Shown here piece after piece: positions 1 to 64,000 of a DNA stretch of 64,000 bases. The notes beneath the pieces were generated by a model, which did no database searches, was not told the origin of the DNA, and saw nothing but the letters and a program-made list of their open reading frames with translations. Each line of letters opens with the position of its first letter. Position 1 is the stretch's first letter. Both the position numbers and the translations under genes were made by a program. Origin of the DNA: Colwellia sp. 20A7. GTDB lineage: Bacteria; Pseudomonadota; Gammaproteobacteria; Enterobacterales; Alteromonadaceae. The stretch lies in contig NZ_CP047130.1 in assembly GCF_009832865.1 (NCBI RefSeq), positions 1,612,001 to 1,676,000 on the forward strand. Direction: 5' to 3'.

Positions 1-1
1 T

Positions 2-253
2 AAAATGGTCGCGGGTGTTGAATATAAAAAAATAAATGATGAAGGCTTACATATAATAGTTAATGGCGAAGCGCAAATATTAGACGTCGATACAGTAATA
101 CTATGCGCAGGACAAAACCCGTTACGAGAGTTGTACAACAGTATTAAAGCAAGCGGTAAAAAAGTATCACTTATTGGTGGTGCCGATGTAGCTTCTGAGC
201 TGGATGCTAAACGCGCTATTGATCAGGCAACACGTTGTGCTCTTGCCGTTTAA
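2..253 (+). CDS. fadH: 2,4-dienoyl-CoA reductase, C-terminal part (5' truncated by window edge)
   Basis: About 83 codons are open from the window edge to the TAA at 251-253. The residues match the C-terminus of the FMN/FAD/4Fe-4S enoate reductase FadH: a KM-GV-Y-KI-D-GLH segment, then LCAGQNPLREL, LIGGADVASELDAKRAI and a terminal ALAV. FadH reduces 2,4-dienoyl-CoA with NADPH during beta-oxidation of unsaturated fatty acids, in the cytoplasm. The visible part belongs to the NAD(P)-binding domain; the flavin and Fe-S domains lie outside the window. A crotonase follows 92 bp downstream on the same strand, which fits a fatty-acid context. The family call is confident. Confidence 0.9.
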   Translation, partial: KMVAGVEYKKINDEGLHIIVNGEAQILDVDTVILCAGQNPLRELYNSIKASGKKVSLIGGADVASELDAKRAIDQATRCALAV

Positions 254-345
254 TAAAACTAAGCAAAGAGTGTCGTTGGTAAAAAGATAGGAAATATATA
301 AATTCAGCTCGCCCTTAAACGTCAAAATATTAATAAGAGAAAAAT

Positions 346-1176
346 ATGTCTAGTAGAGTGTTAGTAAACATCAAAGAAAACGGTATTGCTGTTGTTACCT
401 TGAATCGTTCTGAAAAAATGAATGCTATAGACCAAGACATGTTCAAGGCTATTACCGCCGCAGGTGAGTCACTAAAGAACAATCGTGCGGTAAAAGCTGT
501 GGTGATTCACGGAGAGGGGGCAGGGTTCTGTGCAGGTCTTGATTTGAGTAATTTTTCCGAAGATGCTCCTGAAGTATTGGCGTTGGGGTCAGATGAAATA
601 GGCAAGGCTCCTAACATGTATCAACAAGTGGCGTGGGTTTGGAAAGAAGTCCCTGTGCCGGTTATTGCAGCCGTTCACGGTGTGTGCTTTGGAGGTGGAT
701 TGCAAATAGCGCTGGGAGCCGATATGCGTTACGTACATCAAAATACTAAATTATCGATTATGGAAAGTAAGTGGGGTTTGATCCCCGACATGGCAGGAAC
801 ACAGATTCTGCGGGATTTATGTCGTGTTGATGTAGCTAAAGAATTGACGTTTACAGGTCGAGTGTTTAATGGAGAACAAGCGGTGCAATATGGTATTGCT
901 ACTGAAGTTGCTAATGACCCGTTTGCCAAGGCAATGGCAGTGGCTGAAAGCATTGTTGCTTTAAGCCCCGATGCTATGGTGTATGCCAAGCAGTTATTTG
1001 AAGAAGGCTGGCAGTGTAGTCGTGAAGAAGGTTTACTTATGGAAGAAACGCTTAATGCTAAACTTATGGGTAGTGAGAACCAGATGGAGGCGATCCGTTC
1101 TGGTATGAGCAAATCCAAAGGTAACTATAAACCACGAATGCAAGATACTTTTTACAAAGGTGAAATGCTTAAATAA
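346..1176 (+). CDS. Enoyl-CoA hydratase/isomerase (crotonase) family protein
   Basis: A 276-residue crotonase of normal length that acts on an acyl-CoA thioester in beta-oxidation-type metabolism. The oxyanion-hole segment GAGFCAGLDL is at about 58-67 and the second loop HGVCFGGG at about 111-118. The acidic positions that follow are E140 and D148 (MESKWGLIPDM). An E/D pair there recalls dienoyl-CoA isomerases rather than the E/E pair of hydratases, so hydratase and isomerase both remain possible. The start ATG has an AAGAGAAAAAT tract upstream. It lies between fadH and the thioesterase array on the same strand. The exact substrate is unknown. Confidence 0.85.
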   Translation: MSSRVLVNIKENGIAVVTLNRSEKMNAIDQDMFKAITAAGESLKNNRAVKAVVIHGEGAGFCAGLDLSNFSEDAPEVLALGSDEIGKAPNMYQQVAWVWKEVPVPVIAAVHGVCFGGGLQIALGADMRYVHQNTKLSIMESKWGLIPDMAGTQILRDLCRVDVAKELTFTGRVFNGEQAVQYGIATEVANDPFAKAMAVAESIVALSPDAMVYAKQLFEEGWQCSREEGLLMEETLNAKLMGSENQMEAIRSGMSKSKGNYKPRMQDTFYKGEMLK

Positions 1177-1188
1177 CAGACAGTTACA

Positions 1189-1222
1189 GTATGACACAAC
1201 CATATGTATGGTTGTGTCATAC
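1189..1222. promoter_or_regulatory. Long perfect hairpin between crotonase and first thioesterase
   Basis: Two 16-bp arms (1189-1204 and 1207-1222, starting GTATGACACAACC) pair perfectly around a 2-nt centre. The hairpin sits 13 bp after the crotonase stop and 19 bp before the thioesterase ATG at 1241. No U-run directly follows the stem; a T7 tract begins 12 nt later. It could be an operator, a weak terminator/attenuator or an mRNA processing site. The structure is certain, its role is not. Confidence 0.7.
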
Positions 1223-1240
1223 ACGAATACGGATTTTTTT

Positions 1241-1663
1241 ATGAAAAGCAAAGAACACGTTATTGAACAGATAAATAAACAGAGTCCAAAATTTATCGGT
1301 TTACTCGGTGGAAAATTGGTTGATTTCGACACAGAAAGACATGCTTGTACGTTTGAATTCAATATTAGCAAAGATTACTGCCATTCTATAGATGTAGTAC
1401 AAGGAGGCTTTGTTACGGCCATGCTCGATGCTGCTATAGGATATGCTGTATGGGTAAACGACTCAGAAATCACTAATGTTTTAGCGATAGAAATAAAAAC
1501 CAGTTATCTGGAACCAACTCGTGCTGGAAAATTACGTGTTGAAGGCTGGGTGGTAAAAAAAGGCTATAAAATAGTCTTTTTGGAAGGCCATATTTACAAT
1601 GAAGACAATGTGTTGAGCGCAACAGTAAGTTCGGTATGCAAAGTTTCACGAAAAGCTAAATAA
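1241..1663 (+). CDS. PaaI-type hotdog thioesterase, tandem copy 1
   Basis: A 140-residue hotdog-fold protein of the PaaI/acyl-CoA thioesterase family, predicted to hydrolyse an acyl-CoA in the cytoplasm. The motif VVQGGFVTAMLDAA (about 52-65) is the family's HGG...D motif with Gln in place of the usual His; D63 is the likely catalytic acid. The start at 1241 gives the same MKSKE-type N-terminus and length as the three copies that follow, so the in-frame ATG at 1160 is rejected. No clear Shine-Dalgarno precedes it and a large hairpin lies just upstream. This is the first of four tandem paralogues. Confidence 0.85.
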   Translation: MKSKEHVIEQINKQSPKFIGLLGGKLVDFDTERHACTFEFNISKDYCHSIDVVQGGFVTAMLDAAIGYAVWVNDSEITNVLAIEIKTSYLEPTRAGKLRVEGWVVKKGYKIVFLEGHIYNEDNVLSATVSSVCKVSRKAK

Positions 1664-1724
1664 AAGAGCATTGATTACGCCTATATTCAATTGGTATAAG
1701 CTATGAAAACAGGTATCTATTTAC

Positions 1725-2150
1725 ATGAAAAGTAAAGAACAAATAATTGAAAAATCTAATCGGCATGCTGCCAAGTACACCTGTTTTCTCGGTGGGAAGT
1801 TAGTTGATATAGATACTAAAAAAAACGCTTGTACATATGAATACAATATTAGTAAAGACTATTGTCATTCTATAGACGTTGTACAGGGAGGCTTTATTAC
1901 TGCCATGTTAGATACTGCTATGAGTCAACCTTTGATAGTGGCACATCCTGATATGACCCACATGTCATCGCTAGAAATAAAAACTAATTACCTAGAGCCA
2001 ACCCGTGCTGGAAAATTACGTGTTGAAGGCTGTGTGATAAAAAACAATTATCCAATAATCTTTATGGAAGGTCGTATTTACAACGAAGATAATGTACTGA
2101 CAGCAACAGCGAGCTCGGTAGGTAAAATAAAAATATCAACTAAGCAATAA
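1725..2150 (+). CDS. PaaI-type hotdog thioesterase, tandem copy 2
   Basis: A 141-residue paralogue of its neighbours. The block YCHSIDVVQGGFITAMLDTAM is nearly unchanged and so is LEIKTNYLEPTRAGKLRVEG. It again has Gln at the HGG histidine position and keeps the Asp. The most variable part is the segment just after the active-site helix (SQPLIVAHPDMTHM here), which lines the substrate tunnel in hotdog enzymes, so the copies may differ in acyl specificity (inference). It also has changes of its own, such as a Cys-rich N-terminus (KYTCFLGG) and GCVIKNNYP. It lies 61 bp after copy 1, with an AATTGGTAT motif in the gap. Confidence 0.83.
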   Translation: MKSKEQIIEKSNRHAAKYTCFLGGKLVDIDTKKNACTYEYNISKDYCHSIDVVQGGFITAMLDTAMSQPLIVAHPDMTHMSSLEIKTNYLEPTRAGKLRVEGCVIKNNYPIIFMEGRIYNEDNVLTATASSVGKIKISTKQ

Positions 2151-2170
2151 CGCCAATACACAATTAGTTA

Positions 2171-2198
2171 TAAATAATAAATAATAAATAATAAATAA
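2171..2198 (+). repeat. (TAAATAA)x4 tandem repeat
   Basis: Four perfect head-to-tail 7-mers lie in the 60-bp gap before thioesterase copy 3. They end 12 bp before its ATG, where the ribosome-binding site should be. Slippage in this tract would change leader length and possibly expression; that is inference. Confidence 0.9.
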
Positions 2199-2210
2199 TG
2201 GATCATTTTA

Positions 2211-2633
2211 ATGAAAAATAAAGAACAAATAATTGAAAAGATAAATCGACAGCTGCCAACGTTCGTCGGTTTACTCGGTGGAAAATTAGTTGACATAGAT
2301 ACTGAAAAAAAATCTTGTACATTTGAATTCAATATTAGCAAAGACTATTGTCATTCCGTTGATGTTGTACAAGGTGGATTTGTTACTGCCATGCTAGATA
2401 CTGTTATGAGTCATGCTGTGTTGTTACAAGATCAAAATCTTACAGGTATTTCATCCCTTGAAATAAAAACCAGTTATCTGGAGCCAACCCGTGCTGGAAA
2501 ATTACGTGTTGAAGCTTGGGCGGTAAAAACAGGTTATAAAGTAGCCTTTATGGAAGGCCATATTTACAACGAAGATAATGTATTGACAGCAACAACGAGT
2601 TCGGTAGGTAAATTATCAAGAGCCGCTAAGTAA
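2211..2633 (+). CDS. PaaI-type hotdog thioesterase, tandem copy 3
   Basis: A 140-residue hotdog thioesterase starting MKNKEQIIEKINRQLP. It keeps the block VVQGGFVTAMLDTVM with the catalytic-type Asp and the conserved C-terminal half (SYLEPTRAGKLRVE, MEGHIYNEDNVLTAT). It differs from the other copies mainly in the segment after the active-site helix (SHAVLLQDQNLTGI). The start shares position and N-terminus with copies 2 and 4. A 28-bp heptamer repeat sits immediately upstream. Activity on an acyl-CoA is inferred from the family; the substrate is unknown. Confidence 0.85.
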   Translation: MKNKEQIIEKINRQLPTFVGLLGGKLVDIDTEKKSCTFEFNISKDYCHSVDVVQGGFVTAMLDTVMSHAVLLQDQNLTGISSLEIKTSYLEPTRAGKLRVEAWAVKTGYKVAFMEGHIYNEDNVLTATTSSVGKLSRAAK

Positions 2634-2683
2634 ATAAAAGCATCAATTATATCTAGAACCTATCAATAAAGGTAAGTATTTTA

Positions 2684-3106
2684 ATGGAAAACAAAGAACA
2701 ATTAATTGAAAGATTAAATCGACAGGCTCCCACATTCAGAGGTTTACTTGGTGGAAAGTTAGTTGATTTCGATACCGAAAAAAACGCTTGTACATTTGAA
2801 TTTAATATTAGCAAAGACTATTGTCATTCTGTAGACGTTGTACAGGGAGGCTTTGTAACTGCCATGCTAGATACCGCTATGGCTAATGCTGTATTTTTAC
2901 AAGATGAAGATATTAAAAGCATGTCATCTCTTGAAATAAAAACCAGTTATCTGGAACCTACCCGTGCTGGAAAATTACGTGTTGAAGGCTGGGCGATAAA
3001 AAAAGGTTATAAAATCGCTTTTATGGAAGGCCGTATATTCAATGAAGATGATGTGTTAACAGCAACAGCGAGTACGGTAGCAAAACTATTAAGAATGCCT
3101 AAGTAG
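2684..3106 (+). CDS. PaaI-type hotdog thioesterase, tandem copy 4
   Basis: The last of the four 140-residue paralogues, with N-terminus MENKEQLIERLNRQAP. It contains VVQGGFVTAMLDTAM and the invariant EIKTSYLEPTRAGKLRVEGW. A GGTAAG tract about 10 bp upstream of the ATG is a plausible ribosome-binding site. Its variable segment reads ANAVFLQDEDIKSM. The array ends here against a convergent acyl-CoA synthetase. The enzymes may release free acids, or drain CoA, from whatever the synthetase activates (inference from adjacency). Confidence 0.85.
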   Translation: MENKEQLIERLNRQAPTFRGLLGGKLVDFDTEKNACTFEFNISKDYCHSVDVVQGGFVTAMLDTAMANAVFLQDEDIKSMSSLEIKTSYLEPTRAGKLRVEGWAIKKGYKIAFMEGRIFNEDDVLTATASTVAKLLRMPK

Positions 3107-3152
3107 TCTTACCGTTAAATTTTTCACTCTGTTTTTTGTTATCTTTAATTAT

Positions 3153-3186
3153 TTAGCGTGCCTCTGGAAACCCATGGGCACGCTAA
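3153..3186. terminator. Hairpin between convergent genes
   Basis: TTAGCGTGCC (3153-3162) pairs with GGCACGCTAA (3177-3186) around a 14-nt loop. It sits between the 3' ends of the thioesterase array and the synthetase, where a shared terminator would be expected. The flanks are AT-rich but neither side has a clean U-run. Confidence 0.5.
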
Positions 3187-3255
3187 TCAGATAAGATAAT
3201 ATATTTAATATAAATATTGAAAAAAATCATAGTCGTGATGAAGGTAAAAACAAGT

Positions 3256-4914
3256 TTAAGTTTCCCAAATTACCGTTTCTAAGGGATTGGTAATAGCTTT
3301 TTCAATTGTAGCTAAGTAGAACTTTTCAACATCATCACGCAATATTTTCAGTGTATGGGTTAGTAATTCATTCTCTATCGTCCAAGGCTCTAAGCAAATA
3401 ATTACATGGCTTATTCGTTCGTGGGCTTCTAATTGTTTATTGGTTTGTTGTAGATGGTGTGCCAACTTCTGTTTAAGTTCATCATCATTATTCTCCCAGC
3501 CAGTTATTACTACTAGCATCACCGTTTGCGCTAAGCCACTACCTACAAGACAGCATTGTTCTATACCTGAGAAGTGCGCAAAGTTATTTTCGATAGGTGT
3601 GGGAGCTACGTATTTTCCTTTGGCTGTCTTGAAAATATCTTTTATTCGACCTGTAATGAATACGAATCCATCTTCATCAATACGGGCTTTATCGCCGGTG
3701 TGAATCCAACCATCAATAATAGTTTCACGGGTTTTTTCTTCATCACGATAATAGCCAAGCATGTTGCCAGCCGAGCGTAATAATAATTCTCCTTGTTCAG
3801 AAATACTTACTTCTGCAGAAGGTGTTATGGGCAGGCCTATACTGCCTACTTTATAATTATCAACCCGGTTAAATGTACCTGACATGGATTCGGTTTGTCC
3901 AAACCCTTCACATAACGGCATACTTAAACAACGCCAAGCTTCAATATCTGCTCGTGGAATGGGGGCGCTACCGGTTAATGCAATTTCAACAGCATCAAGC
4001 CCCATAGATGCCAGTACTTGTTTGCCTGTTTCTGCTCCAAATATTTTATCACTTGTACAGCGTTGCCAAGTCGCTTCGCCTAATTTTGCTACAATGCCAG
4101 CTTTAAGATTGGCCCAAATACGTGGTACTGCAAAGAAAATAGTCGGTCGTATTAAAATTAAGTCTTCAATAAATGAATCTTTATTCCGGTTGAAACCTAC
4201 CATGCCACCACAGTAAAAACTGTGCAGTTCTATTGCGGAACGCTCTGCCATATGCGCCAAAGGTAGATAAGAAAAAAAACGTGTTTTTTCACTGGTTCTG
4301 GTTAATTTAGCTGTTTCCATTACAGAGGAAGGCATGGTCGAAAAGCTGTGCATTACGCCTTTAGGTTGTCCTGTGGTGCCTGAGGTATACGAAATAGTCC
4401 ACAAATCATTCCAATCACGCAATGGATTACCAAAAGCTTTGGAAGTCGAATTGAGTAATTGCGACCAGTCATTGTTGTTACAGCCTAACCCACATACCTC
4501 AATATTATTGCCAAAGGCAGCTTTTATTTGTTCTAATGATAAAGCACAGTTGTCGCCCACAAATAAAAATGCCATTTCACTATGATCTACAATATAGCGA
4601 ATTTTATCTTCAGGCATAGACGTATAGATAGGTACGCTTACGAGTCCTGCCATCATTATGGCTAAGTCGGTGATAAACCAGCGGGCAGAGTTTTCGGCAT
4701 ATAAGCCTATTTTATCATCTGGGTTGAGTCCTCGTGCTTGTAACCCAGAAGCAATTTTGCGAGCCATTTCTCCAGCTTGCTTCCATGAATACTCTCGCCA
4801 TTGTCCATCTTCATATTGACTAAGCCATGTTGTGTTAGGTTTTATTTTTTCCCACTGGTAAAACATTTCTAATGGCGTTTTAAAACCTTCGGGTAATTCA
4901 CTTTTATGATTCAT
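3256..4914 (-). CDS. AMP-dependent acyl-CoA synthetase (long-chain fatty acid-CoA ligase type)
   Basis: An adenylate-forming ligase that activates a carboxylic acid to its acyl-CoA with ATP. With the start at 4914 (MNHKSELPEGF) it has 552 residues. The P-loop-like TSGTTGQPKG is at about 177-186, followed by the GFGQTES motif, GWIHTGDKARIDEDGF, and a C-terminal RIKD...KGKYVAP segment carrying the hinge and catalytic lysine. A further in-frame ATG at 5001 would add 29 poorly folding residues, so I prefer 4914, which has a GAGAG tract about 11 nt upstream. It is convergent with the thioesterases and divergent from the nitroreductase. The chain-length preference cannot be read from sequence. Confidence 0.88.
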   Translation of the reverse strand: MNHKSELPEGFKTPLEMFYQWEKIKPNTTWLSQYEDGQWREYSWKQAGEMARKIASGLQARGLNPDDKIGLYAENSARWFITDLAIMMAGLVSVPIYTSMPEDKIRYIVDHSEMAFLFVGDNCALSLEQIKAAFGNNIEVCGLGCNNNDWSQLLNSTSKAFGNPLRDWNDLWTISYTSGTTGQPKGVMHSFSTMPSSVMETAKLTRTSEKTRFFSYLPLAHMAERSAIELHSFYCGGMVGFNRNKDSFIEDLILIRPTIFFAVPRIWANLKAGIVAKLGEATWQRCTSDKIFGAETGKQVLASMGLDAVEIALTGSAPIPRADIEAWRCLSMPLCEGFGQTESMSGTFNRVDNYKVGSIGLPITPSAEVSISEQGELLLRSAGNMLGYYRDEEKTRETIIDGWIHTGDKARIDEDGFVFITGRIKDIFKTAKGKYVAPTPIENNFAHFSGIEQCCLVGSGLAQTVMLVVITGWENNDDELKQKLAHHLQQTNKQLEAHERISHVIICLEPWTIENELLTHTLKILRDDVEKFYLATIEKAITNPLETVIWET

Positions 4915-5084
4915 GTGATAGCTGCTCTCAATATTATTTATAACTAAATATACCAAGATTTCATCATAAGTAACCCTATTATTTGTTTTATTGTAGTACA
5001 AACAAACAAAAGAGTGGAAAAATTTAAGTGTTGTGCGAAAATGAGTTAAGTAGAATGATAAACTAATCGATGTGAGTAATTATA

Positions 5085-5762
5085 ATGACAAAAACGATGA
5101 CGGTTTCTGAAGCAATGTGTAAGCGACGAACTATCCGTGGGTTCAGGCCTGAGCCGGTAGCTGAAGATTTATTAAAGAAAATTCTGGAAACGGCGCAGCT
5201 TGCTCCGTCAAATTGTAATACACAGCCATGGTTTCTTACTGTGGTCTCAGGTCAGGCTCGCGATAAACTTGAGCAGGCATTAATGGCAGAGCTTATTTCG
5301 GGGAAGACGCCTACACCAGTATTTACACTTGGTGATGCTAATCTAGAAGGCATATATAAAGAGCGACAGTACGCATGTGCAGCAGATTATTACCAGACGA
5401 TGGGAGTTGAGCGAGCAGATAAAGCGGGGCGTAATGAGTTGATGGCGAAGAACTGGCAGTTTTTTGGTGCTCCGCATGTGGGGTTTTTGACTATGCCCTC
5501 GACAATGGGACCGGTGAACGCCATTGATATGGGCATATATCTACAATCATTGATGTTGTTACTAGTAGAGCATGGCCTGGACAGTTGTGCGCAAGGAGCG
5601 CTGGCGAATTTTCCAGATCCAATCAAGGAAATAGCAGGCATACCTGAGGGACATGGTATTATCTGCGGTCTTTCTTTTGGCTACGCGGATGAAGAAGCAA
5701 AAATTAATGAGGTTAAAATGGACCGAGCAGATTTAAAACAGAGTGTGAAGTTTGTCAGTTAG
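5085..5762 (+). CDS. Nitroreductase-family FMN oxidoreductase
   Basis: A 225-residue member of the FMN-dependent nitroreductase superfamily. The N-terminal block EAMCKRRTIRGFRPEPV and LAPSNCNTQPWFLTVV match the FMN-binding and dimer-interface motifs. The C-terminal part HGLDSCAQGALANFPD and GLSFGYADEEAKIN is also typical. Such enzymes use NAD(P)H to reduce quinones, nitro-compounds or enoates, so the physiological substrate is open. It is transcribed divergently from the acyl-CoA synthetase from a short AT-rich gap. No further partner is visible. Confidence 0.85.
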   Translation: MTKTMTVSEAMCKRRTIRGFRPEPVAEDLLKKILETAQLAPSNCNTQPWFLTVVSGQARDKLEQALMAELISGKTPTPVFTLGDANLEGIYKERQYACAADYYQTMGVERADKAGRNELMAKNWQFFGAPHVGFLTMPSTMGPVNAIDMGIYLQSLMLLLVEHGLDSCAQGALANFPDPIKEIAGIPEGHGIICGLSFGYADEEAKINEVKMDRADLKQSVKFVS

Positions 5763-5889
5763 TCAACTGTTAATAAAGAGATTTTAGCTTAAGACAAGTT
5801 CACCGTCATGGCGATGCCTCCAAATTAAGCTATGTGTAATAAGTGTTAACGCAAATGATTATACCACTTTGAATTAATACCAATTTAAG

Positions 5890-6019
5890 TAGGCTCTGTT
5901 GATCATTTTTACGGCGTAATCGCCTTTTTATGTGGAACAATCACATGACAAAGGCTCTGCCTTTTATAAACACCCAACAAATAGCTGTAAAAATAATCTC
6001 CAAAGATCAACAGACCCTA
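5890..6019. mobile_element. MITE-like element with 15-bp terminal inverted repeats
   Basis: TAGGCTCTGTTGATC (5890-5904) and GATCAACAGACCCTA (6005-6019) are inverted copies matching at 14 of 15 positions and enclose about 100 bp with no gene. The interior holds short hairpins (GGCG-TAAT-CGCC; AAAGGC-TCT-GCCTTT). A second, outer inverted pair flanks it: TAATACCAATT on the left and AATTGGTATATTA on the right. The size and ends fit a non-autonomous mobile element; its parent element is not in the window. Confidence 0.55.
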
Positions 6020-6145
6020 ATGAAAAAACAAAAGATTATTTCAATTGGTATATTAACTTGTGAGCGGATATTTAACGCCGACTGTTTAGGCAGCGGCTTT
6101 TTGTAAACTCAATAATATTGAGCAAATTTAAAGAGAGTAATAACA

Positions 6146-7333
6146 ATGTCTAATAATAAAGATTCAGTCGTTATCGTAGGCGGAGCACGTACGCCAATGG
6201 GTGGTATGATGGGCTCACTGAGTGACGTTCCTGCACCTGAATTAGGTGCTACAGCTATTAAGGCTGCAGTTGCCAATTCAGGTATTGATCCGCAAAGCGT
6301 TGAACAAGTTATTATGGGATGTGTATTGCCAGGAGCAATGAAACAAGCTCCGGCTCGACAAGCCTCACTAGGTGCAGGTCTGCCTTTTTCTGCCGGCTGT
6401 GTCACTATCAGTAAAATGTGTGGCTCTGGCATGAAAGCCATTATGGATGGCCATGATCAAATCAAAGCAGGTTCGAGTGATATTATTGTTGCAGGAGGCA
6501 TGGAAAATATGAGTGCGGCACCTTATTTACTGCCAAAAGGTCGTGCTGGTTTACGCATGGGACATGGTCAAGTGTTGGACTCAATGTTTTATGATGGCCT
6601 CGAAGACGCTTACACCGGTAAATTAATGGGATCTTTTACCCAAGATTGCGCCGACAATTTTGGCTTAACTCGAGAGGCAATGGATGCATTTGCTATTGAA
6701 TCATTAAGTCGAGCTAACCAAGCTATTAAAGAAGGTTGGTTTGAAGCGGAAATGTCACCTGTTACTATTACTACTCGTAAAGGTGAAACGGTTGTTAGTG
6801 TTGATGAACAACCAGGTAATGCTAATATTGCAAAAATTCCAACGCTGCGCCCAGCATTTAAAAAAGACGGTACGGTAACTGCAGCAAATGCCAGTTCAAT
6901 TTCAGATGGGGCTTCAGCTGTTGTGTTAATGCGCGAAAGCCTTGCAATAGAGCAAGGTTTAGCGCCATTAGCTCGCATTGTAAGTCATTCAACCCAAGCA
7001 CTAGCGCCAAGCGAGTTTGTTATTGCACCAATTGGTGCGATCAAAAAAGTGCTAGATAAGGCAAATTGGTCAATTGACGATGTGGATTTGTGGGAAATTA
7101 ATGAAGCTTTTGCAGCCGTTACTATGATCGCCACGCAAGAACTTAAGCTTGATCCAACGCTTGTTAACATTCATGGTGGCGCTTGCGCGTTAGGTCATCC
7201 TGTTGGTTCATCAGGTTCTCGTATTATTATTAGCTTAATATATGCGCTTAAGCGTTTAGGTAAAAAACGTGGCGTTGCGGCATTGTGTATTGGTGGTGGC
7301 GAAGCGACTGCTGTGGCAATAGAAATACTGTAA
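6146..7333 (+). CDS. Thiolase / acetyl-CoA C-acyltransferase
   Basis: A 395-residue thiolase that condenses two acetyl-CoA or cleaves 3-ketoacyl-CoA. The nucleophilic cysteine is C92 in KMCGSGMKA. The second motif GHPVGSSGSR carries H351, and the C-terminal CIGGGEATA carries C381, so the catalytic set is complete. Length and motifs resemble biosynthetic/acetyl-CoA acetyltransferase types (AtoB/PhaA-like) more than FadA, but this is not decisive. An AGAGAGTAA tract precedes the ATG. It stands alone, followed by a strong hairpin. Confidence 0.9.
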   Translation: MSNNKDSVVIVGGARTPMGGMMGSLSDVPAPELGATAIKAAVANSGIDPQSVEQVIMGCVLPGAMKQAPARQASLGAGLPFSAGCVTISKMCGSGMKAIMDGHDQIKAGSSDIIVAGGMENMSAAPYLLPKGRAGLRMGHGQVLDSMFYDGLEDAYTGKLMGSFTQDCADNFGLTREAMDAFAIESLSRANQAIKEGWFEAEMSPVTITTRKGETVVSVDEQPGNANIAKIPTLRPAFKKDGTVTAANASSISDGASAVVLMRESLAIEQGLAPLARIVSHSTQALAPSEFVIAPIGAIKKVLDKANWSIDDVDLWEINEAFAAVTMIATQELKLDPTLVNIHGGACALGHPVGSSGSRIIISLIYALKRLGKKRGVAALCIGGGEATAVAIEIL

Positions 7334-7365
7334 CCCACGTCATTGAATATTAGAAAAGTAACCCC

Positions 7366-7393
7366 AAATACCTGTTCAATGAACAGGTATTTT
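7366..7393 (+). terminator. Hairpin terminator after thiolase
   Basis: A 13-bp stem (about 7366-7378 with 7380-7392, core ATACCTGTTCA / TGAACAGGTAT) ends in TTTTAATG, about 35 bp after the thiolase stop. The near-zero central loop would open to 3-5 nt in RNA. A good rho-independent terminator candidate. Confidence 0.7.
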
Positions 7394-7549
7394 AATGTGA
7401 TATTTTAGAGGGATAACTTTGTTTTAACACCAGCTAATACTCATTTGTTTAATTAGCCTTGAAGGTAAAGCGACTGCAAAGTTTTGCGCATATTGGGGGT
7501 AACGCCTAAAGCCTTAGTTAAATAATTATCTACGGACTTATACTCTTTA

Positions 7550-7963
7550 TTGATAGTATCAAATGTTGTTGGTGCAATAAGGCTAGGACACTTAGAATAT
7601 ACTATAACTCAGCAATATGAAAAGACCGTCAATGGAGAAGCCATTATTGATTTTTTCTCTCATATTAAAGAAAAATATCGGAATAAAAGCGTCATTAATC
7701 TAGTACTAGATGGTGCTGGTTATCACCGCTCACATGACGTGATTGATAAAGCGAAAGAATTAGGTATCACACTTCACTATTTACCTGCATATAGCCCGAA
7801 TTTGAACCCAATAGAACGGCTTTGGAAAGTAATGAATGAGTATGTAAGAAATAATAAATATTTTGCCACAACAAAGGATTTCCGGTGAAGTATTAATTAT
7901 TTTATTGAGGTAACTTTACCTGGTATAGCCGATTGGACAAGTCTGCCAAATTTATTTGAATAG
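7550..7963 (+). pseudogene. IS630-family transposase remnant
   Basis: The C-terminal half of an IS630-type DDE transposase. It shows NLVLDGAGYHRS, LHYLPAYSPNLNPIERLWK and a following EYVRNN segment, which carry the last two acidic residues of the triad. The N-terminal DNA-binding half is not recognisable upstream. An in-frame TGA at 7886-7888 interrupts the frame, but the same frame continues SINYFIEVTLPGIAD to a TAG at 7961-7963, as expected for the family C-terminus. It is a dead fragment. A second, shorter piece of a related element is at 63.45 kb. Confidence 0.85.
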
Positions 7964-8003
7964 ACAACTTTTTTAGCAGCTGCAGGTAACTGCAGAGTGA
8001 TGT

Positions 8004-8071
8004 AATGAAATTAATGCACTTTTTCCCTTAGTGGTAAAACAGCACTGGTAAGTGGTGGTAGAGAGCTTTAA
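8004..8071 (+). pseudogene. Miniature SDR remnant (N-terminus joined to C-terminus)
   Basis: The bases before 8050 closely match the leader and first codons of the decayed SDR on the minus strand near 31.85-31.94 kb, encoding LSGKTALV. They then jump directly to a C-terminus SGGREL-stop, as in the SDR ending at 31435. The gene between the first beta strand and the last residues is gone. The homology also extends upstream from about 7977 (CTGCAGGTAACTG). Confidence 0.6.
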
Positions 8072-8463
8072 TTTTTTGTCTAAATCTGATATAGGAAGTT
8101 TTGTATCTTTCTACCAAGCTTATTCATGTCAGAGTTATTGTTATTAAAACAGTACAAAGCGATCTTACTGCTGACTGGTTAATCGAGGCGCTAAGATCGA
8201 CATCAGCTTCTTGTTACTGAGGTGAGTAAGGCAGATAAAAAAGCGATGCGTGAGATGTCGAGTTCGCAGTTATCAAAATTACTTTTGTTACTCATAGATG
8301 ATTTGAATGTTTTTGTGTATTTATTTAATAGCAGTCTTATGTTAATGCACTAAGGCAATTATGCACAGACTTGATTATTGTCATCTAAATTTCTATGTTA
8401 TAATCATGATATATTGTTGAGGTTAAAGCGTAACGCCTCTTTTACTTAAAGACTCTTAAATAA
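8072..8463. other. Intergenic stretch, nothing recognised
   Basis: No convincing gene, RNA or mobile-element end was found here. The last 60 bp must hold the promoter of the TetR gene. A TATAATCATGATATATT tract near 8399-8415 is the best -10 region. No copy of the ACTAGTG palindrome seen elsewhere is present. Confidence 0.5.
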
Positions 8464-9117
8464 ATGACTAAATCTAATATTGAACTAGATAGAACAACAT
8501 CAAGGAAATCAAAGGCTCGCCAAAAAATGATTGAAGCCGCTGACGAGTTGTTCGAAGAACTGGGAGGATTTGACGGAGGCTATGAGGCAACAACCATAGA
8601 CTTAATTGTCGAAAGAGCAGGTGTGTCACGTCGTACTTTCTTTAATCATTTTACGGGCAAGGCAGATGTTATATTGCTTGATTTTTCTGTTTCAATCAGT
8701 GAACACCTAAAGGCTTATGATTTGCGTCCCGATGATGAGCCTCCGGTAACTTCTGCGATAATGGCCGCAGAAAATCTTTATCAAAATTTACTTATAAATC
8801 CGGTGTATGCTCGCCGTTTAAAACGCCAAATGGCATATGGATTTACTAAATCAAGTCAATTGTCTTTAAGGGAAGAGTGGGAGCGCAAACTTGCTGCCAA
8901 GATGATGAAAAAACTTAAAGGTAAGCATAGGCCAGAAAGGGCAGCGGTGATGTCAGCACATGCGCTACTGATTATTCGTACGGCAAATATTGACTGGTAT
9001 CATAACGTACTAAATCAAGACCAACATCAAGACCAACCAATGGCGAAGTCACTAAGAAAAGCTGAGTCTTTGATAAACAAAGTCGCGGAAGAAGTCTATC
9101 CTATTATTATAGATTAA
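8464..9117 (+). CDS. TetR/AcrR-family transcriptional regulator
   Basis: A 217-residue one-component regulator. The N-terminal part RQKMIEAADELFEELG...ATTIDLIVERAGVSRRTFFNHFTGKADVI (about 19-75) is a canonical TetR helix-turn-helix. The rest is a helical ligand-binding and dimerisation domain without a recognisable ligand signature. It lies just before the ring-cleavage cluster, whose promoters carry the TGCACTAGTGCA palindrome, so it is the best candidate for the repressor of that regulon (inference). Its own upstream region lacks the palindrome, so it is probably not autoregulated through that site. Confidence 0.88.
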   Translation: MTKSNIELDRTTSRKSKARQKMIEAADELFEELGGFDGGYEATTIDLIVERAGVSRRTFFNHFTGKADVILLDFSVSISEHLKAYDLRPDDEPPVTSAIMAAENLYQNLLINPVYARRLKRQMAYGFTKSSQLSLREEWERKLAAKMMKKLKGKHRPERAAVMSAHALLIIRTANIDWYHNVLNQDQHQDQPMAKSLRKAESLINKVAEEVYPIIID

Positions 9118-9155
9118 TAGGTCATTAAAAAGAGAGATTAACTCTCTCACATATA

Positions 9156-9689
9156 TTAACCTTCATACTTTATGCTCTCAAAAAAATCTTTGTAAAGGCC
9201 AGCTAGAGCCGGATTTAAAGGATCCGGACCTGCGCTGGTAAACCAAGTCACTTCTTTCGATTTAAATTTCCATTCCCCTTCACCATCTAGCTCAATATTA
9301 TCAGTATATATACCACAACCACGAATCCTCCAGCCTTGCTCCGCATTCAGCTCTAGAACAACAACTTGGGTAGTGGCTAGCGCCTTATCGTTGTCAATAT
9401 TAATCAGAGAATTCATTTGTAGATGCCTAGTACCACTCAATTCAGGCTGCTGTGCATCCATGGTTTTAGCTGCATCTAATAAAGATCTTATTTGTTTTCG
9501 GCCAGTTAAGGTCACACCATTATCGGTAAAAGAACAGTTATCAATATAGTGACTTGCAATAAAATCAGGGTCACGGGGGCGTGAATCAATACTTTGGCCA
9601 TAGCTAGCAATGAGGTTTCGGATAGCATCGTAATCACTCATGTGTATTCGTTGATTATTTAGTTTTTTTGTTTGTCTAATATTACTCAT
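9156..9689 (-). CDS. NTF2/SnoaL-like protein
   Basis: A 177-residue cone-fold protein of the SnoaL-like/nuclear transport factor 2 superfamily. It contains IRNLIASYGQSIDSRPRDPDFIASHY, the family's N-terminal helix and catalytic-pocket segment, and EVTWFTSAG near the end. Members include ring-hydroxylating dioxygenase beta-like proteins, isomerases and polyketide cyclases, so a role on a ring intermediate is plausible but unproven. The start at 9689 has TAAGG 5-6 nt upstream; the internal ATG at 9641 has none. It is divergent from the dioxygenase gene, and its upstream region carries a TACACTAGTATA site next to TATAAT on its own strand. Confidence 0.7.
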   Translation of the reverse strand: MSNIRQTKKLNNQRIHMSDYDAIRNLIASYGQSIDSRPRDPDFIASHYIDNCSFTDNGVTLTGRKQIRSLLDAAKTMDAQQPELSGTRHLQMNSLINIDNDKALATTQVVVLELNAEQGWRIRGCGIYTDNIELDGEGEWKFKSKEVTWFTSAGPDPLNPALAGLYKDFFESIKYEG

Positions 9690-9768
9690 TTTTACCTTAT
9701 CTTGACATATGTCGTCTTTTTATTTTCTTCATTGTATATTTTTAGCGTTACCACTCTTACAATTATTA

Positions 9769-9780
9769 TACACTAGTATA
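9769..9780 (-). promoter_or_regulatory. Palindromic operator upstream of the SnoaL-like gene
   Basis: TACACTAGTATA is a slightly degenerate copy of the palindrome found in other promoters of the cluster. Read on the minus strand, ACTAGTG runs directly into a perfect TATAAT at 9763-9768 (TATACTAGTGTATAAT overall). No good -35 was found. Confidence 0.55.
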
Positions 9781-9871
9781 GTTGTTGGTTTTCTTGTTTG
9801 TGCGTATTCTGGATGTAATAGTGCATTTATACTCATCGTTTACGTGAGAAACACATCATAATTATAAAGGC

Positions 9872-9900
9872 TTGACACTTCAAGTGCACTAGTGCATATT
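9872..9900 (+). promoter_or_regulatory. Sigma-70 promoter with palindromic operator in the spacer
   Basis: A consensus -35 TTGACA (9872-9877) is separated by 17 bp from CATATT (9895-9900). The perfect palindrome TGCACTAGTGCA (9885-9896) fills the spacer and enters the -10. A bound repressor would block polymerase directly. It lies about 115 bp upstream of the TTG start of the dioxygenase gene. Confidence 0.75.
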
Positions 9901-10014
9901 TGGTGTGTTCGCTAATGATATTTTTTTATCGGTAAAATTTAATCATGGAGCACCTCGGTGTTCAATAATGTTAGCTCAGATGTAAGACATATATTAATAG
10001 ATTAGGAGAATAAC

Positions 10015-11124
10015 TTGAAAAATTCCTGGATTCAAAAGTCAAGCGGAACTTTCGTGCGTCAAGCACGTGTAGGTGTTCGTGAAATGAATGAAGAACATAT
10101 TAGTCGTGAGGCTTTTTTTGGTCCGGCTAGCATGATTTACCATGAGCGACCAGCCGTTGCACCAAAGCGTGTTGAGGGCTCTCTTACATTGGGTCTCGCT
10201 GAACTTAAAAATTTTGAACAGTCTGATGAAAATAACACGGCAGGCCTTCCTACAGTCATGTTGTCAAATAGTGATGTGAGTATTTCGTTAAGCCGTCGCT
10301 CTACTGACATGCCGTTTTTGTTGCGTAATGTAGACGCAGATACCTTAATTTATATTCAGCACGGCAGTGGTATTCTTGCTACGGAGTTTGGTCCGCTAAA
10401 TTATAATCAAGGCGACTATCTATATATTCCTAAAAGCATTAGTTACCGTCAACTCCCATCGACAGATACACTCGCAATGGTAGTAGAATCTATTGCGCCT
10501 ATAAACATCGCTGAACATGCGATGTTGGGTCGTCATACGCCGTTTGATTCTGGTGTGTTAGATATTCCTGAAGCCACTCCATACAACTGGCCTGAGCAAG
10601 ATGAGTGGGAGTTAAAGCTAAAGCACGGTAACGAAATTACGTCTTGGTTTTATGAAGACCTTCCATTTGATCTTATTGGCTGGAAAGGCGATCTATTCCC
10701 GTTCCGTTTGAACGAAAATGACATCCGTAACATCAATTCAGACAAAATGCATATAGCCCCTTCATCATGGTGTATCTTTGAATCGGCTAGCTTTTTATGT
10801 GTCGCATTTCGTCCTATGCCAGGTGTTCAAGACGTCGAAGCTGAAGAATTACCTAGTCGACACCGCAATGTAGACACAGAAGAAGTCTTGCTGATTCGAA
10901 ATCTTTTTGCGGGCATTGAAGCTAATGCTTTTTGGCACTTGCCGCAAGGTGTTACACATGGCCCTCTTGCTCAAGATAGAGCAATGTTTGAAGGGTTTAG
11001 AAAGCAAGTAGAGGCAGCTGGTGCACCTCTATCACGTGATTTTGAAGCAGTAAGTATCGACCCATTCAAACGGCTGACCCCGTCTAAGGCATTTTTAGAT
11101 ATGCTTGCTAAGGGTGCGAAATAA
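10015..11124 (+). CDS. Homogentisate 1,2-dioxygenase-like ring-cleavage dioxygenase
   Basis: A 369-residue bicupin resembling homogentisate 1,2-dioxygenase, a non-haem Fe(II) enzyme that opens p-hydroquinone-type rings between the acyl-bearing carbon and the adjacent hydroxyl carbon. The three HGD iron ligands are all present: H283 and E289 in HRNVDTE, and H315 in VTHGPL. The cupin turn GDYLYIPKSISYR is at about 133-145. At 369 residues it is shorter than typical HGD (about 430-445), so the substrate is probably not homogentisate itself. Translation starts at TTG (10015) with AGGAG 6 nt upstream. It leads a same-strand run of catabolic genes and has a repressor-type promoter. Confidence 0.75.
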   Translation: MKNSWIQKSSGTFVRQARVGVREMNEEHISREAFFGPASMIYHERPAVAPKRVEGSLTLGLAELKNFEQSDENNTAGLPTVMLSNSDVSISLSRRSTDMPFLLRNVDADTLIYIQHGSGILATEFGPLNYNQGDYLYIPKSISYRQLPSTDTLAMVVESIAPINIAEHAMLGRHTPFDSGVLDIPEATPYNWPEQDEWELKLKHGNEITSWFYEDLPFDLIGWKGDLFPFRLNENDIRNINSDKMHIAPSSWCIFESASFLCVAFRPMPGVQDVEAEELPSRHRNVDTEEVLLIRNLFAGIEANAFWHLPQGVTHGPLAQDRAMFEGFRKQVEAAGAPLSRDFEAVSIDPFKRLTPSKAFLDMLAKGAK

Positions 11125-11158
11125 TACTACCCAATTTTAAAATACTATGAGGTATACA

Positions 11159-12040
11159 ATGTCACAAAGAAAATTAGAACAAGCACGATCGTTTATGTTT
11201 GTGCCAGGCAATAAGCAACGTTTTTTGGATAAAACTGAAAGCTTACCGTTAGACGTAGCATTTTTTGACTTAGAAGACGGTGTTTTGCCGGAAGAAAAGC
11301 CAAAAGCACGAGAAATGGTTGCCGCTACACTTGATAAATCTTGGGCTGGGCCACGTCGGTTCGTTCGACTGAATGCACAAACGACCCCTTGGTTTGAAGA
11401 TGACCTTAAAGCCGTGATACGCCCTGGTATAGAAGGTGTCTGCATGACTAAGGTTAATAGTGTTGATGAACTTCTTGCGGGTATAGACTCTATCGGAAAA
11501 CGCGAAAAAGAAGCCGGTATGGCACCTGGGACTGTACGCGTAGTTGCTGCAATTGAAAGTCCTCGTAGTTTATTAGTCGCTCATAATATAGCTGCCGCAC
11601 ATCCTCGTGTTTGCGGTCTTATTTTTGGTGGCGAAGACTACGCACTTGAGGTTGGTCTTGGAGCTAACCGGATTGCAGAAGCAGCAGAAATGCTTCATCC
11701 ACGAAATGTGATTGTCGTCGCAGCAGCAGCAGCGGGTGTTCTGTCAATTGATGGTGTTTTTCCAGACTTAAGTAATGATGAAGGGTGCCTAAAAGATATT
11801 TGGCAAGGACGTCGTCTTGGTTTTACGTCGAAGTCTACGTTTAACCCTGCTCAGGTTAACATGATCAATGAAATATTTTCCCCTCGACCTGAAGATATTG
11901 ACTATGCAAAACGTTTAGTCGCTGCCTTTGAAGAAGGTAAAGCGAAAGGCGAAGCGTCAATAGCATTTGGCGGACAATTAGTAGATTTACCTATTTTAAT
12001 GCGTGCACAGCGCATTCTTGAAGAAGCTGGAGAGAGTTAA
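11159..12040 (+). CDS. HpcH/HpaI aldolase / CitE-type CoA-ester lyase
   Basis: A TIM-barrel lyase of the citrate lyase beta-subunit-like family, 293 residues from 11159. Visible are RSFMFVPGN, the acidic LEDGV, the metal-binding AAIESPRSL and GGEDYALEVG. Members cleave citramalyl-CoA, malyl-CoA or methylmalyl-CoA into acetyl- or propionyl-CoA plus pyruvate or glyoxylate. ATG 11159 is chosen over 11147 because TGAGGT lies just upstream of it. It is followed by a MaoC hydratase and a CaiB CoA-transferase, the same three families as the itaconate-degradation set (ccl, ich, ict), so citramalyl-CoA lyase activity is the leading hypothesis. Confidence 0.8.
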   Translation: MSQRKLEQARSFMFVPGNKQRFLDKTESLPLDVAFFDLEDGVLPEEKPKAREMVAATLDKSWAGPRRFVRLNAQTTPWFEDDLKAVIRPGIEGVCMTKVNSVDELLAGIDSIGKREKEAGMAPGTVRVVAAIESPRSLLVAHNIAAAHPRVCGLIFGGEDYALEVGLGANRIAEAAEMLHPRNVIVVAAAAAGVLSIDGVFPDLSNDEGCLKDIWQGRRLGFTSKSTFNPAQVNMINEIFSPRPEDIDYAKRLVAAFEEGKAKGEASIAFGGQLVDLPILMRAQRILEEAGES

Positions 12041-12042
12041 TT

Positions 12043-12543
12043 ATGAGTCAAATAAAAGAAGGTTGGGTTGGACGTTATTTTGAAGATTTCGTGCTAGGTG
12101 ATATTTACCGTAGTCGTTTGGGTCGTACCATCACACTGACTGACAATATTCAGTTCACGATGATCACCAACAACACGAATCAACTGCATTTCAATGAGCA
12201 CTATGCCGAACAAACTGAATTTGGTAAGCCGCTAGTAAACAGCGCGTTGACATTATCTGTGGTTGCTGGCTTAGCAGTTATCGATGTAAGCGAGCACGGC
12301 TTTGCACTGGGCTGGGATTATATTAAATTGCCTAACCCTGTTTTTCCTGGTGATACTATTTATGCTGAAACTGAAGTGCTTGAAGTACGTGAAAGTAAAT
12401 CTCGCCCTAATCAAGGTGTAGTAAAAGTTTGTACTCGCGGCGTCAATCAACATGGAAAAATAGTGATTGATTATGCTCGCTCAGTCATGATTTGGAAGAA
12501 AGGTGCTGCGCCAGCAACGTCTATTTTTCCTGAAATAGTCTAA
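12043..12543 (+). CDS. MaoC-family hydratase, itaconyl/mesaconyl-CoA-hydratase-like
   Basis: A 166-residue hotdog hydratase. The hydratase-2 signature region reads TNNTNQLHFNEHYA (about 44-57). The usual catalytic Asp of D-x-N-P-L-H is Asn and the Pro is Gln, while the His remains. The following GKPLVNSALTL and LGWDYIKLPNPVFPGDTIYAETEV resemble itaconyl-CoA or mesaconyl-CoA hydratases rather than PhaJ-type enoyl hydratases (recognition from memory). It starts 2 bp after the lyase stop, and its stop overlaps the CoA-transferase start, so all three are probably co-translated. Addition of water to mesaconyl-CoA to give citramalyl-CoA is inferred. Confidence 0.75.
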   Translation: MSQIKEGWVGRYFEDFVLGDIYRSRLGRTITLTDNIQFTMITNNTNQLHFNEHYAEQTEFGKPLVNSALTLSVVAGLAVIDVSEHGFALGWDYIKLPNPVFPGDTIYAETEVLEVRESKSRPNQGVVKVCTRGVNQHGKIVIDYARSVMIWKKGAAPATSIFPEIV

Positions 12544-13700
12544 TGAACGCTGCTCAAGATAAACCTAGCCGAAAAACGCTAGGTCAGCCGCTTAAAGGTG
12601 TCACGGTGGTTGCTCTTGAGCAAGCCGTTTCGATGCCTTACTGCACATTTGTTTTAGCAGAAATGGGCGCTGAAGTCATTAAAATCGAACGGGTTGGCAG
12701 TGGCGATGTGGTCAGAGGCTGGGATTCAGCTGTACATGGCTTGTCGACCGGTTTTGTTTGGGTGAATGCAGGTAAAAAAAGTGTCGAACTTGATCTTAAA
12801 AATGAGGAGGGGCGTAAAGTTCTTCGTCAATTGATTAGCGATGCAGATATTTTTGTTGAGAATTTAGGTCCCGGTGCAGCGGCCCGTTTAGGGGTTGGCC
12901 CAGATGACTTTACTGATCAGCCCGGGCTAATTTATGCCAGCTTGTCCGGTTACGGTCAAGATGGCCCTTATCGTGACGTTAAAGCCTACGATTTAACGAT
13001 GCAGGGTGAAACGGGAATATTGCTGAGCAATGGTTACCCCGACCAACCAGCAAAAGTAGGTTTACCTATAACAGATCTGATTGCAGGATCTAATGCAATC
13101 ACTGGGATTATGATGTCACTGTATCAGCGGCAAACGACGGGCAAAGGCGCCTACCTTGATATCTCAATGTTCGACTCTGCGCTGACGTGGCTGGGTTATT
13201 TCCCTCACCATGCATGGCACAGCGGATCTGAGCCACCTTTATCGGGTATGAAACACCAGTATATTGTTCCTTATGGCCCTTATTTGGCTTCTGATGATCG
13301 TTATGTCTCTTTAGTTGTTGCTGATGATAAGAGTTGGAAACGCCTGTGTGAAGATGTGATTGATAAACCAGAATGGCTCACAGACCCTGTCATGATGAGC
13401 ATTGCTTCTCGACGAGAAAATCGTACTGTTGCAGAAGCAGCAGTTGAGAAAGTAATGGCTTCTCAACCTAGCGATGTGTGGAAAGCGAAGCTTGATAAAG
13501 TTGGCATTCCTTACGGTGATGTTAATACCATGGCTGATGTCATAAAGCATCCACAAGCATTGGCCCGCAATATGTTCGTTGAAACAAGCTCAGAGCATGG
13601 AAAATTACCACTTGTGCGTTTTCCATTAGCGCCGGCGGATAAAGAACGTCATTTACCTAGCTTGGGCGAGCATACAGATTCGGTTCTTAAAAAGACCTAA
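12543..13700 (+). CDS. CaiB/BaiF family (class III) CoA-transferase
   Basis: A 385-residue class III CoA-transferase with the N-terminal GVTVVALEQAVSMPYCTFVLAEMGAEVIKIE and the active-site region KAYDLTMQGETG, where D150 is the probable aspartyl nucleophile. The C-terminal GIPYGDVNTMADVIKHPQ is also typical. These enzymes pass CoA from a donor such as succinyl-CoA to a free carboxylate. Its ATG overlaps the hydratase stop (TAATG). With the lyase and hydratase it would complete activation, hydration and cleavage of a C5 dicarboxylate. The substrate is inferred from context. Confidence 0.85.
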   Translation: MNAAQDKPSRKTLGQPLKGVTVVALEQAVSMPYCTFVLAEMGAEVIKIERVGSGDVVRGWDSAVHGLSTGFVWVNAGKKSVELDLKNEEGRKVLRQLISDADIFVENLGPGAAARLGVGPDDFTDQPGLIYASLSGYGQDGPYRDVKAYDLTMQGETGILLSNGYPDQPAKVGLPITDLIAGSNAITGIMMSLYQRQTTGKGAYLDISMFDSALTWLGYFPHHAWHSGSEPPLSGMKHQYIVPYGPYLASDDRYVSLVVADDKSWKRLCEDVIDKPEWLTDPVMMSIASRRENRTVAEAAVEKVMASQPSDVWKAKLDKVGIPYGDVNTMADVIKHPQALARNMFVETSSEHGKLPLVRFPLAPADKERHLPSLGEHTDSVLKKT

Positions 13701-13720
13701 TTACCTTGCTAGCAAATAAA

Positions 13721-13756
13721 AGATCAAATTAACTAATATATTAGTTAATTTGATCT
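13721..13756. terminator. 36-bp perfect AT-rich palindrome after the CoA-transferase
   Basis: AGATCAAATTAACTAATA (13721-13738) is followed with no spacer by its exact reverse complement (13739-13756). It lies 21 bp after the CoA-transferase stop and 38 bp before the next ATG. It could act as an intra-operon attenuator or an operator. It is not followed by a U-run, so the terminator label is tentative. Confidence 0.5.
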
Positions 13757-13793
13757 AACAAATACTTAATACCTCAAATGAGAGAGAGTAAAA

Positions 13794-14642
13794 ATGAGAA
13801 CTGATTTTCAAGCCGGAGCCGCACACGGCTACGAATATGCGACAACAGGTGACGCGCCTTATAGCTTGTTGATTGTCCATGGAATTGGTGGTCACGGTGG
13901 CACCTATGATGTTTTTTGTGAGCCACTAGCTAAGCGTGGTGTCAATATTGTTTCTTTAGATCTTCCAGGACATGGTTTAGCACGTTGTCGGGATGGCGAA
14001 AAAGGTAACTGGCGTTTTGTTGAATGGTTAGAAGATATTGATGTTGCAGCTAAAGCAATGCAGAAAAAATTTGGCAAACCGGTATATGTATTGGGCTCAA
14101 GTCAGGGAAGTGCTGCAGCGTTTCACTCCTTAGCGTTTTCAGAGGCGGTTAGTGGCGCAGTCTGTATGAATATTATTCTTACCGAGGTAGAGCCTAAAGA
14201 GACCGATCCTGCTTATCCACATTATATAAAACTGAGATCTGATGCGATTAAACAATATGCAGCTCAAGTGGGCGATAGTGAAAGAATAGATTTATCAGAA
14301 GTTGTGGATTGGAACAAAAACTACGCGTCGGATGATCCTAATATTTTAGCCAAGAAACAAGAAGATGAATTACGTGCATGGACTTACGGTATGGCCAGCA
14401 TGGTGAGCTATTGGAATTACGAGCCGCCTATTTCCGCAGCTGAAAATACTAAGCCTGTTCACTTAGCTTATGGTGAAGCAGACAAGTTTACCTCTGCTAA
14501 CTATATGAAAGCTTGTTATAACGCAATAGGGGGTCCTAAAGCGTTGGTGTCTATTAAAGACGGCTCGCATCAATTAATGCTTTATCATACAGCTGAATAT
14601 ATAGATATTGTTGATAAATGGATCAGAGAACAGGTGAAATAA
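13794..14642 (+). CDS. Alpha/beta hydrolase
   Basis: A 282-residue serine hydrolase. The oxyanion strand LLIVHGIGGHGG, the LDLPGHGLA turn and the nucleophile elbow GSSQGS (S103) are clear. A late acidic residue in YGEADKF and a His in DGSHQLM complete the triad. In aromatic pathways such enzymes hydrolyse ring-fission C-C bonds, esters or CoA thioesters, and the sequence does not settle which. The start has GAGAGAG upstream. It is 4 bp before the FAH-type gene and probably in the same mRNA. Confidence 0.85.
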   Translation: MRTDFQAGAAHGYEYATTGDAPYSLLIVHGIGGHGGTYDVFCEPLAKRGVNIVSLDLPGHGLARCRDGEKGNWRFVEWLEDIDVAAKAMQKKFGKPVYVLGSSQGSAAAFHSLAFSEAVSGAVCMNIILTEVEPKETDPAYPHYIKLRSDAIKQYAAQVGDSERIDLSEVVDWNKNYASDDPNILAKKQEDELRAWTYGMASMVSYWNYEPPISAAENTKPVHLAYGEADKFTSANYMKACYNAIGGPKALVSIKDGSHQLMLYHTAEYIDIVDKWIREQVK

Positions 14643-14646
14643 GTAT

Positions 14647-15495
14647 ATGAAATTTGTAAGAGTAGGCAAGCTAGGCGCTGAAAAAGCTGGTGTGATTGAT
14701 ACAAACGGAAAAATTCGTGATATTAGTTCACTAGTAGAAGATGTTGATGGTGATATATTCTCTGGCACGACTCTAGCACAGTTGAAAAATTGTGATCTAA
14801 GCCAACTTCCCGTGTTAACTGAAGAACGCTATGGCGCTTGTATAACAAATGTTGGCAAGATTATCTGTGTAGGTCTTAACTACTATGATCACGCGAAAGA
14901 ATCGGGTATGGAAGCGCCAGCAGAACCCGTTTTGTTTATGAAAGCGACAAGTTCACTTAGCGGCGCGAATGATAATGTCGTTATGCCCATTGGTGGTGAA
15001 AAGCTCGATTATGAAATTGAGTTAGGTGTTGTCATTGGCAAAGCAGCTAAAAACGTTTCGGTTGATAACGCTGCAGAGCATATCGGTGGCTTTTGCATAT
15101 TTAATGATGTATCTGAACGCGCTTTTCAATTGGAAGGTACAGGTCAGTGGGTAAAAGGTAAAAGTTGCGATACTTTTGGTCCTTGTGGTCCTTGGTTAGT
15201 AACACCTGATGAAATTGACGATGTTGGCAGCTTGGACTTAGAGTTGTCAGTTAATGGTGATGTTCGCCAAAAAGCCAATACCAAAGATATGTTGTTTAAT
15301 GTGCCTGAAATTATAGCCTTTATTAGCCGGTTTATGACATTACTACCAGGAGATTTGATCGTAACGGGTACTCCTCAAGGAGTGGTACTTGGTATGGAAC
15401 CGAAGGTTTACATGAAACCAGGTGACCAGATGTCGTTAATGATTGAAGGACTTGGCACACAATCTCAAATGGTTGTGGGTAGTGAACACGCGTAG
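14647..15495 (+). CDS. Fumarylacetoacetate hydrolase (FAH) family protein
   Basis: A 282-residue FAH-family enzyme. The metal ligands E123 and E125 are in DYEIELG and D154 in FNDVSERA; H82 of NYYDHAKE is the catalytic-type His. The order VGLNY, PVLFMKA, WVKGKSCDTFGP and VTGTPQGV is canonical. The family hydrolyses or decarboxylates 1,3-dicarbonyl ring-cleavage products. Next to an HGD-like dioxygenase, C-C hydrolysis of the ring-fission product to a dicarboxylate plus a keto acid is the natural role. If the ring carries a methyl group, the dicarboxylate could be mesaconate (inference). Confidence 0.85.
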   Translation: MKFVRVGKLGAEKAGVIDTNGKIRDISSLVEDVDGDIFSGTTLAQLKNCDLSQLPVLTEERYGACITNVGKIICVGLNYYDHAKESGMEAPAEPVLFMKATSSLSGANDNVVMPIGGEKLDYEIELGVVIGKAAKNVSVDNAAEHIGGFCIFNDVSERAFQLEGTGQWVKGKSCDTFGPCGPWLVTPDEIDDVGSLDLELSVNGDVRQKANTKDMLFNVPEIIAFISRFMTLLPGDLIVTGTPQGVVLGMEPKVYMKPGDQMSLMIEGLGTQSQMVVGSEHA

Positions 15496-15521
15496 TTCCG
15501 ATATCAAAGGAGCCGTCAATA

Positions 15522-16301
15522 GTGAATGCGAAGATTACAATGAACGGTGAAGACTGGGCAACTGGAAAAGTTATTCTTATTACAGGTGGAGCCTCAGGCA
15601 TTGGATAGGCGGCAACGATTCGTTTTTCCATGGCCGGTGTAAAAGTCGCCATTGTCGATATCAACGAAACTGCGGGCAAAAATTTAGTGTCGAGGGTGGT
15701 CAATAGTGGCGGAGAAGCCATCTTCATCAAAACGGATGTGACGAAAAGTGATGATGTGGAAAATATGGTTGCACAAACCGTCAAGCAATTTGGTGCTTTA
15801 GATTTTGCGTTTAACAACGCAGGAATTGAAGGTAAGCTGGGTGTTCCTGCGGCGAATATAACAGAGGATGACTGGGGAAGAATTTTATCCATCAATCTCA
15901 CCGCAGTATGGTTATGCATGAAATATGAACTACAGCACATGGTTGAAAATGGTGGGGGCGTAATAGTCAACACAAGCTCAACCGCAGGCTTGGCTTCGGC
16001 GGTTAATTCTGGCGCCGCTTATTGTGCAAGTAAGCATGGCGTTATTGGCCTGACAAAAACAGCGGCTAAAGAATACCGAGCACAAAATATTCGTATAAAT
16101 GCTATTTGCCCCGGCGGCGTAAATACGCCATTGTTGCAGAGAACTGCTGGCGATGCAGATATATCTTCAATAATGAAAACTAACCCTGGGTTAATTTCTT
16201 CTCCAGAAGATGTCGTAGAGTCAGTTGTTTGGCTTTTTTCACAGAGTTCATCCATTGTTAATGGTCACGCTTTGTTACTTGATAATGGGATGTTGGCCTA
16301 A
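15522..16301 (+). pseudogene. SDR-family oxidoreductase interrupted by an amber codon
   Basis: The frame starts at GTG 15522 (AAAGGAG upstream) and reads VILITGGASGIG. It then hits TAG at 15606-15608, exactly after the cofactor-binding TGGxSGIG motif, and continues in the same frame AATIRFSMAGVKVAIVDI... to a normal end at 16301. Downstream it keeps NNAGIEG, the active-site YCASKHG and the C-terminal LLLDNGMLA. The single substitution makes this either a very young pseudogene, a sequencing error or a suppressed codon. A downstream ATG at 15630 would give a product lacking the Rossmann glycines, which should not bind NAD(P). Confidence 0.8.
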
Positions 16302-16346
16302 ATCGTCAACAGTGGATAACGGTTATAACTAAAAGAACGAGATTAT

Positions 16347-17027
16347 ATGAATAATGAACAGACGTCAGTATTGCGCATTGATATGGTGTCAGACATTGTC
16401 TGTCCGTGGTGTATTATTGGCTATAAAAAATTAGAAAAAACATTAGAAAACCTAAAAAGATCTCGACCTGAACTTTCGGTTGAAGTGAACTTTAAACCTT
16501 TCCAATTAATGCCTCAAATCCCGCCTGAAGGTAAGGATGTTAAAGAGCATATTATTGATAAATACGGTTCCTCAGAAGCTGCCCTCCAGGGTGCCGCTGC
16601 TTATCATGAACGTATTAAAGCTGTTGCTCGTGAGCATGGCGTGGCATTAAATGCAGGACCAGAATCACGGGTTTACAACACTTTTGAGGCGCATAAATTA
16701 TTACATGCCGCAGAAAGTCCTGAGCAACAACTGGCATTGAAACTGGCTTTGTTTAAGGCAAATTTCACTGACCTGAAAAACATATCGGATCGAGAAACCC
16801 TAGTGAGTATAGCAAGTGAGGCGGGTATGGAGCCTGATCAAGCCCGCCATATTTTGCAGGATGACGCTATCGCGAAGGAGCTCGCTCACGATATTTATAA
16901 ATACATAGAAATGGGCGTCAATTCAGTACCAACCTTTTTTATCAATGGACATCATAGTACCAATGGGGCTCAGGACGAAGTAGTACTACAACGCTTTATC
17001 GAAAATATCTTAGATGGTAGAGCATAA
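16347..17027 (+). CDS. DsbA/FrnE-family thioredoxin-fold protein
   Basis: A 226-residue cytoplasmic DsbA-superfamily protein (no signal peptide) with the redox motif CPWC at 19-22 and the cis-proline region NSVPTFFING near 195. FrnE-like proteins are disulfide isomerases. The wider superfamily includes glutathione-dependent 2-hydroxychromene-2-carboxylate isomerase, so cis-trans isomerisation of a maleyl-type ring-fission product is conceivable. The CPWC pair argues for a redox function. It closes the first catabolic run; the next gene has its own promoter. Confidence 0.8.
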   Translation: MNNEQTSVLRIDMVSDIVCPWCIIGYKKLEKTLENLKRSRPELSVEVNFKPFQLMPQIPPEGKDVKEHIIDKYGSSEAALQGAAAYHERIKAVAREHGVALNAGPESRVYNTFEAHKLLHAAESPEQQLALKLALFKANFTDLKNISDRETLVSIASEAGMEPDQARHILQDDAIAKELAHDIYKYIEMGVNSVPTFFINGHHSTNGAQDEVVLQRFIENILDGRA

Positions 17028-17081
17028 AGCTAAAGTGAAATGAGATATTTCATTTAATTGCATTAGTATATAATTAGTGTG

Positions 17082-17110
17082 TTGACACTTTAATTACACT
17101 AGTGCATTAT
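17082..17110 (+). promoter_or_regulatory. Sigma-70 promoter with palindromic operator in the spacer
   Basis: TTGACA (17082-17087), 17-bp spacing and CATTAT (17105-17110). The operator TACACTAGTGCA is at 17095-17106, placed relative to both hexamers exactly as at 9872-9900. A related half-degenerate site, TGCATTAGTATA, lies at 17059-17070. It drives the SDR at 17179. Confidence 0.75.
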
Positions 17111-17178
17111 TTGGTGGTAATCTAAAAAGAATCATTTAGATATTATTTATTTATGTATATATACAGGAAAAGTGAACT

Positions 17179-18036
17179 ATGAAACGACTTGATAAAAAAG
17201 TAATTGTTATGACTGGCGGCGGTGGTTCTATTGCAACAGCGGCTGCAAAACGCTGTGCTGAAGAAGGAGCAACACTCGTTTTAACTGATATCCGAGAAGA
17301 TGCTTTAGAAGCCTCGGCTGCGGGTGCTCGTGCTGCAGGAGCTGAAGTATTAACGATGGTGTCTGATACTCGTTCGGAAGAGCAGTGTGAAGAAGTAATG
17401 GCGAAAACTGTTGAAAAGTTTGGTCGCATTGATACAGTTTGGGCGAATGCTGGAGAAGTTTGGGTTGCAGAAGCGCTTGATCAAGATAAAGACTTTTTTA
17501 CAAAATGTCTTGAACTAGAAGTAACAGGCCAGTGGTTACCCATTCGTGCAGCACTTCCAACGATGATTAAACAGCAAAGTGGCTCGGTATTGGTTAGCTC
17601 TTCAATGACCGCGAATGTTGGTATCAAACACATTGCCGCGTACAGCGCAGCCAAAGGCGCACTTCAGGCGCTTATGGTGACTTTAGCGGTAGAGCACGGT
17701 TGTAACAACATACGCTTCAATAGCTTAGCAATTGGCTCTGTCGAAGGGCGACATATTATAGCATCCAACGCGATGCGCCAGGGTATTTCATACGAGGAGG
17801 CTGAGAAATTAGTTAATACGACCAAAAAGGTCAGAGATATGATCTTTAGTCTAGGCCGTATGGGCGAGCCTGCCGATATTGCGCCTGTAGTTGCATTCTT
17901 CGCGTCGGATGATTCTAAGTGGGTTACGGGTACTAACTTTTTCCCTGATGGTGGGCTTACACACAATGGTATGGCCGGTCTTCATGGGCTTTCGCCGGAG
18001 CAGTCAGCAAGCTTTATGCAACATGTCGTAAAATAA
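17179..18036 (+). CDS. SDR-family NAD(P)-dependent oxidoreductase
   Basis: A 285-residue classical SDR. The glycine-rich motif is TGGGGSIA (about 12-19, a variant of TGxxxGIG), followed by NAG at 90-92 and the catalytic S142, Y155 and K159 (YSAAKGA). It interconverts an alcohol and a ketone, probably on a ring intermediate of the cluster. AGGAAA lies 8-13 nt upstream. It has its own regulated promoter and is followed by two hairpins, so it is likely monocistronic. A conserved-looking C-terminal extension (GMAGLHGLSPEQSASF) follows the usual G-G-x-T end. Confidence 0.88.
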   Translation: MKRLDKKVIVMTGGGGSIATAAAKRCAEEGATLVLTDIREDALEASAAGARAAGAEVLTMVSDTRSEEQCEEVMAKTVEKFGRIDTVWANAGEVWVAEALDQDKDFFTKCLELEVTGQWLPIRAALPTMIKQQSGSVLVSSSMTANVGIKHIAAYSAAKGALQALMVTLAVEHGCNNIRFNSLAIGSVEGRHIIASNAMRQGISYEEAEKLVNTTKKVRDMIFSLGRMGEPADIAPVVAFFASDDSKWVTGTNFFPDGGLTHNGMAGLHGLSPEQSASFMQHVVK

Positions 18037-18060
18037 TGAATGTTGCAAAATATTGAATGG

Positions 18061-18096
18061 CGAGTTAAGGAGGCAAGTGATTGGTTCCTTAACTCG
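18061..18096 (+). terminator. Hairpin terminator after the SDR
   Basis: CGAGTTAAGGA (18061-18071) pairs with TCCTTAACTCG (18086-18096) around a 14-nt loop, followed by GTTTATTA, 25 bp after the SDR stop. Confidence 0.65.
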
Positions 18097-18107
18097 GTTT
18101 ATTACCA

Positions 18108-18143
18108 ATATCACTAACTATGTAAACACGTAGTTAGTGATAT
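18108..18143 (+). terminator. Second hairpin after the SDR
   Basis: A 13-bp perfect stem, ATATCACTAACTA / TAGTTAGTGATAT, with a 10-nt loop. A TATTATTTTTGT tract follows within a few bases. It probably acts as a second terminator insulating the flavoprotein gene. Confidence 0.65.
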
Positions 18144-18236
18144 GGGTATTATTTTTGTATTTTACCTTGATAACTAACATTAGTTATATTCTTTATCCAC
18201 ATGCATATCTATGCTTTCCATTGTAACGAGGTGCAT

Positions 18237-19949
18237 TTGAATAACTCATTAACAAAAGAAGTCGATGTCATTGTTATTGGATCGGGTGCGGCAGCATTTT
18301 CCGCCGCTTTAACGGCAGCGATTGGTGGTTTAGAGGTTCTCATTGTTGAGAAGTCTGAATTTTTTGGTGGAACAACCGCCATTTCAGGTGGTGCACTGTG
18401 GATCCCTGAATCAACGCACGCCAAAAAAGCAGGGTTACCTGATGATCGTGATCAGGTTCTCACTTATCTAAAATCAGTTATTGGGGATCATCTGCAACAA
18501 GATAAGGTGGATGCATTTCTTAATGCAGGGCCAGAAGCTTTGGACTTTCTTGAAAAACATACCTTAGCAAAGTTTATTGTCCGTGATGTAGCGCCTGACT
18601 ATCAATCTGAACTTAAAGGCTCGGTGTCCGCTGGGCGAACACTCGATACCTCTGTATTTGACGGTAGACTACTCGGTAAAAACTTTGATAAATTAAGACC
18701 TCAATTACCACAATTTATGGCGTTAGGTGGAATGATGGTAACGCTGGAGGATGCCGAGGCTGCAGCGTTACTTGGCCGTTCTTGGTCGGCTACTGCTCAT
18801 CTATTCAAATTGGTTGGTCGCTATTTTATGGACCGATTAAAGTACTCCCGCGGCACGCGTTTAGTTTACGGTAATGCGCTAATAGGTTCGTTGTTGAAGT
18901 CTGCAATCGACATGGATATTCGGTTATGGAACCAAGCTGAGGCGACTTCTTTGATTAAGGAAAATGGTCGCGTAAGCGGTGTTTCCATTAAGCTTAATAG
19001 TAAACAATATGACAATCAGAATATAGATGTTCGGGCTCGTGGTGGTGTTGTGCTAGCAGCAGGAGGAGCGCCTCATAACCCAGAATGGCGCAAGTCAAAT
19101 TTACGTTCGCCTGAAACACATATCAGCATGGCTCCTGCCAGTAATACCGGTGGTGGAATTACCTTAGGTATTGAAGCAGGGGGAATGCTTTCAAAAGAAC
19201 AGTCAGAAGCCGCGTTTTATGTACCGGTGTCAGTATGGCATAAAGAAAATGGTGAAGAAGTTAAATACCCACATTTACTGGGTGATCGTCTGAAGCCAGG
19301 ATCGGTTGCGGTGGATAGCAGTGGATTACGTTTTACTAATGAATCCTCTTCTTATCACACTTTCGTTCAAGGGATGCACGAAACGAGCAAGACCGATTCT
19401 ATTGGGCCAGTTTTTCTAATTTGTGATCAACAGTTTATAAAAAAATATGGGTTAGGTTTAGCTCGTCCTGGACCTAGTGCACACAAGGAACTATTAAATG
19501 CTGGCTATTTAATTAAAGCCGATAGTATTTCTGGACTCGCGGATAAGCTGGAAGTTCCAGCCGTGTCACTTCAAAAAACAGTAGCACAGATGAACAAATA
19601 TGCTGACCAAGGCCATGATCCTGATTTTGGAAAAGGCAGCACTGAATATAACCGGTATCAGGGTGATAAAGCACATTCACCGAACCCTTGTTTAGGTGAA
19701 ATAAAGCAGGGACCGTTTTATGCGATTAAATTATGGCCGGGTGACATAGGCACTGCTCTCGGCTTGACTACCGATAGCGCTGCTAGGGTACTAAATACAG
19801 ATAATAACCCTATTGAGGGCCTCTATGCTTGTGGTAATGACATGAACTCCATCATGTCAGGATTCTACCCGGGTGGTGGTATTACGATTGGACCTGGACT
19901 GACTTTTGGTTACCTAGCGGCAAAGGATATTTTAGCTAAGGTAAAGTGA
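18237..19949 (+). CDS. FAD-dependent dehydrogenase, 3-ketosteroid-dehydrogenase/fumarate-reductase type
   Basis: A flavoprotein of about 570 residues in the KstD/succinate-dehydrogenase flavoprotein superfamily. The dinucleotide fold VIVIGSGAAAFSAALTAA is at the N-terminus, followed by FFGGTTAISGGALWIP and the C-terminal FYPGGGITIGPGLTFGYLAAKDI that closes the FAD site. Such enzymes insert a double bond next to a ring ketone, which fits aromatising an alicyclic ring before dioxygenase attack (inference). The TTG at 18237 is preferred because GAGG lies 5 nt upstream; an in-frame ATG at 18201 adds 12 residues without a ribosome-binding site. An inverted repeat ATAACTA/TAGTTAT (18170-18187) precedes it. 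Confidence 0.85.
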   Translation: MNNSLTKEVDVIVIGSGAAAFSAALTAAIGGLEVLIVEKSEFFGGTTAISGGALWIPESTHAKKAGLPDDRDQVLTYLKSVIGDHLQQDKVDAFLNAGPEALDFLEKHTLAKFIVRDVAPDYQSELKGSVSAGRTLDTSVFDGRLLGKNFDKLRPQLPQFMALGGMMVTLEDAEAAALLGRSWSATAHLFKLVGRYFMDRLKYSRGTRLVYGNALIGSLLKSAIDMDIRLWNQAEATSLIKENGRVSGVSIKLNSKQYDNQNIDVRARGGVVLAAGGAPHNPEWRKSNLRSPETHISMAPASNTGGGITLGIEAGGMLSKEQSEAAFYVPVSVWHKENGEEVKYPHLLGDRLKPGSVAVDSSGLRFTNESSSYHTFVQGMHETSKTDSIGPVFLICDQQFIKKYGLGLARPGPSAHKELLNAGYLIKADSISGLADKLEVPAVSLQKTVAQMNKYADQGHDPDFGKGSTEYNRYQGDKAHSPNPCLGEIKQGPFYAIKLWPGDIGTALGLTTDSAARVLNTDNNPIEGLYACGNDMNSIMSGFYPGGGITIGPGLTFGYLAAKDILAKVK

Positions 19950-20045
19950 AAGTTTAGCAGATAAATAGCTGATGGAAAGCCATCGATTACGACGTATTAA
20001 GCAACTTTTATTTTTTATGATACTTAACTGAAGGATCCACAATAT

Positions 20046-20075
20046 ATAACCATAACCATAACCATAACCATAACT
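20046..20075 (+). repeat. (ATAACC)n hexamer tandem repeat
   Basis: Four perfect ATAACC units are followed by one ATAACT, 37 bp before the MFS start. It is a slippage-prone microsatellite in the leader of a transporter gene. Confidence 0.9.
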
Positions 20076-20112
20076 ATAAGACGCTAGGTTGCCATAAAAT
20101 GAGTACTTTAAA

Positions 20113-21342
20113 ATGAAAGAATTTAAATTAGGTTGGAAAATTGTATTAACTGCTATGTTAGGTATAGCATTTAGCGGATCGAATATGTTGCTTTATGCGG
20201 TCGGCTCTCTTGCACCTGAGCTCTCTGCAGAGTTTGGTTGGTCACATGGTTCTATCCAACTGGCTTCTTTGTTCAGTATCATCACTATCGTGTTAAGTTT
20301 ACCTATTGCGGGTTACCTATCCGATAAATTTGGGGTACGGTTGGTAACACTTATCTCGGTTTTACTGACGGTAGCTTCCATAGCGCTTCATTCATTTCTT
20401 ACAAATAATATTGTTTATTATTACCTTTTGGCATCAATTACTTCCTTAGCCTTTGCTGGTACTTTACCGCTTACTTGGACCAAAATGGTTACTTCGTGGT
20501 TTGACAAGCGTCTGGGTTTAGCACTTGGTTTAACCTTGCTTGGTACAGGCTTAGGTGGTGCTTTAATAAAACCTATCACGGCCGGCTTAATTGTTGAGTT
20601 TGGATGGCGTGGTACTTATTTGGGATTAGCTATTATTCCACTTGTGATTGTTTTTCCTTTGGTTTTGATGTGGTTTAAGGATCCTGAAGAAAAACATAAT
20701 ACCTCTGATGAGTTTATTGAAGACGAGGTATCAGCAACTATTAACATCACGTTTAAACAGGCATTAAAAGACTGGCGTTTTTGGATTATTGCAATCGCCT
20801 ATATGCCTATTGGATTTGCCGTATCTGGCTTGATTACTAATATGGAAGTTATCCTTGCAAGCGGTGGTGCAGATGCAGGTCTTGTTGTTACTGCGGCAAC
20901 GGCTTTCGGCGTATTTGTAGTCATAGGTCGTATTGTTGGCGGTTTTTTATTGGATAAATACAACCCTGGGGTTGTTGGTGGCACGCTCATTATGTCTTTG
21001 TCGGTTGCTTTTTTGATACTGAATCAACAAGACTTGAGTATGTCTATGGCCTTATTAGCAATGGGACTTGCAGGCTTTGGAACAGGGGTTGAGTTTGACG
21101 TACTATCATACATCATAAGCCGTATTTTTGGGCGTGTACACTACTCCAAAATATTTGGTTCGGTGATTGCGTTGATGTATGTGGCATCAGCATTCGGACC
21201 AATGTCATTTGGCGCCACCTATGATAAATATGGCAATTTTAGCATCGTGCTTATCGCTACGGCTGCGGCGGTCTTTGTGTCGTCACTATTGATAGGGACT
21301 TTAAGAAACAGTTTGAAAATACAAAAAATTAACGAGAGTTAA
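20113..21342 (+). CDS. MFS transporter
   Basis: A 409-residue inner-membrane carrier with about 12 hydrophobic segments and a charged central loop (KDPEEKHNTSDEFIEDE, about 197-213) between the two six-helix halves. The cytoplasmic loop between helices 2 and 3 reads GYLSDKFGVRLV, the MFS signature G-x-x-x-D-R/K-x-G-x-R. It resembles monocarboxylate or oxalate/formate-type antiporters, which would suit uptake of an organic acid. The substrate is unknown. It lies between the flavoprotein and a second MFS gene, probably serving the same pathway. Confidence 0.85.
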   Translation: MKEFKLGWKIVLTAMLGIAFSGSNMLLYAVGSLAPELSAEFGWSHGSIQLASLFSIITIVLSLPIAGYLSDKFGVRLVTLISVLLTVASIALHSFLTNNIVYYYLLASITSLAFAGTLPLTWTKMVTSWFDKRLGLALGLTLLGTGLGGALIKPITAGLIVEFGWRGTYLGLAIIPLVIVFPLVLMWFKDPEEKHNTSDEFIEDEVSATINITFKQALKDWRFWIIAIAYMPIGFAVSGLITNMEVILASGGADAGLVVTAATAFGVFVVIGRIVGGFLLDKYNPGVVGGTLIMSLSVAFLILNQQDLSMSMALLAMGLAGFGTGVEFDVLSYIISRIFGRVHYSKIFGSVIALMYVASAFGPMSFGATYDKYGNFSIVLIATAAAVFVSSLLIGTLRNSLKIQKINES

Positions 21343-21600
21343 CAAAAACATAACGAATCATAAGTGGTTAGTTTGGTTGTTTAACTCTAACTGAACTAAA
21401 CCAACTTTGAGTAGTTCAAGGTAACGACTTTTTTCCATGTTTGACAGGAAGCTGATAGTATTTTCCAACCCTGTTACGCGAATGTTTTTTAACTACAATG
21501 CAAATTTTTAACGTTGTGTTTTATAATTTTACTCCAAAATATAGTGCTGTCTTATTTGCCTTTAATTTTTTATCAACTAAATAGTCTGAGGAGTTAATTA

Positions 21601-22842
21601 ATGTTTTATGGGTGGCGAATAGTCAGTGGTTCAATACTGGCTAATTTTTTGACTTCAGGTTTTTTTACTTATGCGTTTAGTTTACTCATCGTTCCCTTGA
21701 AAGAAGAGTTTAACGCATCTCTCCAAAGTGTCATGTACGCAAATATGTCCGCTGCCGTGTTTGGATTGTTGTTGATGCCTGTGGGCGGTATTCTAATTGA
21801 TCGATTTTCAGCCCGCTGGACCATGACCTGCGGTGGCTTAGCTGCTGCTATAGGCTTGTGGTATATGTCATATGCAAGCAGTATCGTCGAATTCAATTTG
21901 GCATTTGGTATTACAGCGGGTGTCGCGGTGGCATTTATGGGGCCGGTATCGACCAGTGCAGTGGTCACTCGGTGGTTTACCCGTAACCGGGGTAAGGCTC
22001 TGGGGATTACAGCAATGGGAACATCATTCGGGGGCATACTAATGCCCGTTATTGTGGCCTATTGCCTAGCGGTTGGCTCGTGGCGTGAGACGATCGTGTA
22101 TGTAGCATTGTTAACTTGCCTGATTATCTTACCACTAATTTTTATCTTGATCCGAGGAAAACCGTCTGATATCGGCATGGAACCAGAGCCGGATACCGAT
22201 TCAGATAGCAGCGAAGCGGATGTTGGAGATCCCGTTCTCACCAGTAAGCAGATAATTTTTCATCCCTCTTATTGGTTCCTAGGGCTCAGCCTGGGGCTAC
22301 TGGTAACGTGCTTTACTGCCACTGTTGCAAATATCGGCCCCTTTATAGCCCAGACAGGGGGTACACCTGCCCAAGCATCAATGTTTATTTTGGTCATGTC
22401 GATTGCTGGGATATCTGGAAAAATAATTTTCGGGGTAATGGCCGACAAAATAAATCTCAAGTACGGGTTATGGATTTCACAGTGCCTGCTTATTATCTCT
22501 CTACAACTTCTTAGCTTAGAACCTAGTTTTGTACTCTTGGCTATTGCCTCAGTAGGCTTGGGGCTCACGACTGGGAGTATGCTGCCAGTGTGGGGTTCAA
22601 TGATGGCACGACTCTACGGGGTAGTGAGTTATGGCCGAGCAATGGGCGTAATGATGCCCCTAGTGAGTATTCTGGCCATTATGGGTTTTCCGCTCATTGG
22701 AGCACTCTTTGGCATTAACGAAAGTTACCAACTTCCGTTCGCAGTGTTTACCGGCATAACGGTGCTTTCAGCGATGTTGCTGTTGCCGCTAAAGTTAGAT
22801 CATGTAACGGTACGCCATTCAGTAAAAAAGATACGGGTTTAA
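21601..22842 (+). CDS. MFS transporter (second copy)
   Basis: A 413-residue, about 12-helix MFS carrier, only distantly similar to its neighbour. The helix 2-3 loop GGILIDRFSARWTM fits the MFS signature, and the mid-loop EPEPDTDSDSSEADVGD (about 197-213) is very acidic. TTGAAGAGT-type upstream sequence is absent; TGAGGAG lies just before the ATG. Its GC content looks higher than the MFS gene before it, so the two may have separate origins (an impression, not a calculation). Carriers of this kind move organic acids or drugs; the substrate is open. Confidence 0.83.
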   Translation: MFYGWRIVSGSILANFLTSGFFTYAFSLLIVPLKEEFNASLQSVMYANMSAAVFGLLLMPVGGILIDRFSARWTMTCGGLAAAIGLWYMSYASSIVEFNLAFGITAGVAVAFMGPVSTSAVVTRWFTRNRGKALGITAMGTSFGGILMPVIVAYCLAVGSWRETIVYVALLTCLIILPLIFILIRGKPSDIGMEPEPDTDSDSSEADVGDPVLTSKQIIFHPSYWFLGLSLGLLVTCFTATVANIGPFIAQTGGTPAQASMFILVMSIAGISGKIIFGVMADKINLKYGLWISQCLLIISLQLLSLEPSFVLLAIASVGLGLTTGSMLPVWGSMMARLYGVVSYGRAMGVMMPLVSILAIMGFPLIGALFGINESYQLPFAVFTGITVLSAMLLLPLKLDHVTVRHSVKKIRV

Positions 22843-23401
22843 CATTATCCTGTGATATCTCTTAAGGGATTAATGCGCTAATGAGATAGCAAAAGAAGAC
22901 TCAAATTACTTTTACAGAGCGTAGCGAAAATCTAGGGAGCTTTTAAAAGCTTTGTTAGCTTTACCGTTTGCGATAAGCATTGGATTATCTTAAATTTAGG
23001 TCGATTGCGAGCGAGATTTTATACTAAGCCGTTTTCTCTTATCTATCGTATGTACATTTATCAGAGGTTGGGGTTTAAAGATGGAGATAGTGAATTTAAT
23101 GGAGGGAATAGATTTTAATCATTGATTATTTTTCTGAGCAACCATTTTGAGGTTTTAGTTTGTCTTTATCAAAATAGTCATCAATATAGCGTTTGATGCT
23201 TTATCATGAATAAGTAACGCTTCAACAATATTTACCAAAGATCAGACCTTGTTACGCAATAAAATAGCTTTTATTCGATCACATTCCTTTTGCTCGCGGC
23301 TACAAACTCTTTTGTGTTCCCTAAGCGTTTTTATTTGTTTAAAAAGTATTTTTTGAATGATCATCGATATAGTATGATATTACAAGGATGCCCATTTAAA
23401 A
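22843..23401. other. Intergenic stretch, nothing recognised
   Basis: AT-rich DNA between the convergent MFS and TonB-receptor genes. I saw no gene, repeat or transposon end apart from the hairpin that follows. Confidence 0.5.
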
Positions 23402-23429
23402 TGAAAACGCTTAGATTCAAGCGTTTTCA
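23402..23429 (-). terminator. Hairpin terminator of the TonB receptor gene
   Basis: TGAAAACGCTT (23402-23412) pairs with AAGCGTTTTCA (23419-23429) around 6 nt. It is 78 bp beyond the receptor stop. Read on the minus strand the stem runs into TTTTAAA, so it fits a terminator for the minus-strand gene. Confidence 0.65.
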
Positions 23430-23506
23430 CTTCATTTTGTTTGCACTCTAGTTACACTTTTATTGTGCAGTATTGAATGTTAGAAAGCTGCCGTTTATCC
23501 TGAAGT

Positions 23507-25960
23507 TTAAAACCAGTTGTATTCAGCTGTTAGGAATATCTGGCGTGGTTTGTCAACATTAGAATAGTATGCGCCTATAGCTTGAGGTGTTGCACCCCCG
23601 TAGCTGACAGTTGTCTCATCAGTCAGGTTTTTCCCTATAAGTGATACTTTCCAATCGTCATCTTCACTTGTCAGGTTTACGCTAAAGTCAACCTTAGTGA
23701 AAGCATCCTGAACCATATAGGCATCATTTTGACTACCCCAGAAATAGTCATCGCTATAGATTAAGTCGCCTCTTAAGTCGAGTTTCATTCCGTTAGATAG
23801 GTCATATTTATAGGTCGCATAAAGGTTGCCGGCCCAATCAGGACTAAACCTAAGCTTATCCCCTTTCGCATTTCTAGTGCTAGTGACAGGATCACAGTTT
23901 GCTTCTTTTGATATACCACCTGAACAGCTCGCACCGGGGAAATCATCGAAGGTAGCGTCTAGATAGGCCAGAGCGCCGCCAATTTCAACACTATCTGTGA
24001 CCGCATAACGAATATCCGCTTCTAGTCCTTGTGTAGTCGCTTCTGCAGCATTTTTGAAGAAAAAAGAATTAGTATTGCTGTCAAGTGCAGAAACCTGAAG
24101 GTCGTCGAATGAGGTGTTATAAAGAGCTACATTTGCCAATAGAGTGCCTTCAAGGAAACTACCTTTGAGACCTATTTCATAGCCTGTAGCCCTCTCGGAA
24201 TCGAAACTAGTGATGTCAGGACTGTTGGCTGATGAATTAAAACCACCTGCTTTAGTCGCTTTAGTATATGAACCGTAGAGCATAATGTCCTGATTAACGT
24301 CCCATTGCACAGACACACTGGGATCTAAGCTACTATTGCTAATTTTGCTGCGAGGGAGATCTGCTGTTGTAAAGTACTCAACTCCGAATACGCTCCTACT
24401 GAAAGCGTTCAAATCGGGAAGGCCTGGGTATAAAACAGGATCAAAAATCACTAAATTTGAGCCTTGAGGACCGGGTTGAAAACTGTATTCTACTTCCTTA
24501 GTTTCATCGGTATAGCGAGCCCCAACATTGATACGAACATCATCGTTAACATTCCAAGTAACCTGTCCAAACGCAGAATATGATTCGGTATTTTCATCAA
24601 AATGACGCTCGTTGGCAGCATCAAAAAATTGATAAACAAAAGCTGTTTGGTAATCGTCTGGGATATTATCGAAATTACTAAATGGGAGATTGCCATTACT
24701 AAAGTTGATTGCGGACGTGGCTCCATCATATTTGATATTACGATCCATGTAAAAGGCGCCAACAATGTAAGTAAAAGCTCCAGTATCAGCGGAAACAAAA
24801 CGGATTTCTTGGGTCAATTGGTCAAATTCTTCGCCACCATCACCTTTCTCGTCTCGAAAAACCAACCAGTCTGTAGGGGCCATGGTAGTTACCATTGCTC
24901 TCGATTGTTCAAACGCACTATAGCTAGTAATACCCGTCAGTGTACCTTGTTCTATTTCATAGTCGATTTGACCAGTGAATGAAGCACTATCAACAGCTGT
25001 TTCAAGAGGTTTATTGTCAGCCTCAAATTTGTTGGTTTCTGGGTTGTAGGTAAAGTTAAAGCCGTTGGATACTACGCCATTATCGATTGTGTCGTAGTTA
25101 GGATCTTTACTTAAAAAGAAGGCGTCGATCGGTACGCCGGCGTAAGTTGCTCCAGGTTGGTTTTTCAAGCCGCTAAATGATGTTCCTCTTACTTTACGTT
25201 CACCTGTTTCAACTTTTCCGAACAGAGTTAGGTCGTCAGTAGGCTCCCAGACCAAACTCAAGCGAAAAATAGAGAACTCATCTTCGTTTTGGTCTTTTTC
25301 CCCATTCAGCATTACGCCGTCTTGTGAAAGTCTAGAGTTGGTGTCAAGCCAGCCACCCACTAAATTGTTCTGGACCACTACGCGAGCAAAAAGGTTATCT
25401 GAAATCCCCCCAGAGACCATTCCTTCAAGGTTATAGCCACCATTTTCAATTTCGTAACCGGTACGTACTCTCGCTTCAAAGTCGTCTGTAGGACGACGCG
25501 TGGTAATCACTATGGCGCCAGCTACACTATTTTTACCTTGTAAAACACCTTGCGGTCCTTTAAGAACTTCAACACGTTCCACATCAGTAAAGGGTGCATT
25601 AAATTGGAAGCCTCGGCTTAAGTAGGTACCATCGACGTACATGCCTACTGATTGTTCTGCTGCTGCATTATCAGTTCCGGTGCCAACGCCGCGCATGCTG
25701 ATTGAGCTTATGCTAGGCGAAGAGCCAAGGTACACATTGGGCAAGCGTTCAACAAGCCCTCCAAAATCGACAATACTTAGTTCGTCTAGCATATCCCCCG
25801 TGGCAACCTGCATCGAAACAGGTACGTCAGCCATTGTTTGGATACGTTTTTGTGATGTGACGGTGATCACTTCCAGCTCTGCTGCATATGCTGCCCCGCT
25901 GAGTGTTGTAAGTCCAATTGCAATGGCTATTGCTTTCTTTTTAAAGTTATTATGTTTCAT
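23507..25960 (-). CDS. TonB-dependent outer-membrane receptor 1
   Basis: An 817-residue TonB-dependent transporter. The signal peptide is MKHNNFKKKAIAIAIGLTTL with a cut after about AAYA, followed by the TonB-box region LEVITVTSQKR. The plug carries ERVEVLKGPQGVLQGKNSVAGAIVI, and the C-terminal barrel ends QIFLTAEYNWF with the terminal aromatic needed for outer-membrane assembly. It imports a scarce or bulky substrate using TonB energy. The receptor belongs to the large QKR-type family common in marine proteobacteria that use complex organics. It lies opposite the MFS genes. Two copies of the ACTAGTG palindrome lie upstream, one with ACTAGTG abutting a perfect TATAAT on this strand. Confidence 0.92.
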   Translation of the reverse strand: MKHNNFKKKAIAIAIGLTTLSGAAYAAELEVITVTSQKRIQTMADVPVSMQVATGDMLDELSIVDFGGLVERLPNVYLGSSPSISSISMRGVGTGTDNAAAEQSVGMYVDGTYLSRGFQFNAPFTDVERVEVLKGPQGVLQGKNSVAGAIVITTRRPTDDFEARVRTGYEIENGGYNLEGMVSGGISDNLFARVVVQNNLVGGWLDTNSRLSQDGVMLNGEKDQNEDEFSIFRLSLVWEPTDDLTLFGKVETGERKVRGTSFSGLKNQPGATYAGVPIDAFFLSKDPNYDTIDNGVVSNGFNFTYNPETNKFEADNKPLETAVDSASFTGQIDYEIEQGTLTGITSYSAFEQSRAMVTTMAPTDWLVFRDEKGDGGEEFDQLTQEIRFVSADTGAFTYIVGAFYMDRNIKYDGATSAINFSNGNLPFSNFDNIPDDYQTAFVYQFFDAANERHFDENTESYSAFGQVTWNVNDDVRINVGARYTDETKEVEYSFQPGPQGSNLVIFDPVLYPGLPDLNAFSRSVFGVEYFTTADLPRSKISNSSLDPSVSVQWDVNQDIMLYGSYTKATKAGGFNSSANSPDITSFDSERATGYEIGLKGSFLEGTLLANVALYNTSFDDLQVSALDSNTNSFFFKNAAEATTQGLEADIRYAVTDSVEIGGALAYLDATFDDFPGASCSGGISKEANCDPVTSTRNAKGDKLRFSPDWAGNLYATYKYDLSNGMKLDLRGDLIYSDDYFWGSQNDAYMVQDAFTKVDFSVNLTSEDDDWKVSLIGKNLTDETTVSYGGATPQAIGAYYSNVDKPRQIFLTAEYNWF

Positions 25961-26054
25961 GTTGTGAGCTCTTTTGATTATTTGATTGCTTCGCTACTAT
26001 TCAGAAATACTTCTACTTTTGACTTTTTTATTGTAATAGTGAAATAACTTGTCA

Positions 26055-26072
26055 TTATACACTAGTGTATAA
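26055..26072 (-). promoter_or_regulatory. 18-bp perfect palindromic operator, receptor-1 promoter
   Basis: TTATACACTAGTGTATAA is a perfect 18-bp palindrome. On the minus strand ACTAGTG is followed at once by TATAAT, the likely -10, about 95 bp upstream of the receptor start. The -35 is weak. Confidence 0.7.
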
Positions 26073-26090
26073 CATCATATTATTATAAAG

Positions 26091-26102
26091 TGCACTAGTG
26101 CA
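26091..26102 (-). promoter_or_regulatory. Second palindromic operator, receptor-1 promoter
   Basis: TGCACTAGTGCA is identical to the dioxygenase operator. It lies 33 bp centre-to-centre from the 18-bp palindrome, about three helical turns. Upstream on the minus strand TTGACA is spaced 17 bp from TAAAAA (about 26109-26137), so a second promoter may fire into this operator. Confidence 0.65.
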
Positions 26103-26523
26103 TTTTTTATCATGGTGTTATGTGAATGTCAACTTGAAAATTAAATAATGCTCTTAGGGTTTATTCTCTGGGGCTAAATTTCTTAAGCAAAAGTAAGCTT
26201 TACTGACCGGAAGAACATATCTAATCGAAAAACCCTAGTACTAATTTTTATGAAACAGATATTAGGTCGGTCAATCCAAAGCTGTTTTTTAGGATTAAGC
26301 TTAATAATTATGTTGTCATTTAATATTGACGTCTGATAGTTGACCTGTGCTCTTAAATATTCGCGCAAAAAACATTAATCAATAAATTTAGTGTTCAACT
26401 AGATGTTGATACTTATATCAATAAACTAACTAAGTGATCTTTTAAATGATCTAAATATCCAATCACATCGTTGCTTTCAATCCCAATAGCCAGCTATTAT
26501 TTACATTGGCAAAATAATGGAGG
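26103..26523. other. Intergenic stretch, no gene recognised
   Basis: AT-rich, with no gene-like reading frame. Apart from the TTGACA on the minus strand near 26132-26137, I see nothing in it. Confidence 0.45.
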
Positions 26524-26567
26524 GTCTATACCCCAACAAAGCACTAGTGCTTTGTTGGGGTATAGAC
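26524..26567. repeat. 44-bp perfect palindrome with operator-like core
   Basis: The 22 bases 26524-26545 are exactly complementary to 26546-26567 with no spacer. The centre is GCACTAGTGC, the same core as the cluster's operators, extended outward by AACAAA/TTTGTT, CCCC/GGGG and GTCTATA/TATAGAC. It lies 75 bp beyond the 3' end of the CrtC-like gene, with no U-run on either side. It could be an operator, a terminator-like cruciform or a transposon-end fusion. Confidence 0.8.
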
Positions 26568-26642
26568 AGTACTGGGAATTGATTTAAGTTCTTTATAATG
26601 TGTACTCATGCTAGAGCTCTTGGTATCATTACACTGTCAAAA

Positions 26643-27758
26643 TTAATTATAGATATAAGCGTCTTTATTTTTACCGAAAAACATCTGCTCCCAAAGGCCT
26701 TCTTGTTTGAATTGTTGAGTCTCTCCGTCTTTTTCAATGGTAAGAATTACCTCACCTAAAGTTCTTGTGTAGGTTGGGTTCATACCAATAATTTTTGCTA
26801 TTGTTCTTTTAAACGGCGAGATGATTTCAAGTAGACTCGCTGAAACGATATCTCTATCTCGTATCATTTCTACTTTATATACAGTGCCGTCATTTGATTT
26901 TTGAATCCAAGTAATACTATTATCGTAAAACTTGCCGGTTACTGGATGTTGTATTGTATCTTTTCTAATAACGGTGGTTAGTTTCTGATTATCTTCTAGG
27001 ATCACCCCATTTTTTGCGATCATAATGACGGGAAGTCGCGTGTATCCAGTTTTCTTTTCTGTGATGATATCGGAGGCTATTATGTTGTATTCGCCTACTT
27101 TAGCGCGTCCCCAGTACCAATGGTTAATGACTTTATTCATTGGGATATTTCCCCAATTATGGTCGTGATAGCCTGTACCCTTTAGATCTTTGGCAACGCC
27201 ATCCCTTGTTAGGGTTGCAGTGATGTTTGATGAAGGTTGAGCCACAATCCAAGCAAAGAAGTCTTCTTGTTTATCACCGAAATACCAATGTCCTGTGTCT
27301 GGCCGCCACATGGGAAGTGCTGATTCCATAAAGGCAGAAAACTCTATTGTGCCGTCATTGAAGTAGAGCTCATAATTACCCTCTACATACTTTAGATAAC
27401 AGTCCCCAACTTTTACATCAGCCTTTTCTTTTGAGGAATTAATAACGGTTCCCTTAGGCTCAGATACGGTTTGTGTAATTTTAGTCCCATCAGGATAAGT
27501 TAAGGTGAGCTCTGCGGTTGGTCTGGCAGGACCTTTTAGATCAAAATGATCCTTGGTATAGAATACGACAACAATCGTTATACCATCGTTTAATTCCATA
27601 TCGGTATACCACCACTCATAAGTGCCAGACTTTCCATGTGTTCTAATACCGTCTTCCCATATTTGAATAGATTTTTCTTTAATTCCCAATTCTTCATATT
27701 TTGATAAAGAATCATTTAATAATGCTATTTCATTATTTTTAGGTGATTTTTTGAACAT
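26643..27758 (-). CDS. CrtC/AttH-like lipocalin-fold protein
   Basis: A 371-residue protein resembling the hydroxyneurosporene synthase (carotenoid 1,2-hydratase, CrtC)/AttH family. Diagnostic segments are GTYEWWYTDMEL (about 45-56) and GTGYHDHNWGN (about 194-204), where the His/Asp/His cluster is the conserved polar core of the second lipocalin-like barrel. No signal peptide is evident, so it is probably cytoplasmic. Family members hydrate isolated double bonds or bind terpenoid-like ligands. Here it sits between two TonB receptors, so a role on the imported compound is inferred. It shares orientation with both receptors. Confidence 0.7.
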   Translation of the reverse strand: MFKKSPKNNEIALLNDSLSKYEELGIKEKSIQIWEDGIRTHGKSGTYEWWYTDMELNDGITIVVVFYTKDHFDLKGPARPTAELTLTYPDGTKITQTVSEPKGTVINSSKEKADVKVGDCYLKYVEGNYELYFNDGTIEFSAFMESALPMWRPDTGHWYFGDKQEDFFAWIVAQPSSNITATLTRDGVAKDLKGTGYHDHNWGNIPMNKVINHWYWGRAKVGEYNIIASDIITEKKTGYTRLPVIMIAKNGVILEDNQKLTTVIRKDTIQHPVTGKFYDNSITWIQKSNDGTVYKVEMIRDRDIVSASLLEIISPFKRTIAKIIGMNPTYTRTLGEVILTIEKDGETQQFKQEGLWEQMFFGKNKDAYIYN

Positions 27759-27897
27759 TGTATTTCCAGTTTTTAGTAGAAAAATACCATAATACGTCTA
27801 ATATGACTTGTTATTACAGCTGAATAAGGATGTTTTTTTATTAATAACACATAGATCTTTTAACATTGAGTTATTAAGTGTCAATTGTCAGAAAAGA

Positions 27898-27934
27898 TAG
27901 CGCGTTTGCCCAATTTTATTTGGCAAACGCGCTA
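27898..27934 (-). terminator. Hairpin terminator of TonB receptor 2
   Basis: A 13-bp GC-rich stem (TAGCGCGTTTGCC at 27898-27910 with its complement at 27922-27934) around 11 nt. It lies 39 bp past the receptor stop, and on the minus strand the stem runs into TCTTTTCTG. Confidence 0.75.
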
Positions 27935-27972
27935 GTGTTTATAAAAATTTATTTCTATCTCATTAGGTCTTC

Positions 27973-30384
27973 TTAAAAGAAATTGTACTGCGCATTAATA
28001 AAAATCTGTCTTGGTTTACTGCTATTCGCCCAGTACGCACCTGTTATCAATGGGGTTGCACCACCAAAGTTAGCCGTTATTTCATTCGTTAGATTTTTAC
28101 CAACAATAGATACAAGCCAGCTATCGTCTTCGCTTTTTATTTCTAACATTAGGTTTGCTTTTACAAATGACTCCTGAAGGCCATAGGCATCATTTTGAGA
28201 GGTAAAGAAATACTCGTCGCTGTAGGTTAGATCACCTCTTAGACCCATTTGTATTCCGTTGTCCAGACTCCAGCGGTAGTCGGCGTATAAGTTACCTGTG
28301 ACTTCAGGAGAGAAGCGTAGCGAGTCGCCTGCAGTGTTTCTTGTGAAGGTTGTAAGATCGCAGTCGGCCTCGATAGATTCTCCAGAAGAACAGCTTGCGC
28401 CAGGGTAGTCATCATAGACCGCTTCAAGATAAGCAAGAGCCCCACCTACTTCTAAGTTATCGGTGACTGCAAAACGTAAATCGGTTTCAATGCCTTCTGA
28501 AGTTGCTTTTGCTGCATTTTGGAATGTAAGGGCGCTTGTATTAGGATCCAATGTGCTCACTTGTAGGTCGTCAAACTTGGAATTGAAAATGGCTACATTG
28601 ATATTTATTCGACCATCCATTAAAGAAGACTTTAGACCTACCTCAAAACTATCTGATGTTTCAGAATCAAATATAGAACCGTCCAATTTAGTTGCTGTTG
28701 AATTAAAACCACCCGCTTTTGTCGCGGAAGTTAGTGATGTATAGAGCATGTTGTTGCTATCAATATCCCATTGAAGTGAAACGCTTGGATCGAAGTTGTT
28801 TTCATCGATTTTAGTTTGATCTATATCTTCAGTGGTGAATGGAACTATTCCAAAAACGTCAAGCATAGCCTGGTTAGCGGGAGGAATATCGACTATAAAT
28901 GTTGGCTGAATTGAATGCTTAAGTCTTTCTTTGGTTTCATTAGTATAACGTGCACCAATGTTTGCTCGTAGAGTTTCACTTATATTCCAAGTGATCTGGG
29001 CAAAACCGGAAAGGGAGGTTGTTTGCTCTTTATACGTTCTCACACTGGTGAAATCTGCAAACGCTGGAAAACCCAAAGAGGTCAGTCTAAAGTTCTGACG
29101 ATAGCCTTTCTGTTCAATAGTACGATCCATATAAAATAAACCTACTATATAGTCAATTGTCTCGTTACCAGGTGAAACAAGACGGATTTCTTGTGAGTAT
29201 TGATCAAGTTGATCACCACCTGCTCCTTTATCGCCTTCGAAAGTGAGCCATTCAATTGGAGCCATTGCTTGTGATATCAACTCTTCGCTTTCGAAAGTAG
29301 AGTAACCTGATATACCTGTCAGGGTGCCTATGTCTCCCAAATCCCAATCAAATTGAAGGGTTGCCGACTGCGCATCCACATTAATAAATTGTCCTTCGTT
29401 AGTTATATCAAGAGTATTTGAATCTTCGTCATATTCTACAGCATAGGCATTTGATGCTACGCCATCAGTAATATAACCAAAATTAGGGTCGATAGCCTCG
29501 AAAGTAGCGAGTGCTGTTTGTCCGTCAACCCCATCTTGTACGCCGAACAAACCAAAATGTGTACCTTTCGTTTTTCTTGTAGACGACTCTAGTTTCCCAT
29601 AAAGAGACAGGTCGTCAGTTGCTTCCCATACTACACCTAAACGCAGTGCTTGCACTTTGTTGGTGTTTTGGTTTTTCTTGCCTTCAAGCTGTGTAACGCC
29701 GTCTGAGGCTATGCGAGAGTTAGTGTCTATCCAGCCGTCTTCGAAATTATTCATCGCGGTTAAACGAGCGAAAATAGTGTCTGTTAAGGCTCCTTGGAAA
29801 GCGCCTTCTAAAGTGTAGCCTTCATTTTCAATGTCGTAGCCGGCGCGAAAATACCCTTCAGTGTCGTCTGTAGGACGGCGACTATTAATGACAACCGCAC
29901 CTGCGACAGAGTTTTTACCTGCAAGAACTCCTTGAGGCCCTTTGAGTACTTCAACACGCTCTATATCAAGGAAGGGAGCATTAAATTGATAGCCGCGGCT
30001 TACGTAAATGCCATCGACAAACATACCTACAGATTGTTCGGCTGACGTATTAGACCCTGTACCGAGCCCCCTGATTGTTATGTAGCTAGGACCTGAAGTG
30101 TTGGAAAAATTCACGTTGGTTAAATGGGTCGTTAGATCTTGTATTTCATTAATATTTAGACTTTCCATAGCATCTCCTCCAAATGCTTGTATAGAAAGAG
30201 GGGTTTCACTTAAGCTTTGTATGCGTTTTTGCGCTGTAACCATAATCACTTCAAGCGTAGGTTTCTTATTCTCTGTTGTTGCGTCTTCGGCTATTGCGGC
30301 ATTAGCATATATGGGCATAGCCAGAGCGGCACCCGATAGGAATGTTATCGCGCGGGCTATTTTGTTTTTGAGTATGTTGAACAT
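27973..30384 (-). CDS. TonB-dependent outer-membrane receptor 2
   Basis: An 803-residue TonB-dependent transporter and close paralogue of receptor 1. A signal peptide ends near ANAAIAEDA, and the TonB-box region is LEVIMVTAQKR. The plug motif ERVEVLKGPQGVLAGKNSVAGAVVI is shared, as are TSATKAGGFNS and a C-terminus IFINAQYNFF. Two receptors in one regulon may handle related forms of the same substrate (inference). The first codons are preceded by GAGGAATTAC. Divergent from the SDR at 30661; the shared intergenic region carries three operator-like sites. Confidence 0.92.
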   Translation of the reverse strand: MFNILKNKIARAITFLSGAALAMPIYANAAIAEDATTENKKPTLEVIMVTAQKRIQSLSETPLSIQAFGGDAMESLNINEIQDLTTHLTNVNFSNTSGPSYITIRGLGTGSNTSAEQSVGMFVDGIYVSRGYQFNAPFLDIERVEVLKGPQGVLAGKNSVAGAVVINSRRPTDDTEGYFRAGYDIENEGYTLEGAFQGALTDTIFARLTAMNNFEDGWIDTNSRIASDGVTQLEGKKNQNTNKVQALRLGVVWEATDDLSLYGKLESSTRKTKGTHFGLFGVQDGVDGQTALATFEAIDPNFGYITDGVASNAYAVEYDEDSNTLDITNEGQFINVDAQSATLQFDWDLGDIGTLTGISGYSTFESEELISQAMAPIEWLTFEGDKGAGGDQLDQYSQEIRLVSPGNETIDYIVGLFYMDRTIEQKGYRQNFRLTSLGFPAFADFTSVRTYKEQTTSLSGFAQITWNISETLRANIGARYTNETKERLKHSIQPTFIVDIPPANQAMLDVFGIVPFTTEDIDQTKIDENNFDPSVSLQWDIDSNNMLYTSLTSATKAGGFNSTATKLDGSIFDSETSDSFEVGLKSSLMDGRININVAIFNSKFDDLQVSTLDPNTSALTFQNAAKATSEGIETDLRFAVTDNLEVGGALAYLEAVYDDYPGASCSSGESIEADCDLTTFTRNTAGDSLRFSPEVTGNLYADYRWSLDNGIQMGLRGDLTYSDEYFFTSQNDAYGLQESFVKANLMLEIKSEDDSWLVSIVGKNLTNEITANFGGATPLITGAYWANSSKPRQIFINAQYNFF

Positions 30385-30481
30385 TGTAATTCCTCAAGTT
30401 TTTTCACTATATCGTGTGTTTTAGATGTAGTAATAGCGTATTAGCTATTCTATATTTATTTTTTATTATTATTGCTACTAA

Positions 30482-30493
30482 TGCACTGGTGCA
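30482..30493 (-). promoter_or_regulatory. Palindromic operator, receptor-2 side
   Basis: TGCACTGGTGCA differs by one base from TGCACTAGTGCA. About 100 bp upstream of receptor 2; on the minus strand CAGTG is followed by CATTAG. Confidence 0.55.
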
Positions 30494-30518
30494 CTGACAA
30501 ACAATATTACAGAGTAAT

Positions 30519-30530
30519 TACATTAGTGCA
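30519..30530. promoter_or_regulatory. Operator-like site in the divergent region
   Basis: TACATTAGTGCA matches the operator consensus with one mismatch, 37 bp from the neighbouring site. Confidence 0.45.
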
Positions 30531-30602
30531 AGTGTATTTTTTTGAACAGTTTACTTTGCGACCTGTTGTACTATTTAGTGATTTACGCCTATTAATAAAA
30601 TA

Positions 30603-30618
30603 TGCACTAGTGTATAAG
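30603..30618 (+). promoter_or_regulatory. Operator and -10 of the SDR promoter
   Basis: TGCACTAGTGTA (30603-30614), with ACTAGTG directly followed by TATAAG (30613-30618), the same arrangement as at 9885 and 17095. About 45 bp before the SDR start; the -35 is weak. Confidence 0.6.
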
Positions 30619-30660
30619 TGTATGGGTGTCTAATAAACTTAATACAAGAGGAGTAATAAT

Positions 30661-31435
30661 ATGGGATTTGAAGGTAAGATTGTATTTGTAACAGGAGCTT
30701 CAAGCGGAATAGGGCTGGCGGTAGTGAAAGCTTTTTCTGAGCACGGTGCAAAAGTTTGGGCCGCGGATATTAACAATGAACCCGAAGCGTTCAGTGGTGA
30801 TGATAATATAGAATTTAGACGTCTTGATATTACCCGATAGTGCTAACTGGGACGCAGTTGTTAATTCTATTACTACTACAGATGGGTCTCTTGATATCCT
30901 CGTAAATTGTGCTGGCCGTATAGATTTTGGTTTAATTGCCGAAACACCTTGGGAAACTGTCGCAAAAGCCATGGACGTTAATTTAGGTGGTGCTTACCGT
31001 GGTATTCAAGCATGTGTTCCTCTTTTACTTAAACGTGATGATGATGCTCCATGGGCTTCAATTATTAATATATCGTCGATGGCTTCATATGGCGGCGTAC
31101 CTTTTTCTTCTACGTATGCGGCTAGTAAGGCAGCCTTAACATCGTTTTCAAAAAGTGCAGCTCAAGAGTTTGCAAAGATGGGGCAGCATATTCGAGTTAA
31201 TTCTGTACATCCAGGTACCATTGATACACCAATGGTTACTGAAACCGATAAAGCCGTTGCTGCCGCTTTGGGTACTAATCAGGAAAATGTTCGTCTCGAA
31301 GCTATTGCTAGGCACCCTGTAGGCAGAATTGGCTGCGTTGATGATGTTGTTTTTGGTGTGCTTTATTTAGCTGATGAGCGCGCAGCTTTTACAACAGGGT
31401 ACGATCTCAAAGTGAGTGGGGGTAGGGAACTTTAA
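30661..31435 (+). pseudogene. SDR-family oxidoreductase with one-base frameshift
   Basis: The gene starts at ATG 30661 (AAGAGGAG upstream) and reads VTGASSGIGLAVVKAF, then RRLDITR and a TAG near 30838. One extra C at about 30833-30836 separates this from the second frame, which reads PDSANWDAVV, NCAGRIDFG, the active-site YAASKAA and SGGREL to 31435. Removing one base restores a full-length SDR of about 257 residues. Either a recent inactivation or a sequencing error. It has a regulated promoter like the rest of the cluster. The two halves are otherwise undamaged. Confidence 0.8.
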
Positions 31436-31619
31436 TAGGTAAATAAAGTCTTTATTATTGTATAAGGGTAGTGGTAATAATTTTTATAGGGGTGTAATAG
31501 GGACATTATTACCTTCCTCTCAAATTATTAATATAAGCTAGGGGAAACGGGTCTAAAACGAACAGAATTGATTCGAATATTGTGCTAGCCTCATTTTTTC
31601 TAAATTATTTTGATGATCA

Positions 31620-31909
31620 TTAAGAATCGATTTGACGGTCTTCTTTACTTGTGGCATATAATGGTCTTTGTCTGAGATTATTATGAGTCTGTAGTGGTCG
31701 CCACATCGCGACAATACCTTTGCAATCCTCATAAATGGAAAGCTCTTCAACTTTAGCATCGCAATCAGCTGGCGTACGAGAGGTAATATAAACTTTCGCA
31801 CCCGCTTGAAGTAGGCCCTTAGCCATCATTTCACCCAAGCCTCTTGCGCCGCCAGTTACCAGTGCTGTTTTTCCACTAAGGAAAAAAGTGTATTAATTTC
31901 ATTATTCAT
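31620..31909 (-). pseudogene. Decayed SDR, N-terminal fragment
   Basis: On the minus strand, LSGKTALVTGGARGLGEMMAKGLLQAGAKVYITSRTP is a typical SDR start with its TGGARGLGE glycine motif. No ATG is in frame with it: the candidate start at 31909 (MNNEINTLF) is off by one base. Homology to SDRs stops after about KVEELSIYEDCKGIVAM, and the catalytic YxxxK half is absent. The leader and first codons reappear in the miniature remnant at 8.0 kb with the same frame problem, so the frameshift is older than that duplication. Confidence 0.65.
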
Positions 31910-31983
31910 TACATCATTCTACAGTTACCTGCAGCTCACAATACTTATTTTTCCTTAGGCTCATAAGTCTTTGAGCTGATTAT

Positions 31984-32508
31984 TTATAATTTTTCTAATA
32001 CTTTTTCTGGCTCTTTTGTTGGAGTAACCAGTTGCACCAACTTGATCAAACTACCGAAAAATAAAGCACCTAGCGCTATTGCGGTAGCTACTTCAATCGG
32101 GTCGATGATTTCTAATATCGAGGGTGCTGCAAATACTGTAAGAAATAGCATTGCCGCTTTGTTAAGCGCAATAGGTACCCAATCCATGATGTGTATATAA
32201 ACGGCAAAAACCAAAATTAATATAGAAACGATCATGCCTGTTGTCCCTAGTTCCATCGGTAAATACTTTAACTGTAAAGCTAATAAAAGCCCAGTAAATG
32301 CGCCTATAAAGGTTGGTAACCAACGATCAAAATTTGCTTCTTCTATGGCAGCCCAATACCAGAGAAACAGGAATGAGGCAAAAAATGAAGTAACATTGAA
32401 CAATTTGCTACCCAGTAAAATACAGATAACACTTGCCACAACGATTACTACTGTGATAATCAGTCCTTCTAAGGGCGTTGGTTTTTTTACTTGCTGTTCT
32501 TCTTTCAT
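31984..32508 (-). CDS. Multi-pass membrane protein of unknown function
   Basis: I do not recognise this 174-residue protein. It has about five to six hydrophobic helices, e.g. GLIITVVIVVASVICILLG, SFFASFLFLWYWAAI, FIGAFTGLLLALQL and IVSILILVFAVYIHI, with a lysine-rich N-terminus (KEEQQVKKP) and C-terminus (TPTKEPEKVLEKL). AGGGAAA precedes its ATG. It lies 106 bp downstream of an acyl-CoA dehydrogenase on the same strand, so it may be co-transcribed. It is most likely an inner-membrane protein. Confidence 0.6.
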   Translation of the reverse strand: MKEEQQVKKPTPLEGLIITVVIVVASVICILLGSKLFNVTSFFASFLFLWYWAAIEEANFDRWLPTFIGAFTGLLLALQLKYLPMELGTTGMIVSILILVFAVYIHIMDWVPIALNKAAMLFLTVFAAPSILEIIDPIEVATAIALGALFFGSLIKLVQLVTPTKEPEKVLEKL

Positions 32509-32614
32509 CCGAGTTTCCCTATTTTAGTAATGAAGTTATTTTCTTAGTTATGCTGATCAGAGAAGATCGCAGACCTGATGCGCTGTAGCCATATTAGATA
32601 TGCGATCGAATTCG

Positions 32615-33841
32615 TTATCTACTTTCATCTACTTCAGCCTGAGCTTTCCCTAACGCGCCGCCCAACTGCATCATGTGCACCTCATCTGGACCGTCGGCGA
32701 GGCGCAGACAACGTTGAGCAGCAAAAGCATGAGGTAAGAACGTATCTTGACCCACACCTGCGCCTCCATGTATTTGAATTGCTCGGTCGATGACATCAAG
32801 CGCCATATTCGGTGCAACAATTTTGATCATGCCGATTAGATCTTTTGCACCCTTGACGCCCAACTCATCTATTGTCTGTGCGGCTTTTAGGTTGAGTAGG
32901 CGAGATTGCTCTATCTGGCAATGGGATTTGGCAATGCTTTCTCGTACCGATTGATTTTTAATCAACGGTTTACCAAATACCGTTCGGGTATTGGCTCGTG
33001 TGCACATCATATCTAGTGCGCGTTGTGCCATACCGATAGATCGCATACAGTGATGAATACGCCCAGGTCCAAGACGTCCTTGTGCAACTTCAAAACCGCG
33101 ACCTTCACCGGCGATAATATTACTAACGGGTACACGCACATTGTCAAATACAATTTCTGCATGGCCTTCTGGTGCATCGTCGTAACCGAATACGGTCATC
33201 GGTCGAATCACATTGACACCTGGCGTTTTCATTGGTACTAAGACTTGAGATTGCTGTATGTAACGATTGGTGTTGTCTGGATCTGTTTTACCCATAACAA
33301 TCATGATTTCGCAACTTTCGCGACATGCCCCACTTATATAAAATTTACGGCCGTTAATGACATATTCATCGCCATCACGAACAATCGAAGTTTCTACGTT
33401 GGTGGCGTCACTGCAAGCAACATCTGGCTCCGTCATGGCAAATGCTGAACGTATTTCACCAGACAATAAGGGCTCTAACCACTTTTTCTTTTGCTCTTCG
33501 TTGCCGTATTTAGCCAAGACTTCCATATTGCCGGTGTCGGGAGAAGAGCAATTAAATACTTCTGAAGCCCACAAAACTTTGCCCATTTCTTCGGCTAGTG
33601 GTGCGTATTCCAAATTGGTTAGGCCACCACTGTACTCACCATAGCTTAGTGGTAGAAAAAAATTCCACAAACCTTGTGCTTTGGCTTTGGCTTTCATCTC
33701 TTCTATAATAGGAGGGGTCTTCCACGGGGTCTTTTTTATTTGTTCGTGGAACAGTGCCTCGTTGGGGTACAAATTATCTTCCATGAAGGTTTTAACTTCT
33801 TCTATCAATCCTTTTACTTTATCGCTGTATTTAAAATCCAT
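32615..33841 (-). CDS. Acyl-CoA dehydrogenase
   Basis: A 408-residue flavin acyl-CoA dehydrogenase that introduces an alpha,beta double bond and passes electrons to ETF. It shows [15 protein letters not shown] (FAD/substrate loop), [26 protein letters not shown] and the C-terminal [34 protein letters not shown]. It is a clear paralogue of the dehydrogenase at 43.66 kb (same length, shared blocks throughout). The gene is divergent from a LysR regulator that probably controls it. Start context: GGAGTCCCT just upstream. Confidence 0.9.
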
Positions 33842-34089
33842 AGGGACTCCTCCATTAATGGTTTGTTAGTTGTAAGTGGCTTTATCGATACGCTAGAGCG
33901 AAACTAGCTGGGGTACATGATTGTAGCTGGCTATATGTACAACGTCTTACTAAGTAAAGTTTTGGCGTATTACCTTTTTTAAATCTGATTCACACCGTTA
34001 CTTATTGGTTGGATCGTTTGTTCGGTGCAGTTGTACATTCGATAGTAATGTTAGAGTAGGGTGTTATCCACTATTTATGAAATTTATTA

Positions 34090-34113
34090 TATGAATTAAC
34101 TACTATTCATATT
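34090..34113. promoter_or_regulatory. Inverted repeat in the LysR/acyl-CoA dehydrogenase intergenic region
   Basis: ATATGAAT (34090-34097) and ATTCATAT (34106-34113) are inverted around 8 bp, within the 329-bp divergent gap and about 60 bp before the LysR start. A dyad with T...A ends like this is the sort of site LysR proteins bind. Nothing else is evident in this gap. Confidence 0.4.
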
Positions 34114-34170
34114 CGTAATGATATATTTTGTGGACATGGCTAATAAACAGAATTATTGTAAGGTGTATTA

Positions 34171-35064
34171 ATGCGACTTAATCAGTTAGACCTGAACCTT
34201 TTTTTGGTATTTGAAATTGTCTACCAGCAGCGTAATTTAACCCGTGCTGCCGAAATACTGAATATTACACAACCGGCTGTCAGTAATGCTCTTGCTCGTT
34301 TGCGCGATAAGCTTAACGACCCTTTATTTGTGCGCACCACTGCGGGTATGACGCCAACACCATTGGCAGATAATATTATTGGCCGTGTGCGAGAAGGCTT
34401 ACAAATGCTTCACACCAGTGCCACCGAAGGAAATGTGTTTGATCCAGCGACCAGTAATCAAATTTTTCGAATCAGTATGAATGATATAACTGAGTCTATG
34501 GTGTTGCCGTGGCTGGTAGAACGATTACAGCGTGTTGCACCGTATGTGGGATTGGAATGTCATTATATTGCACGTGCTGACATTGAACGGGAACTGACAG
34601 CGGGTACGTTGGATTTTGCCATAGACATACCCCAAGTAACCAGTAATCAAGTTTGTCACGATACGCTGATAAAACAGCATAGTGTTTGCGTAGTACGTCA
34701 TGATCATCCCATTATTGGCGATACTCTTACCCTTGATGAATACCTTGCTCTTGACCATATTCAGGTGTCTTCACGGCGTAAGGGCGAGAGCTATGACGAC
34801 ATTGCCCTTAACCGTTTGGGGTACAAACGTCATGTTCGGATGCGGGTACAGCACCATCTAGTATCCCCTTTACTAGTCGAACTAACTGATATGGCGCTAA
34901 CGATTCCTGCCTCTATAGCAAAAAAATACAACTTGAAAATATTGGAATTACCCTATGAGTTACCTCCAGTACAAATGAACCTTTTTTGGCATAAACGCGC
35001 TGATCACGATAACGCCAACCTTTGGATGCGCGGCCTCTTGCAAGAGGTAAAGAGCGAAGGTTAG
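34171..35064 (+). CDS. LysR-family transcriptional regulator
   Basis: A 297-residue LysR regulator. The N-terminal winged helix-turn-helix reads LDLNLFLVFEIVYQQRNLTRAAEILNITQPAVSNALARLRDKLNDPLF (about 6-53), close to the NodD/PcaQ-like branch. It is followed by a periplasmic-binding-protein-like inducer domain. Its position, divergent from the acyl-CoA dehydrogenase, is the classical arrangement for a LysR activator and its target. The inducer is unknown. GTAAGGTG lies 7-14 nt before the ATG. Confidence 0.9.
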   Translation: MRLNQLDLNLFLVFEIVYQQRNLTRAAEILNITQPAVSNALARLRDKLNDPLFVRTTAGMTPTPLADNIIGRVREGLQMLHTSATEGNVFDPATSNQIFRISMNDITESMVLPWLVERLQRVAPYVGLECHYIARADIERELTAGTLDFAIDIPQVTSNQVCHDTLIKQHSVCVVRHDHPIIGDTLTLDEYLALDHIQVSSRRKGESYDDIALNRLGYKRHVRMRVQHHLVSPLLVELTDMALTIPASIAKKYNLKILELPYELPPVQMNLFWHKRADHDNANLWMRGLLQEVKSEG

Positions 35065-35614
35065 CACATGGGTTTCTTGAGGCTAAAACTTTTGATGTAT
35101 CTAATTATTAGGCTCAAATTTTATTTTACAGTTTGAAGTGGATCTGCTTAAAGTATTCAGCGCTCTCCAAAAATACAGTTTACTCGTTGGCAATAACTTC
35201 CCTGTAAATATTTGTACCTTTTTGTAGGCTGTGTTTACATCGACAGATTATTTGTCTACTAAGTACTGAGTAGTAATCTCCCGGAGTGTACTAATAAATA
35301 CCAAAAGCGAAGAAGTGCCATTTGATTGTGCCGTATTTAAGTCACTTGCCAATCAATGAATTGAATACGGGTGTAGAGATCTTTAGTCTGGACGAGATAG
35401 TATATTCCAAATTTTTGTATGACTTACAACTTATTGGCTTCATTAAAGCGTTTTATTAACAAATGAAACAATTAATGATCCATTCATCACTTCTAATTGG
35501 TATTTAATAGTGTTGAATAAGGCCCAGTCTCTAAAAGGTGATTAGGATTGAGAATTAAAAAAAGGGGGATAAAATAATTCTCAGCCTTTGTAGAGTTTAA
35601 TTGTTTTTAGTTAT
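35065..35614. other. Intergenic stretch, nothing recognised
   Basis: AT-rich, without a gene-like frame. An AATTGGTAT motif at about 35495-35503 is the only repeated feature. Confidence 0.45.
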
Positions 35615-35635
35615 AATGTATTATTGTAATACATT
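35615..35635. promoter_or_regulatory. 21-bp GntR-type dyad upstream of a decayed crotonase
   Basis: AATGTATTA-TTG-TAATACATT, two perfect 9-bp arms around 3 bp. The same element recurs at 39992-40012 (CAA centre) and, with more changes, at 62899-62919 and near 63338. Confidence 0.6.
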
Positions 35636-35677
35636 GTGTATGTATTAGTGTTATTGACGATAGTATCCATTCTGAAC

Positions 35678-36148
35678 TCAATTGATCGGACAATTATTGC
35701 TGCAGTTCACAGCCATTGTTACATAGGTGCGTTGGAAGTATAGCTTGCAGCTGACTTTATTGTAGCGGCTGACAACGCTAAGCTAGCTGACACGCACGCA
35801 AAATGGGCACTAACCCCAATTTGGGGGATGAGTCAGCGTTTGACTAGACGTGTTGGTACTGCCACAGCTAAACGCTTAATGTTTACCTGTGCCACAGTTG
35901 GCGCAGCAGATGCGCTAAGTATCGGCTTGGTTGAGGCGGTTTATCCGCTGGACGAATTTGACCAAAAGGTTGAGCAATTAGGGCGAAATATATTGCTCAA
36001 TTCATCTTTTAGTCACGCTGCTAACAAGCGACTTTTGTAAGCGACGGATGACGATCCACTGGAAAAAGGCTTACAGTAAGAAGCACTAGAGATCGAAGGC
36101 GTTGGGCCCGATGCCCAATATAGAATAAAAGCTTTTATGGGCGGATAA
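35678..36148 (+). pseudogene. Crotonase pseudogene with three in-frame stops
   Basis: A single frame reads SIDRTIIAAVHSHCYIGALEV, TAG (35741), LAADFIVAADNAKLADTHAKW...PIWGMSQRLTRR, then TAA (36038), ATDDDPLEKGLQ, TAA (36077) and ends at 36148. It aligns with the middle and C-terminal parts of the crotonases at 57.4 and 62.0 kb. The N-terminal third with the FCAG oxyanion loop is missing. Three nonsense changes without a visible frameshift indicate decay by substitution. The gene is dead. Confidence 0.8.
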
Positions 36149-36480
36149 ATAATCTGATTTTAAACTAGTATAAAATATTTATTTTATCAATAAAGTTAAG
36201 GATTTATTCGTTATTTTGAATTGTGGCCATTGTCATTGCTTTTTGGGTGTTCGGATTTTTTTATTTACACGTGAACATAGAGATATTTTTAGGGAGATAG
36301 AAAACTTTCTGGAAAAATAGCTAGGTTCGTTACTGATGAAAAATATTGTATTCGCGTTACCACTTGACCATATAACAACCTGAAAAGTATATTGGCCGGT
36401 AAAATTTAATATTGGGTCATTATGACGAAAAATGCTCAGTATTTATGAGTGACAACAGACTATTAGTGGAGAAAATATTG
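36149..36480. other. Intergenic stretch, nothing recognised
   Basis: No reading frame, repeat or transposon end was recognised between the two pseudogenes. Confidence 0.45.
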
Positions 36481-36900
36481 TGAGTCTTTGGTTTAAAAAG
36501 CCCAATTTAAAAGCGTGAACAGCTCATGTGAAAATACGATAATAAGGCATCTTGGCATTGATATAACTGCTATTGGCGATGACTATGTAGAAGGAACAAT
36601 GCCTGCAGATAAACGGACACACCAACCTTACAAGCGAGTTCATGGTGGAGCAAATGTTGTATTGGCTGAGACTTTAGCATCTGTCGGTTCGTTATTAACA
36701 TTAAATCCAGTTGAATATTTTTGTGTTGGACAAGAAGTGAATGCAAATCATTTGAGGGGGTTACAACTGGCCTCGTTACGGGTAGAGCAGAGCAAGTCTA
36801 CAGTGGTAAAACCTCCCAGGTTTGGGAAGTAAAACTATACGACGATAGGAATAAAATAACGTGTATTTCAAGGCTTACCTTAGCGTTAGTTAAAAGTTAA
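36481..36900 (+). pseudogene. MenI/EntH-like hotdog thioesterase with two frameshifts
   Basis: Three frame segments make up one gene: MSLWFKKPNLKA from GTG 36481; then SSCENTIIRHLGIDIT...EGTMPADKRTHQPYKRVHGGANVVLAETLASVGS...EVNANHLRG; then VTTGLVTGRAEQVYSGKTSQVWEVKLYDD...LTLALVKS to TAA 36900. The second shift is at a GGGGG run near 36758. The motif VHGGANVVLAETLAS is the family's HGG...E active site. Members hydrolyse aromatic acyl-CoAs such as DHNA-CoA. Unlike the four tandem genes at 1.2-3.1 kb, this one keeps His in HGG and has Glu as the acid. Confidence 0.75.
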
Positions 36901-36990
36901 AATGTACGAAAAGTGTTGTTGAGCAGGATACATGGGCAAAAGCTTTCGTACCACACAACGGGTATTATTTAAATTTAAGATGAGAAAACC

Positions 36991-37229
36991 ATGAGAAAAT
37001 TTACCAATAGTAATGTATCAGATCAATCAGGAAAAACATTTTTTATTACCGGCGCGAATACAGGCCTTGGTTTTGAAACTGTGGTCCCAGTAAACGTGGT
37101 CAAACCGTAGGTCCTGCGATTATTGTAAAGGCTAATCGGAAAGCGAGAGATGCAAATCTAGCGAGAAAACTATGGGATATATCGTGTGAAATGACAGAGT
37201 TAGATCCTTTCAAAGACGCTAAAATCTAA
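36991..37229 (+). pseudogene. SDR pseudogene with large internal deletion
   Basis: The start MRKFTNSNVSDQSGKTFFITGANTGLGFET is a typical SDR N-terminus of the light-dependent-reductase-like branch. It then passes directly to PSKRGQTVGPAIIVKANRKARDANLARKLWDISCEMTEL, the typical C-terminal helix of the same branch, and ends TAA 37227-37229. The middle of the enzyme, including YxxxK, has been lost. The junction is near 37085-37090. Confidence 0.7.
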
Positions 37230-37399
37230 GGCGATAGATATTGATAAGGCACATGCTTATCGTTTTAAAAAAGATGTTTGGAGTAAGAGCGGTTTATATC
37301 GTAGCTAAGCATGGTATGTAGTAGCTTCAAGATACAAATATCTTGAATTGTTTTTCCTGAATTTCCTTAATAGGAATATATGTGGAGTTTTAGTTTGTT

Positions 37400-38407
37400 A
37401 TGAATTTTATCCGTTCCGTTCATGTTTCAAGGCGTGATAATGGCGATTTCTGGTTACATTGGACGCCAGAATTTAGCTCAATGCCCGTTACTGTATTTTC
37501 ATCTGATAACCTGGAAAAGTTGACTTCTGGTGTACCGGTGGTCAGTGATGTACTCAATAGCGTAGAGCTTTCTGGTTGCCTTGATGGCAAACGGCGTTAT
37601 TTTTATCTCAAGTCTCAAGATGGCGCTGAGGCCATTGTTGCTGAAAGGCTATTACCTTTGGATGGTGGCACTAATTTTAGAGATTGTGGTGGTTATCCTG
37701 CAGCTAATGGCCGTAGAGTTAAGTGGAATCACCTTTATCGTTCAGGTTACATGTCTAATTTAAGTCCCGCTGATGTAGGTTACCTTAGTAATCTAGGTAT
37801 TAAAATTTGCTGTGATTTTCGTGGCGATAAAGAACAAAAAAATGAGCCTAGCGTGCTCCCAGAAAGCACTAAAATAATCCCCTTAACGATTGATACGGGT
37901 GATATAACTTCATATTTTAAGTTAGCCTCTTCTGGCACAGATAATCTTCCTGATATGTCTAATATGATGGCTGATTTCAATATTAAGCTTGTGGAAAATT
38001 ATACTGAACAATATGGTGCTATGTTGTCACAGCTTTTAGCGTTGAAGGACGGCGCCTTTATGGTGAATTGTTCGGCAGGGAAAGATCGAACTGGTTTTGG
38101 CGTGGCGCTCATATTAATGGCATTGGGTGTTCCTCGAGAAGCGATAATGCATGACTATCTGCTGTCTCAGAAATACTTTTTAGTGAATAAAGAAATTAAG
38201 CGCATCGTTAAAAAGTATCAGAAAATCTCTAATTCCCACGTGGATGAAAACCTCTTGCGACCGTTATTGGAAACCAAGGAAAGTTATTTAGGGGCTGCCT
38301 TGGATTATATAGAAAAACAGTATGGGACACCGGAGCAGTACTTACTAAAAAAGTTTTCCATCGATCAAGGTGCATTAGACACTTTGCGGGATTCGTTTAC
38401 GGAATAA
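37400..38407 (+). CDS. Tyrosine/dual-specificity protein phosphatase family (Y_phosphatase3 type)
   Basis: A 335-residue phosphatase with the P-loop CSAGKDRTG (nucleophile C224, R230) and the early DGGTNFRDCGGY block (about 88-99) typical of bacterial Y_phosphatase3 proteins. A general acid could be one of the aspartates around 180-190. It has no signal peptide, so it is cytoplasmic. Family members dephosphorylate phosphotyrosine or phosphoinositides, and the physiological substrate cannot be read here. It stands alone between pseudogenes and a hydrolase, ending at a GC-rich hairpin. Intact while its neighbours have decayed. Confidence 0.85.
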   Translation: MNFIRSVHVSRRDNGDFWLHWTPEFSSMPVTVFSSDNLEKLTSGVPVVSDVLNSVELSGCLDGKRRYFYLKSQDGAEAIVAERLLPLDGGTNFRDCGGYPAANGRRVKWNHLYRSGYMSNLSPADVGYLSNLGIKICCDFRGDKEQKNEPSVLPESTKIIPLTIDTGDITSYFKLASSGTDNLPDMSNMMADFNIKLVENYTEQYGAMLSQLLALKDGAFMVNCSAGKDRTGFGVALILMALGVPREAIMHDYLLSQKYFLVNKEIKRIVKKYQKISNSHVDENLLRPLLETKESYLGAALDYIEKQYGTPEQYLLKKFSIDQGALDTLRDSFTE

Positions 38408-38421
38408 TTACAATTGGCATA

Positions 38422-38448
38422 CAAAGCCCCCATAATAGGGGGCGTTGT
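38422..38448 (+). terminator. GC-rich hairpin after the phosphatase
   Basis: GCCCCC (38426-38431) and GGGGGC (38438-38443) form a 6-bp stem with an ATAATA loop, extended by ACAA/TTGT with one mismatch. It is 15 bp after the stop but lacks a strong U-run. Confidence 0.5.
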
Positions 38449-38597
38449 ATGATATTTAGATTTATACGTTGTTATTGATTTTGTGAATCGAACAACCATT
38501 CCCTGCAATCAATACCTTGTCTAAATCGTTTTTATCTCCCACTGAAACCTGCACTTTGAATGGTCACGGGTATAAAAGTCTTACAAGGTTATAACGT

Positions 38598-39473
38598 TTA
38601 CAAAAAGTCGTTGAGATCTTGCATGAATCGATCAAACTGATCGTGGTGAAGCCAGTGTCCCGCGTTTTCATATTCTTTAAAAGTAGCGTTACTAAAGTGC
38701 TTTAAGCGGCCGTCTTTTTTTGGGCTCGATGCCCAGCTGTCTTTACCGTAAAGCAGAAGGAGGGGGCAGCTGATGCGTTCCCATAGATCTCGCAGTTCGG
38801 CATTGGGTATGTCGATACCAGCCGACATATTCAAGTAATTATCAAATTTCCAGCTGTAACTCCCATCTTCATTCTGGCTGCTGCCATGTACGGTAAGATG
38901 TCTGGCTTGCTCTTCAGTGAGGAAGCTGTTCTCAGTCTTCATGCGTTGATAGGCATCTTCAAGCGTCGGATAACGTTTGATTTGCCGGCCAGAGGAGTTT
39001 CGCTTTTGCTCTATCCACTCACGTAGGCGTTCGTCCCTGGGTTTAGTGTTTATTTCGTCGATCATCTTAGGCGAAAAACCCAAGCCCTCAATAAGTACCA
39101 AGCTTTTAACTTTATCTGGATACAGGGCAGCGTAGCGTGAACAAATCATACCGCCCATTGAATGTGCGACAATCGTTACGGGTTCTAGTTGTCTCTGATG
39201 AATGAGTTGAGCTATGTCATACACAAAACTAAATGGTGTATAATTTCCATCTGGTGCCCAGTCGCTATCACCATGGCCGCTAAGATCGGGCGCGATAACA
39301 TGCCAATCCTTGCTGAGTTGCTCGGCAACCCAGTCCCAACTGCGGCAGTGATCTTTACCGCCATGTACTAGTAACAGTGGTGGCGCAGTTGGATTTCCCC
39401 AATCGACATAATGTAGGTTCATTCGCTGTGATTTATAACGGTGAGATGATGGGCGTAATTGTATAGTTAGCAT
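38598..39473 (-). CDS. Alpha/beta hydrolase
   Basis: A 291-residue hydrolase with LLLVHGGKDHCRSWDWV, PDLSGHGDSDW, the nucleophile elbow AHSMGG (S105), D245 in YGKDSW and H273 in AGHWLH, so the triad is complete. The substrate is unknown; it resembles epoxide/ester hydrolases of the MhpC type. ATG 39473 gives the N-terminus MLTIQLRPSS; M18 is a possible alternative. A truncated near-copy is at 42193-42515, and the DNA upstream of both is related, so this is the surviving gene of a duplicated block. Confidence 0.85.
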   Translation of the reverse strand: MLTIQLRPSSHRYKSQRMNLHYVDWGNPTAPPLLLVHGGKDHCRSWDWVAEQLSKDWHVIAPDLSGHGDSDWAPDGNYTPFSFVYDIAQLIHQRQLEPVTIVAHSMGGMICSRYAALYPDKVKSLVLIEGLGFSPKMIDEINTKPRDERLREWIEQKRNSSGRQIKRYPTLEDAYQRMKTENSFLTEEQARHLTVHGSSQNEDGSYSWKFDNYLNMSAGIDIPNAELRDLWERISCPLLLLYGKDSWASSPKKDGRLKHFSNATFKEYENAGHWLHHDQFDRFMQDLNDFL

Positions 39474-40015
39474 AAGTTATTTTTTAATCCTATTTAATTT
39501 TGTGATATGAATGAAAGAAAATGAAGCAACGTAGTGGGTAAAACACTGGAAGTAAAAGAACTGAAAATAAGTCACTTTTAATATTAAAAAACAACGTACT
39601 AAAATTAACTTCGGCATTATTCTAATCAACTCATTGCTACTGAATTATTAAACATATTATCTAAATGTATACCAGGTGTTTGACACTCATGCAAAAAAAC
39701 TCTTGTATGAGTATTGCTTCACGCGCTGATGAACGATGAACGCCATAACACAGCGCCATCTCCTTATTGGTTAATCGATAAAATGTCACCTACTTTCAGT
39801 TCTCGGCTGAATTTTATTGCATTAATAATATTGTAGATTTGGCGACACAGGGGCTCGCGCGTTAATGCATTATCGATCATAAACTCGTTGTATTCCTTAC
39901 TACATGATTGAAGTAGTTATTTCTGACCTAATAGGTAATTAGAATGACTAGCCTATTCACTTTCATAGGGTTTGTCTATAGTCTTGATGTAAATGTATTA
40001 CAATGATACATTAAT
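39474..40015. other. Decayed copy of the gntR/acyl-CoA-dehydrogenase promoter region
   Basis: About 39715-39900 resembles the 5' part of the minus-strand gntR gene at 43.34-43.51 kb (shared ATCGATCATAAA-like, ACTTTCAGTTCTC and TTGTATTCCTTA blocks) with many gaps. 39945-39985 matches the promoter region at 43555-43590 (GACTAGCCTATT, TTTGTCTATA). The -35 TTGACA of the intact copy is TTCACT here. Regulator and dehydrogenase are no longer coding. Confidence 0.65.
39992..40012. promoter_or_regulatory. 21-bp GntR-type dyad
   Basis: AATGTATTA-CAA-TGATACATT, arms matching at 8 of 9 positions. Equivalent to the element at 35615-35635 and immediately before the truncated alcohol dehydrogenase. Confidence 0.6.
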
Positions 40016-40263
40016 ATGATCCTTAAGGTTGAAAAGTGCAGTATTTGTGGATCAGATTTACACATGTACCATGGTGATGTGATAGGCAGAAAACTAGATT
40101 ACAGCCAGCCCATGCCTAAATTCTGTACCGGGCACGAGACGATTGGTGAAGTGGTTGAAGTAGGTTCAGGAGTTTCTAAACATAAGATCGGAGACCGCTT
40201 GGTGATTGCCGGTGGAAAGGGTTGTGGACAGTGTAAGCGCTGTCTCAGGGGTGAGATTAATCT
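40016..40263 (+). pseudogene. Zinc alcohol dehydrogenase fragment, both ends lost
   Basis: Encodes [21 protein letters not shown]...[26 protein letters not shown]...CGQCKRCLRGEINLCDQA, i.e. the catalytic-zinc C and GHE motifs and the structural-zinc Cys cluster of the enzymes at 44.88 and 46.03 kb. The first 26 residues are missing, so the fragment joins straight to a promoter region. The 3' end is cut at an IS66 tnpB fragment, at a CAAGCG shared by both partners. Confidence 0.85.
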
Positions 40264-42192
40264 TTGTGACCAAGCGTTTATCTAAAGGAAAGTTTCAAAA
40301 TTGGCCGTCATCAAACAAAAGTATTGAACAGATCATCGCGAAAAAACTGCGAAAACTATTGTGTGACAACGATCCATTATGGGAAAAAATGGATCCTCTT
40401 TACTGAGTAAAATCATTGAGATAAACACTTGATTTTTACTTTTATCGGATCATAATGCCTGCAAAATAAACCTGTACCAAACACTAAAACTCTGGACGTA
40501 CCGTGAGCAAACCTTTTACCGACATTGATGGCAAAGCCCTTGAAGCGCTGATAGAGCGCGTGAACGAGGCCAAAGAAAACAATCTGGCCTTAAGCCCAGA
40601 GGATTATCAGTTATTACTTGATGCGTTATTGACCTTAGCCACCACGCAAACCCGCTTAGCGAATCATGATGTTACCGTGCATAAACTGCGAAAATTGTTA
40701 GGTATTGAAAAATCATCTGAAAAACTAGGCTCGGTGCTTAAGCAAACTAAAGCGTCATCGGGCAAGAAAAATAAAAAGCGTAGCAACGATAATGGTGAAG
40801 GTTTCACCCCGGTTAAACCCACGATTATCGTTCATGGACTAGTTGACGTAAATAAAGGCGATACCTGTGTTGAGTGCTTAACCGGTAAGGTTTATAAAAC
40901 CGAGCCAGGTAGCTTGCTACGTATCACCGGACAAAGTCCTTTCAAACCTGAGCAGCATGTCATGGAGCGTCTTCGTTGTAATACCTGCGGTGCTTATTTT
41001 ACCGCACCACTGCCGGACGATGTCTTAACCGATGGCTTAAGTACTCAAAAATATGGTTATTCAGCACGTTCTTTAATGGCGATTTATAAATACTTTGCTG
41101 GACTGCCTTTTTATCGTCAAAGCAGTATTCAAAAATTACTGGGGGTAAAAATCACCGCGTCAACGGTTTTTGACCAAGTAGAGCTTGTTTGTAATGCTAT
41201 TTATCCCGTGTACCAATTGCTCTTCAATTTAGCGGCTGATGGTAAACACTACTATTTAGATGACACAACTAACCGTATTCTTGATGCGAAATCGGTGATA
41301 AAGAAAGCACGCAACAGTGAGAAAATCATCACACGTACGGGCGTTTATACCTCAGGTGTTATCGCAACGCTGGCTGATAACCGTCATATTGTTTTATTTG
41401 AGACTAACATCGGGCACGCGGGAGAATTCATTGACAGTATTTTGCACAAGCGCAGTCAATCATGCGCCAAACCACTCATCATGAGTGATGCGCTAGCGAG
41501 CAATCGGCCGACGGTACGTGAGGCGATAACGTCACTGTGTAATAGCCACGCAAGACGACAATTTGTAGATGTTATCAATCACTTTCCAATTGAGGTCGAG
41601 CATGTCCTCAAACGCTATGGTGAAATATGGGTCAATGATGACTATACGAAAGAAGAAAAGTTAACCCCGAGCGCAAGACTGGCCTATCATCAAACGCATT
41701 CAGCGCCCATCATGGAAGCCATAAAATTGTGGGGAGAAACGCATTTAGCCAATGAAACCGTTGAAGAAAACAGTGGCCTAGGCAAAGCTATTCGCTACTT
41801 TATCAAACATTATGTCGGACTGAGTTACTTTTGCAGCACTGAAGGAGTAAAAATCGACAATAATCGTATTGAAGCGATGCTCAAAATTGTGGTGAGAGAC
41901 AGAAAAAACGCGATGTTCCACAAAACCTTACTGGGGGCAACGATTGGGGATGTCATTACCTCGGTCATCGCGACGGCAAGTGAGGCGGGTATTAATGTCT
42001 TTGACTACTTCACCACCTTACAACGAGAAAAAGAGCAGGTAAAAAAGACCCCTGAAGATTATTTACCCTGGAATTATCTCGCTAAAAATTCAATCACCTA
42101 AAAAAACCAAACACGATGATTTAGGCTTTACCGCCTAGGTCAAGCTGTACCTGAAAAAATCGTGATGTCACGCTACGCTGCCGTAAGCTCAC
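40264..42192 (+). mobile_element. IS66-family element, copy 1, lacking its tnpA/tnpB end
   Basis: Contains the last 45 or so codons of tnpB (to 40406), the whole tnpC and the tnpC-side terminus ending CTGCCGTAAGCTCAC at 42192. The tnpA gene, most of tnpB and the other terminal repeat are deleted. What remains is almost identical to copy 2 at 54.85-57.42 kb, so the insertion is recent. On its right it cuts an alpha/beta hydrolase gene. Confidence 0.9.
40503..42101 (+). CDS. tnpC: IS66 family transposase TnpC (copy 1)
   Basis: A 532-residue DDE transposase of IS66 elements. An N-terminal leucine-rich helical region (to about 75) is followed by a zinc-finger CxxC pair (LRCNTCGAYF), then the catalytic core with DDTTN and IMSDALASNRP aspartates and Glu in DNNRIEAMLK, and a C-terminal PEDYLPWNYLAKN. 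It differs from copy 2 at one residue seen (Ile instead of Val in SEKIITRT). The element has lost tnpA and most of tnpB, so transposition would need copy 2's products. Confidence 0.92.
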   Translation: MSKPFTDIDGKALEALIERVNEAKENNLALSPEDYQLLLDALLTLATTQTRLANHDVTVHKLRKLLGIEKSSEKLGSVLKQTKASSGKKNKKRSNDNGEGFTPVKPTIIVHGLVDVNKGDTCVECLTGKVYKTEPGSLLRITGQSPFKPEQHVMERLRCNTCGAYFTAPLPDDVLTDGLSTQKYGYSARSLMAIYKYFAGLPFYRQSSIQKLLGVKITASTVFDQVELVCNAIYPVYQLLFNLAADGKHYYLDDTTNRILDAKSVIKKARNSEKIITRTGVYTSGVIATLADNRHIVLFETNIGHAGEFIDSILHKRSQSCAKPLIMSDALASNRPTVREAITSLCNSHARRQFVDVINHFPIEVEHVLKRYGEIWVNDDYTKEEKLTPSARLAYHQTHSAPIMEAIKLWGETHLANETVEENSGLGKAIRYFIKHYVGLSYFCSTEGVKIDNNRIEAMLKIVVRDRKNAMFHKTLLGATIGDVITSVIATASEAGINVFDYFTTLQREKEQVKKTPEDYLPWNYLAKNSIT

Positions 42193-42515
42193 AAGCTTTT
42201 AACGTTGTCAGGGTAGATCCCGGCGTAGCGTGAGCAGACCATGCCGCCCATTGAATGCGCGACTATCGTTACGGGCTCCAACTGCATCTGATGAATGAGT
42301 TGGGCTATGTCGTAGACAAAACTAATTTGTGTGTAATTTCCGTCAGGTGTCCAGTCGCTGTCGCCGTGGCCGCGCAAATCGGGCGCTATGACATGCCAAT
42401 CCTTGCTGAGTTCCTCAGCTACCCAGTCCCAACTGCGGCAGTGATCTTTGCCACCATGTACGAGTAACAGAGGCGGTGCACTTGGATTTCCCCAGTCGAC
42501 ATAGTGTAGGTTCAT
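42193..42515 (-). pseudogene. Alpha/beta hydrolase truncated by IS66
   Basis: Reads MNLHYVDWGNPSAPPLLLVHGGKDHCRSWDWV, PDLRGHGDSDW, AHSMGGMVCSRYA and stops in the IS66 end at about residue 107. It is a near-copy of the hydrolase at 38.6 kb. The C-terminal half with the acid and His of the triad is gone. The 5' end is also damaged by a 38-bp tandem duplication, which shifts the frame of the first codons. Confidence 0.88.
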
Positions 42516-42579
42516 TCGCTGTGATTTATAACGGTGGGATGGTGTAGGTTCATTCGCTGTGATTTATAACGGTGGGATG
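42504..42579. repeat. 38-bp tandem duplication
   Basis: The segment 42504-42541 (beginning GTGTAGGTTCATTCGC) is repeated exactly at 42542-42579. It covers the first codons of the truncated hydrolase. 38 is not a multiple of 3, so the frame is broken. Confidence 0.9.
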
Positions 42580-42748
42580 AAGGGCGTAATTGCATGAGTT
42601 ACCTCTTTTTAATTTGTTTTAATCAACTGATAATGGGATGGAAGCAGACGAAGCTACTAGGTGGACAAAGCTTTGAAGTGACAAGGGCGGTTAAATCGGT
42701 CTTTTTTCGGCAGAATCGCAGGTATAACGCATCTGCGTACTACACGGC

Positions 42749-43489
42749 TCAATTCCCCTGTGCCAAGTCATTTAGCATATCTCCTAGGTTTACACCTAAT
42801 ACATTACAGCCACGCAAGAAATCCTCTATGTGCCTGCGAGCCCACAACTCAGCAGCTTGCTTGTCTCTGTCCTTGATAGCACCAACGATGTGTTCATGGG
42901 CCACTAACATGCGCTTGCCGGGCTCCTTTAGGTTAGCCAAAAGTTTTCGCTCGGCAGGGTAAAACAGGCCACTCATCCCTAGCCGACTCCACTGGAGCGC
43001 GCGATTTTTTGAGGCCTCAGCCAGCAGGTTGTGAAATTCTTGATCAAGTGCCGTTAAGCGTTCAGGGTCATTGAGCGCTTCACGGGTTGTGTCTAAATTA
43101 GCTTCAAGTTTTTCAAGCAATTCTGGCGTGACACGCTCGGCGGCCATTGCCGCCATTGAGGGTTCTATGGTCAATATTGCTTCGTATACTTCGCCCAGGG
43201 ATACCTCATCAATCAACATGGTGGTAGAAATACGCCGAGAGAGCTTGTCCTTTTTGGGTGCGGTCACCAGTAGTTTCTTTTTACCCGCAGCTCGACCAAT
43301 CAAGTCATTTTCTTCCAATAATCGAATGGCTTCACGTATTGATGATCGATGCACGCCATAGCTGAGCGCCAAGTCTGTCTCTGAAGGCAAAGCATCTCCC
43401 ACTTTCAGTTCTCTGTTGACGATCTTGGCTTCCAACTGATCGTAAATTTGACGATATAATGGCGCGCGCTGTAATGGATTAGCGATCAT
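42749..43489 (-). CDS. GntR-family regulator with FCD domain (FadR subfamily)
   Basis: A 246-residue regulator. The N-terminal winged helix YDQLEAKIVNRELKVGDALPSETDLALSYGVHRSSIREAIRLLEENDLI (about 14-61) is followed by an all-helical FCD ligand domain (AAMAAERVTPELLEKLEANL...LDQEFHNLLAEAS...HEHIVGAIKDRDKQAAELWARRHIEDFL) with the D/H/H metal-site pattern. FCD regulators bind TnGTnnnACnA-type sites and respond to organic or acyl ligands. It is divergent from the acyl-CoA dehydrogenase operon, whose promoter has TTGTCGGACAG, so it probably represses that operon and itself. Confidence 0.9.
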   Translation of the reverse strand: MIANPLQRAPLYRQIYDQLEAKIVNRELKVGDALPSETDLALSYGVHRSSIREAIRLLEENDLIGRAAGKKKLLVTAPKKDKLSRRISTTMLIDEVSLGEVYEAILTIEPSMAAMAAERVTPELLEKLEANLDTTREALNDPERLTALDQEFHNLLAEASKNRALQWSRLGMSGLFYPAERKLLANLKEPGKRMLVAHEHIVGAIKDRDKQAAELWARRHIEDFLRGCNVLGVNLGDMLNDLAQGN

Positions 43490-43565
43490 AAGCTGACTGT
43501 ATTCCTTATCTATCTGACTGAGATTGTTGTTGGCTTAAAGAATTTCTTATATAGCGACTAGCCTA

Positions 43566-43613
43566 TTGACAATTTTAATGTTTGTCTATAATATTTTTAT
43601 AATTGTCGGACAG
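43566..43613 (+). promoter_or_regulatory. Sigma-70 promoter and GntR operator of the dehydrogenase operon
   Basis: TTGACA (43566-43571), 17 bp, TAATAT (43589-43594), then TTGTCGGACAG at 43603-43613 across the predicted start of transcription. This fits repression by the divergent FCD/GntR protein. The acyl-CoA dehydrogenase ATG is 44 bp further on. Confidence 0.7.
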
Positions 43614-43656
43614 TAATACTATGTTACTTAATCGTTTCTAAGAAAGGCACTAAATT

Positions 43657-44883
43657 ATGGATTTTGAATATACAGATAAAATGAAGGGGCTTATTGCCCG
43701 CGTTGATGCATTTATGAAAGAGCATATTCTTCCCGCTGAAGCTGAGTATGAAGAGTTCGTTCACGACCCAGCCAACCTATGGGTTGTACCGCCTATTATG
43801 GAAGAGTTGAAAGCTAAAGCTAAAGCGGAAGGGCTTTGGAACCTGTTTCTACCAAAAGATTACGGCGAATATAGTCCTGGTTTGACCAATCTTGAATACG
43901 CACCACTGGCTGAACTGATGGGACAAAATGAGTGGGCCAGTGAAGTTTTTAACTGCAGTGCGCCTGATACTGGCAATATGGAAGTATTAGCGCGCTACGG
44001 CTCAGAAGAGCAAAAGAAAGAGTGGCTAGTTCCTCTTCTTAATGGCGACATACGCTCTTCTTACTTAATGACAGAGCCGCAAAATGCCTGCTCTGATGCA
44101 ACTAATGTAGAGTGTTCTATTGTACGCGAAGGCGACGAATATGTGATTAATGGTCGAAAAACTTGGTCATCCAGTGTTTTTGATCCGCGATGCAAGCTAT
44201 TACTAGTAATGGGTAAAACAGATTTTAACGCGCCTCGTCATATACAACAATCCACCATCATCGTACCTAAAAACACCCCTGGCGTTAAGGTACTTAGACC
44301 GTTGAAAGTAATGGGCGAACTGCATTCACCTCAGGGTCACGGCGAAGTACTTTTAGAAAACGTTCGTGTACCAGTAGGTAACATTATTTTAGGCGAGGGA
44401 AGAGGCTTTGAAATTGCTCAGGGTCGTTTAGGACCTGGCCGTATTCATCACTGTATGCGATTAGTAGGTGCTGCTCAGCGTTGTCTTGAATTGATGTGTG
44501 TGCGCGTAGAAAACCGCTCGCCATTTGGTAAAAAATTATCTGCTCAAGGAAGCATTCGTCAAGATATTGCTAAGTCACGTTGTGAAATAGAGCAGGCGCG
44601 TATGCTAACCTTACTCGCGGCTAATAAGCTTGATAACTTTGGCAACAAAGTAGCACTTGATTTGATCGCGATGATCAAGATAGTAGCCCCTCAGATGTGT
44701 CAAGATGTAGCAGACAGAGCCATGCAAGCTTTTGGCGGCATGGGTGTGAGTCAAGACACGCCTATCGCTCAAATATGGGCTTATGGACGTTTTGTTCGTA
44801 TTGCCGATGGTCCAGACGAAGTACATATGTCGCAACTGGGTAAACTAACCATTCGTAAATATAACGAAGAGGTAATACTATGA
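43657..44883 (+). CDS. Acyl-CoA dehydrogenase
   Basis: A 408-residue flavin acyl-CoA dehydrogenase, paralogous to that at 32.6 kb: [55 protein letters not shown] and the C-terminal [35 protein letters not shown]. It oxidises an acyl-CoA to the 2-enoyl-CoA with ETF as acceptor. First gene of an operon; its stop overlaps the next ATG by 4 bp. AAGAAAGG lies 9-16 nt before the ATG. Its last 20 codons recur as a scar before the second alcohol dehydrogenase. Confidence 0.92.
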
Positions 44884-45947
44884 AAGCTTTAGTCTTTAAC
44901 GGTCCAAGAAACATTCAGTACGAAAGTTTTGATGATCCTAAAATCACCAATAATAGTAACCTGATCCTTAAGGTTGAAAAATGCAGTATTTGTGGATCAG
45001 ATTTACACATGTACCATGGTGATGTGCTAGGCCCAAAACTAGATTACAGCCAACCGATGGCGAAATTTTGTACCGGGCACGAGACTATAGGTGAAGTGGT
45101 TGAAATTGGGTCGGGCGTCTCTACGCACAAGGTTGGTGATCGCGTACTTATAGCTGGTGGCATGGGTTGTGGTAAGTGTAAACGTTGCCTCAGTGGTCAG
45201 TTGAATATTTGCGAGCAAGCGGCTTCAGGAAAGCCTGCACTGGCCTATGGCATCACTCCTGGTTTTAACGGTGGCCATGCGGAATACATGGAAGTACCAT
45301 TCGCAGATATTGGCGCTGCCAAAATACCTGATGGCGTGACTGATGAGCAGGCAATCCTTTTAACCGACGCGCTAGCGACGGGTTATTACGGCGTTAAAAT
45401 GGCACACGTAAAACCGGGTGATAGCGTCGCGGTTATTGGTCAAGGTCCTGTTGGCTTAATGGCTGCAGAAGCCGCTATGGCGGTTGGTGCATCACGCGTT
45501 TATTGCATTGATCCAGATGAAACCCGTCGAAACTTGAGTTTGCATTTTGGTGGAATCCCACTTTCACCTGATGAAGCTATTGAGCGTATTAGAGAAGATA
45601 CTAACGGTATTGGTATTGACGCCGTGATAGAAGCGGTGGGTGTGGGGCCGACTTTGAAACAGGCTGTGCGTTTATTACGCTGGGGTGGATCTCTTTCTGT
45701 ACTGGGTATGTTGCAGAAAGGTACCGAGCTTCCGCTGCAAATAATGCAAGCCAAAAGTCTGAATTTTCATGCGGGTGTTTCTGGCATCGTAAGTATGTGG
45801 GATGAACTTATCCCGCTGGTGCAAGCTGGTCGTATACAAGGTAAAGGCGTGTTTACGCATGAGTTTAGCCTTGCTGAGGGTGCAGAAGCCTTCCGTTTAT
45901 TTGATGCGCGTGAAGATGGCGTTATTAAAACTATGATCACGTTATAG
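44880..45947 (+). CDS. Zinc-dependent alcohol dehydrogenase, copy 1
   Basis: A 355-residue MDR-family alcohol dehydrogenase. Catalytic-zinc ligands are C39 of CSICGSD and the GHE motif ([10 protein letters not shown]). The structural-zinc cysteines lie in [15 protein letters not shown], and the Rossmann motif is [15 protein letters not shown]. It interconverts an alcohol and an aldehyde or ketone with NAD(P). It overlaps the dehydrogenase stop (ATGA), so is translationally coupled. A very similar copy follows at once, probably from a tandem duplication. Confidence 0.92.
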
Positions 45948-45968
45948 CTTTATAGAGGCTGTCCTACA

Positions 45969-46034
45969 TAGACGAAGTGCATATGTCGCAACTGGGTAAA
46001 CTAACTATGCCTAAACATAAGGAAGAGTAATACC
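45969..46034 (+). pseudogene. Scar of the acyl-CoA dehydrogenase 3' end
   Basis: This 66-bp stretch (GACGAAGTGCATATGTCGCA...) closely repeats 44817-44879, the last codons of the acyl-CoA dehydrogenase, with a few substitutions. It lies immediately before the second alcohol dehydrogenase, where the full dehydrogenase lies before the first. It marks the left boundary of the duplicated unit. Confidence 0.9.
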
Positions 46035-47099
46035 ATGAAAGCTTTAGTATTTAATGGCCCTAAAAATATTCAATACGAAAATTTTGATGATCCTAAAATC
46101 ACCAATAATAGCAACCTAATTATTAAAGTGGAAAAGTGCAGTATCTGTGGATCTGATTTGCATATATACCACGGTGCAGAAGGTGTCAGCGAAGATTATA
46201 GCAAGCCAATGCCAAAATTTTGTACCGGGCACGAGACCATTGGTGAAGTGGTAGACATAGGCTCGGGAGTTTCGACACACAAAATCGGCGATCGCGTGCT
46301 CATTTCCGCTGCAGCGGGTTGTGGGCAGTGTAAGCGTTGTCTCAAAGGTGAGATTAATATGTGTGAAAACACGCGAGGAGGGAATGGCGCAACAGCCTAT
46401 GGTACATCCCCCCGCGTAAATGGTGGTCACGCAGAGTTTTTGGAAGTTCCATTCGCAGACTTTGGTGCTGCCAAAATTCCCGATGGTGTGTCAGATGAGC
46501 AGGCAATACTTTTGACTGACGCATTAGCAACGGGTTATTACGGCGTAAAAATGGCGCATGTAAAACCGGGTAATAGCGTTGCGGTTATTGGTCAAGGTCC
46601 CGTGGGATTAATGGCTGCAGAAGCTGCTATGGCGATCGGAGCATCACGGGTTTATTGCATTGATCCGGACGTTACTCGTCGTAATTTGAGTCTGATTTTT
46701 GGTGGAATACCTCTTTCGCCCGATGAAGCCTTGGCGTACATTAGAGAAGATACACGCGGCATAGGTGTTGATGCTGTGATTGAAGCGGTAGGAGTGGGTC
46801 CAACTTTAAAGCAGGCTGTGCGTTTATTACGCAGTGGTGGGTCTCTTGCTGTACTGGGTATATTACACAATGACTCGGAGCTTCCGTTGAAAATCATGCA
46901 AGCTAAGAGTCTGAATTTTCACGCGGGGATTTCTGGCGTCGTAAACCAGTGGGAAGAGTTGATCCCACTGGTACAAGGTGGTCGTATACAAGGTAAGGGT
47001 GTTTTCACACACGAATTTAGCCTCGCCGATGGGACAGAAGCTTTCCGCCTATTTGACGCCCATGAAGATGGCGTTATCAAAGTCATGATGACGTTATAG
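46035..47099 (+). CDS. Zinc-dependent alcohol dehydrogenase, copy 2
   Basis: A 354-residue paralogue of the preceding enzyme, with the same catalytic CSICGSD and GHE, the structural cluster CGQCKRCLKGEINMC, and [15 protein letters not shown]. Differences are concentrated around the active-site loops (HIYHGAEGVSEDYSKP; NTRGGNGATAYGTSPRVN), so substrate range may have diverged. The start is preceded by GGAAGAGTAATACC, which derives from the dehydrogenase scar. Probably expressed from the same operon. Confidence 0.92.
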   Translation: MKALVFNGPKNIQYENFDDPKITNNSNLIIKVEKCSICGSDLHIYHGAEGVSEDYSKPMPKFCTGHETIGEVVDIGSGVSTHKIGDRVLISAAAGCGQCKRCLKGEINMCENTRGGNGATAYGTSPRVNGGHAEFLEVPFADFGAAKIPDGVSDEQAILLTDALATGYYGVKMAHVKPGNSVAVIGQGPVGLMAAEAAMAIGASRVYCIDPDVTRRNLSLIFGGIPLSPDEALAYIREDTRGIGVDAVIEAVGVGPTLKQAVRLLRSGGSLAVLGILHNDSELPLKIMQAKSLNFHAGISGVVNQWEELIPLVQGGRIQGKGVFTHEFSLADGTEAFRLFDAHEDGVIKVMMTL

Positions 47100-47121
47100 C
47101 TTTATAGAGAGATATTTTACG

Positions 47122-47847
47122 ATGAATGCATTAAATGCGTTGAAATTTACTGGAAAAACTGTCGTTGTTTGCGGTGCATCTGACGGCATAGGCTATGGCA
47201 TAGCCACTATTTTTAAAGAATTGGGCGCTACGGTGCACATTACCGGCACGCGTGATGCCGATGCCTATGATAATGATTTTTCAGGTATGACGTTTCACAG
47301 CTTAAAATTAGACAGCGCTAATAATATTTCTGCGTTTGCTAAAGAATTTGAACACGTTGACGTAATGGTCAATTGTATCGGTACTGTGCTTTGGGGCAGT
47401 AAAGAATTCGAACGTGAAGGGTTTGAGCAGATTATAAACATTAACCTCACGGGTGCGATGCAACTGTGCACCGAGTTTTTTCCACTGTTACAAGCTAGCG
47501 GCGGTAATATCGTTAATTTGGACTCTGTTGTGTCTATACGTCCTGCGTTTAATAACCCAGCGTATTCAGCGAGTAAGGCGGGTCTATTACAGCTAACAAA
47601 ATCGTTGGCAATGAAATGGGGACGAAAAGGTGTACGTGTCAATACTGTTGCGCCAGGCATGGTGCCAACCAAGCTAACGGTTAATCAATCGACACCCGAG
47701 CACGAAGCTCAATTTGCCAAAACGTGTCCTGTTGGACGTTTTGGTAAGCCAGAAGATATTGCCGGCGCGGTTGTCTATCTTGCTTCTCCACTTGCATCTT
47801 ATGTGACGGGCCATCAATTAGTTGTTGACGGTGGCGTAACGCTATAA
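47122..47847 (+). CDS. SDR-family oxidoreductase
   Basis: A 241-residue classical SDR: VVVCGASDGIGYGIA (cofactor loop), NCIGTV in place of NNAG, the catalytic YSASKAG and the C-terminal YVTGHQLVVDGGVTL. It interconverts a hydroxyl and a keto group, probably the 3-hydroxyacyl-CoA or cyclic alcohol step of the operon's pathway. AGAGATATT lies upstream and it follows the second alcohol dehydrogenase by 22 bp. Confidence 0.9.
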   Translation: MNALNALKFTGKTVVVCGASDGIGYGIATIFKELGATVHITGTRDADAYDNDFSGMTFHSLKLDSANNISAFAKEFEHVDVMVNCIGTVLWGSKEFEREGFEQIININLTGAMQLCTEFFPLLQASGGNIVNLDSVVSIRPAFNNPAYSASKAGLLQLTKSLAMKWGRKGVRVNTVAPGMVPTKLTVNQSTPEHEAQFAKTCPVGRFGKPEDIAGAVVYLASPLASYVTGHQLVVDGGVTL

Positions 47848-47859
47848 AGGATATTAACT

Positions 47860-48906
47860 ATGATGAATCAAGAAGAATGGAAAAAAATTGCTGATTACTT
47901 AGAGAGTAAAGGCCATACGCTAGACCTCTCAGTGAGTCCTGCACAGCTATCTGGTGGAGTCGCTAATTTCAATTATAGTATTCTACTCGATGGGAAAAAA
48001 GCGGTATTGCGCCGACCACCAAATGGCCCATTGCCACCGGGTGCCAACGATGTCGCCCGTGAGTATAAGGTATTGTCACGCTTGTATAAACACTACCCGC
48101 CCGCGCCGGCAGGTTTAGTCTTTTGTGATGATGAGTCTGTGATTGGTGTGCCATTTTGTATTAGTGAGTTTCGTGAAGGTATTTGTATTAGTCGTAACCT
48201 CCCTGAATCGCTGAAAAACACTGCAAACATTGGCGACGACTTGAGCCGCTTAGTGGTTGAGTCTTTGGCCGGTTTGCATAAAGTTGATCTAAAGAAAGCT
48301 GATTTAGAAGACCTTGGTTCAGCGGATGGTTTTATTGAACGACAGGTGTCGGGTTGGTACAAGCGTGGTTCGCGCGTACTCACCGAGCCGCAGCTTAAGC
48401 AATTAGCGACCATCCGTGATTGGTTGCAAAGCCACTTACCTGACAATAAAATAGCCACACTGGTACATAATGATTTTAAGCTCGACAATATGCTGATCGA
48501 TATCGACACGTTACACGTCAATGGTGTTGTTGATTGGGATATGTGCACGGTTGGTGATCCCTTTTATGAGTTAGCTATAATGCTTGCTTATTGGGGTAAT
48601 ACCAACGACGTACCTGCTTATAAATTTCAGTGCCGCATGCCGATGGAAGCCGAAGGCTGGTGGTCTCGAGAAAAAGTCATAGAAGAATATCTTCGCCTGA
48701 CTGGATTATCTGTTAATGAACAAGATTTGAAGTTTTATCAATGGTTAACGTACTACCGAAACATCGTAGTATATGGACAGCTTCAGAAGCTGTTTGAAAA
48801 AACGGGAGAATGCCCTGCGGTATTAACAGAAGAAGAATTTAATGGTATAGCAGATAACAACCAATTATTGTTAGATACGATTGAGGCCGAGGTTAAAGCG
48901 CAATAG
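47860..48906 (+). CDS. Phosphotransferase-family protein (APH/ACAD10-like)
   Basis: A 348-residue kinase-like protein of the aminoglycoside-phosphotransferase superfamily, in the branch commonly found beside acyl-CoA dehydrogenases. The catalytic loop is LVHNDFKLDNML (Brenner motif HxDxxxxN) and the metal-binding VVDWDMCTVGDP follows. The N-terminal LSGGVANFNYSILLDGKKAVLRRPP is the ATP-binding lobe. Relatives linked to ACADs phosphorylate hydroxyacyl-CoAs, so a 4-hydroxyacyl-CoA kinase role is possible (inference). It lies 12 bp after the SDR. A 165-bp degraded copy of its middle is at 49883-50047. Confidence 0.85.
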   Translation: MMNQEEWKKIADYLESKGHTLDLSVSPAQLSGGVANFNYSILLDGKKAVLRRPPNGPLPPGANDVAREYKVLSRLYKHYPPAPAGLVFCDDESVIGVPFCISEFREGICISRNLPESLKNTANIGDDLSRLVVESLAGLHKVDLKKADLEDLGSADGFIERQVSGWYKRGSRVLTEPQLKQLATIRDWLQSHLPDNKIATLVHNDFKLDNMLIDIDTLHVNGVVDWDMCTVGDPFYELAIMLAYWGNTNDVPAYKFQCRMPMEAEGWWSREKVIEEYLRLTGLSVNEQDLKFYQWLTYYRNIVVYGQLQKLFEKTGECPAVLTEEEFNGIADNNQLLLDTIEAEVKAQ

Positions 48907-49034
48907 CGAGTTAATTGACGCTTAGGGCCCAAGGCTTCTACGTCGGAACTGATTATTTAATTTGAATTCAAACCTAAATTGACCTTACCCTCAACCTGCT
49001 TGCGGCGTACCATGAACTAGAGAGATAAAATACG

Positions 49035-49898
49035 ATGAATTACGAAACCATTAATTACACAGTTAAAAACCACATTCTTACCATTGAGCTTAATCGTCCG
49101 GAACGGATGAATGCTATGACGGAACAGATGGGTTATGATTTACTTGCCGCTCTTGATGCTGCAGACAACGATGATGATGTTCGCGTTATTGTTGTTACCG
49201 GCGCTGGTCGAGCCTTTTGTGCGGGGGCCGACCTGGAATCCGGTGCTGACACGTTCAATTATGACGAATCGAAAAACGAGCACGAAATACCACGGGATCA
49301 CGGAGGATTGGTTACACTCAGGATTTATCAGTGTAAGAAACCAATGATAGCAGCTATAAATGGCGCAGCAGTCGGCTTTGGCGCAACGTTTACATTGCCA
49401 ATGGATATTCGGCTAGCCTCTGAAAAGGCCAAGTTTGGGTTTGTTTTTACCCGCAGGGGGATTGTTCCTGAGTCGGCTTCAAGCTGGTTTCTGCCTAGAG
49501 TGGTTGGTATAAGTCAGGCTCTGGAGTGGAGTATTCTGGGCAATGTCTTCGATGCGGAAGAAGCGCGTGCAGGAGGTTTGGTGAAAGCGGTTTATCCCGA
49601 ATCTGAGTTGCTGCCTGCAGCTTATGAACTCGCTCAGGAAATTGCACAAAACACAGCCCCGGTATCGGTGGCACTCACCCGTCAGATGATGTGGCGTATG
49701 CTGGGTGCAGATCACCCTATGGAAGCACATAAATTGGACTCAGTTGGGGTATTCAATCGTGGAAAACAGTCGGATGCCAAAGAGGGCGTGGAGTCCTTTT
49801 TAGAGAAACGCGAACCTGATTTTTGTGATAAACCCAGTGTAGATATGCCCGGATTTTATCCGTGGTGGGAAGAGCCAAAATATAGCGACCATCCGTGA
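49035..49898 (+). CDS. Enoyl-CoA hydratase/isomerase (crotonase) family protein
   Basis: A 287-residue crotonase: GAGRAFCAGADLESG (oxyanion loop, about 55-69), INGAAVGFGATFTLPMD (second loop) and FTRRGIVPESASSWFLPR, where E is at the hydratase-type second acidic position. It hydrates or isomerises an enoyl-CoA, which fits the step after the acyl-CoA dehydrogenase. The stop lies inside the copied fragment of the preceding kinase gene, so the last few residues (about YSDHP) come from that fusion. AGAGAGAT precedes the ATG. Confidence 0.88.
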   Translation: MNYETINYTVKNHILTIELNRPERMNAMTEQMGYDLLAALDAADNDDDVRVIVVTGAGRAFCAGADLESGADTFNYDESKNEHEIPRDHGGLVTLRIYQCKKPMIAAINGAAVGFGATFTLPMDIRLASEKAKFGFVFTRRGIVPESASSWFLPRVVGISQALEWSILGNVFDAEEARAGGLVKAVYPESELLPAAYELAQEIAQNTAPVSVALTRQMMWRMLGADHPMEAHKLDSVGVFNRGKQSDAKEGVESFLEKREPDFCDKPSVDMPGFYPWWEEPKYSDHP

Positions 49899-50047
49899 TT
49901 GGTTGAAAGCCACTTACCTAACAATAAAATTGCCACACGGGTACATAATTATTTTAAGCTCGACAATATGTTGATCGATATCGACACGTTACAGGTCAAT
50001 GGTGTTGTTGATTGAGATATGTGCACGGTTGGTGATCCCTTTTATGA
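49883..50047 (+). pseudogene. Fragment of the APH-like gene fused to the crotonase 3' end
   Basis: These 165 bp repeat about 48403-48569 of the kinase gene (TAGCGACCATCCGTGATTGG...), with scattered substitutions and a one-base deletion. The catalytic HNDF is HNYF, and the VVDWD tryptophan codon has become TGA. The fragment begins within the last codons of the crotonase. It is dead and marks a duplication junction. Confidence 0.9.
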
Positions 50048-50235
50048 CCTTATGGTCAGGAATAAGGATACAGGGAAAAATCATCCGTGATCAACATTTC
50101 CTGTTTCATTCATTCTTCAGTAGCATAATTCTACCTTGCTTAGTCTCTAAAGCGTCCATAACAAGTCATCCTGACTTGTGTTGTTACCAACAAACTAAGC
50201 GTCGAATAAAAACTTTAAACTTAACGGCAATTAAT

Positions 50236-50269
50236 AAAAAACCGAGTCTTATACAGACTCGGTTTTTTT
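50236..50269. terminator. Strong rho-independent terminator (bidirectional)
   Basis: ACCGAGTCT and AGACTCGGT form a 9-bp stem (50241-50249, 50255-50263) with a TATAC loop, flanked by A5 on the left and T7 on the right. It can end both the plus-strand operon and minus-strand transcription. Confidence 0.85.
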
Positions 50270-50312
50270 ATTTTCTAATTTACTAATTAATTAAAATTAA
50301 GACAGTCCAATA

Positions 50313-51312
50313 TTAAAACCAGTAATAAGTGGCTGATGCTTTAATTTCACGACCGCGATCTCTGCTAACAAAGTAGGTTCCTGGTAAAAAAAGCTTGTTC
50401 TCCAGCAAAGGTTGTAGGTTGTTCGTCAGTAATGTTGAACACACCTAAGCTCGCCACCCAACTATCATCAGCAGAGTTCAGGGTGAAATTCAGATTAAGC
50501 TTTGTGTAAGCTTCTTCTGTAAGGTTAGAGTCCTGAGAAGAGCTAAGCATGACATCATCCTTGTAATTGATATCAAATCTTATGCCAGCATTCATTTCAC
50601 CAATAGTGGTAAAGTACTCAGCAAACATCGTTCCAGTAAACTCTGGTGAGTTTTCTATCTGGAAGCCAGCTAGATCGTGCTCCAACGCTCCACTAGTAGA
50701 CCCAGCTACCGGTGTACAGTTAAGTTTAGCTGCTTCAATTGCGCTTATTGGGCATGAGGAAGTGAATTCATTGTATTCTGCTTGCAAATACGCAACACTC
50801 GCGCCGACGGTTAGGTTGTCACTTACAGCGTACAATCCGTCAATTTCAATACCTTGTGAAGTCGCTGAGCCTGCGTTCGTTGTAACGTAGGCACCTGTTG
50901 AATTGTTAGCGTTTGGATCATATGAGCTTACCTGAAGATTATTGAAATCAGTTTTAAATATGGCTATATTTAATCGAGCACTACCGTCAAGTAAATCCAT
51001 CTTTACGCCTATTTCAAACTCTGTAGCTTCTTCTGGATCGTATTGAAATACAGCTTGATCATTTACCCCTTCAGCCGCATCAAAGCCGCCGGCTTTGGTG
51101 GCCTTTGTCACGCTAACATAAGTCATGGTGTCATCGTTGATATTCCATTGAGCACTAAAAGAAGGATCAAAACTTTCTTCTTTTAATGTCCTCTCTTAGT
51201 TCCATGTGCCTGGACCAAAAATACCACCCAAAACTGCGTTTCGAGTTTGGTCATAAGCGTTTGGTCTTTCAGAAAGCAGATCAAATGAATCATAATCGTA
51301 AGGTAAGCTGCT
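50313..51312 (-). pseudogene. TonB-dependent receptor pseudogene 1 (C-terminal part)
   Basis: On the minus strand the frame reads SLPYDYDSFDLLSERP...GIFGPGTWN, a TAA at 51196-51198, then EESFDPSFSAQWNIN, TKATKAGGFDAAEG and the C-terminal barrel. Near 50388, in a run of seven A/T, the frame shifts from FAGEQAFF to LPGTYFVSRDRGREIKASATYYWF and the correct terminal Phe at 50316. It matches the C-terminal half of the intact receptor at 52.4 kb. The signal peptide and plug are lost, with an IS66 fragment at the break. Confidence 0.85.
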
Positions 51313-51397
51313 AACTAACCGCCTTGTTGATATTCCAAGGTAGTAATGCCTCTACATCTTCAAGTGTTTTTGCTTGGGGTAATAGCGTCATACCGTA
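51311..51397 (-). mobile_element. IS66 TnpC C-terminal fragment (different subgroup)
   Basis: The minus strand encodes TLLPQAKTLEDVEALLPWN followed by INKAVS and a stop, like the IS66 TnpC C-terminus (PEDYLPWNYLAKN in the intact element) but clearly divergent. It abuts the receptor pseudogene. Confidence 0.65.
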
Positions 51398-51562
51398 ATG
51401 GAACGTTTCTTTAGACGTTTGAAAACAGAGCGTCTAAATACGATTAGCTTTTTAAATCATCATTCAGTTATTAATGAAGTTGATAATTACATTCTTTTTT
51501 ATAATTACAAAAGGCGTCATTCAAGTACTGATTATATGACGCCTCATCAGAAATTAAATTAG
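51398..51562 (+). pseudogene. IS3-family transposase (OrfB) C-terminal fragment
   Basis: Fifty-four codons, MERFFRRLKTERL...NHHSVINEVDNYILFYNYKRRHSST then YMTPHQKLN-stop, match the integrase-core end of IS3-family OrfB (the last Glu region followed by the RHSS-x-x-MTP block). The rest of the element is absent. It joins directly to the IS66 fragment on its left. Confidence 0.85.
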
Positions 51563-51721
51563 TTGAAAAAGGTGGCTTAAATTCTCTCCAGATTTAGTTG
51601 ACCATTACATCCTAAAGCTTAAACTTATTTGATATCAGCAAATATAGCGGCGGTAAATTAACTGACTAATCTCAGATCAGTTAATTTATCGACGCTAAAT
51701 TAAAATGATGTCATTGTAAAA

Positions 51722-52271
51722 TTAAAACCAATAATAAGTAGCTGACGCTTTGATTTCACGACCGCGTTCTGTGCCTACATAGTAGAGTCCAGGTACAAAG
51801 GCTGTTTCTCCACCAAAGGTTATCGGTTGTTCATCAGTCAGGTTGAATACGCCTAAACTAGCAGACCATGTGTCCTCAGCTGAGGTCAGAGTGAAGTTGA
51901 TATTAACTTTAGTATAGGCATCCTCGGTAAGATGAGAGTCCTGAGAAGTGCTAAGGGTGATATCATCCTTGTAGTTTGCATCTAAGCGTACTCCAGCATT
52001 CATATCACTTATAGTGGTAAAGTACTCAGCAAACATTGTGCCTGTTAATTTTGGTGCATTTTCTATTTGGAATCCAGAGAGTGACTGCTGAAGTTCGCCG
52101 TCTATCTCTACGCAGTCAACTTTGGCTGCTTCTAGTGCGTTTAATGGGCAACTGACATTGAACTCCTTATATTCTGCCTGTAAATACCCAACACTCGCGC
52201 CGATGGTTAGGTTGTCGTTTACGGCGAGTAAACCGTCCACTTCAATACCTTGCGAAATTGCAGAGCCTGCG
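51722..52271 (-). pseudogene. TonB-dependent receptor pseudogene 2 (C-terminal 183 residues)
   Basis: The frame, open on the minus strand from an IS66 end, reads GSAISQGIEVDGLLAVNDNLTIGASVGYLQAEYKEF...VFNLTDEQPITFGGETAFVPGLYYVGTERGREIKASATYYWF. It is intact to its proper terminal Phe. The N-terminal three quarters are gone at the IS66 end at 52273. It is more similar to the intact receptor at 52.4 kb and to pseudogene 1 than to receptors 1 and 2. Confidence 0.88.
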
Positions 52272-52272
52272 G

Positions 52273-52296
52273 TGAGCTAGGCTGCCGTAAGCTCAC
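52273..52296. mobile_element. Solo IS66 terminal sequence
   Basis: TGAGCTAGGCTGCCGTAAGC plus TCAC is identical to the right (tnpA-side) end of the complete IS66 at 57397-57420. No transposase genes adjoin it here. It separates receptor pseudogene 2 from the promoter of the intact receptor. Confidence 0.85.
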
Positions 52297-52312
52297 ATCT
52301 AGTCTGTGTTGA

Positions 52313-52365
52313 TTGACAAGTAAGTTGTGTCATGTATATTAAGATAAGTACCATTGTAGTACAAT
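52313..52365 (+). promoter_or_regulatory. Promoter and GntR-type operator of TonB receptor 3
   Basis: TTGACA (52313-52318) and TATATT (52335-52340, 16-bp spacing) are followed by the palindrome ATTGTAGTACAAT (52353-52365). The operator lies just past the predicted transcription start, as at 43603-43613. Confidence 0.6.
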
Positions 52366-52426
52366 GTAATAATACAACAATAAGTATTAAAACAAAACAC
52401 CATAATTTAAGGGGAGAATTTACAAT

Positions 52427-54757
52427 ATGAAACAACCAAATTTTAAGAAAAAGGCAATAGCCCTCGCAATAGCACTTACAACACTCTCAGGTGCAGCAAA
52501 TTCAGCAGAGTTGGAAGTGATTGAAGTAACATCACAGAAACGTGTAGAAAATTTACAAAACATAGCCGTTTCCGTCATTGCCTTGTCAGGAGAAGACATT
52601 GCTAACACTGGCGCTACTGATTTTGAAACTATTTCTGACGCATTGCCAAATGTAGATATATCATCAGCACCAGGCATCAAAAAAATATCAATCCGCGGCC
52701 TAGGCAGCGGCACTGGTAATCCAGCATTCGAACAATCCGTTGGCCTTTATGTCGATGGTGTATACGCTTCTCGCGTGGATCTGTTCCAAGAACCCTTTTT
52801 GGATATTGATCGCTTAGAAGTACTAAAAGGACCACAAGGTGTACTATTAGGTAAAAATAGTATCGCCGGTGCTTTGTCAATTAATTCTGTCAAACCCACG
52901 AATGTTTTAGAAGGCAGTATTTCAGCCGGCTATGAATTTGAAAACGAAAGCTATCAAACGACCGGTATAATTAACGTCCCTATTACAGACAATCTAGCAG
53001 GTCGCTTGGCCGTAAAATATTCATCTACAGGTGCCTACCTGGATAATGGATCCATCGGCAATGATGCAACCGAAGCTAAGGCAACTACCATCCGCGGTTC
53101 ACTACTCTGGGACGCCAGTGATGATACCCAAATATACCTGAAGGTTGAAACTTCCGACCTTGACGAAACTGGCAGCCCTTTCCAGCTAGAGGCTGATAGG
53201 ACTCCCGGTTCTTTACCTTACATCATGGATAATACGCCTCCTGGAAGTCTTGGACCAGCAGGAGGACTTGCTGAAGCCTACTATCGTGGTTCTATTGCTG
53301 GAGGCGAAGATTATATTATGAATGGTACATCATACACCAATGAAGATACAATACTTGACCAGCAATCCGAAAGTGTCACTTTTCAGGTAACCCATAATAT
53401 TGGCGATCATGAGTTGGTCTACCTAGCTGGATACGCTGGATTCGACAAGGAAGCACTGATTGATCAAGACTTTTCTGCTACGGATATTCTAACAACTGAC
53501 GAGACGAGAGACTATAAACAGTTAAGTCATGAATTAAGAATTGTGTCGCCCAAGGGTGAAACAATTGATTATATCGCCGGTATATATTACCTAGATCGTG
53601 AATTCAATCAGCTTTCCAATGTTTATGCTTTTGGTCCAATCGAAGCTTTAAGGGCAACAAGTCAAGCTAATTATAACGAAGAATCAACATCTAAGTCAGC
53701 ATTCGGACAAGTCACCTGGAATATTGCAGATAACTTCAGAGCCAGTGTAGGTGGTCGTTATTCAGAAGAAAAGAAAACAGGGACTAAAGGTGAGCTTCGA
53801 AGTGAATTCCGGTCAACCGATCCAATAACAGACCCAATTAAAGCCGCTACGCTTGCTGCCCTGTTCGGTCCTGGTACTTGGGAATATACGCGGAGCATAA
53901 CTGAATACAGTTTTGACCCTTCTTTTAATGTTCAATGGAATATTGATTCTGACAAGATGGCCTATTTTAGCTGGACAAAGGCTAGTAAAGCTGGCGGCTT
54001 TGATGCGAGTGAAGGTTTAAACCAACCCGAGAACTTTATTTACAAACCAGAAGAAGCCGCAGGTATCGAATTCGGCTTAAAGATGGATTTACTTGAAAAC
54101 AGCGCTCGACTAAATATTACTATCTTTAGAACGGAGTTCGATGATCTTCAGGTAAGCTCATGGGATCCAACCACTGGGGTATCTGGTGCCTTCGTAACAA
54201 CGAACGCAGGTAAGGCTATTTCACAAGGTATTGAAGTAGACGCTCTGTATGCCGTAACGGATAGCCTAACTGTTGGTGGTAATGTTGCCTATTTACAATC
54301 GGAATACGATGAGTTTTTTACCGGATGTGCAACCAATGCTGTCGAAGCAGCTAAACTTGGCTGTGAAATTATTGACGGCGTAAGTCAGAAAAATCTGTCT
54401 GGATACCAGACCGAAAGTGCGCCTAAGTGGACAGGTTCAATCTTTGGAGAGTACTTTACAACTATTGGTGGTATGAATGCTAAAACACTAGTAAATGCTA
54501 TTTATAAGAGTGAAACAGTGCTTGACCCTTCTCAAGATTCACACCTCATTGAAGATGGCTACGTAAAGGTTAATGTTAATTTTACGCTAAGCTCAGAGGA
54601 TGACGTATGGGCTGTTGATTTAGGTGTATACAACTTGACCGACGAGCAACCTACCACCTTTGGTGGACAGGCGCCCTTTGTTCCTGGAACATACTGGAAG
54701 AATCTAGGTCGCGGTCGTGAAATCAAAGCGAACGTAACATATAGATTTGAAGAATAG
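52427..54757 (+). CDS. TonB-dependent outer-membrane receptor 3
   Basis: A 776-residue TonB-dependent transporter. The signal peptide MKQPNFKKKAIALAIALTTL ends near AANSA, then the TonB box LEVIEVTSQKR. The plug has DRLEVLKGPQGVLLGKNSIAGALSI, the barrel has SWTKASKAGGFDASEG, and the C-terminus is REIKANVTYRFEE. The last residues FEE, rather than a terminal aromatic, are slightly unusual. A strong AGGGGAG lies upstream of the ATG. The signal peptide is close to that of receptor 1. Two dead relatives lie just upstream. Confidence 0.92.
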   Translation: MKQPNFKKKAIALAIALTTLSGAANSAELEVIEVTSQKRVENLQNIAVSVIALSGEDIANTGATDFETISDALPNVDISSAPGIKKISIRGLGSGTGNPAFEQSVGLYVDGVYASRVDLFQEPFLDIDRLEVLKGPQGVLLGKNSIAGALSINSVKPTNVLEGSISAGYEFENESYQTTGIINVPITDNLAGRLAVKYSSTGAYLDNGSIGNDATEAKATTIRGSLLWDASDDTQIYLKVETSDLDETGSPFQLEADRTPGSLPYIMDNTPPGSLGPAGGLAEAYYRGSIAGGEDYIMNGTSYTNEDTILDQQSESVTFQVTHNIGDHELVYLAGYAGFDKEALIDQDFSATDILTTDETRDYKQLSHELRIVSPKGETIDYIAGIYYLDREFNQLSNVYAFGPIEALRATSQANYNEESTSKSAFGQVTWNIADNFRASVGGRYSEEKKTGTKGELRSEFRSTDPITDPIKAATLAALFGPGTWEYTRSITEYSFDPSFNVQWNIDSDKMAYFSWTKASKAGGFDASEGLNQPENFIYKPEEAAGIEFGLKMDLLENSARLNITIFRTEFDDLQVSSWDPTTGVSGAFVTTNAGKAISQGIEVDALYAVTDSLTVGGNVAYLQSEYDEFFTGCATNAVEAAKLGCEIIDGVSQKNLSGYQTESAPKWTGSIFGEYFTTIGGMNAKTLVNAIYKSETVLDPSQDSHLIEDGYVKVNVNFTLSSEDDVWAVDLGVYNLTDEQPTTFGGQAPFVPGTYWKNLGRGREIKANVTYRFEE

Positions 54758-54939
54758 TCATAGTTTACAAGTTTCAATTCCAGTGTAACCGTGGTTAGTA
54801 AACGTTATTATACAAGGAATTGCTCACCTAAATGAAGTTGAAACAGAAGTGAGCTTACGGCAGCGTAGCGTGACATCACGATTTTTTCAGGTACAGCTTG
54901 ACCTAGGCGGTAAAGCCTAAATCATCGTGTTTGGTTTTT

Positions 54940-56538
54940 TTAGGTGATTGAATTTTTAGCGAGATAATTCCAGGGTAAATAATCTTCAGGGGTCTTTTTT
55001 ACCTGCTCTTTTTCTCGTTGTAAGGTGGTGAAGTAGTCAAAGACATTAATACCCGCCTCACTTGCCGTCGCGATGACCGAGGTAATGACATCCCCAATCG
55101 TTGCCCCCAGTAAGGTTTTGTGGAACATCGCGTTTTTTCTGTCTCTCACCACAATTTTGAGCATCGCTTCAATACGATTATTGTCGATTTTTACTCCTTC
55201 AGTGCTGCAAAAGTAACTCAGTCCGACATAATGTTTGATAAAGTAGCGAATAGCTTTGCCTAGGCCACTGTTTTCTTCAACGGTTTCATTGGCTAAATGC
55301 GTTTCTCCCCACAATTTTATGGCTTCCATGATGGGCGCTGAATGCGTTTGATGATAGGCCAGTCTTGCGCTCGGGGTTAACTTTTCTTCTTTCGTATAGT
55401 CATCATTGACCCATATTTCACCATAGCGTTTGAGGACATGCTCGACCTCAATTGGAAAGTGATTGATAACATCTACAAATTGTCGTCTTGCGTGGCTATT
55501 ACACAGTGACGTTATCGCCTCACGTACCGTCGGCCGATTGCTCGCTAGCGCATCACTCATGATGAGTGGTTTGGCGCATGATTGACTGCGCTTGTGCAAA
55601 ATACTGTCAATGAATTCTCCCGCGTGCCCGATGTTAGTCTCAAATAAAACAATATGACGGTTATCAGCCAGCGTTGCGATAACACCTGAGGTATAAACGC
55701 CCGTACGTGTGATGACTTTCTCACTGTTGCGTGCTTTCTTTATCACCGATTTCGCATCAAGAATACGGTTAGTTGTGTCATCTAAATAGTAGTGTTTACC
55801 ATCAGCCGCTAAATTGAAGAGCAATTGGTACACGGGATAAATAGCATTACAAACAAGCTCTACTTGGTCAAAAACCGTTGACGCGGTGATTTTTACCCCC
55901 AGTAATTTTTGAATACTGCTTTGACGATAAAAAGGCAGTCCAGCAAAGTATTTATAAATCGCCATTAAAGAACGTGCTGAATAACCATATTTTTGAGTAC
56001 TTAAGCCATCGGTTAAGACATCGTCCGGCAGTGGTGCGGTAAAATAAGCACCGCAGGTATTACAACGAAGACGCTCCATGACATGCTGCTCAGGTTTGAA
56101 AGGACTTTGTCCGGTGATACGTAGCAAGCTACCTGGCTCGGTTTTATAAACCTTACCGGTTAAGCACTCAACACAGGTATCGCCTTTATTTACGTCAACT
56201 AGTCCATGAACGATAATCGTGGGTTTAACCGGGGTGAAACCTTCACCATTATCGTTGCTACGCTTTTTATTTTTCTTGCCCGATGACGCTTTAGTTTGCT
56301 TAAGCACCGAGCCTAGTTTTTCAGATGATTTTTCAATACCTAACAATTTTCGCAGTTTATGCACGGTAACATCATGATTCGCTAAGCGGGTTTGCGTGGT
56401 GGCTAAGGTCAATAACGCATCAAGTAATAACTGATAATCCTCTGGGCTTAAGGCCAGATTGTTTTCTTTGGCCTCGTTCACGCGCTCTATCAGCGCTTCA
56501 AGGGCTTTGCCATCAATGTCGGTAAAAGGTTTGCTCAC
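54940..56538 (-). CDS. tnpC: IS66 family transposase TnpC (copy 2)
   Basis: A 532-residue DDE transposase almost identical to copy 1 (Val instead of Ile in SEKVITRT). It shows the N-terminal helical region, the LRCNTCGAYF zinc-finger pair, catalytic DDTTN, IMSDALASNRP and NNRIEAMLK, and a C-terminal PWNYLAKN. It acts with TnpA and TnpB of the same element. It lies 96 bp after tnpB. Confidence 0.93.
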   Translation of the reverse strand: MSKPFTDIDGKALEALIERVNEAKENNLALSPEDYQLLLDALLTLATTQTRLANHDVTVHKLRKLLGIEKSSEKLGSVLKQTKASSGKKNKKRSNDNGEGFTPVKPTIIVHGLVDVNKGDTCVECLTGKVYKTEPGSLLRITGQSPFKPEQHVMERLRCNTCGAYFTAPLPDDVLTDGLSTQKYGYSARSLMAIYKYFAGLPFYRQSSIQKLLGVKITASTVFDQVELVCNAIYPVYQLLFNLAADGKHYYLDDTTNRILDAKSVIKKARNSEKVITRTGVYTSGVIATLADNRHIVLFETNIGHAGEFIDSILHKRSQSCAKPLIMSDALASNRPTVREAITSLCNSHARRQFVDVINHFPIEVEHVLKRYGEIWVNDDYTKEEKLTPSARLAYHQTHSAPIMEAIKLWGETHLANETVEENSGLGKAIRYFIKHYVGLSYFCSTEGVKIDNNRIEAMLKIVVRDRKNAMFHKTLLGATIGDVITSVIATASEAGINVFDYFTTLQREKEQVKKTPEDYLPWNYLAKNSIT

Positions 56539-56634
56539 GGTACGTCCAGAGTTTTAGTGTTTGGTACAGGTTTATTTTGCAGGCATTATGATCCGATAAA
56601 AGTAAAAATCAAGTGTTTATCTCAATGATTTTAC

Positions 56635-56973
56635 TCAGTAAAGAGGATCCGTTTTTTCCCATAATGGATCGTTGTCACACAATAGTTTTCGCAGTTTTTT
56701 CGCGATGATCTGTTCAATACTTTTGTTTGATGACGGCCAATTTTGAAACTTTCCTTTAGATAAACGCTTGGTCATGAGCCAAAAGCCAGTACCATCATAC
56801 GATAATGCGCGCACCATGGTTTTATTGCGATTAATAAAGACAAACACAGTACCCGAACGTGGGTTAACCGATAATTTATAACGGCATGTTGCGGCTAAAC
56901 CATCAATGCCCTGGCGAAAATCAGCGGGTTCAATCGCGATTAATATGTGGGTGTCAGCGGTTAAATGGATCAT
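56635..56973 (-). CDS. tnpB: IS66 accessory protein TnpB
   Basis: A 112-residue IS66 Orf2-type protein: MIHLTADTHILIAIEPADFRQGIDGLAA, FVFINRNKTMVRALSYDGTGFWLMTKRLSKGKFQNWP. Its precise role in transposition is not established; it is required in several IS66 elements. Its ATG overlaps the end of tnpA by 4 bp, indicating coupled translation. The C-terminal 45 codons also survive in copy 1 (Met instead of Thr in WEKTDPLY). Confidence 0.9.
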   Translation of the reverse strand: MIHLTADTHILIAIEPADFRQGIDGLAATCRYKLSVNPRSGTVFVFINRNKTMVRALSYDGTGFWLMTKRLSKGKFQNWPSSNKSIEQIIAKKLRKLLCDNDPLWEKTDPLY

Positions 56974-57341
56974 GATTTCATTGCCCCAATGAGCGAAATG
57001 ATGATGTTAGTATCAATAACACCAGATAAAGACATTTCATTACCTTGGGCAAAGCGTAGTTCAACAGTAAAGGGCGGTTGTGTGAGTAATGGCGGTGGTG
57101 AAATAGGAAGGTGCACAAATAGCGGTGCTTTTTCAGCAGGTTCAAGCGTATTTCGCCATTGCTTGAGCTGGCCGCCACTGATCCTTAATGCTGATGTTAT
57201 TTTGCTAGAAGAATAGTGATTGAGTAATGCTACGGCTTGCTCACGCAATGCGATGGGCGTTGTGACTTGACGACCACTTCTGTTGCTACGCCAGTGCTCA
57301 AAAGCAGTAACGACCGTTGTTAATTGATCTTGGTTTGGCAT
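56970..57341 (-). CDS. tnpA: IS66 accessory protein TnpA
   Basis: A 123-residue IS66 OrfA-type protein. Its first half resembles a helix-turn-helix of the transposase-8 kind (REQAVALLNHYSSSKITSALRISGGQLKQWRNTL, about 28-61), probably binding the element ends. It is the first gene of the IS66 operon, starting 79 bp inside the right terminal repeat. It is lost from copy 1. Confidence 0.85.
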   Translation of the reverse strand: MPNQDQLTTVVTAFEHWRSNRSGRQVTTPIALREQAVALLNHYSSSKITSALRISGGQLKQWRNTLEPAEKAPLFVHLPISPPPLLTQPPFTVELRFAQGNEMSLSGVIDTNIIISLIGAMKS

Positions 57342-57420
57342 GATTGCATCCTAGTAATTTGGTTGCGATCATTAAAACAGATCAAAAAGGGGAAGTTGAG
57401 CTAGGCTGCCGTAAGCTCAC

Positions 57421-57949
57421 CGATGTTCAAGCAGCCATACGGGGCTTTGATCGTCCAATTATTGGTGCGATTAATGGTGTTGCCGTAACTGGCGGGTTTG
57501 AGTTGGCGTTATGGTGTGATGTTCTTATAGTATCGCCAGAGGCTAAATTTGCCGACACCCATGCGCGTGTAGGTGTAATTCCCGGTTGGGGGTTGTCACA
57601 GCGTTTGTCCCGACTGATAGGTATCAACCGAGAGCGAGAGCTCTCTTTTACAGGTAACTTTCTTTCTGCGTCGAAGGCAGAAAACTGGGGTTTGGTTAAT
57701 CGCATAGTGGAGTCAGAGGCGTTGCTGCCCATTTGCAAAGCACTTGCTGAGGATATGGCCAGTTGTGACAGGCAAACCCTCGTTCGCTATAAACAGATAA
57801 TAAACGAAGGTGCAGGAATGGATCTTGATAACGCCCTTAAATACGAGCGACTCGGTACGGAGTTACACTCGGCAAGTCAAACAAAGCTTGCGGTGATGAA
57901 GAACAAAGACAGCATTATGTCTCGGTCCAGAGCCAAGTCAGCTGTGTAG
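57421..57949 (+). pseudogene. Crotonase truncated by IS66
   Basis: From the IS66 end the frame reads DVQAAIRGFDRPIIGAINGVAVTGGFELALWCDVLIVSPEAKFADTHARVGVIPGWGLSQRLSRLIG to a normal C-terminus at 57949. The N-terminal part, with the FCAG oxyanion loop, is missing (about 75 residues). An open frame from ATG 57344 inside the IS runs into it, so a fusion peptide of 201 residues could be made. It lacks half the active site. Related to the crotonases at 35.7 and 62.0 kb. Confidence 0.85.
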
Positions 57950-58075
57950 GCAAAGTTTACTTGAAGGAAACGCTTCATTTCGCGTCAGTAGCTATACCAC
58001 ATTATTGGTGTAGTCATTTTGCAATGGTATGTTACTGGATATGACCCTGAGCATAAGATCAACTAAGTTATCTGT

Positions 58076-59380
58076 TTACGATTTTTTCTGCTTGGATATT
58101 TTTGCGATACAGTTCAATATTTCTGTTTGGTAGCGTTTACCTCGCTCATTGAGAAAATCTAGTGCGTGTAGCGTTGTTGGTACAAACGAGAAGCCAATAT
58201 CCAGCTCTGGGTGCCACTGGAAAATAGATCCACCGAATCCCATCCACCCATAAAATCCTTCTCTACCTTGATTCAAGGCACGCTCACTATGAGTGCTATC
58301 TGGAGTGCATGTTGTGAAACTGTCTATGCCGCCTTGGGTAAATCGAGTAATGGTTAATCCGCCCATATCCGCCTTCACGGGGTTTTCGTGCATTGCTTTC
58401 CAGGCTTGTTCGCTCAAATATTCGGTGCCTTCCCATTTACCACCAGCTGACATCATGGCTGCAATCTTTGCTAAACCTCTCGCAGAGCTGAATGTATTAG
58501 CAGATGGGGTTTCGCCCATGGTGAAGCTTGGGGTATTGATGAATCCTATGCCGGTTATGCCACTGAAAACAGGAGGGTTGCCTGCTTTCACCTTTTTATA
58601 TATGCTAGGAACAAGTTTGATTATTGACCCTATAATTTGAGCGATGTTGTGTGGCGTGACTCTACCAAGGAACTTAGGTTTCAAGCTCTCTAGGAATTGG
58701 GTTCCAAACCCTAGTGGTGTTACTTCGGATATTTGCGAGATTTCATGTTTTTTGACGCCAATAATGGTATCTGCTTTGAGCGGGTTACTGATATCTTCAC
58801 GTAGAAACTCGCCAATGGTACGGCCAGTGGGGTCAACTCTTCGAAACACCTCGTTGGCAATCCAACCCCGAGTGAGAGCGTGATACTGTCTTTTACTTCC
58901 GTCTGGGCTGGCATAGATTTGTGCTTGGCTTTCAATAATACGGCCAACGTTGTTCTTTTTGATACTTTCTGTGAAGAGATCCTCCATCTCGAGAGATGTA
59001 TCAAAATTTGCAAGACCTGCTTCATGACGCATTAGGTCAGCAACGGTTAGCTCTTCTTTACCGTTCGCACCAAATTCTGGCCAGTACTGTGTAATCTTGG
59101 CGTCGTAGCTGAGCAAACCTTTGCTTACAAGCGAGGCCATCGCGATAGCTTCAAGGCTTTTTCCACTACTGAATATGTTGATTATAGAGTCAGGTGAGAA
59201 GTTGTCATCTTCCGTTGTCGATGCCCACAAATCGACTACTTTATCTCCTTGGTAGTATACACACAGCTGAGAATTTTCTTCTGTAGTCTGCATATTGTGT
59301 TCGTACAGCTGTTTAATTGACTCAAATCCAGGTTCTACCATGCCATGGATTTGGCATTTTTTTTCTGTAGTAGACTTCAT
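58076..59380 (-). CDS. Serine hydrolase of the beta-lactamase/esterase (class C) family
   Basis: A 434-residue beta-lactamase-fold hydrolase. The SxxK motif is S71-S-G-K74 (NIFSSGKSLEA), and the second motif Tyr is probably Y166 in QYHALT. No signal peptide is seen, so it is probably a cytoplasmic esterase (EstB/lipolytic family VIII-like) rather than a penicillin-binding protein. Ester or lactone hydrolysis in the neighbouring catabolic pathway is inferred. Monocistronic on the minus strand, with the nitronate-monooxygenase-like gene 233 bp upstream. Confidence 0.85.
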   Translation of the reverse strand: MKSTTEKKCQIHGMVEPGFESIKQLYEHNMQTTEENSQLCVYYQGDKVVDLWASTTEDDNFSPDSIINIFSSGKSLEAIAMASLVSKGLLSYDAKITQYWPEFGANGKEELTVADLMRHEAGLANFDTSLEMEDLFTESIKKNNVGRIIESQAQIYASPDGSKRQYHALTRGWIANEVFRRVDPTGRTIGEFLREDISNPLKADTIIGVKKHEISQISEVTPLGFGTQFLESLKPKFLGRVTPHNIAQIIGSIIKLVPSIYKKVKAGNPPVFSGITGIGFINTPSFTMGETPSANTFSSARGLAKIAAMMSAGGKWEGTEYLSEQAWKAMHENPVKADMGGLTITRFTQGGIDSFTTCTPDSTHSERALNQGREGFYGWMGFGGSIFQWHPELDIGFSFVPTTLHALDFLNERGKRYQTEILNCIAKISKQKKS

Positions 59381-59612
59381 TTATTAATCCATCTGATTTA
59401 TATCATAGCTAACAAGACAATATACTACTAGCGTAGCCGCTTATCAGCATTCAAATCTAGCGTGTGATGACCATACTATTCGCCATCAATCAAAATGTAA
59501 TCGCCTTAGTCACTTTAGTCGATGGTAACTGAGGCGATCACTGTGGTATGAATACGTAAGTTGAGGCTTTGCTATTCAAACCAGCAGTGACAATAGTTTA
59601 TAACAACAACAT

Positions 59613-60590
59613 CTAGCTGATAAATGTTGCCAAACGTGATTGCAAGCTAGCTTTAGCTTCTGTAACCATACGGTTAATCAGCACTTCACAGGTAGGGATG
59701 TCATCAATAAGACCTATAACCTGCCCCACTGTCCAAATACCATCATTGATTTCACCTTTTTCTATACAACGCTCACGACCGCGTGCACCCGCCACTAGCG
59801 GCTGTAAATCGCTAAAGTCTGTCGGCCCATCTTTCGCTTCTATTGCAACAACTTGCTTGGCGATATCGTTTTTAAATACGCGTGCCGTGTTATTGAGTGT
59901 ACGAAACATTAAGGTGGTATCCGTTTCGCTGGCTTCAACGATGGCTTGTTTCATGTTTTCATGAACAGGCGCTTCTTGAGTGGCAACAAATCGTGTGCCC
60001 ATATTGACGCCCTCAGCACCCAATACCATCGCCGCTGCCATTTGAGAGCCTGTCGCTATACCACCAGACGCAACAAATGGAATGGTTAGTTTGGCGAATG
60101 CTGCAGGTAACAAGACAAGATTGGTTACGTCGTCTTCACCAGGGTGGCCTGCACATTCAAAACCATCAACACTGACCGCATCACACCCTATCTTTTCAGC
60201 TTTTAGGGCATGACGTACCGAGGTGCATTTATGAATAACTTTAATACCTGCCGCTTTAAATGCTGGCATGAAGGGCTCAGGACTTCTTCCAGCGGTTTCT
60301 ACTATTTTTACACCGCTTTCTATAATAACTTGTGCATATTCTTCGTAAGGAGGAGGTGTGATAGACGGTAAAAGGGTAATATTTACACCGAACGGTTTAT
60401 CGGTCATGCCTTGGCAACGCTTTATTTCTTCTCTAAGAGCTTCAGGCGTTGGTTGTGTGAGGGCGGTTAAAATGCCTAAACCACCTGCGTTAGATACCGC
60501 CGCAGCAAGCTCTGCACGTCCAACCCACATCATGCCACCTTGGATAATTGGGTATTTAATATTCAGTAATTCTGTTATACGTGTCTTCAT
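59613..60590 (-). CDS. Nitronate monooxygenase/2-nitropropane dioxygenase-family flavoprotein
   Basis: A 325-residue FMN TIM-barrel enzyme. It has IQGGMMWVGRAELAAAVSNAGGLGILTA (FMN phosphate loop), CDAVSVDGFECAGHPGEDD (catalytic-His type region) and VASGGIATGSQMAAAMVLGAEGVNMGTRFVAT. Members oxidise nitronates, or reduce quinones or enoyl carriers with NAD(P)H (FabK-like), so the real reaction is uncertain. A decayed copy of its first codons lies upstream at 61.9 kb. It is 95 bp after the Old Yellow Enzyme gene on the same strand. Confidence 0.87.
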   Translation of the reverse strand: MKTRITELLNIKYPIIQGGMMWVGRAELAAAVSNAGGLGILTALTQPTPEALREEIKRCQGMTDKPFGVNITLLPSITPPPYEEYAQVIIESGVKIVETAGRSPEPFMPAFKAAGIKVIHKCTSVRHALKAEKIGCDAVSVDGFECAGHPGEDDVTNLVLLPAAFAKLTIPFVASGGIATGSQMAAAMVLGAEGVNMGTRFVATQEAPVHENMKQAIVEASETDTTLMFRTLNNTARVFKNDIAKQVVAIEAKDGPTDFSDLQPLVAGARGRERCIEKGEINDGIWTVGQVIGLIDDIPTCEVLINRMVTEAKASLQSRLATFIS

Positions 60591-60685
60591 CTTATTGTTT
60601 CCTATGTTTTATACCAATTGCCTAAACAAAATTGTCCGTTTAGTCAAAGGTTAGCATTATCGCCTTAGTGTCTTTGACGTTGTGA

Positions 60686-61792
60686 TTACGACAAAGTATT
60701 AATCGAATCTCCTGAGTATTGCTCAAGTTCTTCATATTTACCGTTCCGAATTTTGTTTGTCCAGTTAGGATCTTGTAATAAAGCACGACCAACAGCGATC
60801 AAGTCGAACTCTCCCTTGTCCATACGTTCAATCAAATCATCAATTGAACGGGTAGCCGCACCTTTGCCGGCCATAGCGCTTATAAAATCGTCACCTCCAA
60901 GTCCGACCGAACCAACACTGATGGTAGGTTTACCGGTGATTTTTTTGGTCCAACCGGCTAAATTCAGTTCACTTCCTTCAAATTCACTTTCCCAGTAGCG
61001 GCGAGTTGAACAATGGAAAATATCAACACCGGCATCACATAAAGGTGCTAAGAATTCCTCCAGTAATTGCGGCGTTTCTAACAGCTGAACCGTGAAATCT
61101 TGCTGCTTCCACTGAGAGTAGCGAAATACAATAGGGAAATCAGGTGCCGTTGCTGCACGAATAGCTTTGATAATTTCTACAGCAAAGCGCCCGCGATTGG
61201 CCATACTCCCACCCCACTCATCTGTTCGTTGATTGGTACCACTCCAGAAAAATTGATCAATAAGATAACCATGTGCCGCATGAATTTCAATTCCGTCGAA
61301 ACCAATACGCATTGCATCGGCCGCAGCGACAGCAAATCCCTTAATTACGTTTTCAATTTGAGCCAAAGTCATCGGCTCTGTCAGTTGTTTTCCTGGGAGA
61401 AGTAAACCAGAAGGTCCTATACTTGATAACTCTGAATTAGGAGATATTTTAGGATCGCGCATCATACCTGCATGCCATAATTGAGGCATAATTTTGCCCC
61501 CGAAGGAATGCACAGCTTTTACTGTATTTTCCCAACCTGCCAGCGCTTGTTCACCGTGGAAATAGGGGATGCCTTTTCCCATAGAAGCTACTGGATCGTT
61601 AATCGTTGTACCTTCCGTAATAATTAAACCTGTACCACCTTCAGCCCGACGTTGATAATAATCAGCCATATCAGAAGTGGGTAGACCACCACGCGAAAAT
61701 CCTCGCGTCATAGGAGCCATCACTATTCTATTTTCTAGTGACAAGCTTTTGAGGCTGAATGGTTTAAATAGTGAATCTATATTTTTATTCAT
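60686..61792 (-). CDS. NADH:flavin oxidoreductase (Old Yellow Enzyme family)
   Basis: A 368-residue OYE-type ene-reductase. It shows the N-terminal MAPMTRGFS (FMN site), GTTINDPV, the substrate-binding HAAHGYLIDQFFWSGTNQRTDEWGGS, and VGRALLQDPNWTNKIR near the end. It reduces activated C=C bonds such as enones with NAD(P)H through FMN. Within this region it would reduce an unsaturated ring ketone or enal. It is the middle gene of three same-strand genes; ATG at 61792 is preceded by AAAAAGGTAAAC. Confidence 0.9.
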   Translation of the reverse strand: MNKNIDSLFKPFSLKSLSLENRIVMAPMTRGFSRGGLPTSDMADYYQRRAEGGTGLIITEGTTINDPVASMGKGIPYFHGEQALAGWENTVKAVHSFGGKIMPQLWHAGMMRDPKISPNSELSSIGPSGLLLPGKQLTEPMTLAQIENVIKGFAVAAADAMRIGFDGIEIHAAHGYLIDQFFWSGTNQRTDEWGGSMANRGRFAVEIIKAIRAATAPDFPIVFRYSQWKQQDFTVQLLETPQLLEEFLAPLCDAGVDIFHCSTRRYWESEFEGSELNLAGWTKKITGKPTISVGSVGLGGDDFISAMAGKGAATRSIDDLIERMDKGEFDLIAVGRALLQDPNWTNKIRNGKYEELEQYSGDSINTLS

Positions 61793-61913
61793 GTGTTTAC
61801 CTTTTTCAAAAATTATTTAACTCATTTTGATTTATGATCCGATCGCTGCTGTCTCGCTAGTTTCATTATTATCGTACGATTCAGGAAGCAAATGATGACA
61901 GATGGATACTCGG

Positions 61914-61987
61914 CGCGACCTAACCACATAAGACCGCCTTGGATAATTGGGTATTTAATATTTCTGTTATGCGTGTCTTCATCTTAT
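61914..61987 (-). pseudogene. Fragment of the nitronate-monooxygenase 5' end
   Basis: Repeats the first ~25 codons and upstream bases of the gene at 59.6-60.6 kb (CTTGGATAATTGGGTATTTAA shared, then TCTGTTAT(A/G)CGTGTCTTCATC). A deletion of about 7 bp breaks the frame (MKTRITEILNTQLSKAVLCG-stop). It lies between the Old Yellow Enzyme gene and a crotonase. Confidence 0.8.
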
Positions 61988-62048
61988 TTTTTACTACGTC
62001 GTTGCGTCTCGTTGTAGAGTATTTGTTGTATCAAGTTCAAAAGTATAT

Positions 62049-62828
62049 TTATCTATTTTTCTTTTTTACTTTTTCTAAAACGGCCATCATTTCGCCGAAA
62101 TCTACCGTCTTATTGTGAGGGAATGAGTATTTTTCTTCCAACAACAATCCTTGCTCTAACGTCGACTTCCATCCCTCGTTGATGAGCTTCTTTAGGTTTT
62201 GAGTATTGATTTGGATATGTTCAGCAATTGATTGGGCTTTAGTGAGGGTTTCTTCTAGCAGAGTTTCTTTACTACACAGTTTATTGACTAATCCCCATTG
62301 CATAGCAGTTGATGCGTCTATGATATCACCGGAGAGGCTCATTTCGCGTGTGCGGTTAATACCAATAATCCGTGGTAATTTTTGTGACATTCCCCACGTA
62401 GGCATCAATCCTACTTTGGCGTGTGTATCTCCAAATATGGCTGAGTCTGCCGCATAAAGAAAATCGCAGTAAAGCGCCAGTTCAAGCCCTCCTGTCATGG
62501 CCGCGCCGTTAATGGCGCCGATAATCGGTTTTTTACATTGTTCGAAAGTTTCCATCATCTCACGCTCCTCAACGATATTAGAATCATTGTCAGCAATGTC
62601 TTTGAGGTCAACACCGGCACAAAATGCGCGACCAGCACCGGTCAAAACGATAACGTTAACGTCTTTTGCAGCATCAGCGGTTTTAATTGCGTTAATGAGG
62701 GCGCTGGTCATCCCCTCTGATATGGCGTTAAGTCTACCTGGGCGGTTAAGTGTAATAAGTGCTACCTTACCGATTTGTTCAGTTAGTACAGGGGAGGGTG
62801 CTTGATTATTTGCTTCTATAGTACTCAT
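62049..62828 (-). CDS. Enoyl-CoA hydratase/isomerase (crotonase) family protein
   Basis: A 259-residue crotonase: GAGRAFCAGVDLKDI (oxyanion loop), INGAAMTGGLELALYCDFL and FGDTHAKVGLMPTWGMSQKLPRIIG. The second acidic catalytic position is not Glu in the usual place (THAKVGLMP), as in several hydratase-like members of unclear reaction. It is the intact relative of the damaged genes at 35.7 and 57.4 kb. AGGAAAG precedes the ATG. The upstream region holds a GntR-type dyad. Confidence 0.88.
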   Translation of the reverse strand: MSTIEANNQAPSPVLTEQIGKVALITLNRPGRLNAISEGMTSALINAIKTADAAKDVNVIVLTGAGRAFCAGVDLKDIADNDSNIVEEREMMETFEQCKKPIIGAINGAAMTGGLELALYCDFLYAADSAIFGDTHAKVGLMPTWGMSQKLPRIIGINRTREMSLSGDIIDASTAMQWGLVNKLCSKETLLEETLTKAQSIAEHIQINTQNLKKLINEGWKSTLEQGLLLEEKYSFPHNKTVDFGEMMAVLEKVKKKNR

Positions 62829-62898
62829 GGCTTTCCTTTAAATCAGTTGGCGAATTAATGATAATTAAACTGCCGTGAATCTTACTTTAAATACACGG

Positions 62899-62919
62899 AA
62901 TGTATCATTGTATTACAAA
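62899..62919 (-). promoter_or_regulatory. GntR-type dyad upstream of the crotonase
   Basis: AATGTATCATTGTATTACAA (first 20 bases of the site), containing the palindrome TTGTATTACAA (62908-62918). It matches the 21-bp elements at 35615 and 39992 at most positions and lies 71 bp before the start codon. Confidence 0.55.
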
Positions 62920-63448
62920 AATTTATTAATGTGTACTGTGATCTATTTCCTACTAGTTATATATATGTACGGGCAGTTATTGAAATCAATTTCTACTATG
63001 CACATTGGACATTAGCATTAGTTTGATTTTTTATAGGTTCATTGCGTTAAGTGACTCGGGACGGTTTAATGTTAGCCATTCAATATTTTGTTTTGTTTCT
63101 ACTTTTATGTACTCGTACGGAGGTGGTTTGGGTTGGAATAGATTCATTGTAAATTATCTCTATAGCCCAATAATAACTTTGACTTTGTTGCTAGAGGATT
63201 GTACATGGTTTGATATTTTCAGTGGTTTATCAGTAATTTCGAAAATGATAGCTTTCATCTGATGCATGCAGATTCCTGAAAAGTTAGTTAAAAAGATAGA
63301 TTATTAGATGAAACTATATTTTTGTATAATTGTACATTTGTAATACATTGCTATTATTGTGTATACTGTTTCAAAAGGCGGGCATTTTTATGTGTTTTGA
63401 GTGGGATTCATCGGTAGTGTAATTCATTTTTAATCAGTACATAAAAGA
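62920..63448. other. Intergenic stretch with one operator-like site
   Basis: No supported gene. TTGTAATACATT at 63338-63349 repeats half of the GntR-type dyad, preceded by TTGTACAT. An 85-codon open frame at 63005-63262 has no family signature or ribosome-binding site and is not called. Confidence 0.45.
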
Positions 63449-63561
63449 GATGGAGCGGGTTATCACAGAAAAGAAGAGGTTGTAAATAAAGCTAAGGAGT
63501 TAGGAATGGCGCTGCATTATTTGCCTGCCTACAGCCCCAATTTAAACCCAATAGAACGGCT
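63449..63561 (+). pseudogene. IS630-family transposase fragment
   Basis: Encodes DGAGYHRKEEVVNKAKELGM then ALHYLPAYSPNLNPIERL, the same catalytic region as the remnant at 7.55 kb. It breaks off at ERL and runs directly into a different gene fragment. Confidence 0.85.
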
Positions 63562-63690
63562 AACTAAATTCAAAAGCGAAGAATCTGCTAACATGTTCTT
63601 CAACTCCGAAGCATACGCCCCCTTAAGAAACTTAGGATTGAAAAACACAGTAACGGTGGTAATTTAGTAATTCTACCTGGTGTGCGTTAA
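63562..63690 (+). pseudogene. DUF1330-like C-terminal fragment
   Basis: After the IS630 piece the frame reads TKFKSEESANMFFNSEAYAPLRNLGLKNTV. The +1 frame continues GNLVILPGVR to TAA 63688-63690. FxSEAYAPLR and NLVIxxGV are the C-terminal landmarks of DUF1330 proteins (small dimeric alpha-beta barrels). A one-base shift near 63655 separates the halves. Confidence 0.55.
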
Positions 63691-63710
63691 TCACATAACA
63701 AATAAGAATA

Positions 63711-63730
63711 GGTGTCGCGCAGCCGACACC
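63711..63730 (+). terminator. Hairpin after the DUF1330 fragment
   Basis: GGTGTCG (63711-63717) and CGACACC (63724-63730) form a 7-bp stem with a CGCAGC loop, followed by TTATTC. A weak terminator candidate. Confidence 0.5.
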
Positions 63731-64000
63731 TTATTCGGGGGTTGGACAAGCCCGAAGCTCTCTTTATAGTGGAAATAGCGATTTGTTTGTTGAAGGGATT
63801 GCGACCAATTACCTGATCGCAAGACGCACGAAGTTAAGACGTAAAATAACTGATGTTTTTCGCCGAGTCATTCGTTACTGTTTCATGTTGTCTTTCTTTG
63901 TTTTCCTTTCTCTTTATTATTCATTATAGCCATTATCCTTATTGTATTTGCCTTTCGGCTAGGGCGTTCGTGTAATACCGATGCAGTGCATTTTATGGTG
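63731..64000. other. Right edge of the window, nothing recognised
   Basis: No gene start, RNA or repeat could be supported in the last 270 bp. Confidence 0.4.

Follow-up and report, generated by a model that had tools for sequence, protein, structure and literature searches.

The window analysed here is a stretch of 64,000 nucleotides from the marine bacterium Colwellia sp. 20A7. A gene at 8464..9117 (+ strand) encodes a TetR-family regulator of 217 amino acids, the proposed repressor, recognised by Pfam TetR_N, orthologue alignment and a fold model. It is followed by a SnoaL-like gene on the minus strand (9156..9689; Pfam SnoaL_4, 2.2e-16), the conserved start of which is probably 9641 according to a start comparison. 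A proposed operon (10015..17027, + strand), whose co-transcription we infer from gene spacing, encodes by Pfam and NCBIfam an HgmA/cupin-like dioxygenase, a CitE-like lyase, a MaoC hydratase and a CoA-transferase III, and then an alpha/beta hydrolase, an FAA hydrolase, an SDR and a DsbA-like protein. The HgmA/cupin assignment is weak (Pfam E 9.5e-6), and the three solved relatives are homogentisate dioxygenases. Genes for an SDR, a KSTD-like FAD dehydrogenase and an MFS transporter occupy 17179..21342 (+). The minus strand carries TonB-dependent receptor 1 (23507..25960), a CrtC/AsqO-like protein that is possibly a hydratase or cyclase (26643..27758; Pfam AsqO_C 9e-8, above cut-off; NCBIfam carotenoid 1,2-hydratase 1.6e-5, far below cut-off) and TonB-dependent receptor 2 (27973..30384). 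The SDR gene at 30661..31435 (+) has a frame that is interrupted after 59 codons and resumes in another frame, its homologue being intact in Paraglaciecola sp. 20A4, and the SDR ORF at 15630-16301 begins about 36 residues later than the homologue in that genome; both genes look broken. The catabolic cluster lies in a mobile and possibly decaying neighbourhood. IS66-type transposase genes were located in three nearly identical copies (about 99%), at 40503-42101, at 54940-56538 and, upstream of the window, at a distance of about 16.6-18.2 kb. A piece of a DDE_3 transposase lies at 7550. Pieces of TonB-receptor barrel devoid of a plug domain (50365-51126 and 51722-52240) possibly derive from one disrupted receptor gene.

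The regulator contains an N-terminal TetR_N helix-turn-helix (PF00440, 2.8e-11, 43.5 bits versus a cut-off of 24), and the AlphaFold model of its monomer has 11 helices in an all-helical TetR-like fold (mean pLDDT 81.3). Fold searches with this model returned 74 PDB matches (E 0.001 or better), of which the 50 listed were, as far as described, TetR-type regulators, with TM up to 0.69 on the target. The best NCBIfam match, over residues 10-102, was MftR (TIGR03968), at 47.6 bits versus an equivalog cut-off of 224.9. The regulator is an uncommon one: among 5.8 billion proteins searched, 22 matched, consisting of the protein itself, 19 homologues with 41-79% aligned identity and two partial ones. 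Alignment A1 combined 20 of the 22 matches, query included, with the Spongiibacter thalassae protein and excluded P0021 and P0022 (27% coverage). Across the 21 aligned sequences the recognition-helix region, SRR(T/S)FFN.F.GKADV, was nearly invariant, as expected if the operator is conserved.

A first-pass annotation of this DNA had listed eight copies of a 12-bp palindrome, and each was found again at its coordinates when the window was scanned. In a strict scan, allowing at most one mismatch to TRCACTAGTGYA, the eight sites span 20.8 kb of one catabolic cluster, and all eight lie between genes of a hand-made gene list, as had been claimed. The strict-scan site TACACTAGTATA (9769..9780, -) is a predicted operator facing the SnoaL-like gene; TGCACTAGTGCA (9885..9896, +) is one within the dioxygenase-operon promoter, and TACACTAGTGCA (17095..17106, +) one within the promoter at 17082..17110. 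Upstream of TonB receptor 1, the predicted operators TACACTAGTGTA at 26058 and a further TGCACTAGTGCA at 26091 form a pair 33 bp apart (26054..26102, -); upstream of TonB receptor 2, the predicted operators TGCACTGGTGCA at 30482 and TACATTAGTGCA at 30519 are paired 37 bp apart (30482..30530, -). The last site, TGCACTAGTGTA (30603..30618 including a -10-like hexamer, +), is a predicted operator for the SDR gene at 30661. These positions fit the target set proposed earlier, namely the dioxygenase operon, the SDRs, the SnoaL-like gene and both TonB receptors. Three weaker sites had been overlooked: a degenerate site with two mismatches, TGTAATAGTGCA (9814..9825); a weak copy at 17059, the second site by the promoter 17082..17110; and a weak operator-like site, TGCACTAAGGCA (8346..8357, +), upstream of tetR. 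A perfect palindrome of 44 bp between the CrtC/AsqO-like gene and TonB receptor 1 (26524-26567) includes another CACTAGTG. Its arm has no second copy in the genome, even with three mismatches allowed, and it was not counted as an operator.

Whether these palindromes could be chance or repeat-derived features of AT-rich intergenic DNA was judged from the statistics of the genome (4,580,615 bp), where the strict scan detected 26 sites, eight of which are those listed above; the five perfect copies of TRCACTAGTGYA are all among the eight. The 18 strict sites outside the cluster correspond to background, because the same pattern read backward matched 19 times genome-wide. With the rate taken from the rest of the genome, eight sites in 20.8 kb have a Poisson probability of about 5e-14, a value that is post hoc because the span is drawn around the sites themselves. 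Loose scans gave results closer to chance: three mismatches to TGCACTAGTGCA yielded 36 sites in the window against 27.6 expected, a number reached by 4 of 100 shuffles, and bare ACTAGT occurred 19 times against 14 expected, which 7 of 100 shuffles reached. Both were dropped as evidence, being little above chance. The genome scan at two mismatches proposed in the first-pass annotation was run and gave mostly background (166 forward matches versus 136 in the backward control); the signal needs the full 12-mer at one mismatch or less. At that stringency random scatter was not seen, the motif being directly observed to concentrate in the cluster.

The same was seen in other genomes. The comparison comprised the Colwellia genome, Paraglaciecola sp. 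20A4, S. thalassae and a genome designated G819. The share of genome-wide sites that fall in the cluster was 9 of 28 in Paraglaciecola, on a contig of only 26.9 kb, 8 of 12 in S. thalassae and 7 of 13 in G819. A matrix built from the 24 foreign sites alone placed seven Colwellia sites at ranks 1-7 in 88 kb, and site 9769 fifteenth. By the hand-made gene list, 30 of the 32 cluster sites of the four genomes overlap no gene, and the two exceptions, both in G819, lie within the 5' part of reading frames for which the longest start was taken. That list excludes ORFs with neither a homologue nor a Pfam match, among them an S. thalassae antisense ORF that would overlap two sites, and takes the SnoaL start of Paraglaciecola at a conserved methionine further downstream; with the upstream start, a third site would fall inside a gene. 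A gene was regarded as served when a site lay at most 400 bp upstream with no intervening gene, sites between divergent genes serving both. On this definition the dioxygenase and TonB2 are served in all four genomes, SnoaL and SDR3 in three, and SDR2 and TonB1 in two.

The position of the palindrome relative to promoter elements was then compared. The first-pass annotation had described -10-like hexamers abutting five sites, and all were present as described: CATATT at 9885 (+), CATTAT at 17095 (+), TATAAT at 26058 (-; 26054-26059, immediately 3' of ACTAGTG), TATAAG at 30603 (+; 30613-30618, into which the operator runs) and TATAAT at 9769 (-; 9765-9770, after the operator and towards the SnoaL-like gene). 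Likewise, two sites do lie inside TTGACA-N17 promoters. In the dioxygenase-operon promoter (TTGACA-N17-CATATT, 9872..9900, +) the -35 is at 9872-9877, the -10 at 9895-9900 and the operator, 9885-9896, at gap 7; in the other (TTGACA-N17-CATTAT, 17082..17110, +) the -35 is at 17082-17087, the -10 at 17105-17110 and the operator, 17095-17106, again at gap 7. At the remaining six sites, no more than three of six bases match TTGACA in the same register at spacers of 16-18 in the direction of the presumed target; the opposite strand of site 30519 offers ATTACA, a 4/6 match. An operator "locked to the -10" was thus the right place and an incomplete description, since what recurs is a whole TTGACA-N7-palindrome promoter with a 17-bp spacer, found at two of the eight Colwellia sites. 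Part of the -10 match is built by the palindrome, because its own terminal CA or TA supplies the first two -10 bases. The three Colwellia sites that abut a -10 and lack a -35 (26058-, 9769- and 30603+) end in TA and have the better hexamers (TATAAT, TATAAT and TATAAG), and the two TTGACA promoters have the weaker CATATT and CATTAT. These five cases suggest, as a pointer and not as proof, a trade-off between -35 and -10 quality around the operator.

Among the 64 orientations of the 32 sites, exact TTGACA occurred nine times at gap 7, no other gap between 0 and 59 having more than one occurrence; over 2,000 rounds of shuffled flanks the mean was 0.018 and the maximum 1. The nine promoters come from all four genomes and amount to about seven distinct ones, since Colwellia and Paraglaciecola share two orthologous pairs. 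In all of them the palindrome is observed to occupy positions -22 to -11, and T is found at -7 in 9/9 (P about 2e-4). For the two Colwellia promoters, transcription starts are predicted at about 9907 and 17117. The four -10 bases beyond the palindrome-supplied CA match the consensus modestly (21 of 36 positions, P about 0.002). At one mismatch or less the 25-bp composite matched 2, 3, 1 and 4 times in the four genomes, always within the cluster; two mismatches added one match outside the cluster in each of Colwellia and Paraglaciecola. In the 294 other sampled genomes of the window's order it did not match at all at one mismatch or less, where the backward control appears to hit 11. Of the 291 other genomes sampled from the Spongiibacter order, two had one match each, a frequency equalled by the backward control; these two are not the TetR-bearing ones. 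A chance origin would agree with the background level of the 18 sites outside the cluster and with the three-mismatch scan, in which the window barely exceeds its shuffles. Set against the concentration in four genomes, the single preferred TTGACA gap and the absence of the composite in relatives, it is hardly credible.

Since the palindrome lies inside the -35/-10 spacer, as MerR operators do, an activator of the MerR type, twisting an over-long spacer, was weighed as an alternative to a repressor. The spacer optimum for sigma-70 is 17 bp and MerR promoters have 19-20 bp. The spacer is 17 bp in all nine composites, which holds by selection, but among the 11 spacers from 14 to 24 the best mean -10 match (3.33 of 6) was also obtained at 17 bp. 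TTGACA was found once at the gap corresponding to an 18-bp spacer and never at those for 19-20 bp, and no MerR gene was present among the scanned cluster ORFs. Activation of this type is accordingly very improbable.

Evidence as to which protein reads the palindrome came from the distribution of the TetR. Orthologues of the 8464 TetR are 73% identical in Paraglaciecola sp. 20A4, 49% in S. thalassae and 47.5% in G819. A pattern-limited scan of 84,980 species genomes led to two TetR loci, those of Paraglaciecola sp. 20A4 and S. thalassae, and among 293 genomes of the Spongiibacter order the TetR was detected, by profile search, in S. thalassae and G819. The stretches flanking the TetR in the three genomes contain homologues of the dioxygenase, CitE, MaoC, CoA-transferase, hydrolase, FAA-hydrolase, SDR, KSTD-like, SnoaL and TonB genes. 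Their order and orientation vary, but the palindromes keep to the front of the same kinds of genes. Relatives of the dioxygenase with 30-33% identity at E 1e-40 were found in 6 of 368 genomes when 369 of the class were searched, the Colwellia genome itself being set aside. Pfam named no other transcription factor among the cluster ORFs scanned, which in the foreign clusters were those remaining after removal of ORFs with homologues in the window, small ORFs and antisense ORFs.

A different regulator could nevertheless bind the palindrome, one encoded elsewhere or by the LysR (34171) or GntR/FCD (42749) genes further along the window, with the TetR merely travelling along. In keeping with this, tetR itself is not clearly autoregulated in S. 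thalassae and G819, which have no site at two mismatches or less directly upstream of tetR, and in G819 the TetR and the dioxygenase stand at opposite ends of the cluster. A weak site does precede tetR in Paraglaciecola, as in Colwellia, out of register with 8346 in a MAFFT pairwise alignment; autoregulation of tetR through the weak site 8346 is possible. Against a different regulator, the TetR orthologue and the motif cluster are observed together in four of the four genomes examined. Of the 293 genomes sampled from the Spongiibacter order, the 291 besides S. thalassae and G819 have no TetR at E 1e-25 or better, and the same holds for 397 of 398 genomes of the phylum sample, the exception being the Colwellia genome. 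The sample of the window's order has, outside that genome, only weak TetR paralogues (best 1.5e-9) in the 294 genomes that lack the composite. Moreover, the ORFs of the three foreign stretches include no LysR or GntR homologue. A regulator other than the TetR is on these grounds unlikely. The earlier proposal of one local regulator, most likely the 8464 TetR, gains strong support from the four-genome comparison, with binding and repression as its predicted consequences.

Taken together, TRCACTAGTGYA is very probably the operator of the 8464 TetR, which would act as a local repressor that occludes RNA polymerase; its binding, repression and ligand response are what we infer. Without inducer, a TetR dimer would sit on the palindrome, at about -22 to -11 in the TTGACA promoters, and overlap the first two -10 bases as well as the distal part of the 17-bp spacer. 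Sigma-70 RNA polymerase would thereby be barred from binding or opening the promoter. Occlusion is the simplest reading, because a dimer placed there would lie over the spacer as well as the upstream edge of the -10. A pathway substrate or intermediate would probably serve as the inducer that frees the dimer, and induction would jointly switch on two TonB receptors for uptake, ring or cyclic-ketone processing and a branch for C5-dicarboxylate CoA esters. Some sites have a neighbour at a distance of 22-41 bp, mostly at the TonB-receptor genes, and such an arrangement may make repression tighter; as the spacings vary (22, 24, 24, 29, 33, 36, 37 and 41 bp), cooperativity is unsupported and helical phasing is not claimed. 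Outside the cluster, S. thalassae has a further perfect palindrome (L096:6334-6345), with TTGACC at gap 8, which lies 285 bp upstream of a TonB receptor gene followed by a sulfatase and a sulfatase-modifying-enzyme homologue. This receptor/sulfatase row is possibly an unlinked member of the regulon.

As to the compound degraded, the CrtC/AsqO-like gene lies between the two TonB receptors in Colwellia and Paraglaciecola, and the S. thalassae and G819 clusters have a CruF-type protein (Pfam Caroten_synth; L090:6056-6934 and L095:2139-3014), all CrtC-like and CruF-like proteins scoring under NCBIfam equivalog cut-offs. The presence of carotenoid-hydratase-like proteins hints, as a guess, at a cyclic substrate bearing an isoprenoid. 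A fuller reading, speculative and rather unlikely, would be an undescribed pathway for a methylated cyclic or aromatic compound with an isoprenoid tail, meroterpenoid- or quinol-like, in which CrtC-like and CruF-like 1,2-hydratases of different families substitute for each other between genomes, ring cleavage feeds the citramalyl-CoA branch and the TetR senses a pathway intermediate. In it, promoter strength may trade -35 against -10 around one operator, as TTGACA with CATATT or CATTAT, or TATAAT or TATAAG with no -35.

The system resembles several that have been described. KstR and KstR2 govern ring-degrading gene clusters of the actinobacterial steroid pathway through a different operator sequence. 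As here, a single TetR protein coordinates a catabolic gene set, and KstR was among the fold matches listed, but identity to the 8464 TetR in structural alignments is 16-18%. MftR, the TetR of the mycofactocin system, is the best NCBIfam match and also a structural one (8x0a), whereas the 8464 TetR scores far below its cut-off. SDRs of the cluster also match models of mycofactocin-coupled SDRs, below cut-off. Genes for a CoA-transferase, a hydratase and a CitE-like lyase in a row (here 11147-13700) recall the three-step itaconate/citramalyl-CoA module (PMC12290011); here, by contrast, a ring-cleavage-type dioxygenase and an FAA hydrolase are added, and scores stay below equivalog cut-offs. SCO4099 of Streptomyces is likewise of the TetR family and has a putative operator terminating in CACTAGTG (PMC3511530, Table 2); according to that table the operator is longer, and the likeness is one of letters only. 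No mention of the 12-mer palindrome was found in the literature searched by text, nor anything on this operator in the titles and abstract beginnings of the literature searched. Very probably, these genes form a local regulon, conserved between genomes, whose regulator belongs to an uncharacterised TetR subfamily; the operator is newly predicted and the kind of control a familiar one. The subfamily thereby gains a concrete predicted operator and a target list, and the motif provides a handle for locating remaining pathway genes, perhaps among them the unlinked TonB receptor/sulfatase row of S. thalassae. Most characterised members of the TetR family are repressors, many of them released by a ligand, in the account of PMC3511530. 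With TetR/tetO and local TetR repressors, as that source portrays them, the Colwellia system shares a dimeric protein encoded near its targets and palindromic operators in promoters. It differs in that tetO itself consists of two 15-bp palindromes between divergent genes (PMC3511530), whereas here about six promoters over 21 kb would be controlled through a 12-bp centre-symmetric predicted operator, and two of four genomes have no clear operator at the regulator's own gene. The TTGACA-N7-operator arrangement would offer a clean natural case of an operator accommodated within a promoter with no lengthening of the spacer.
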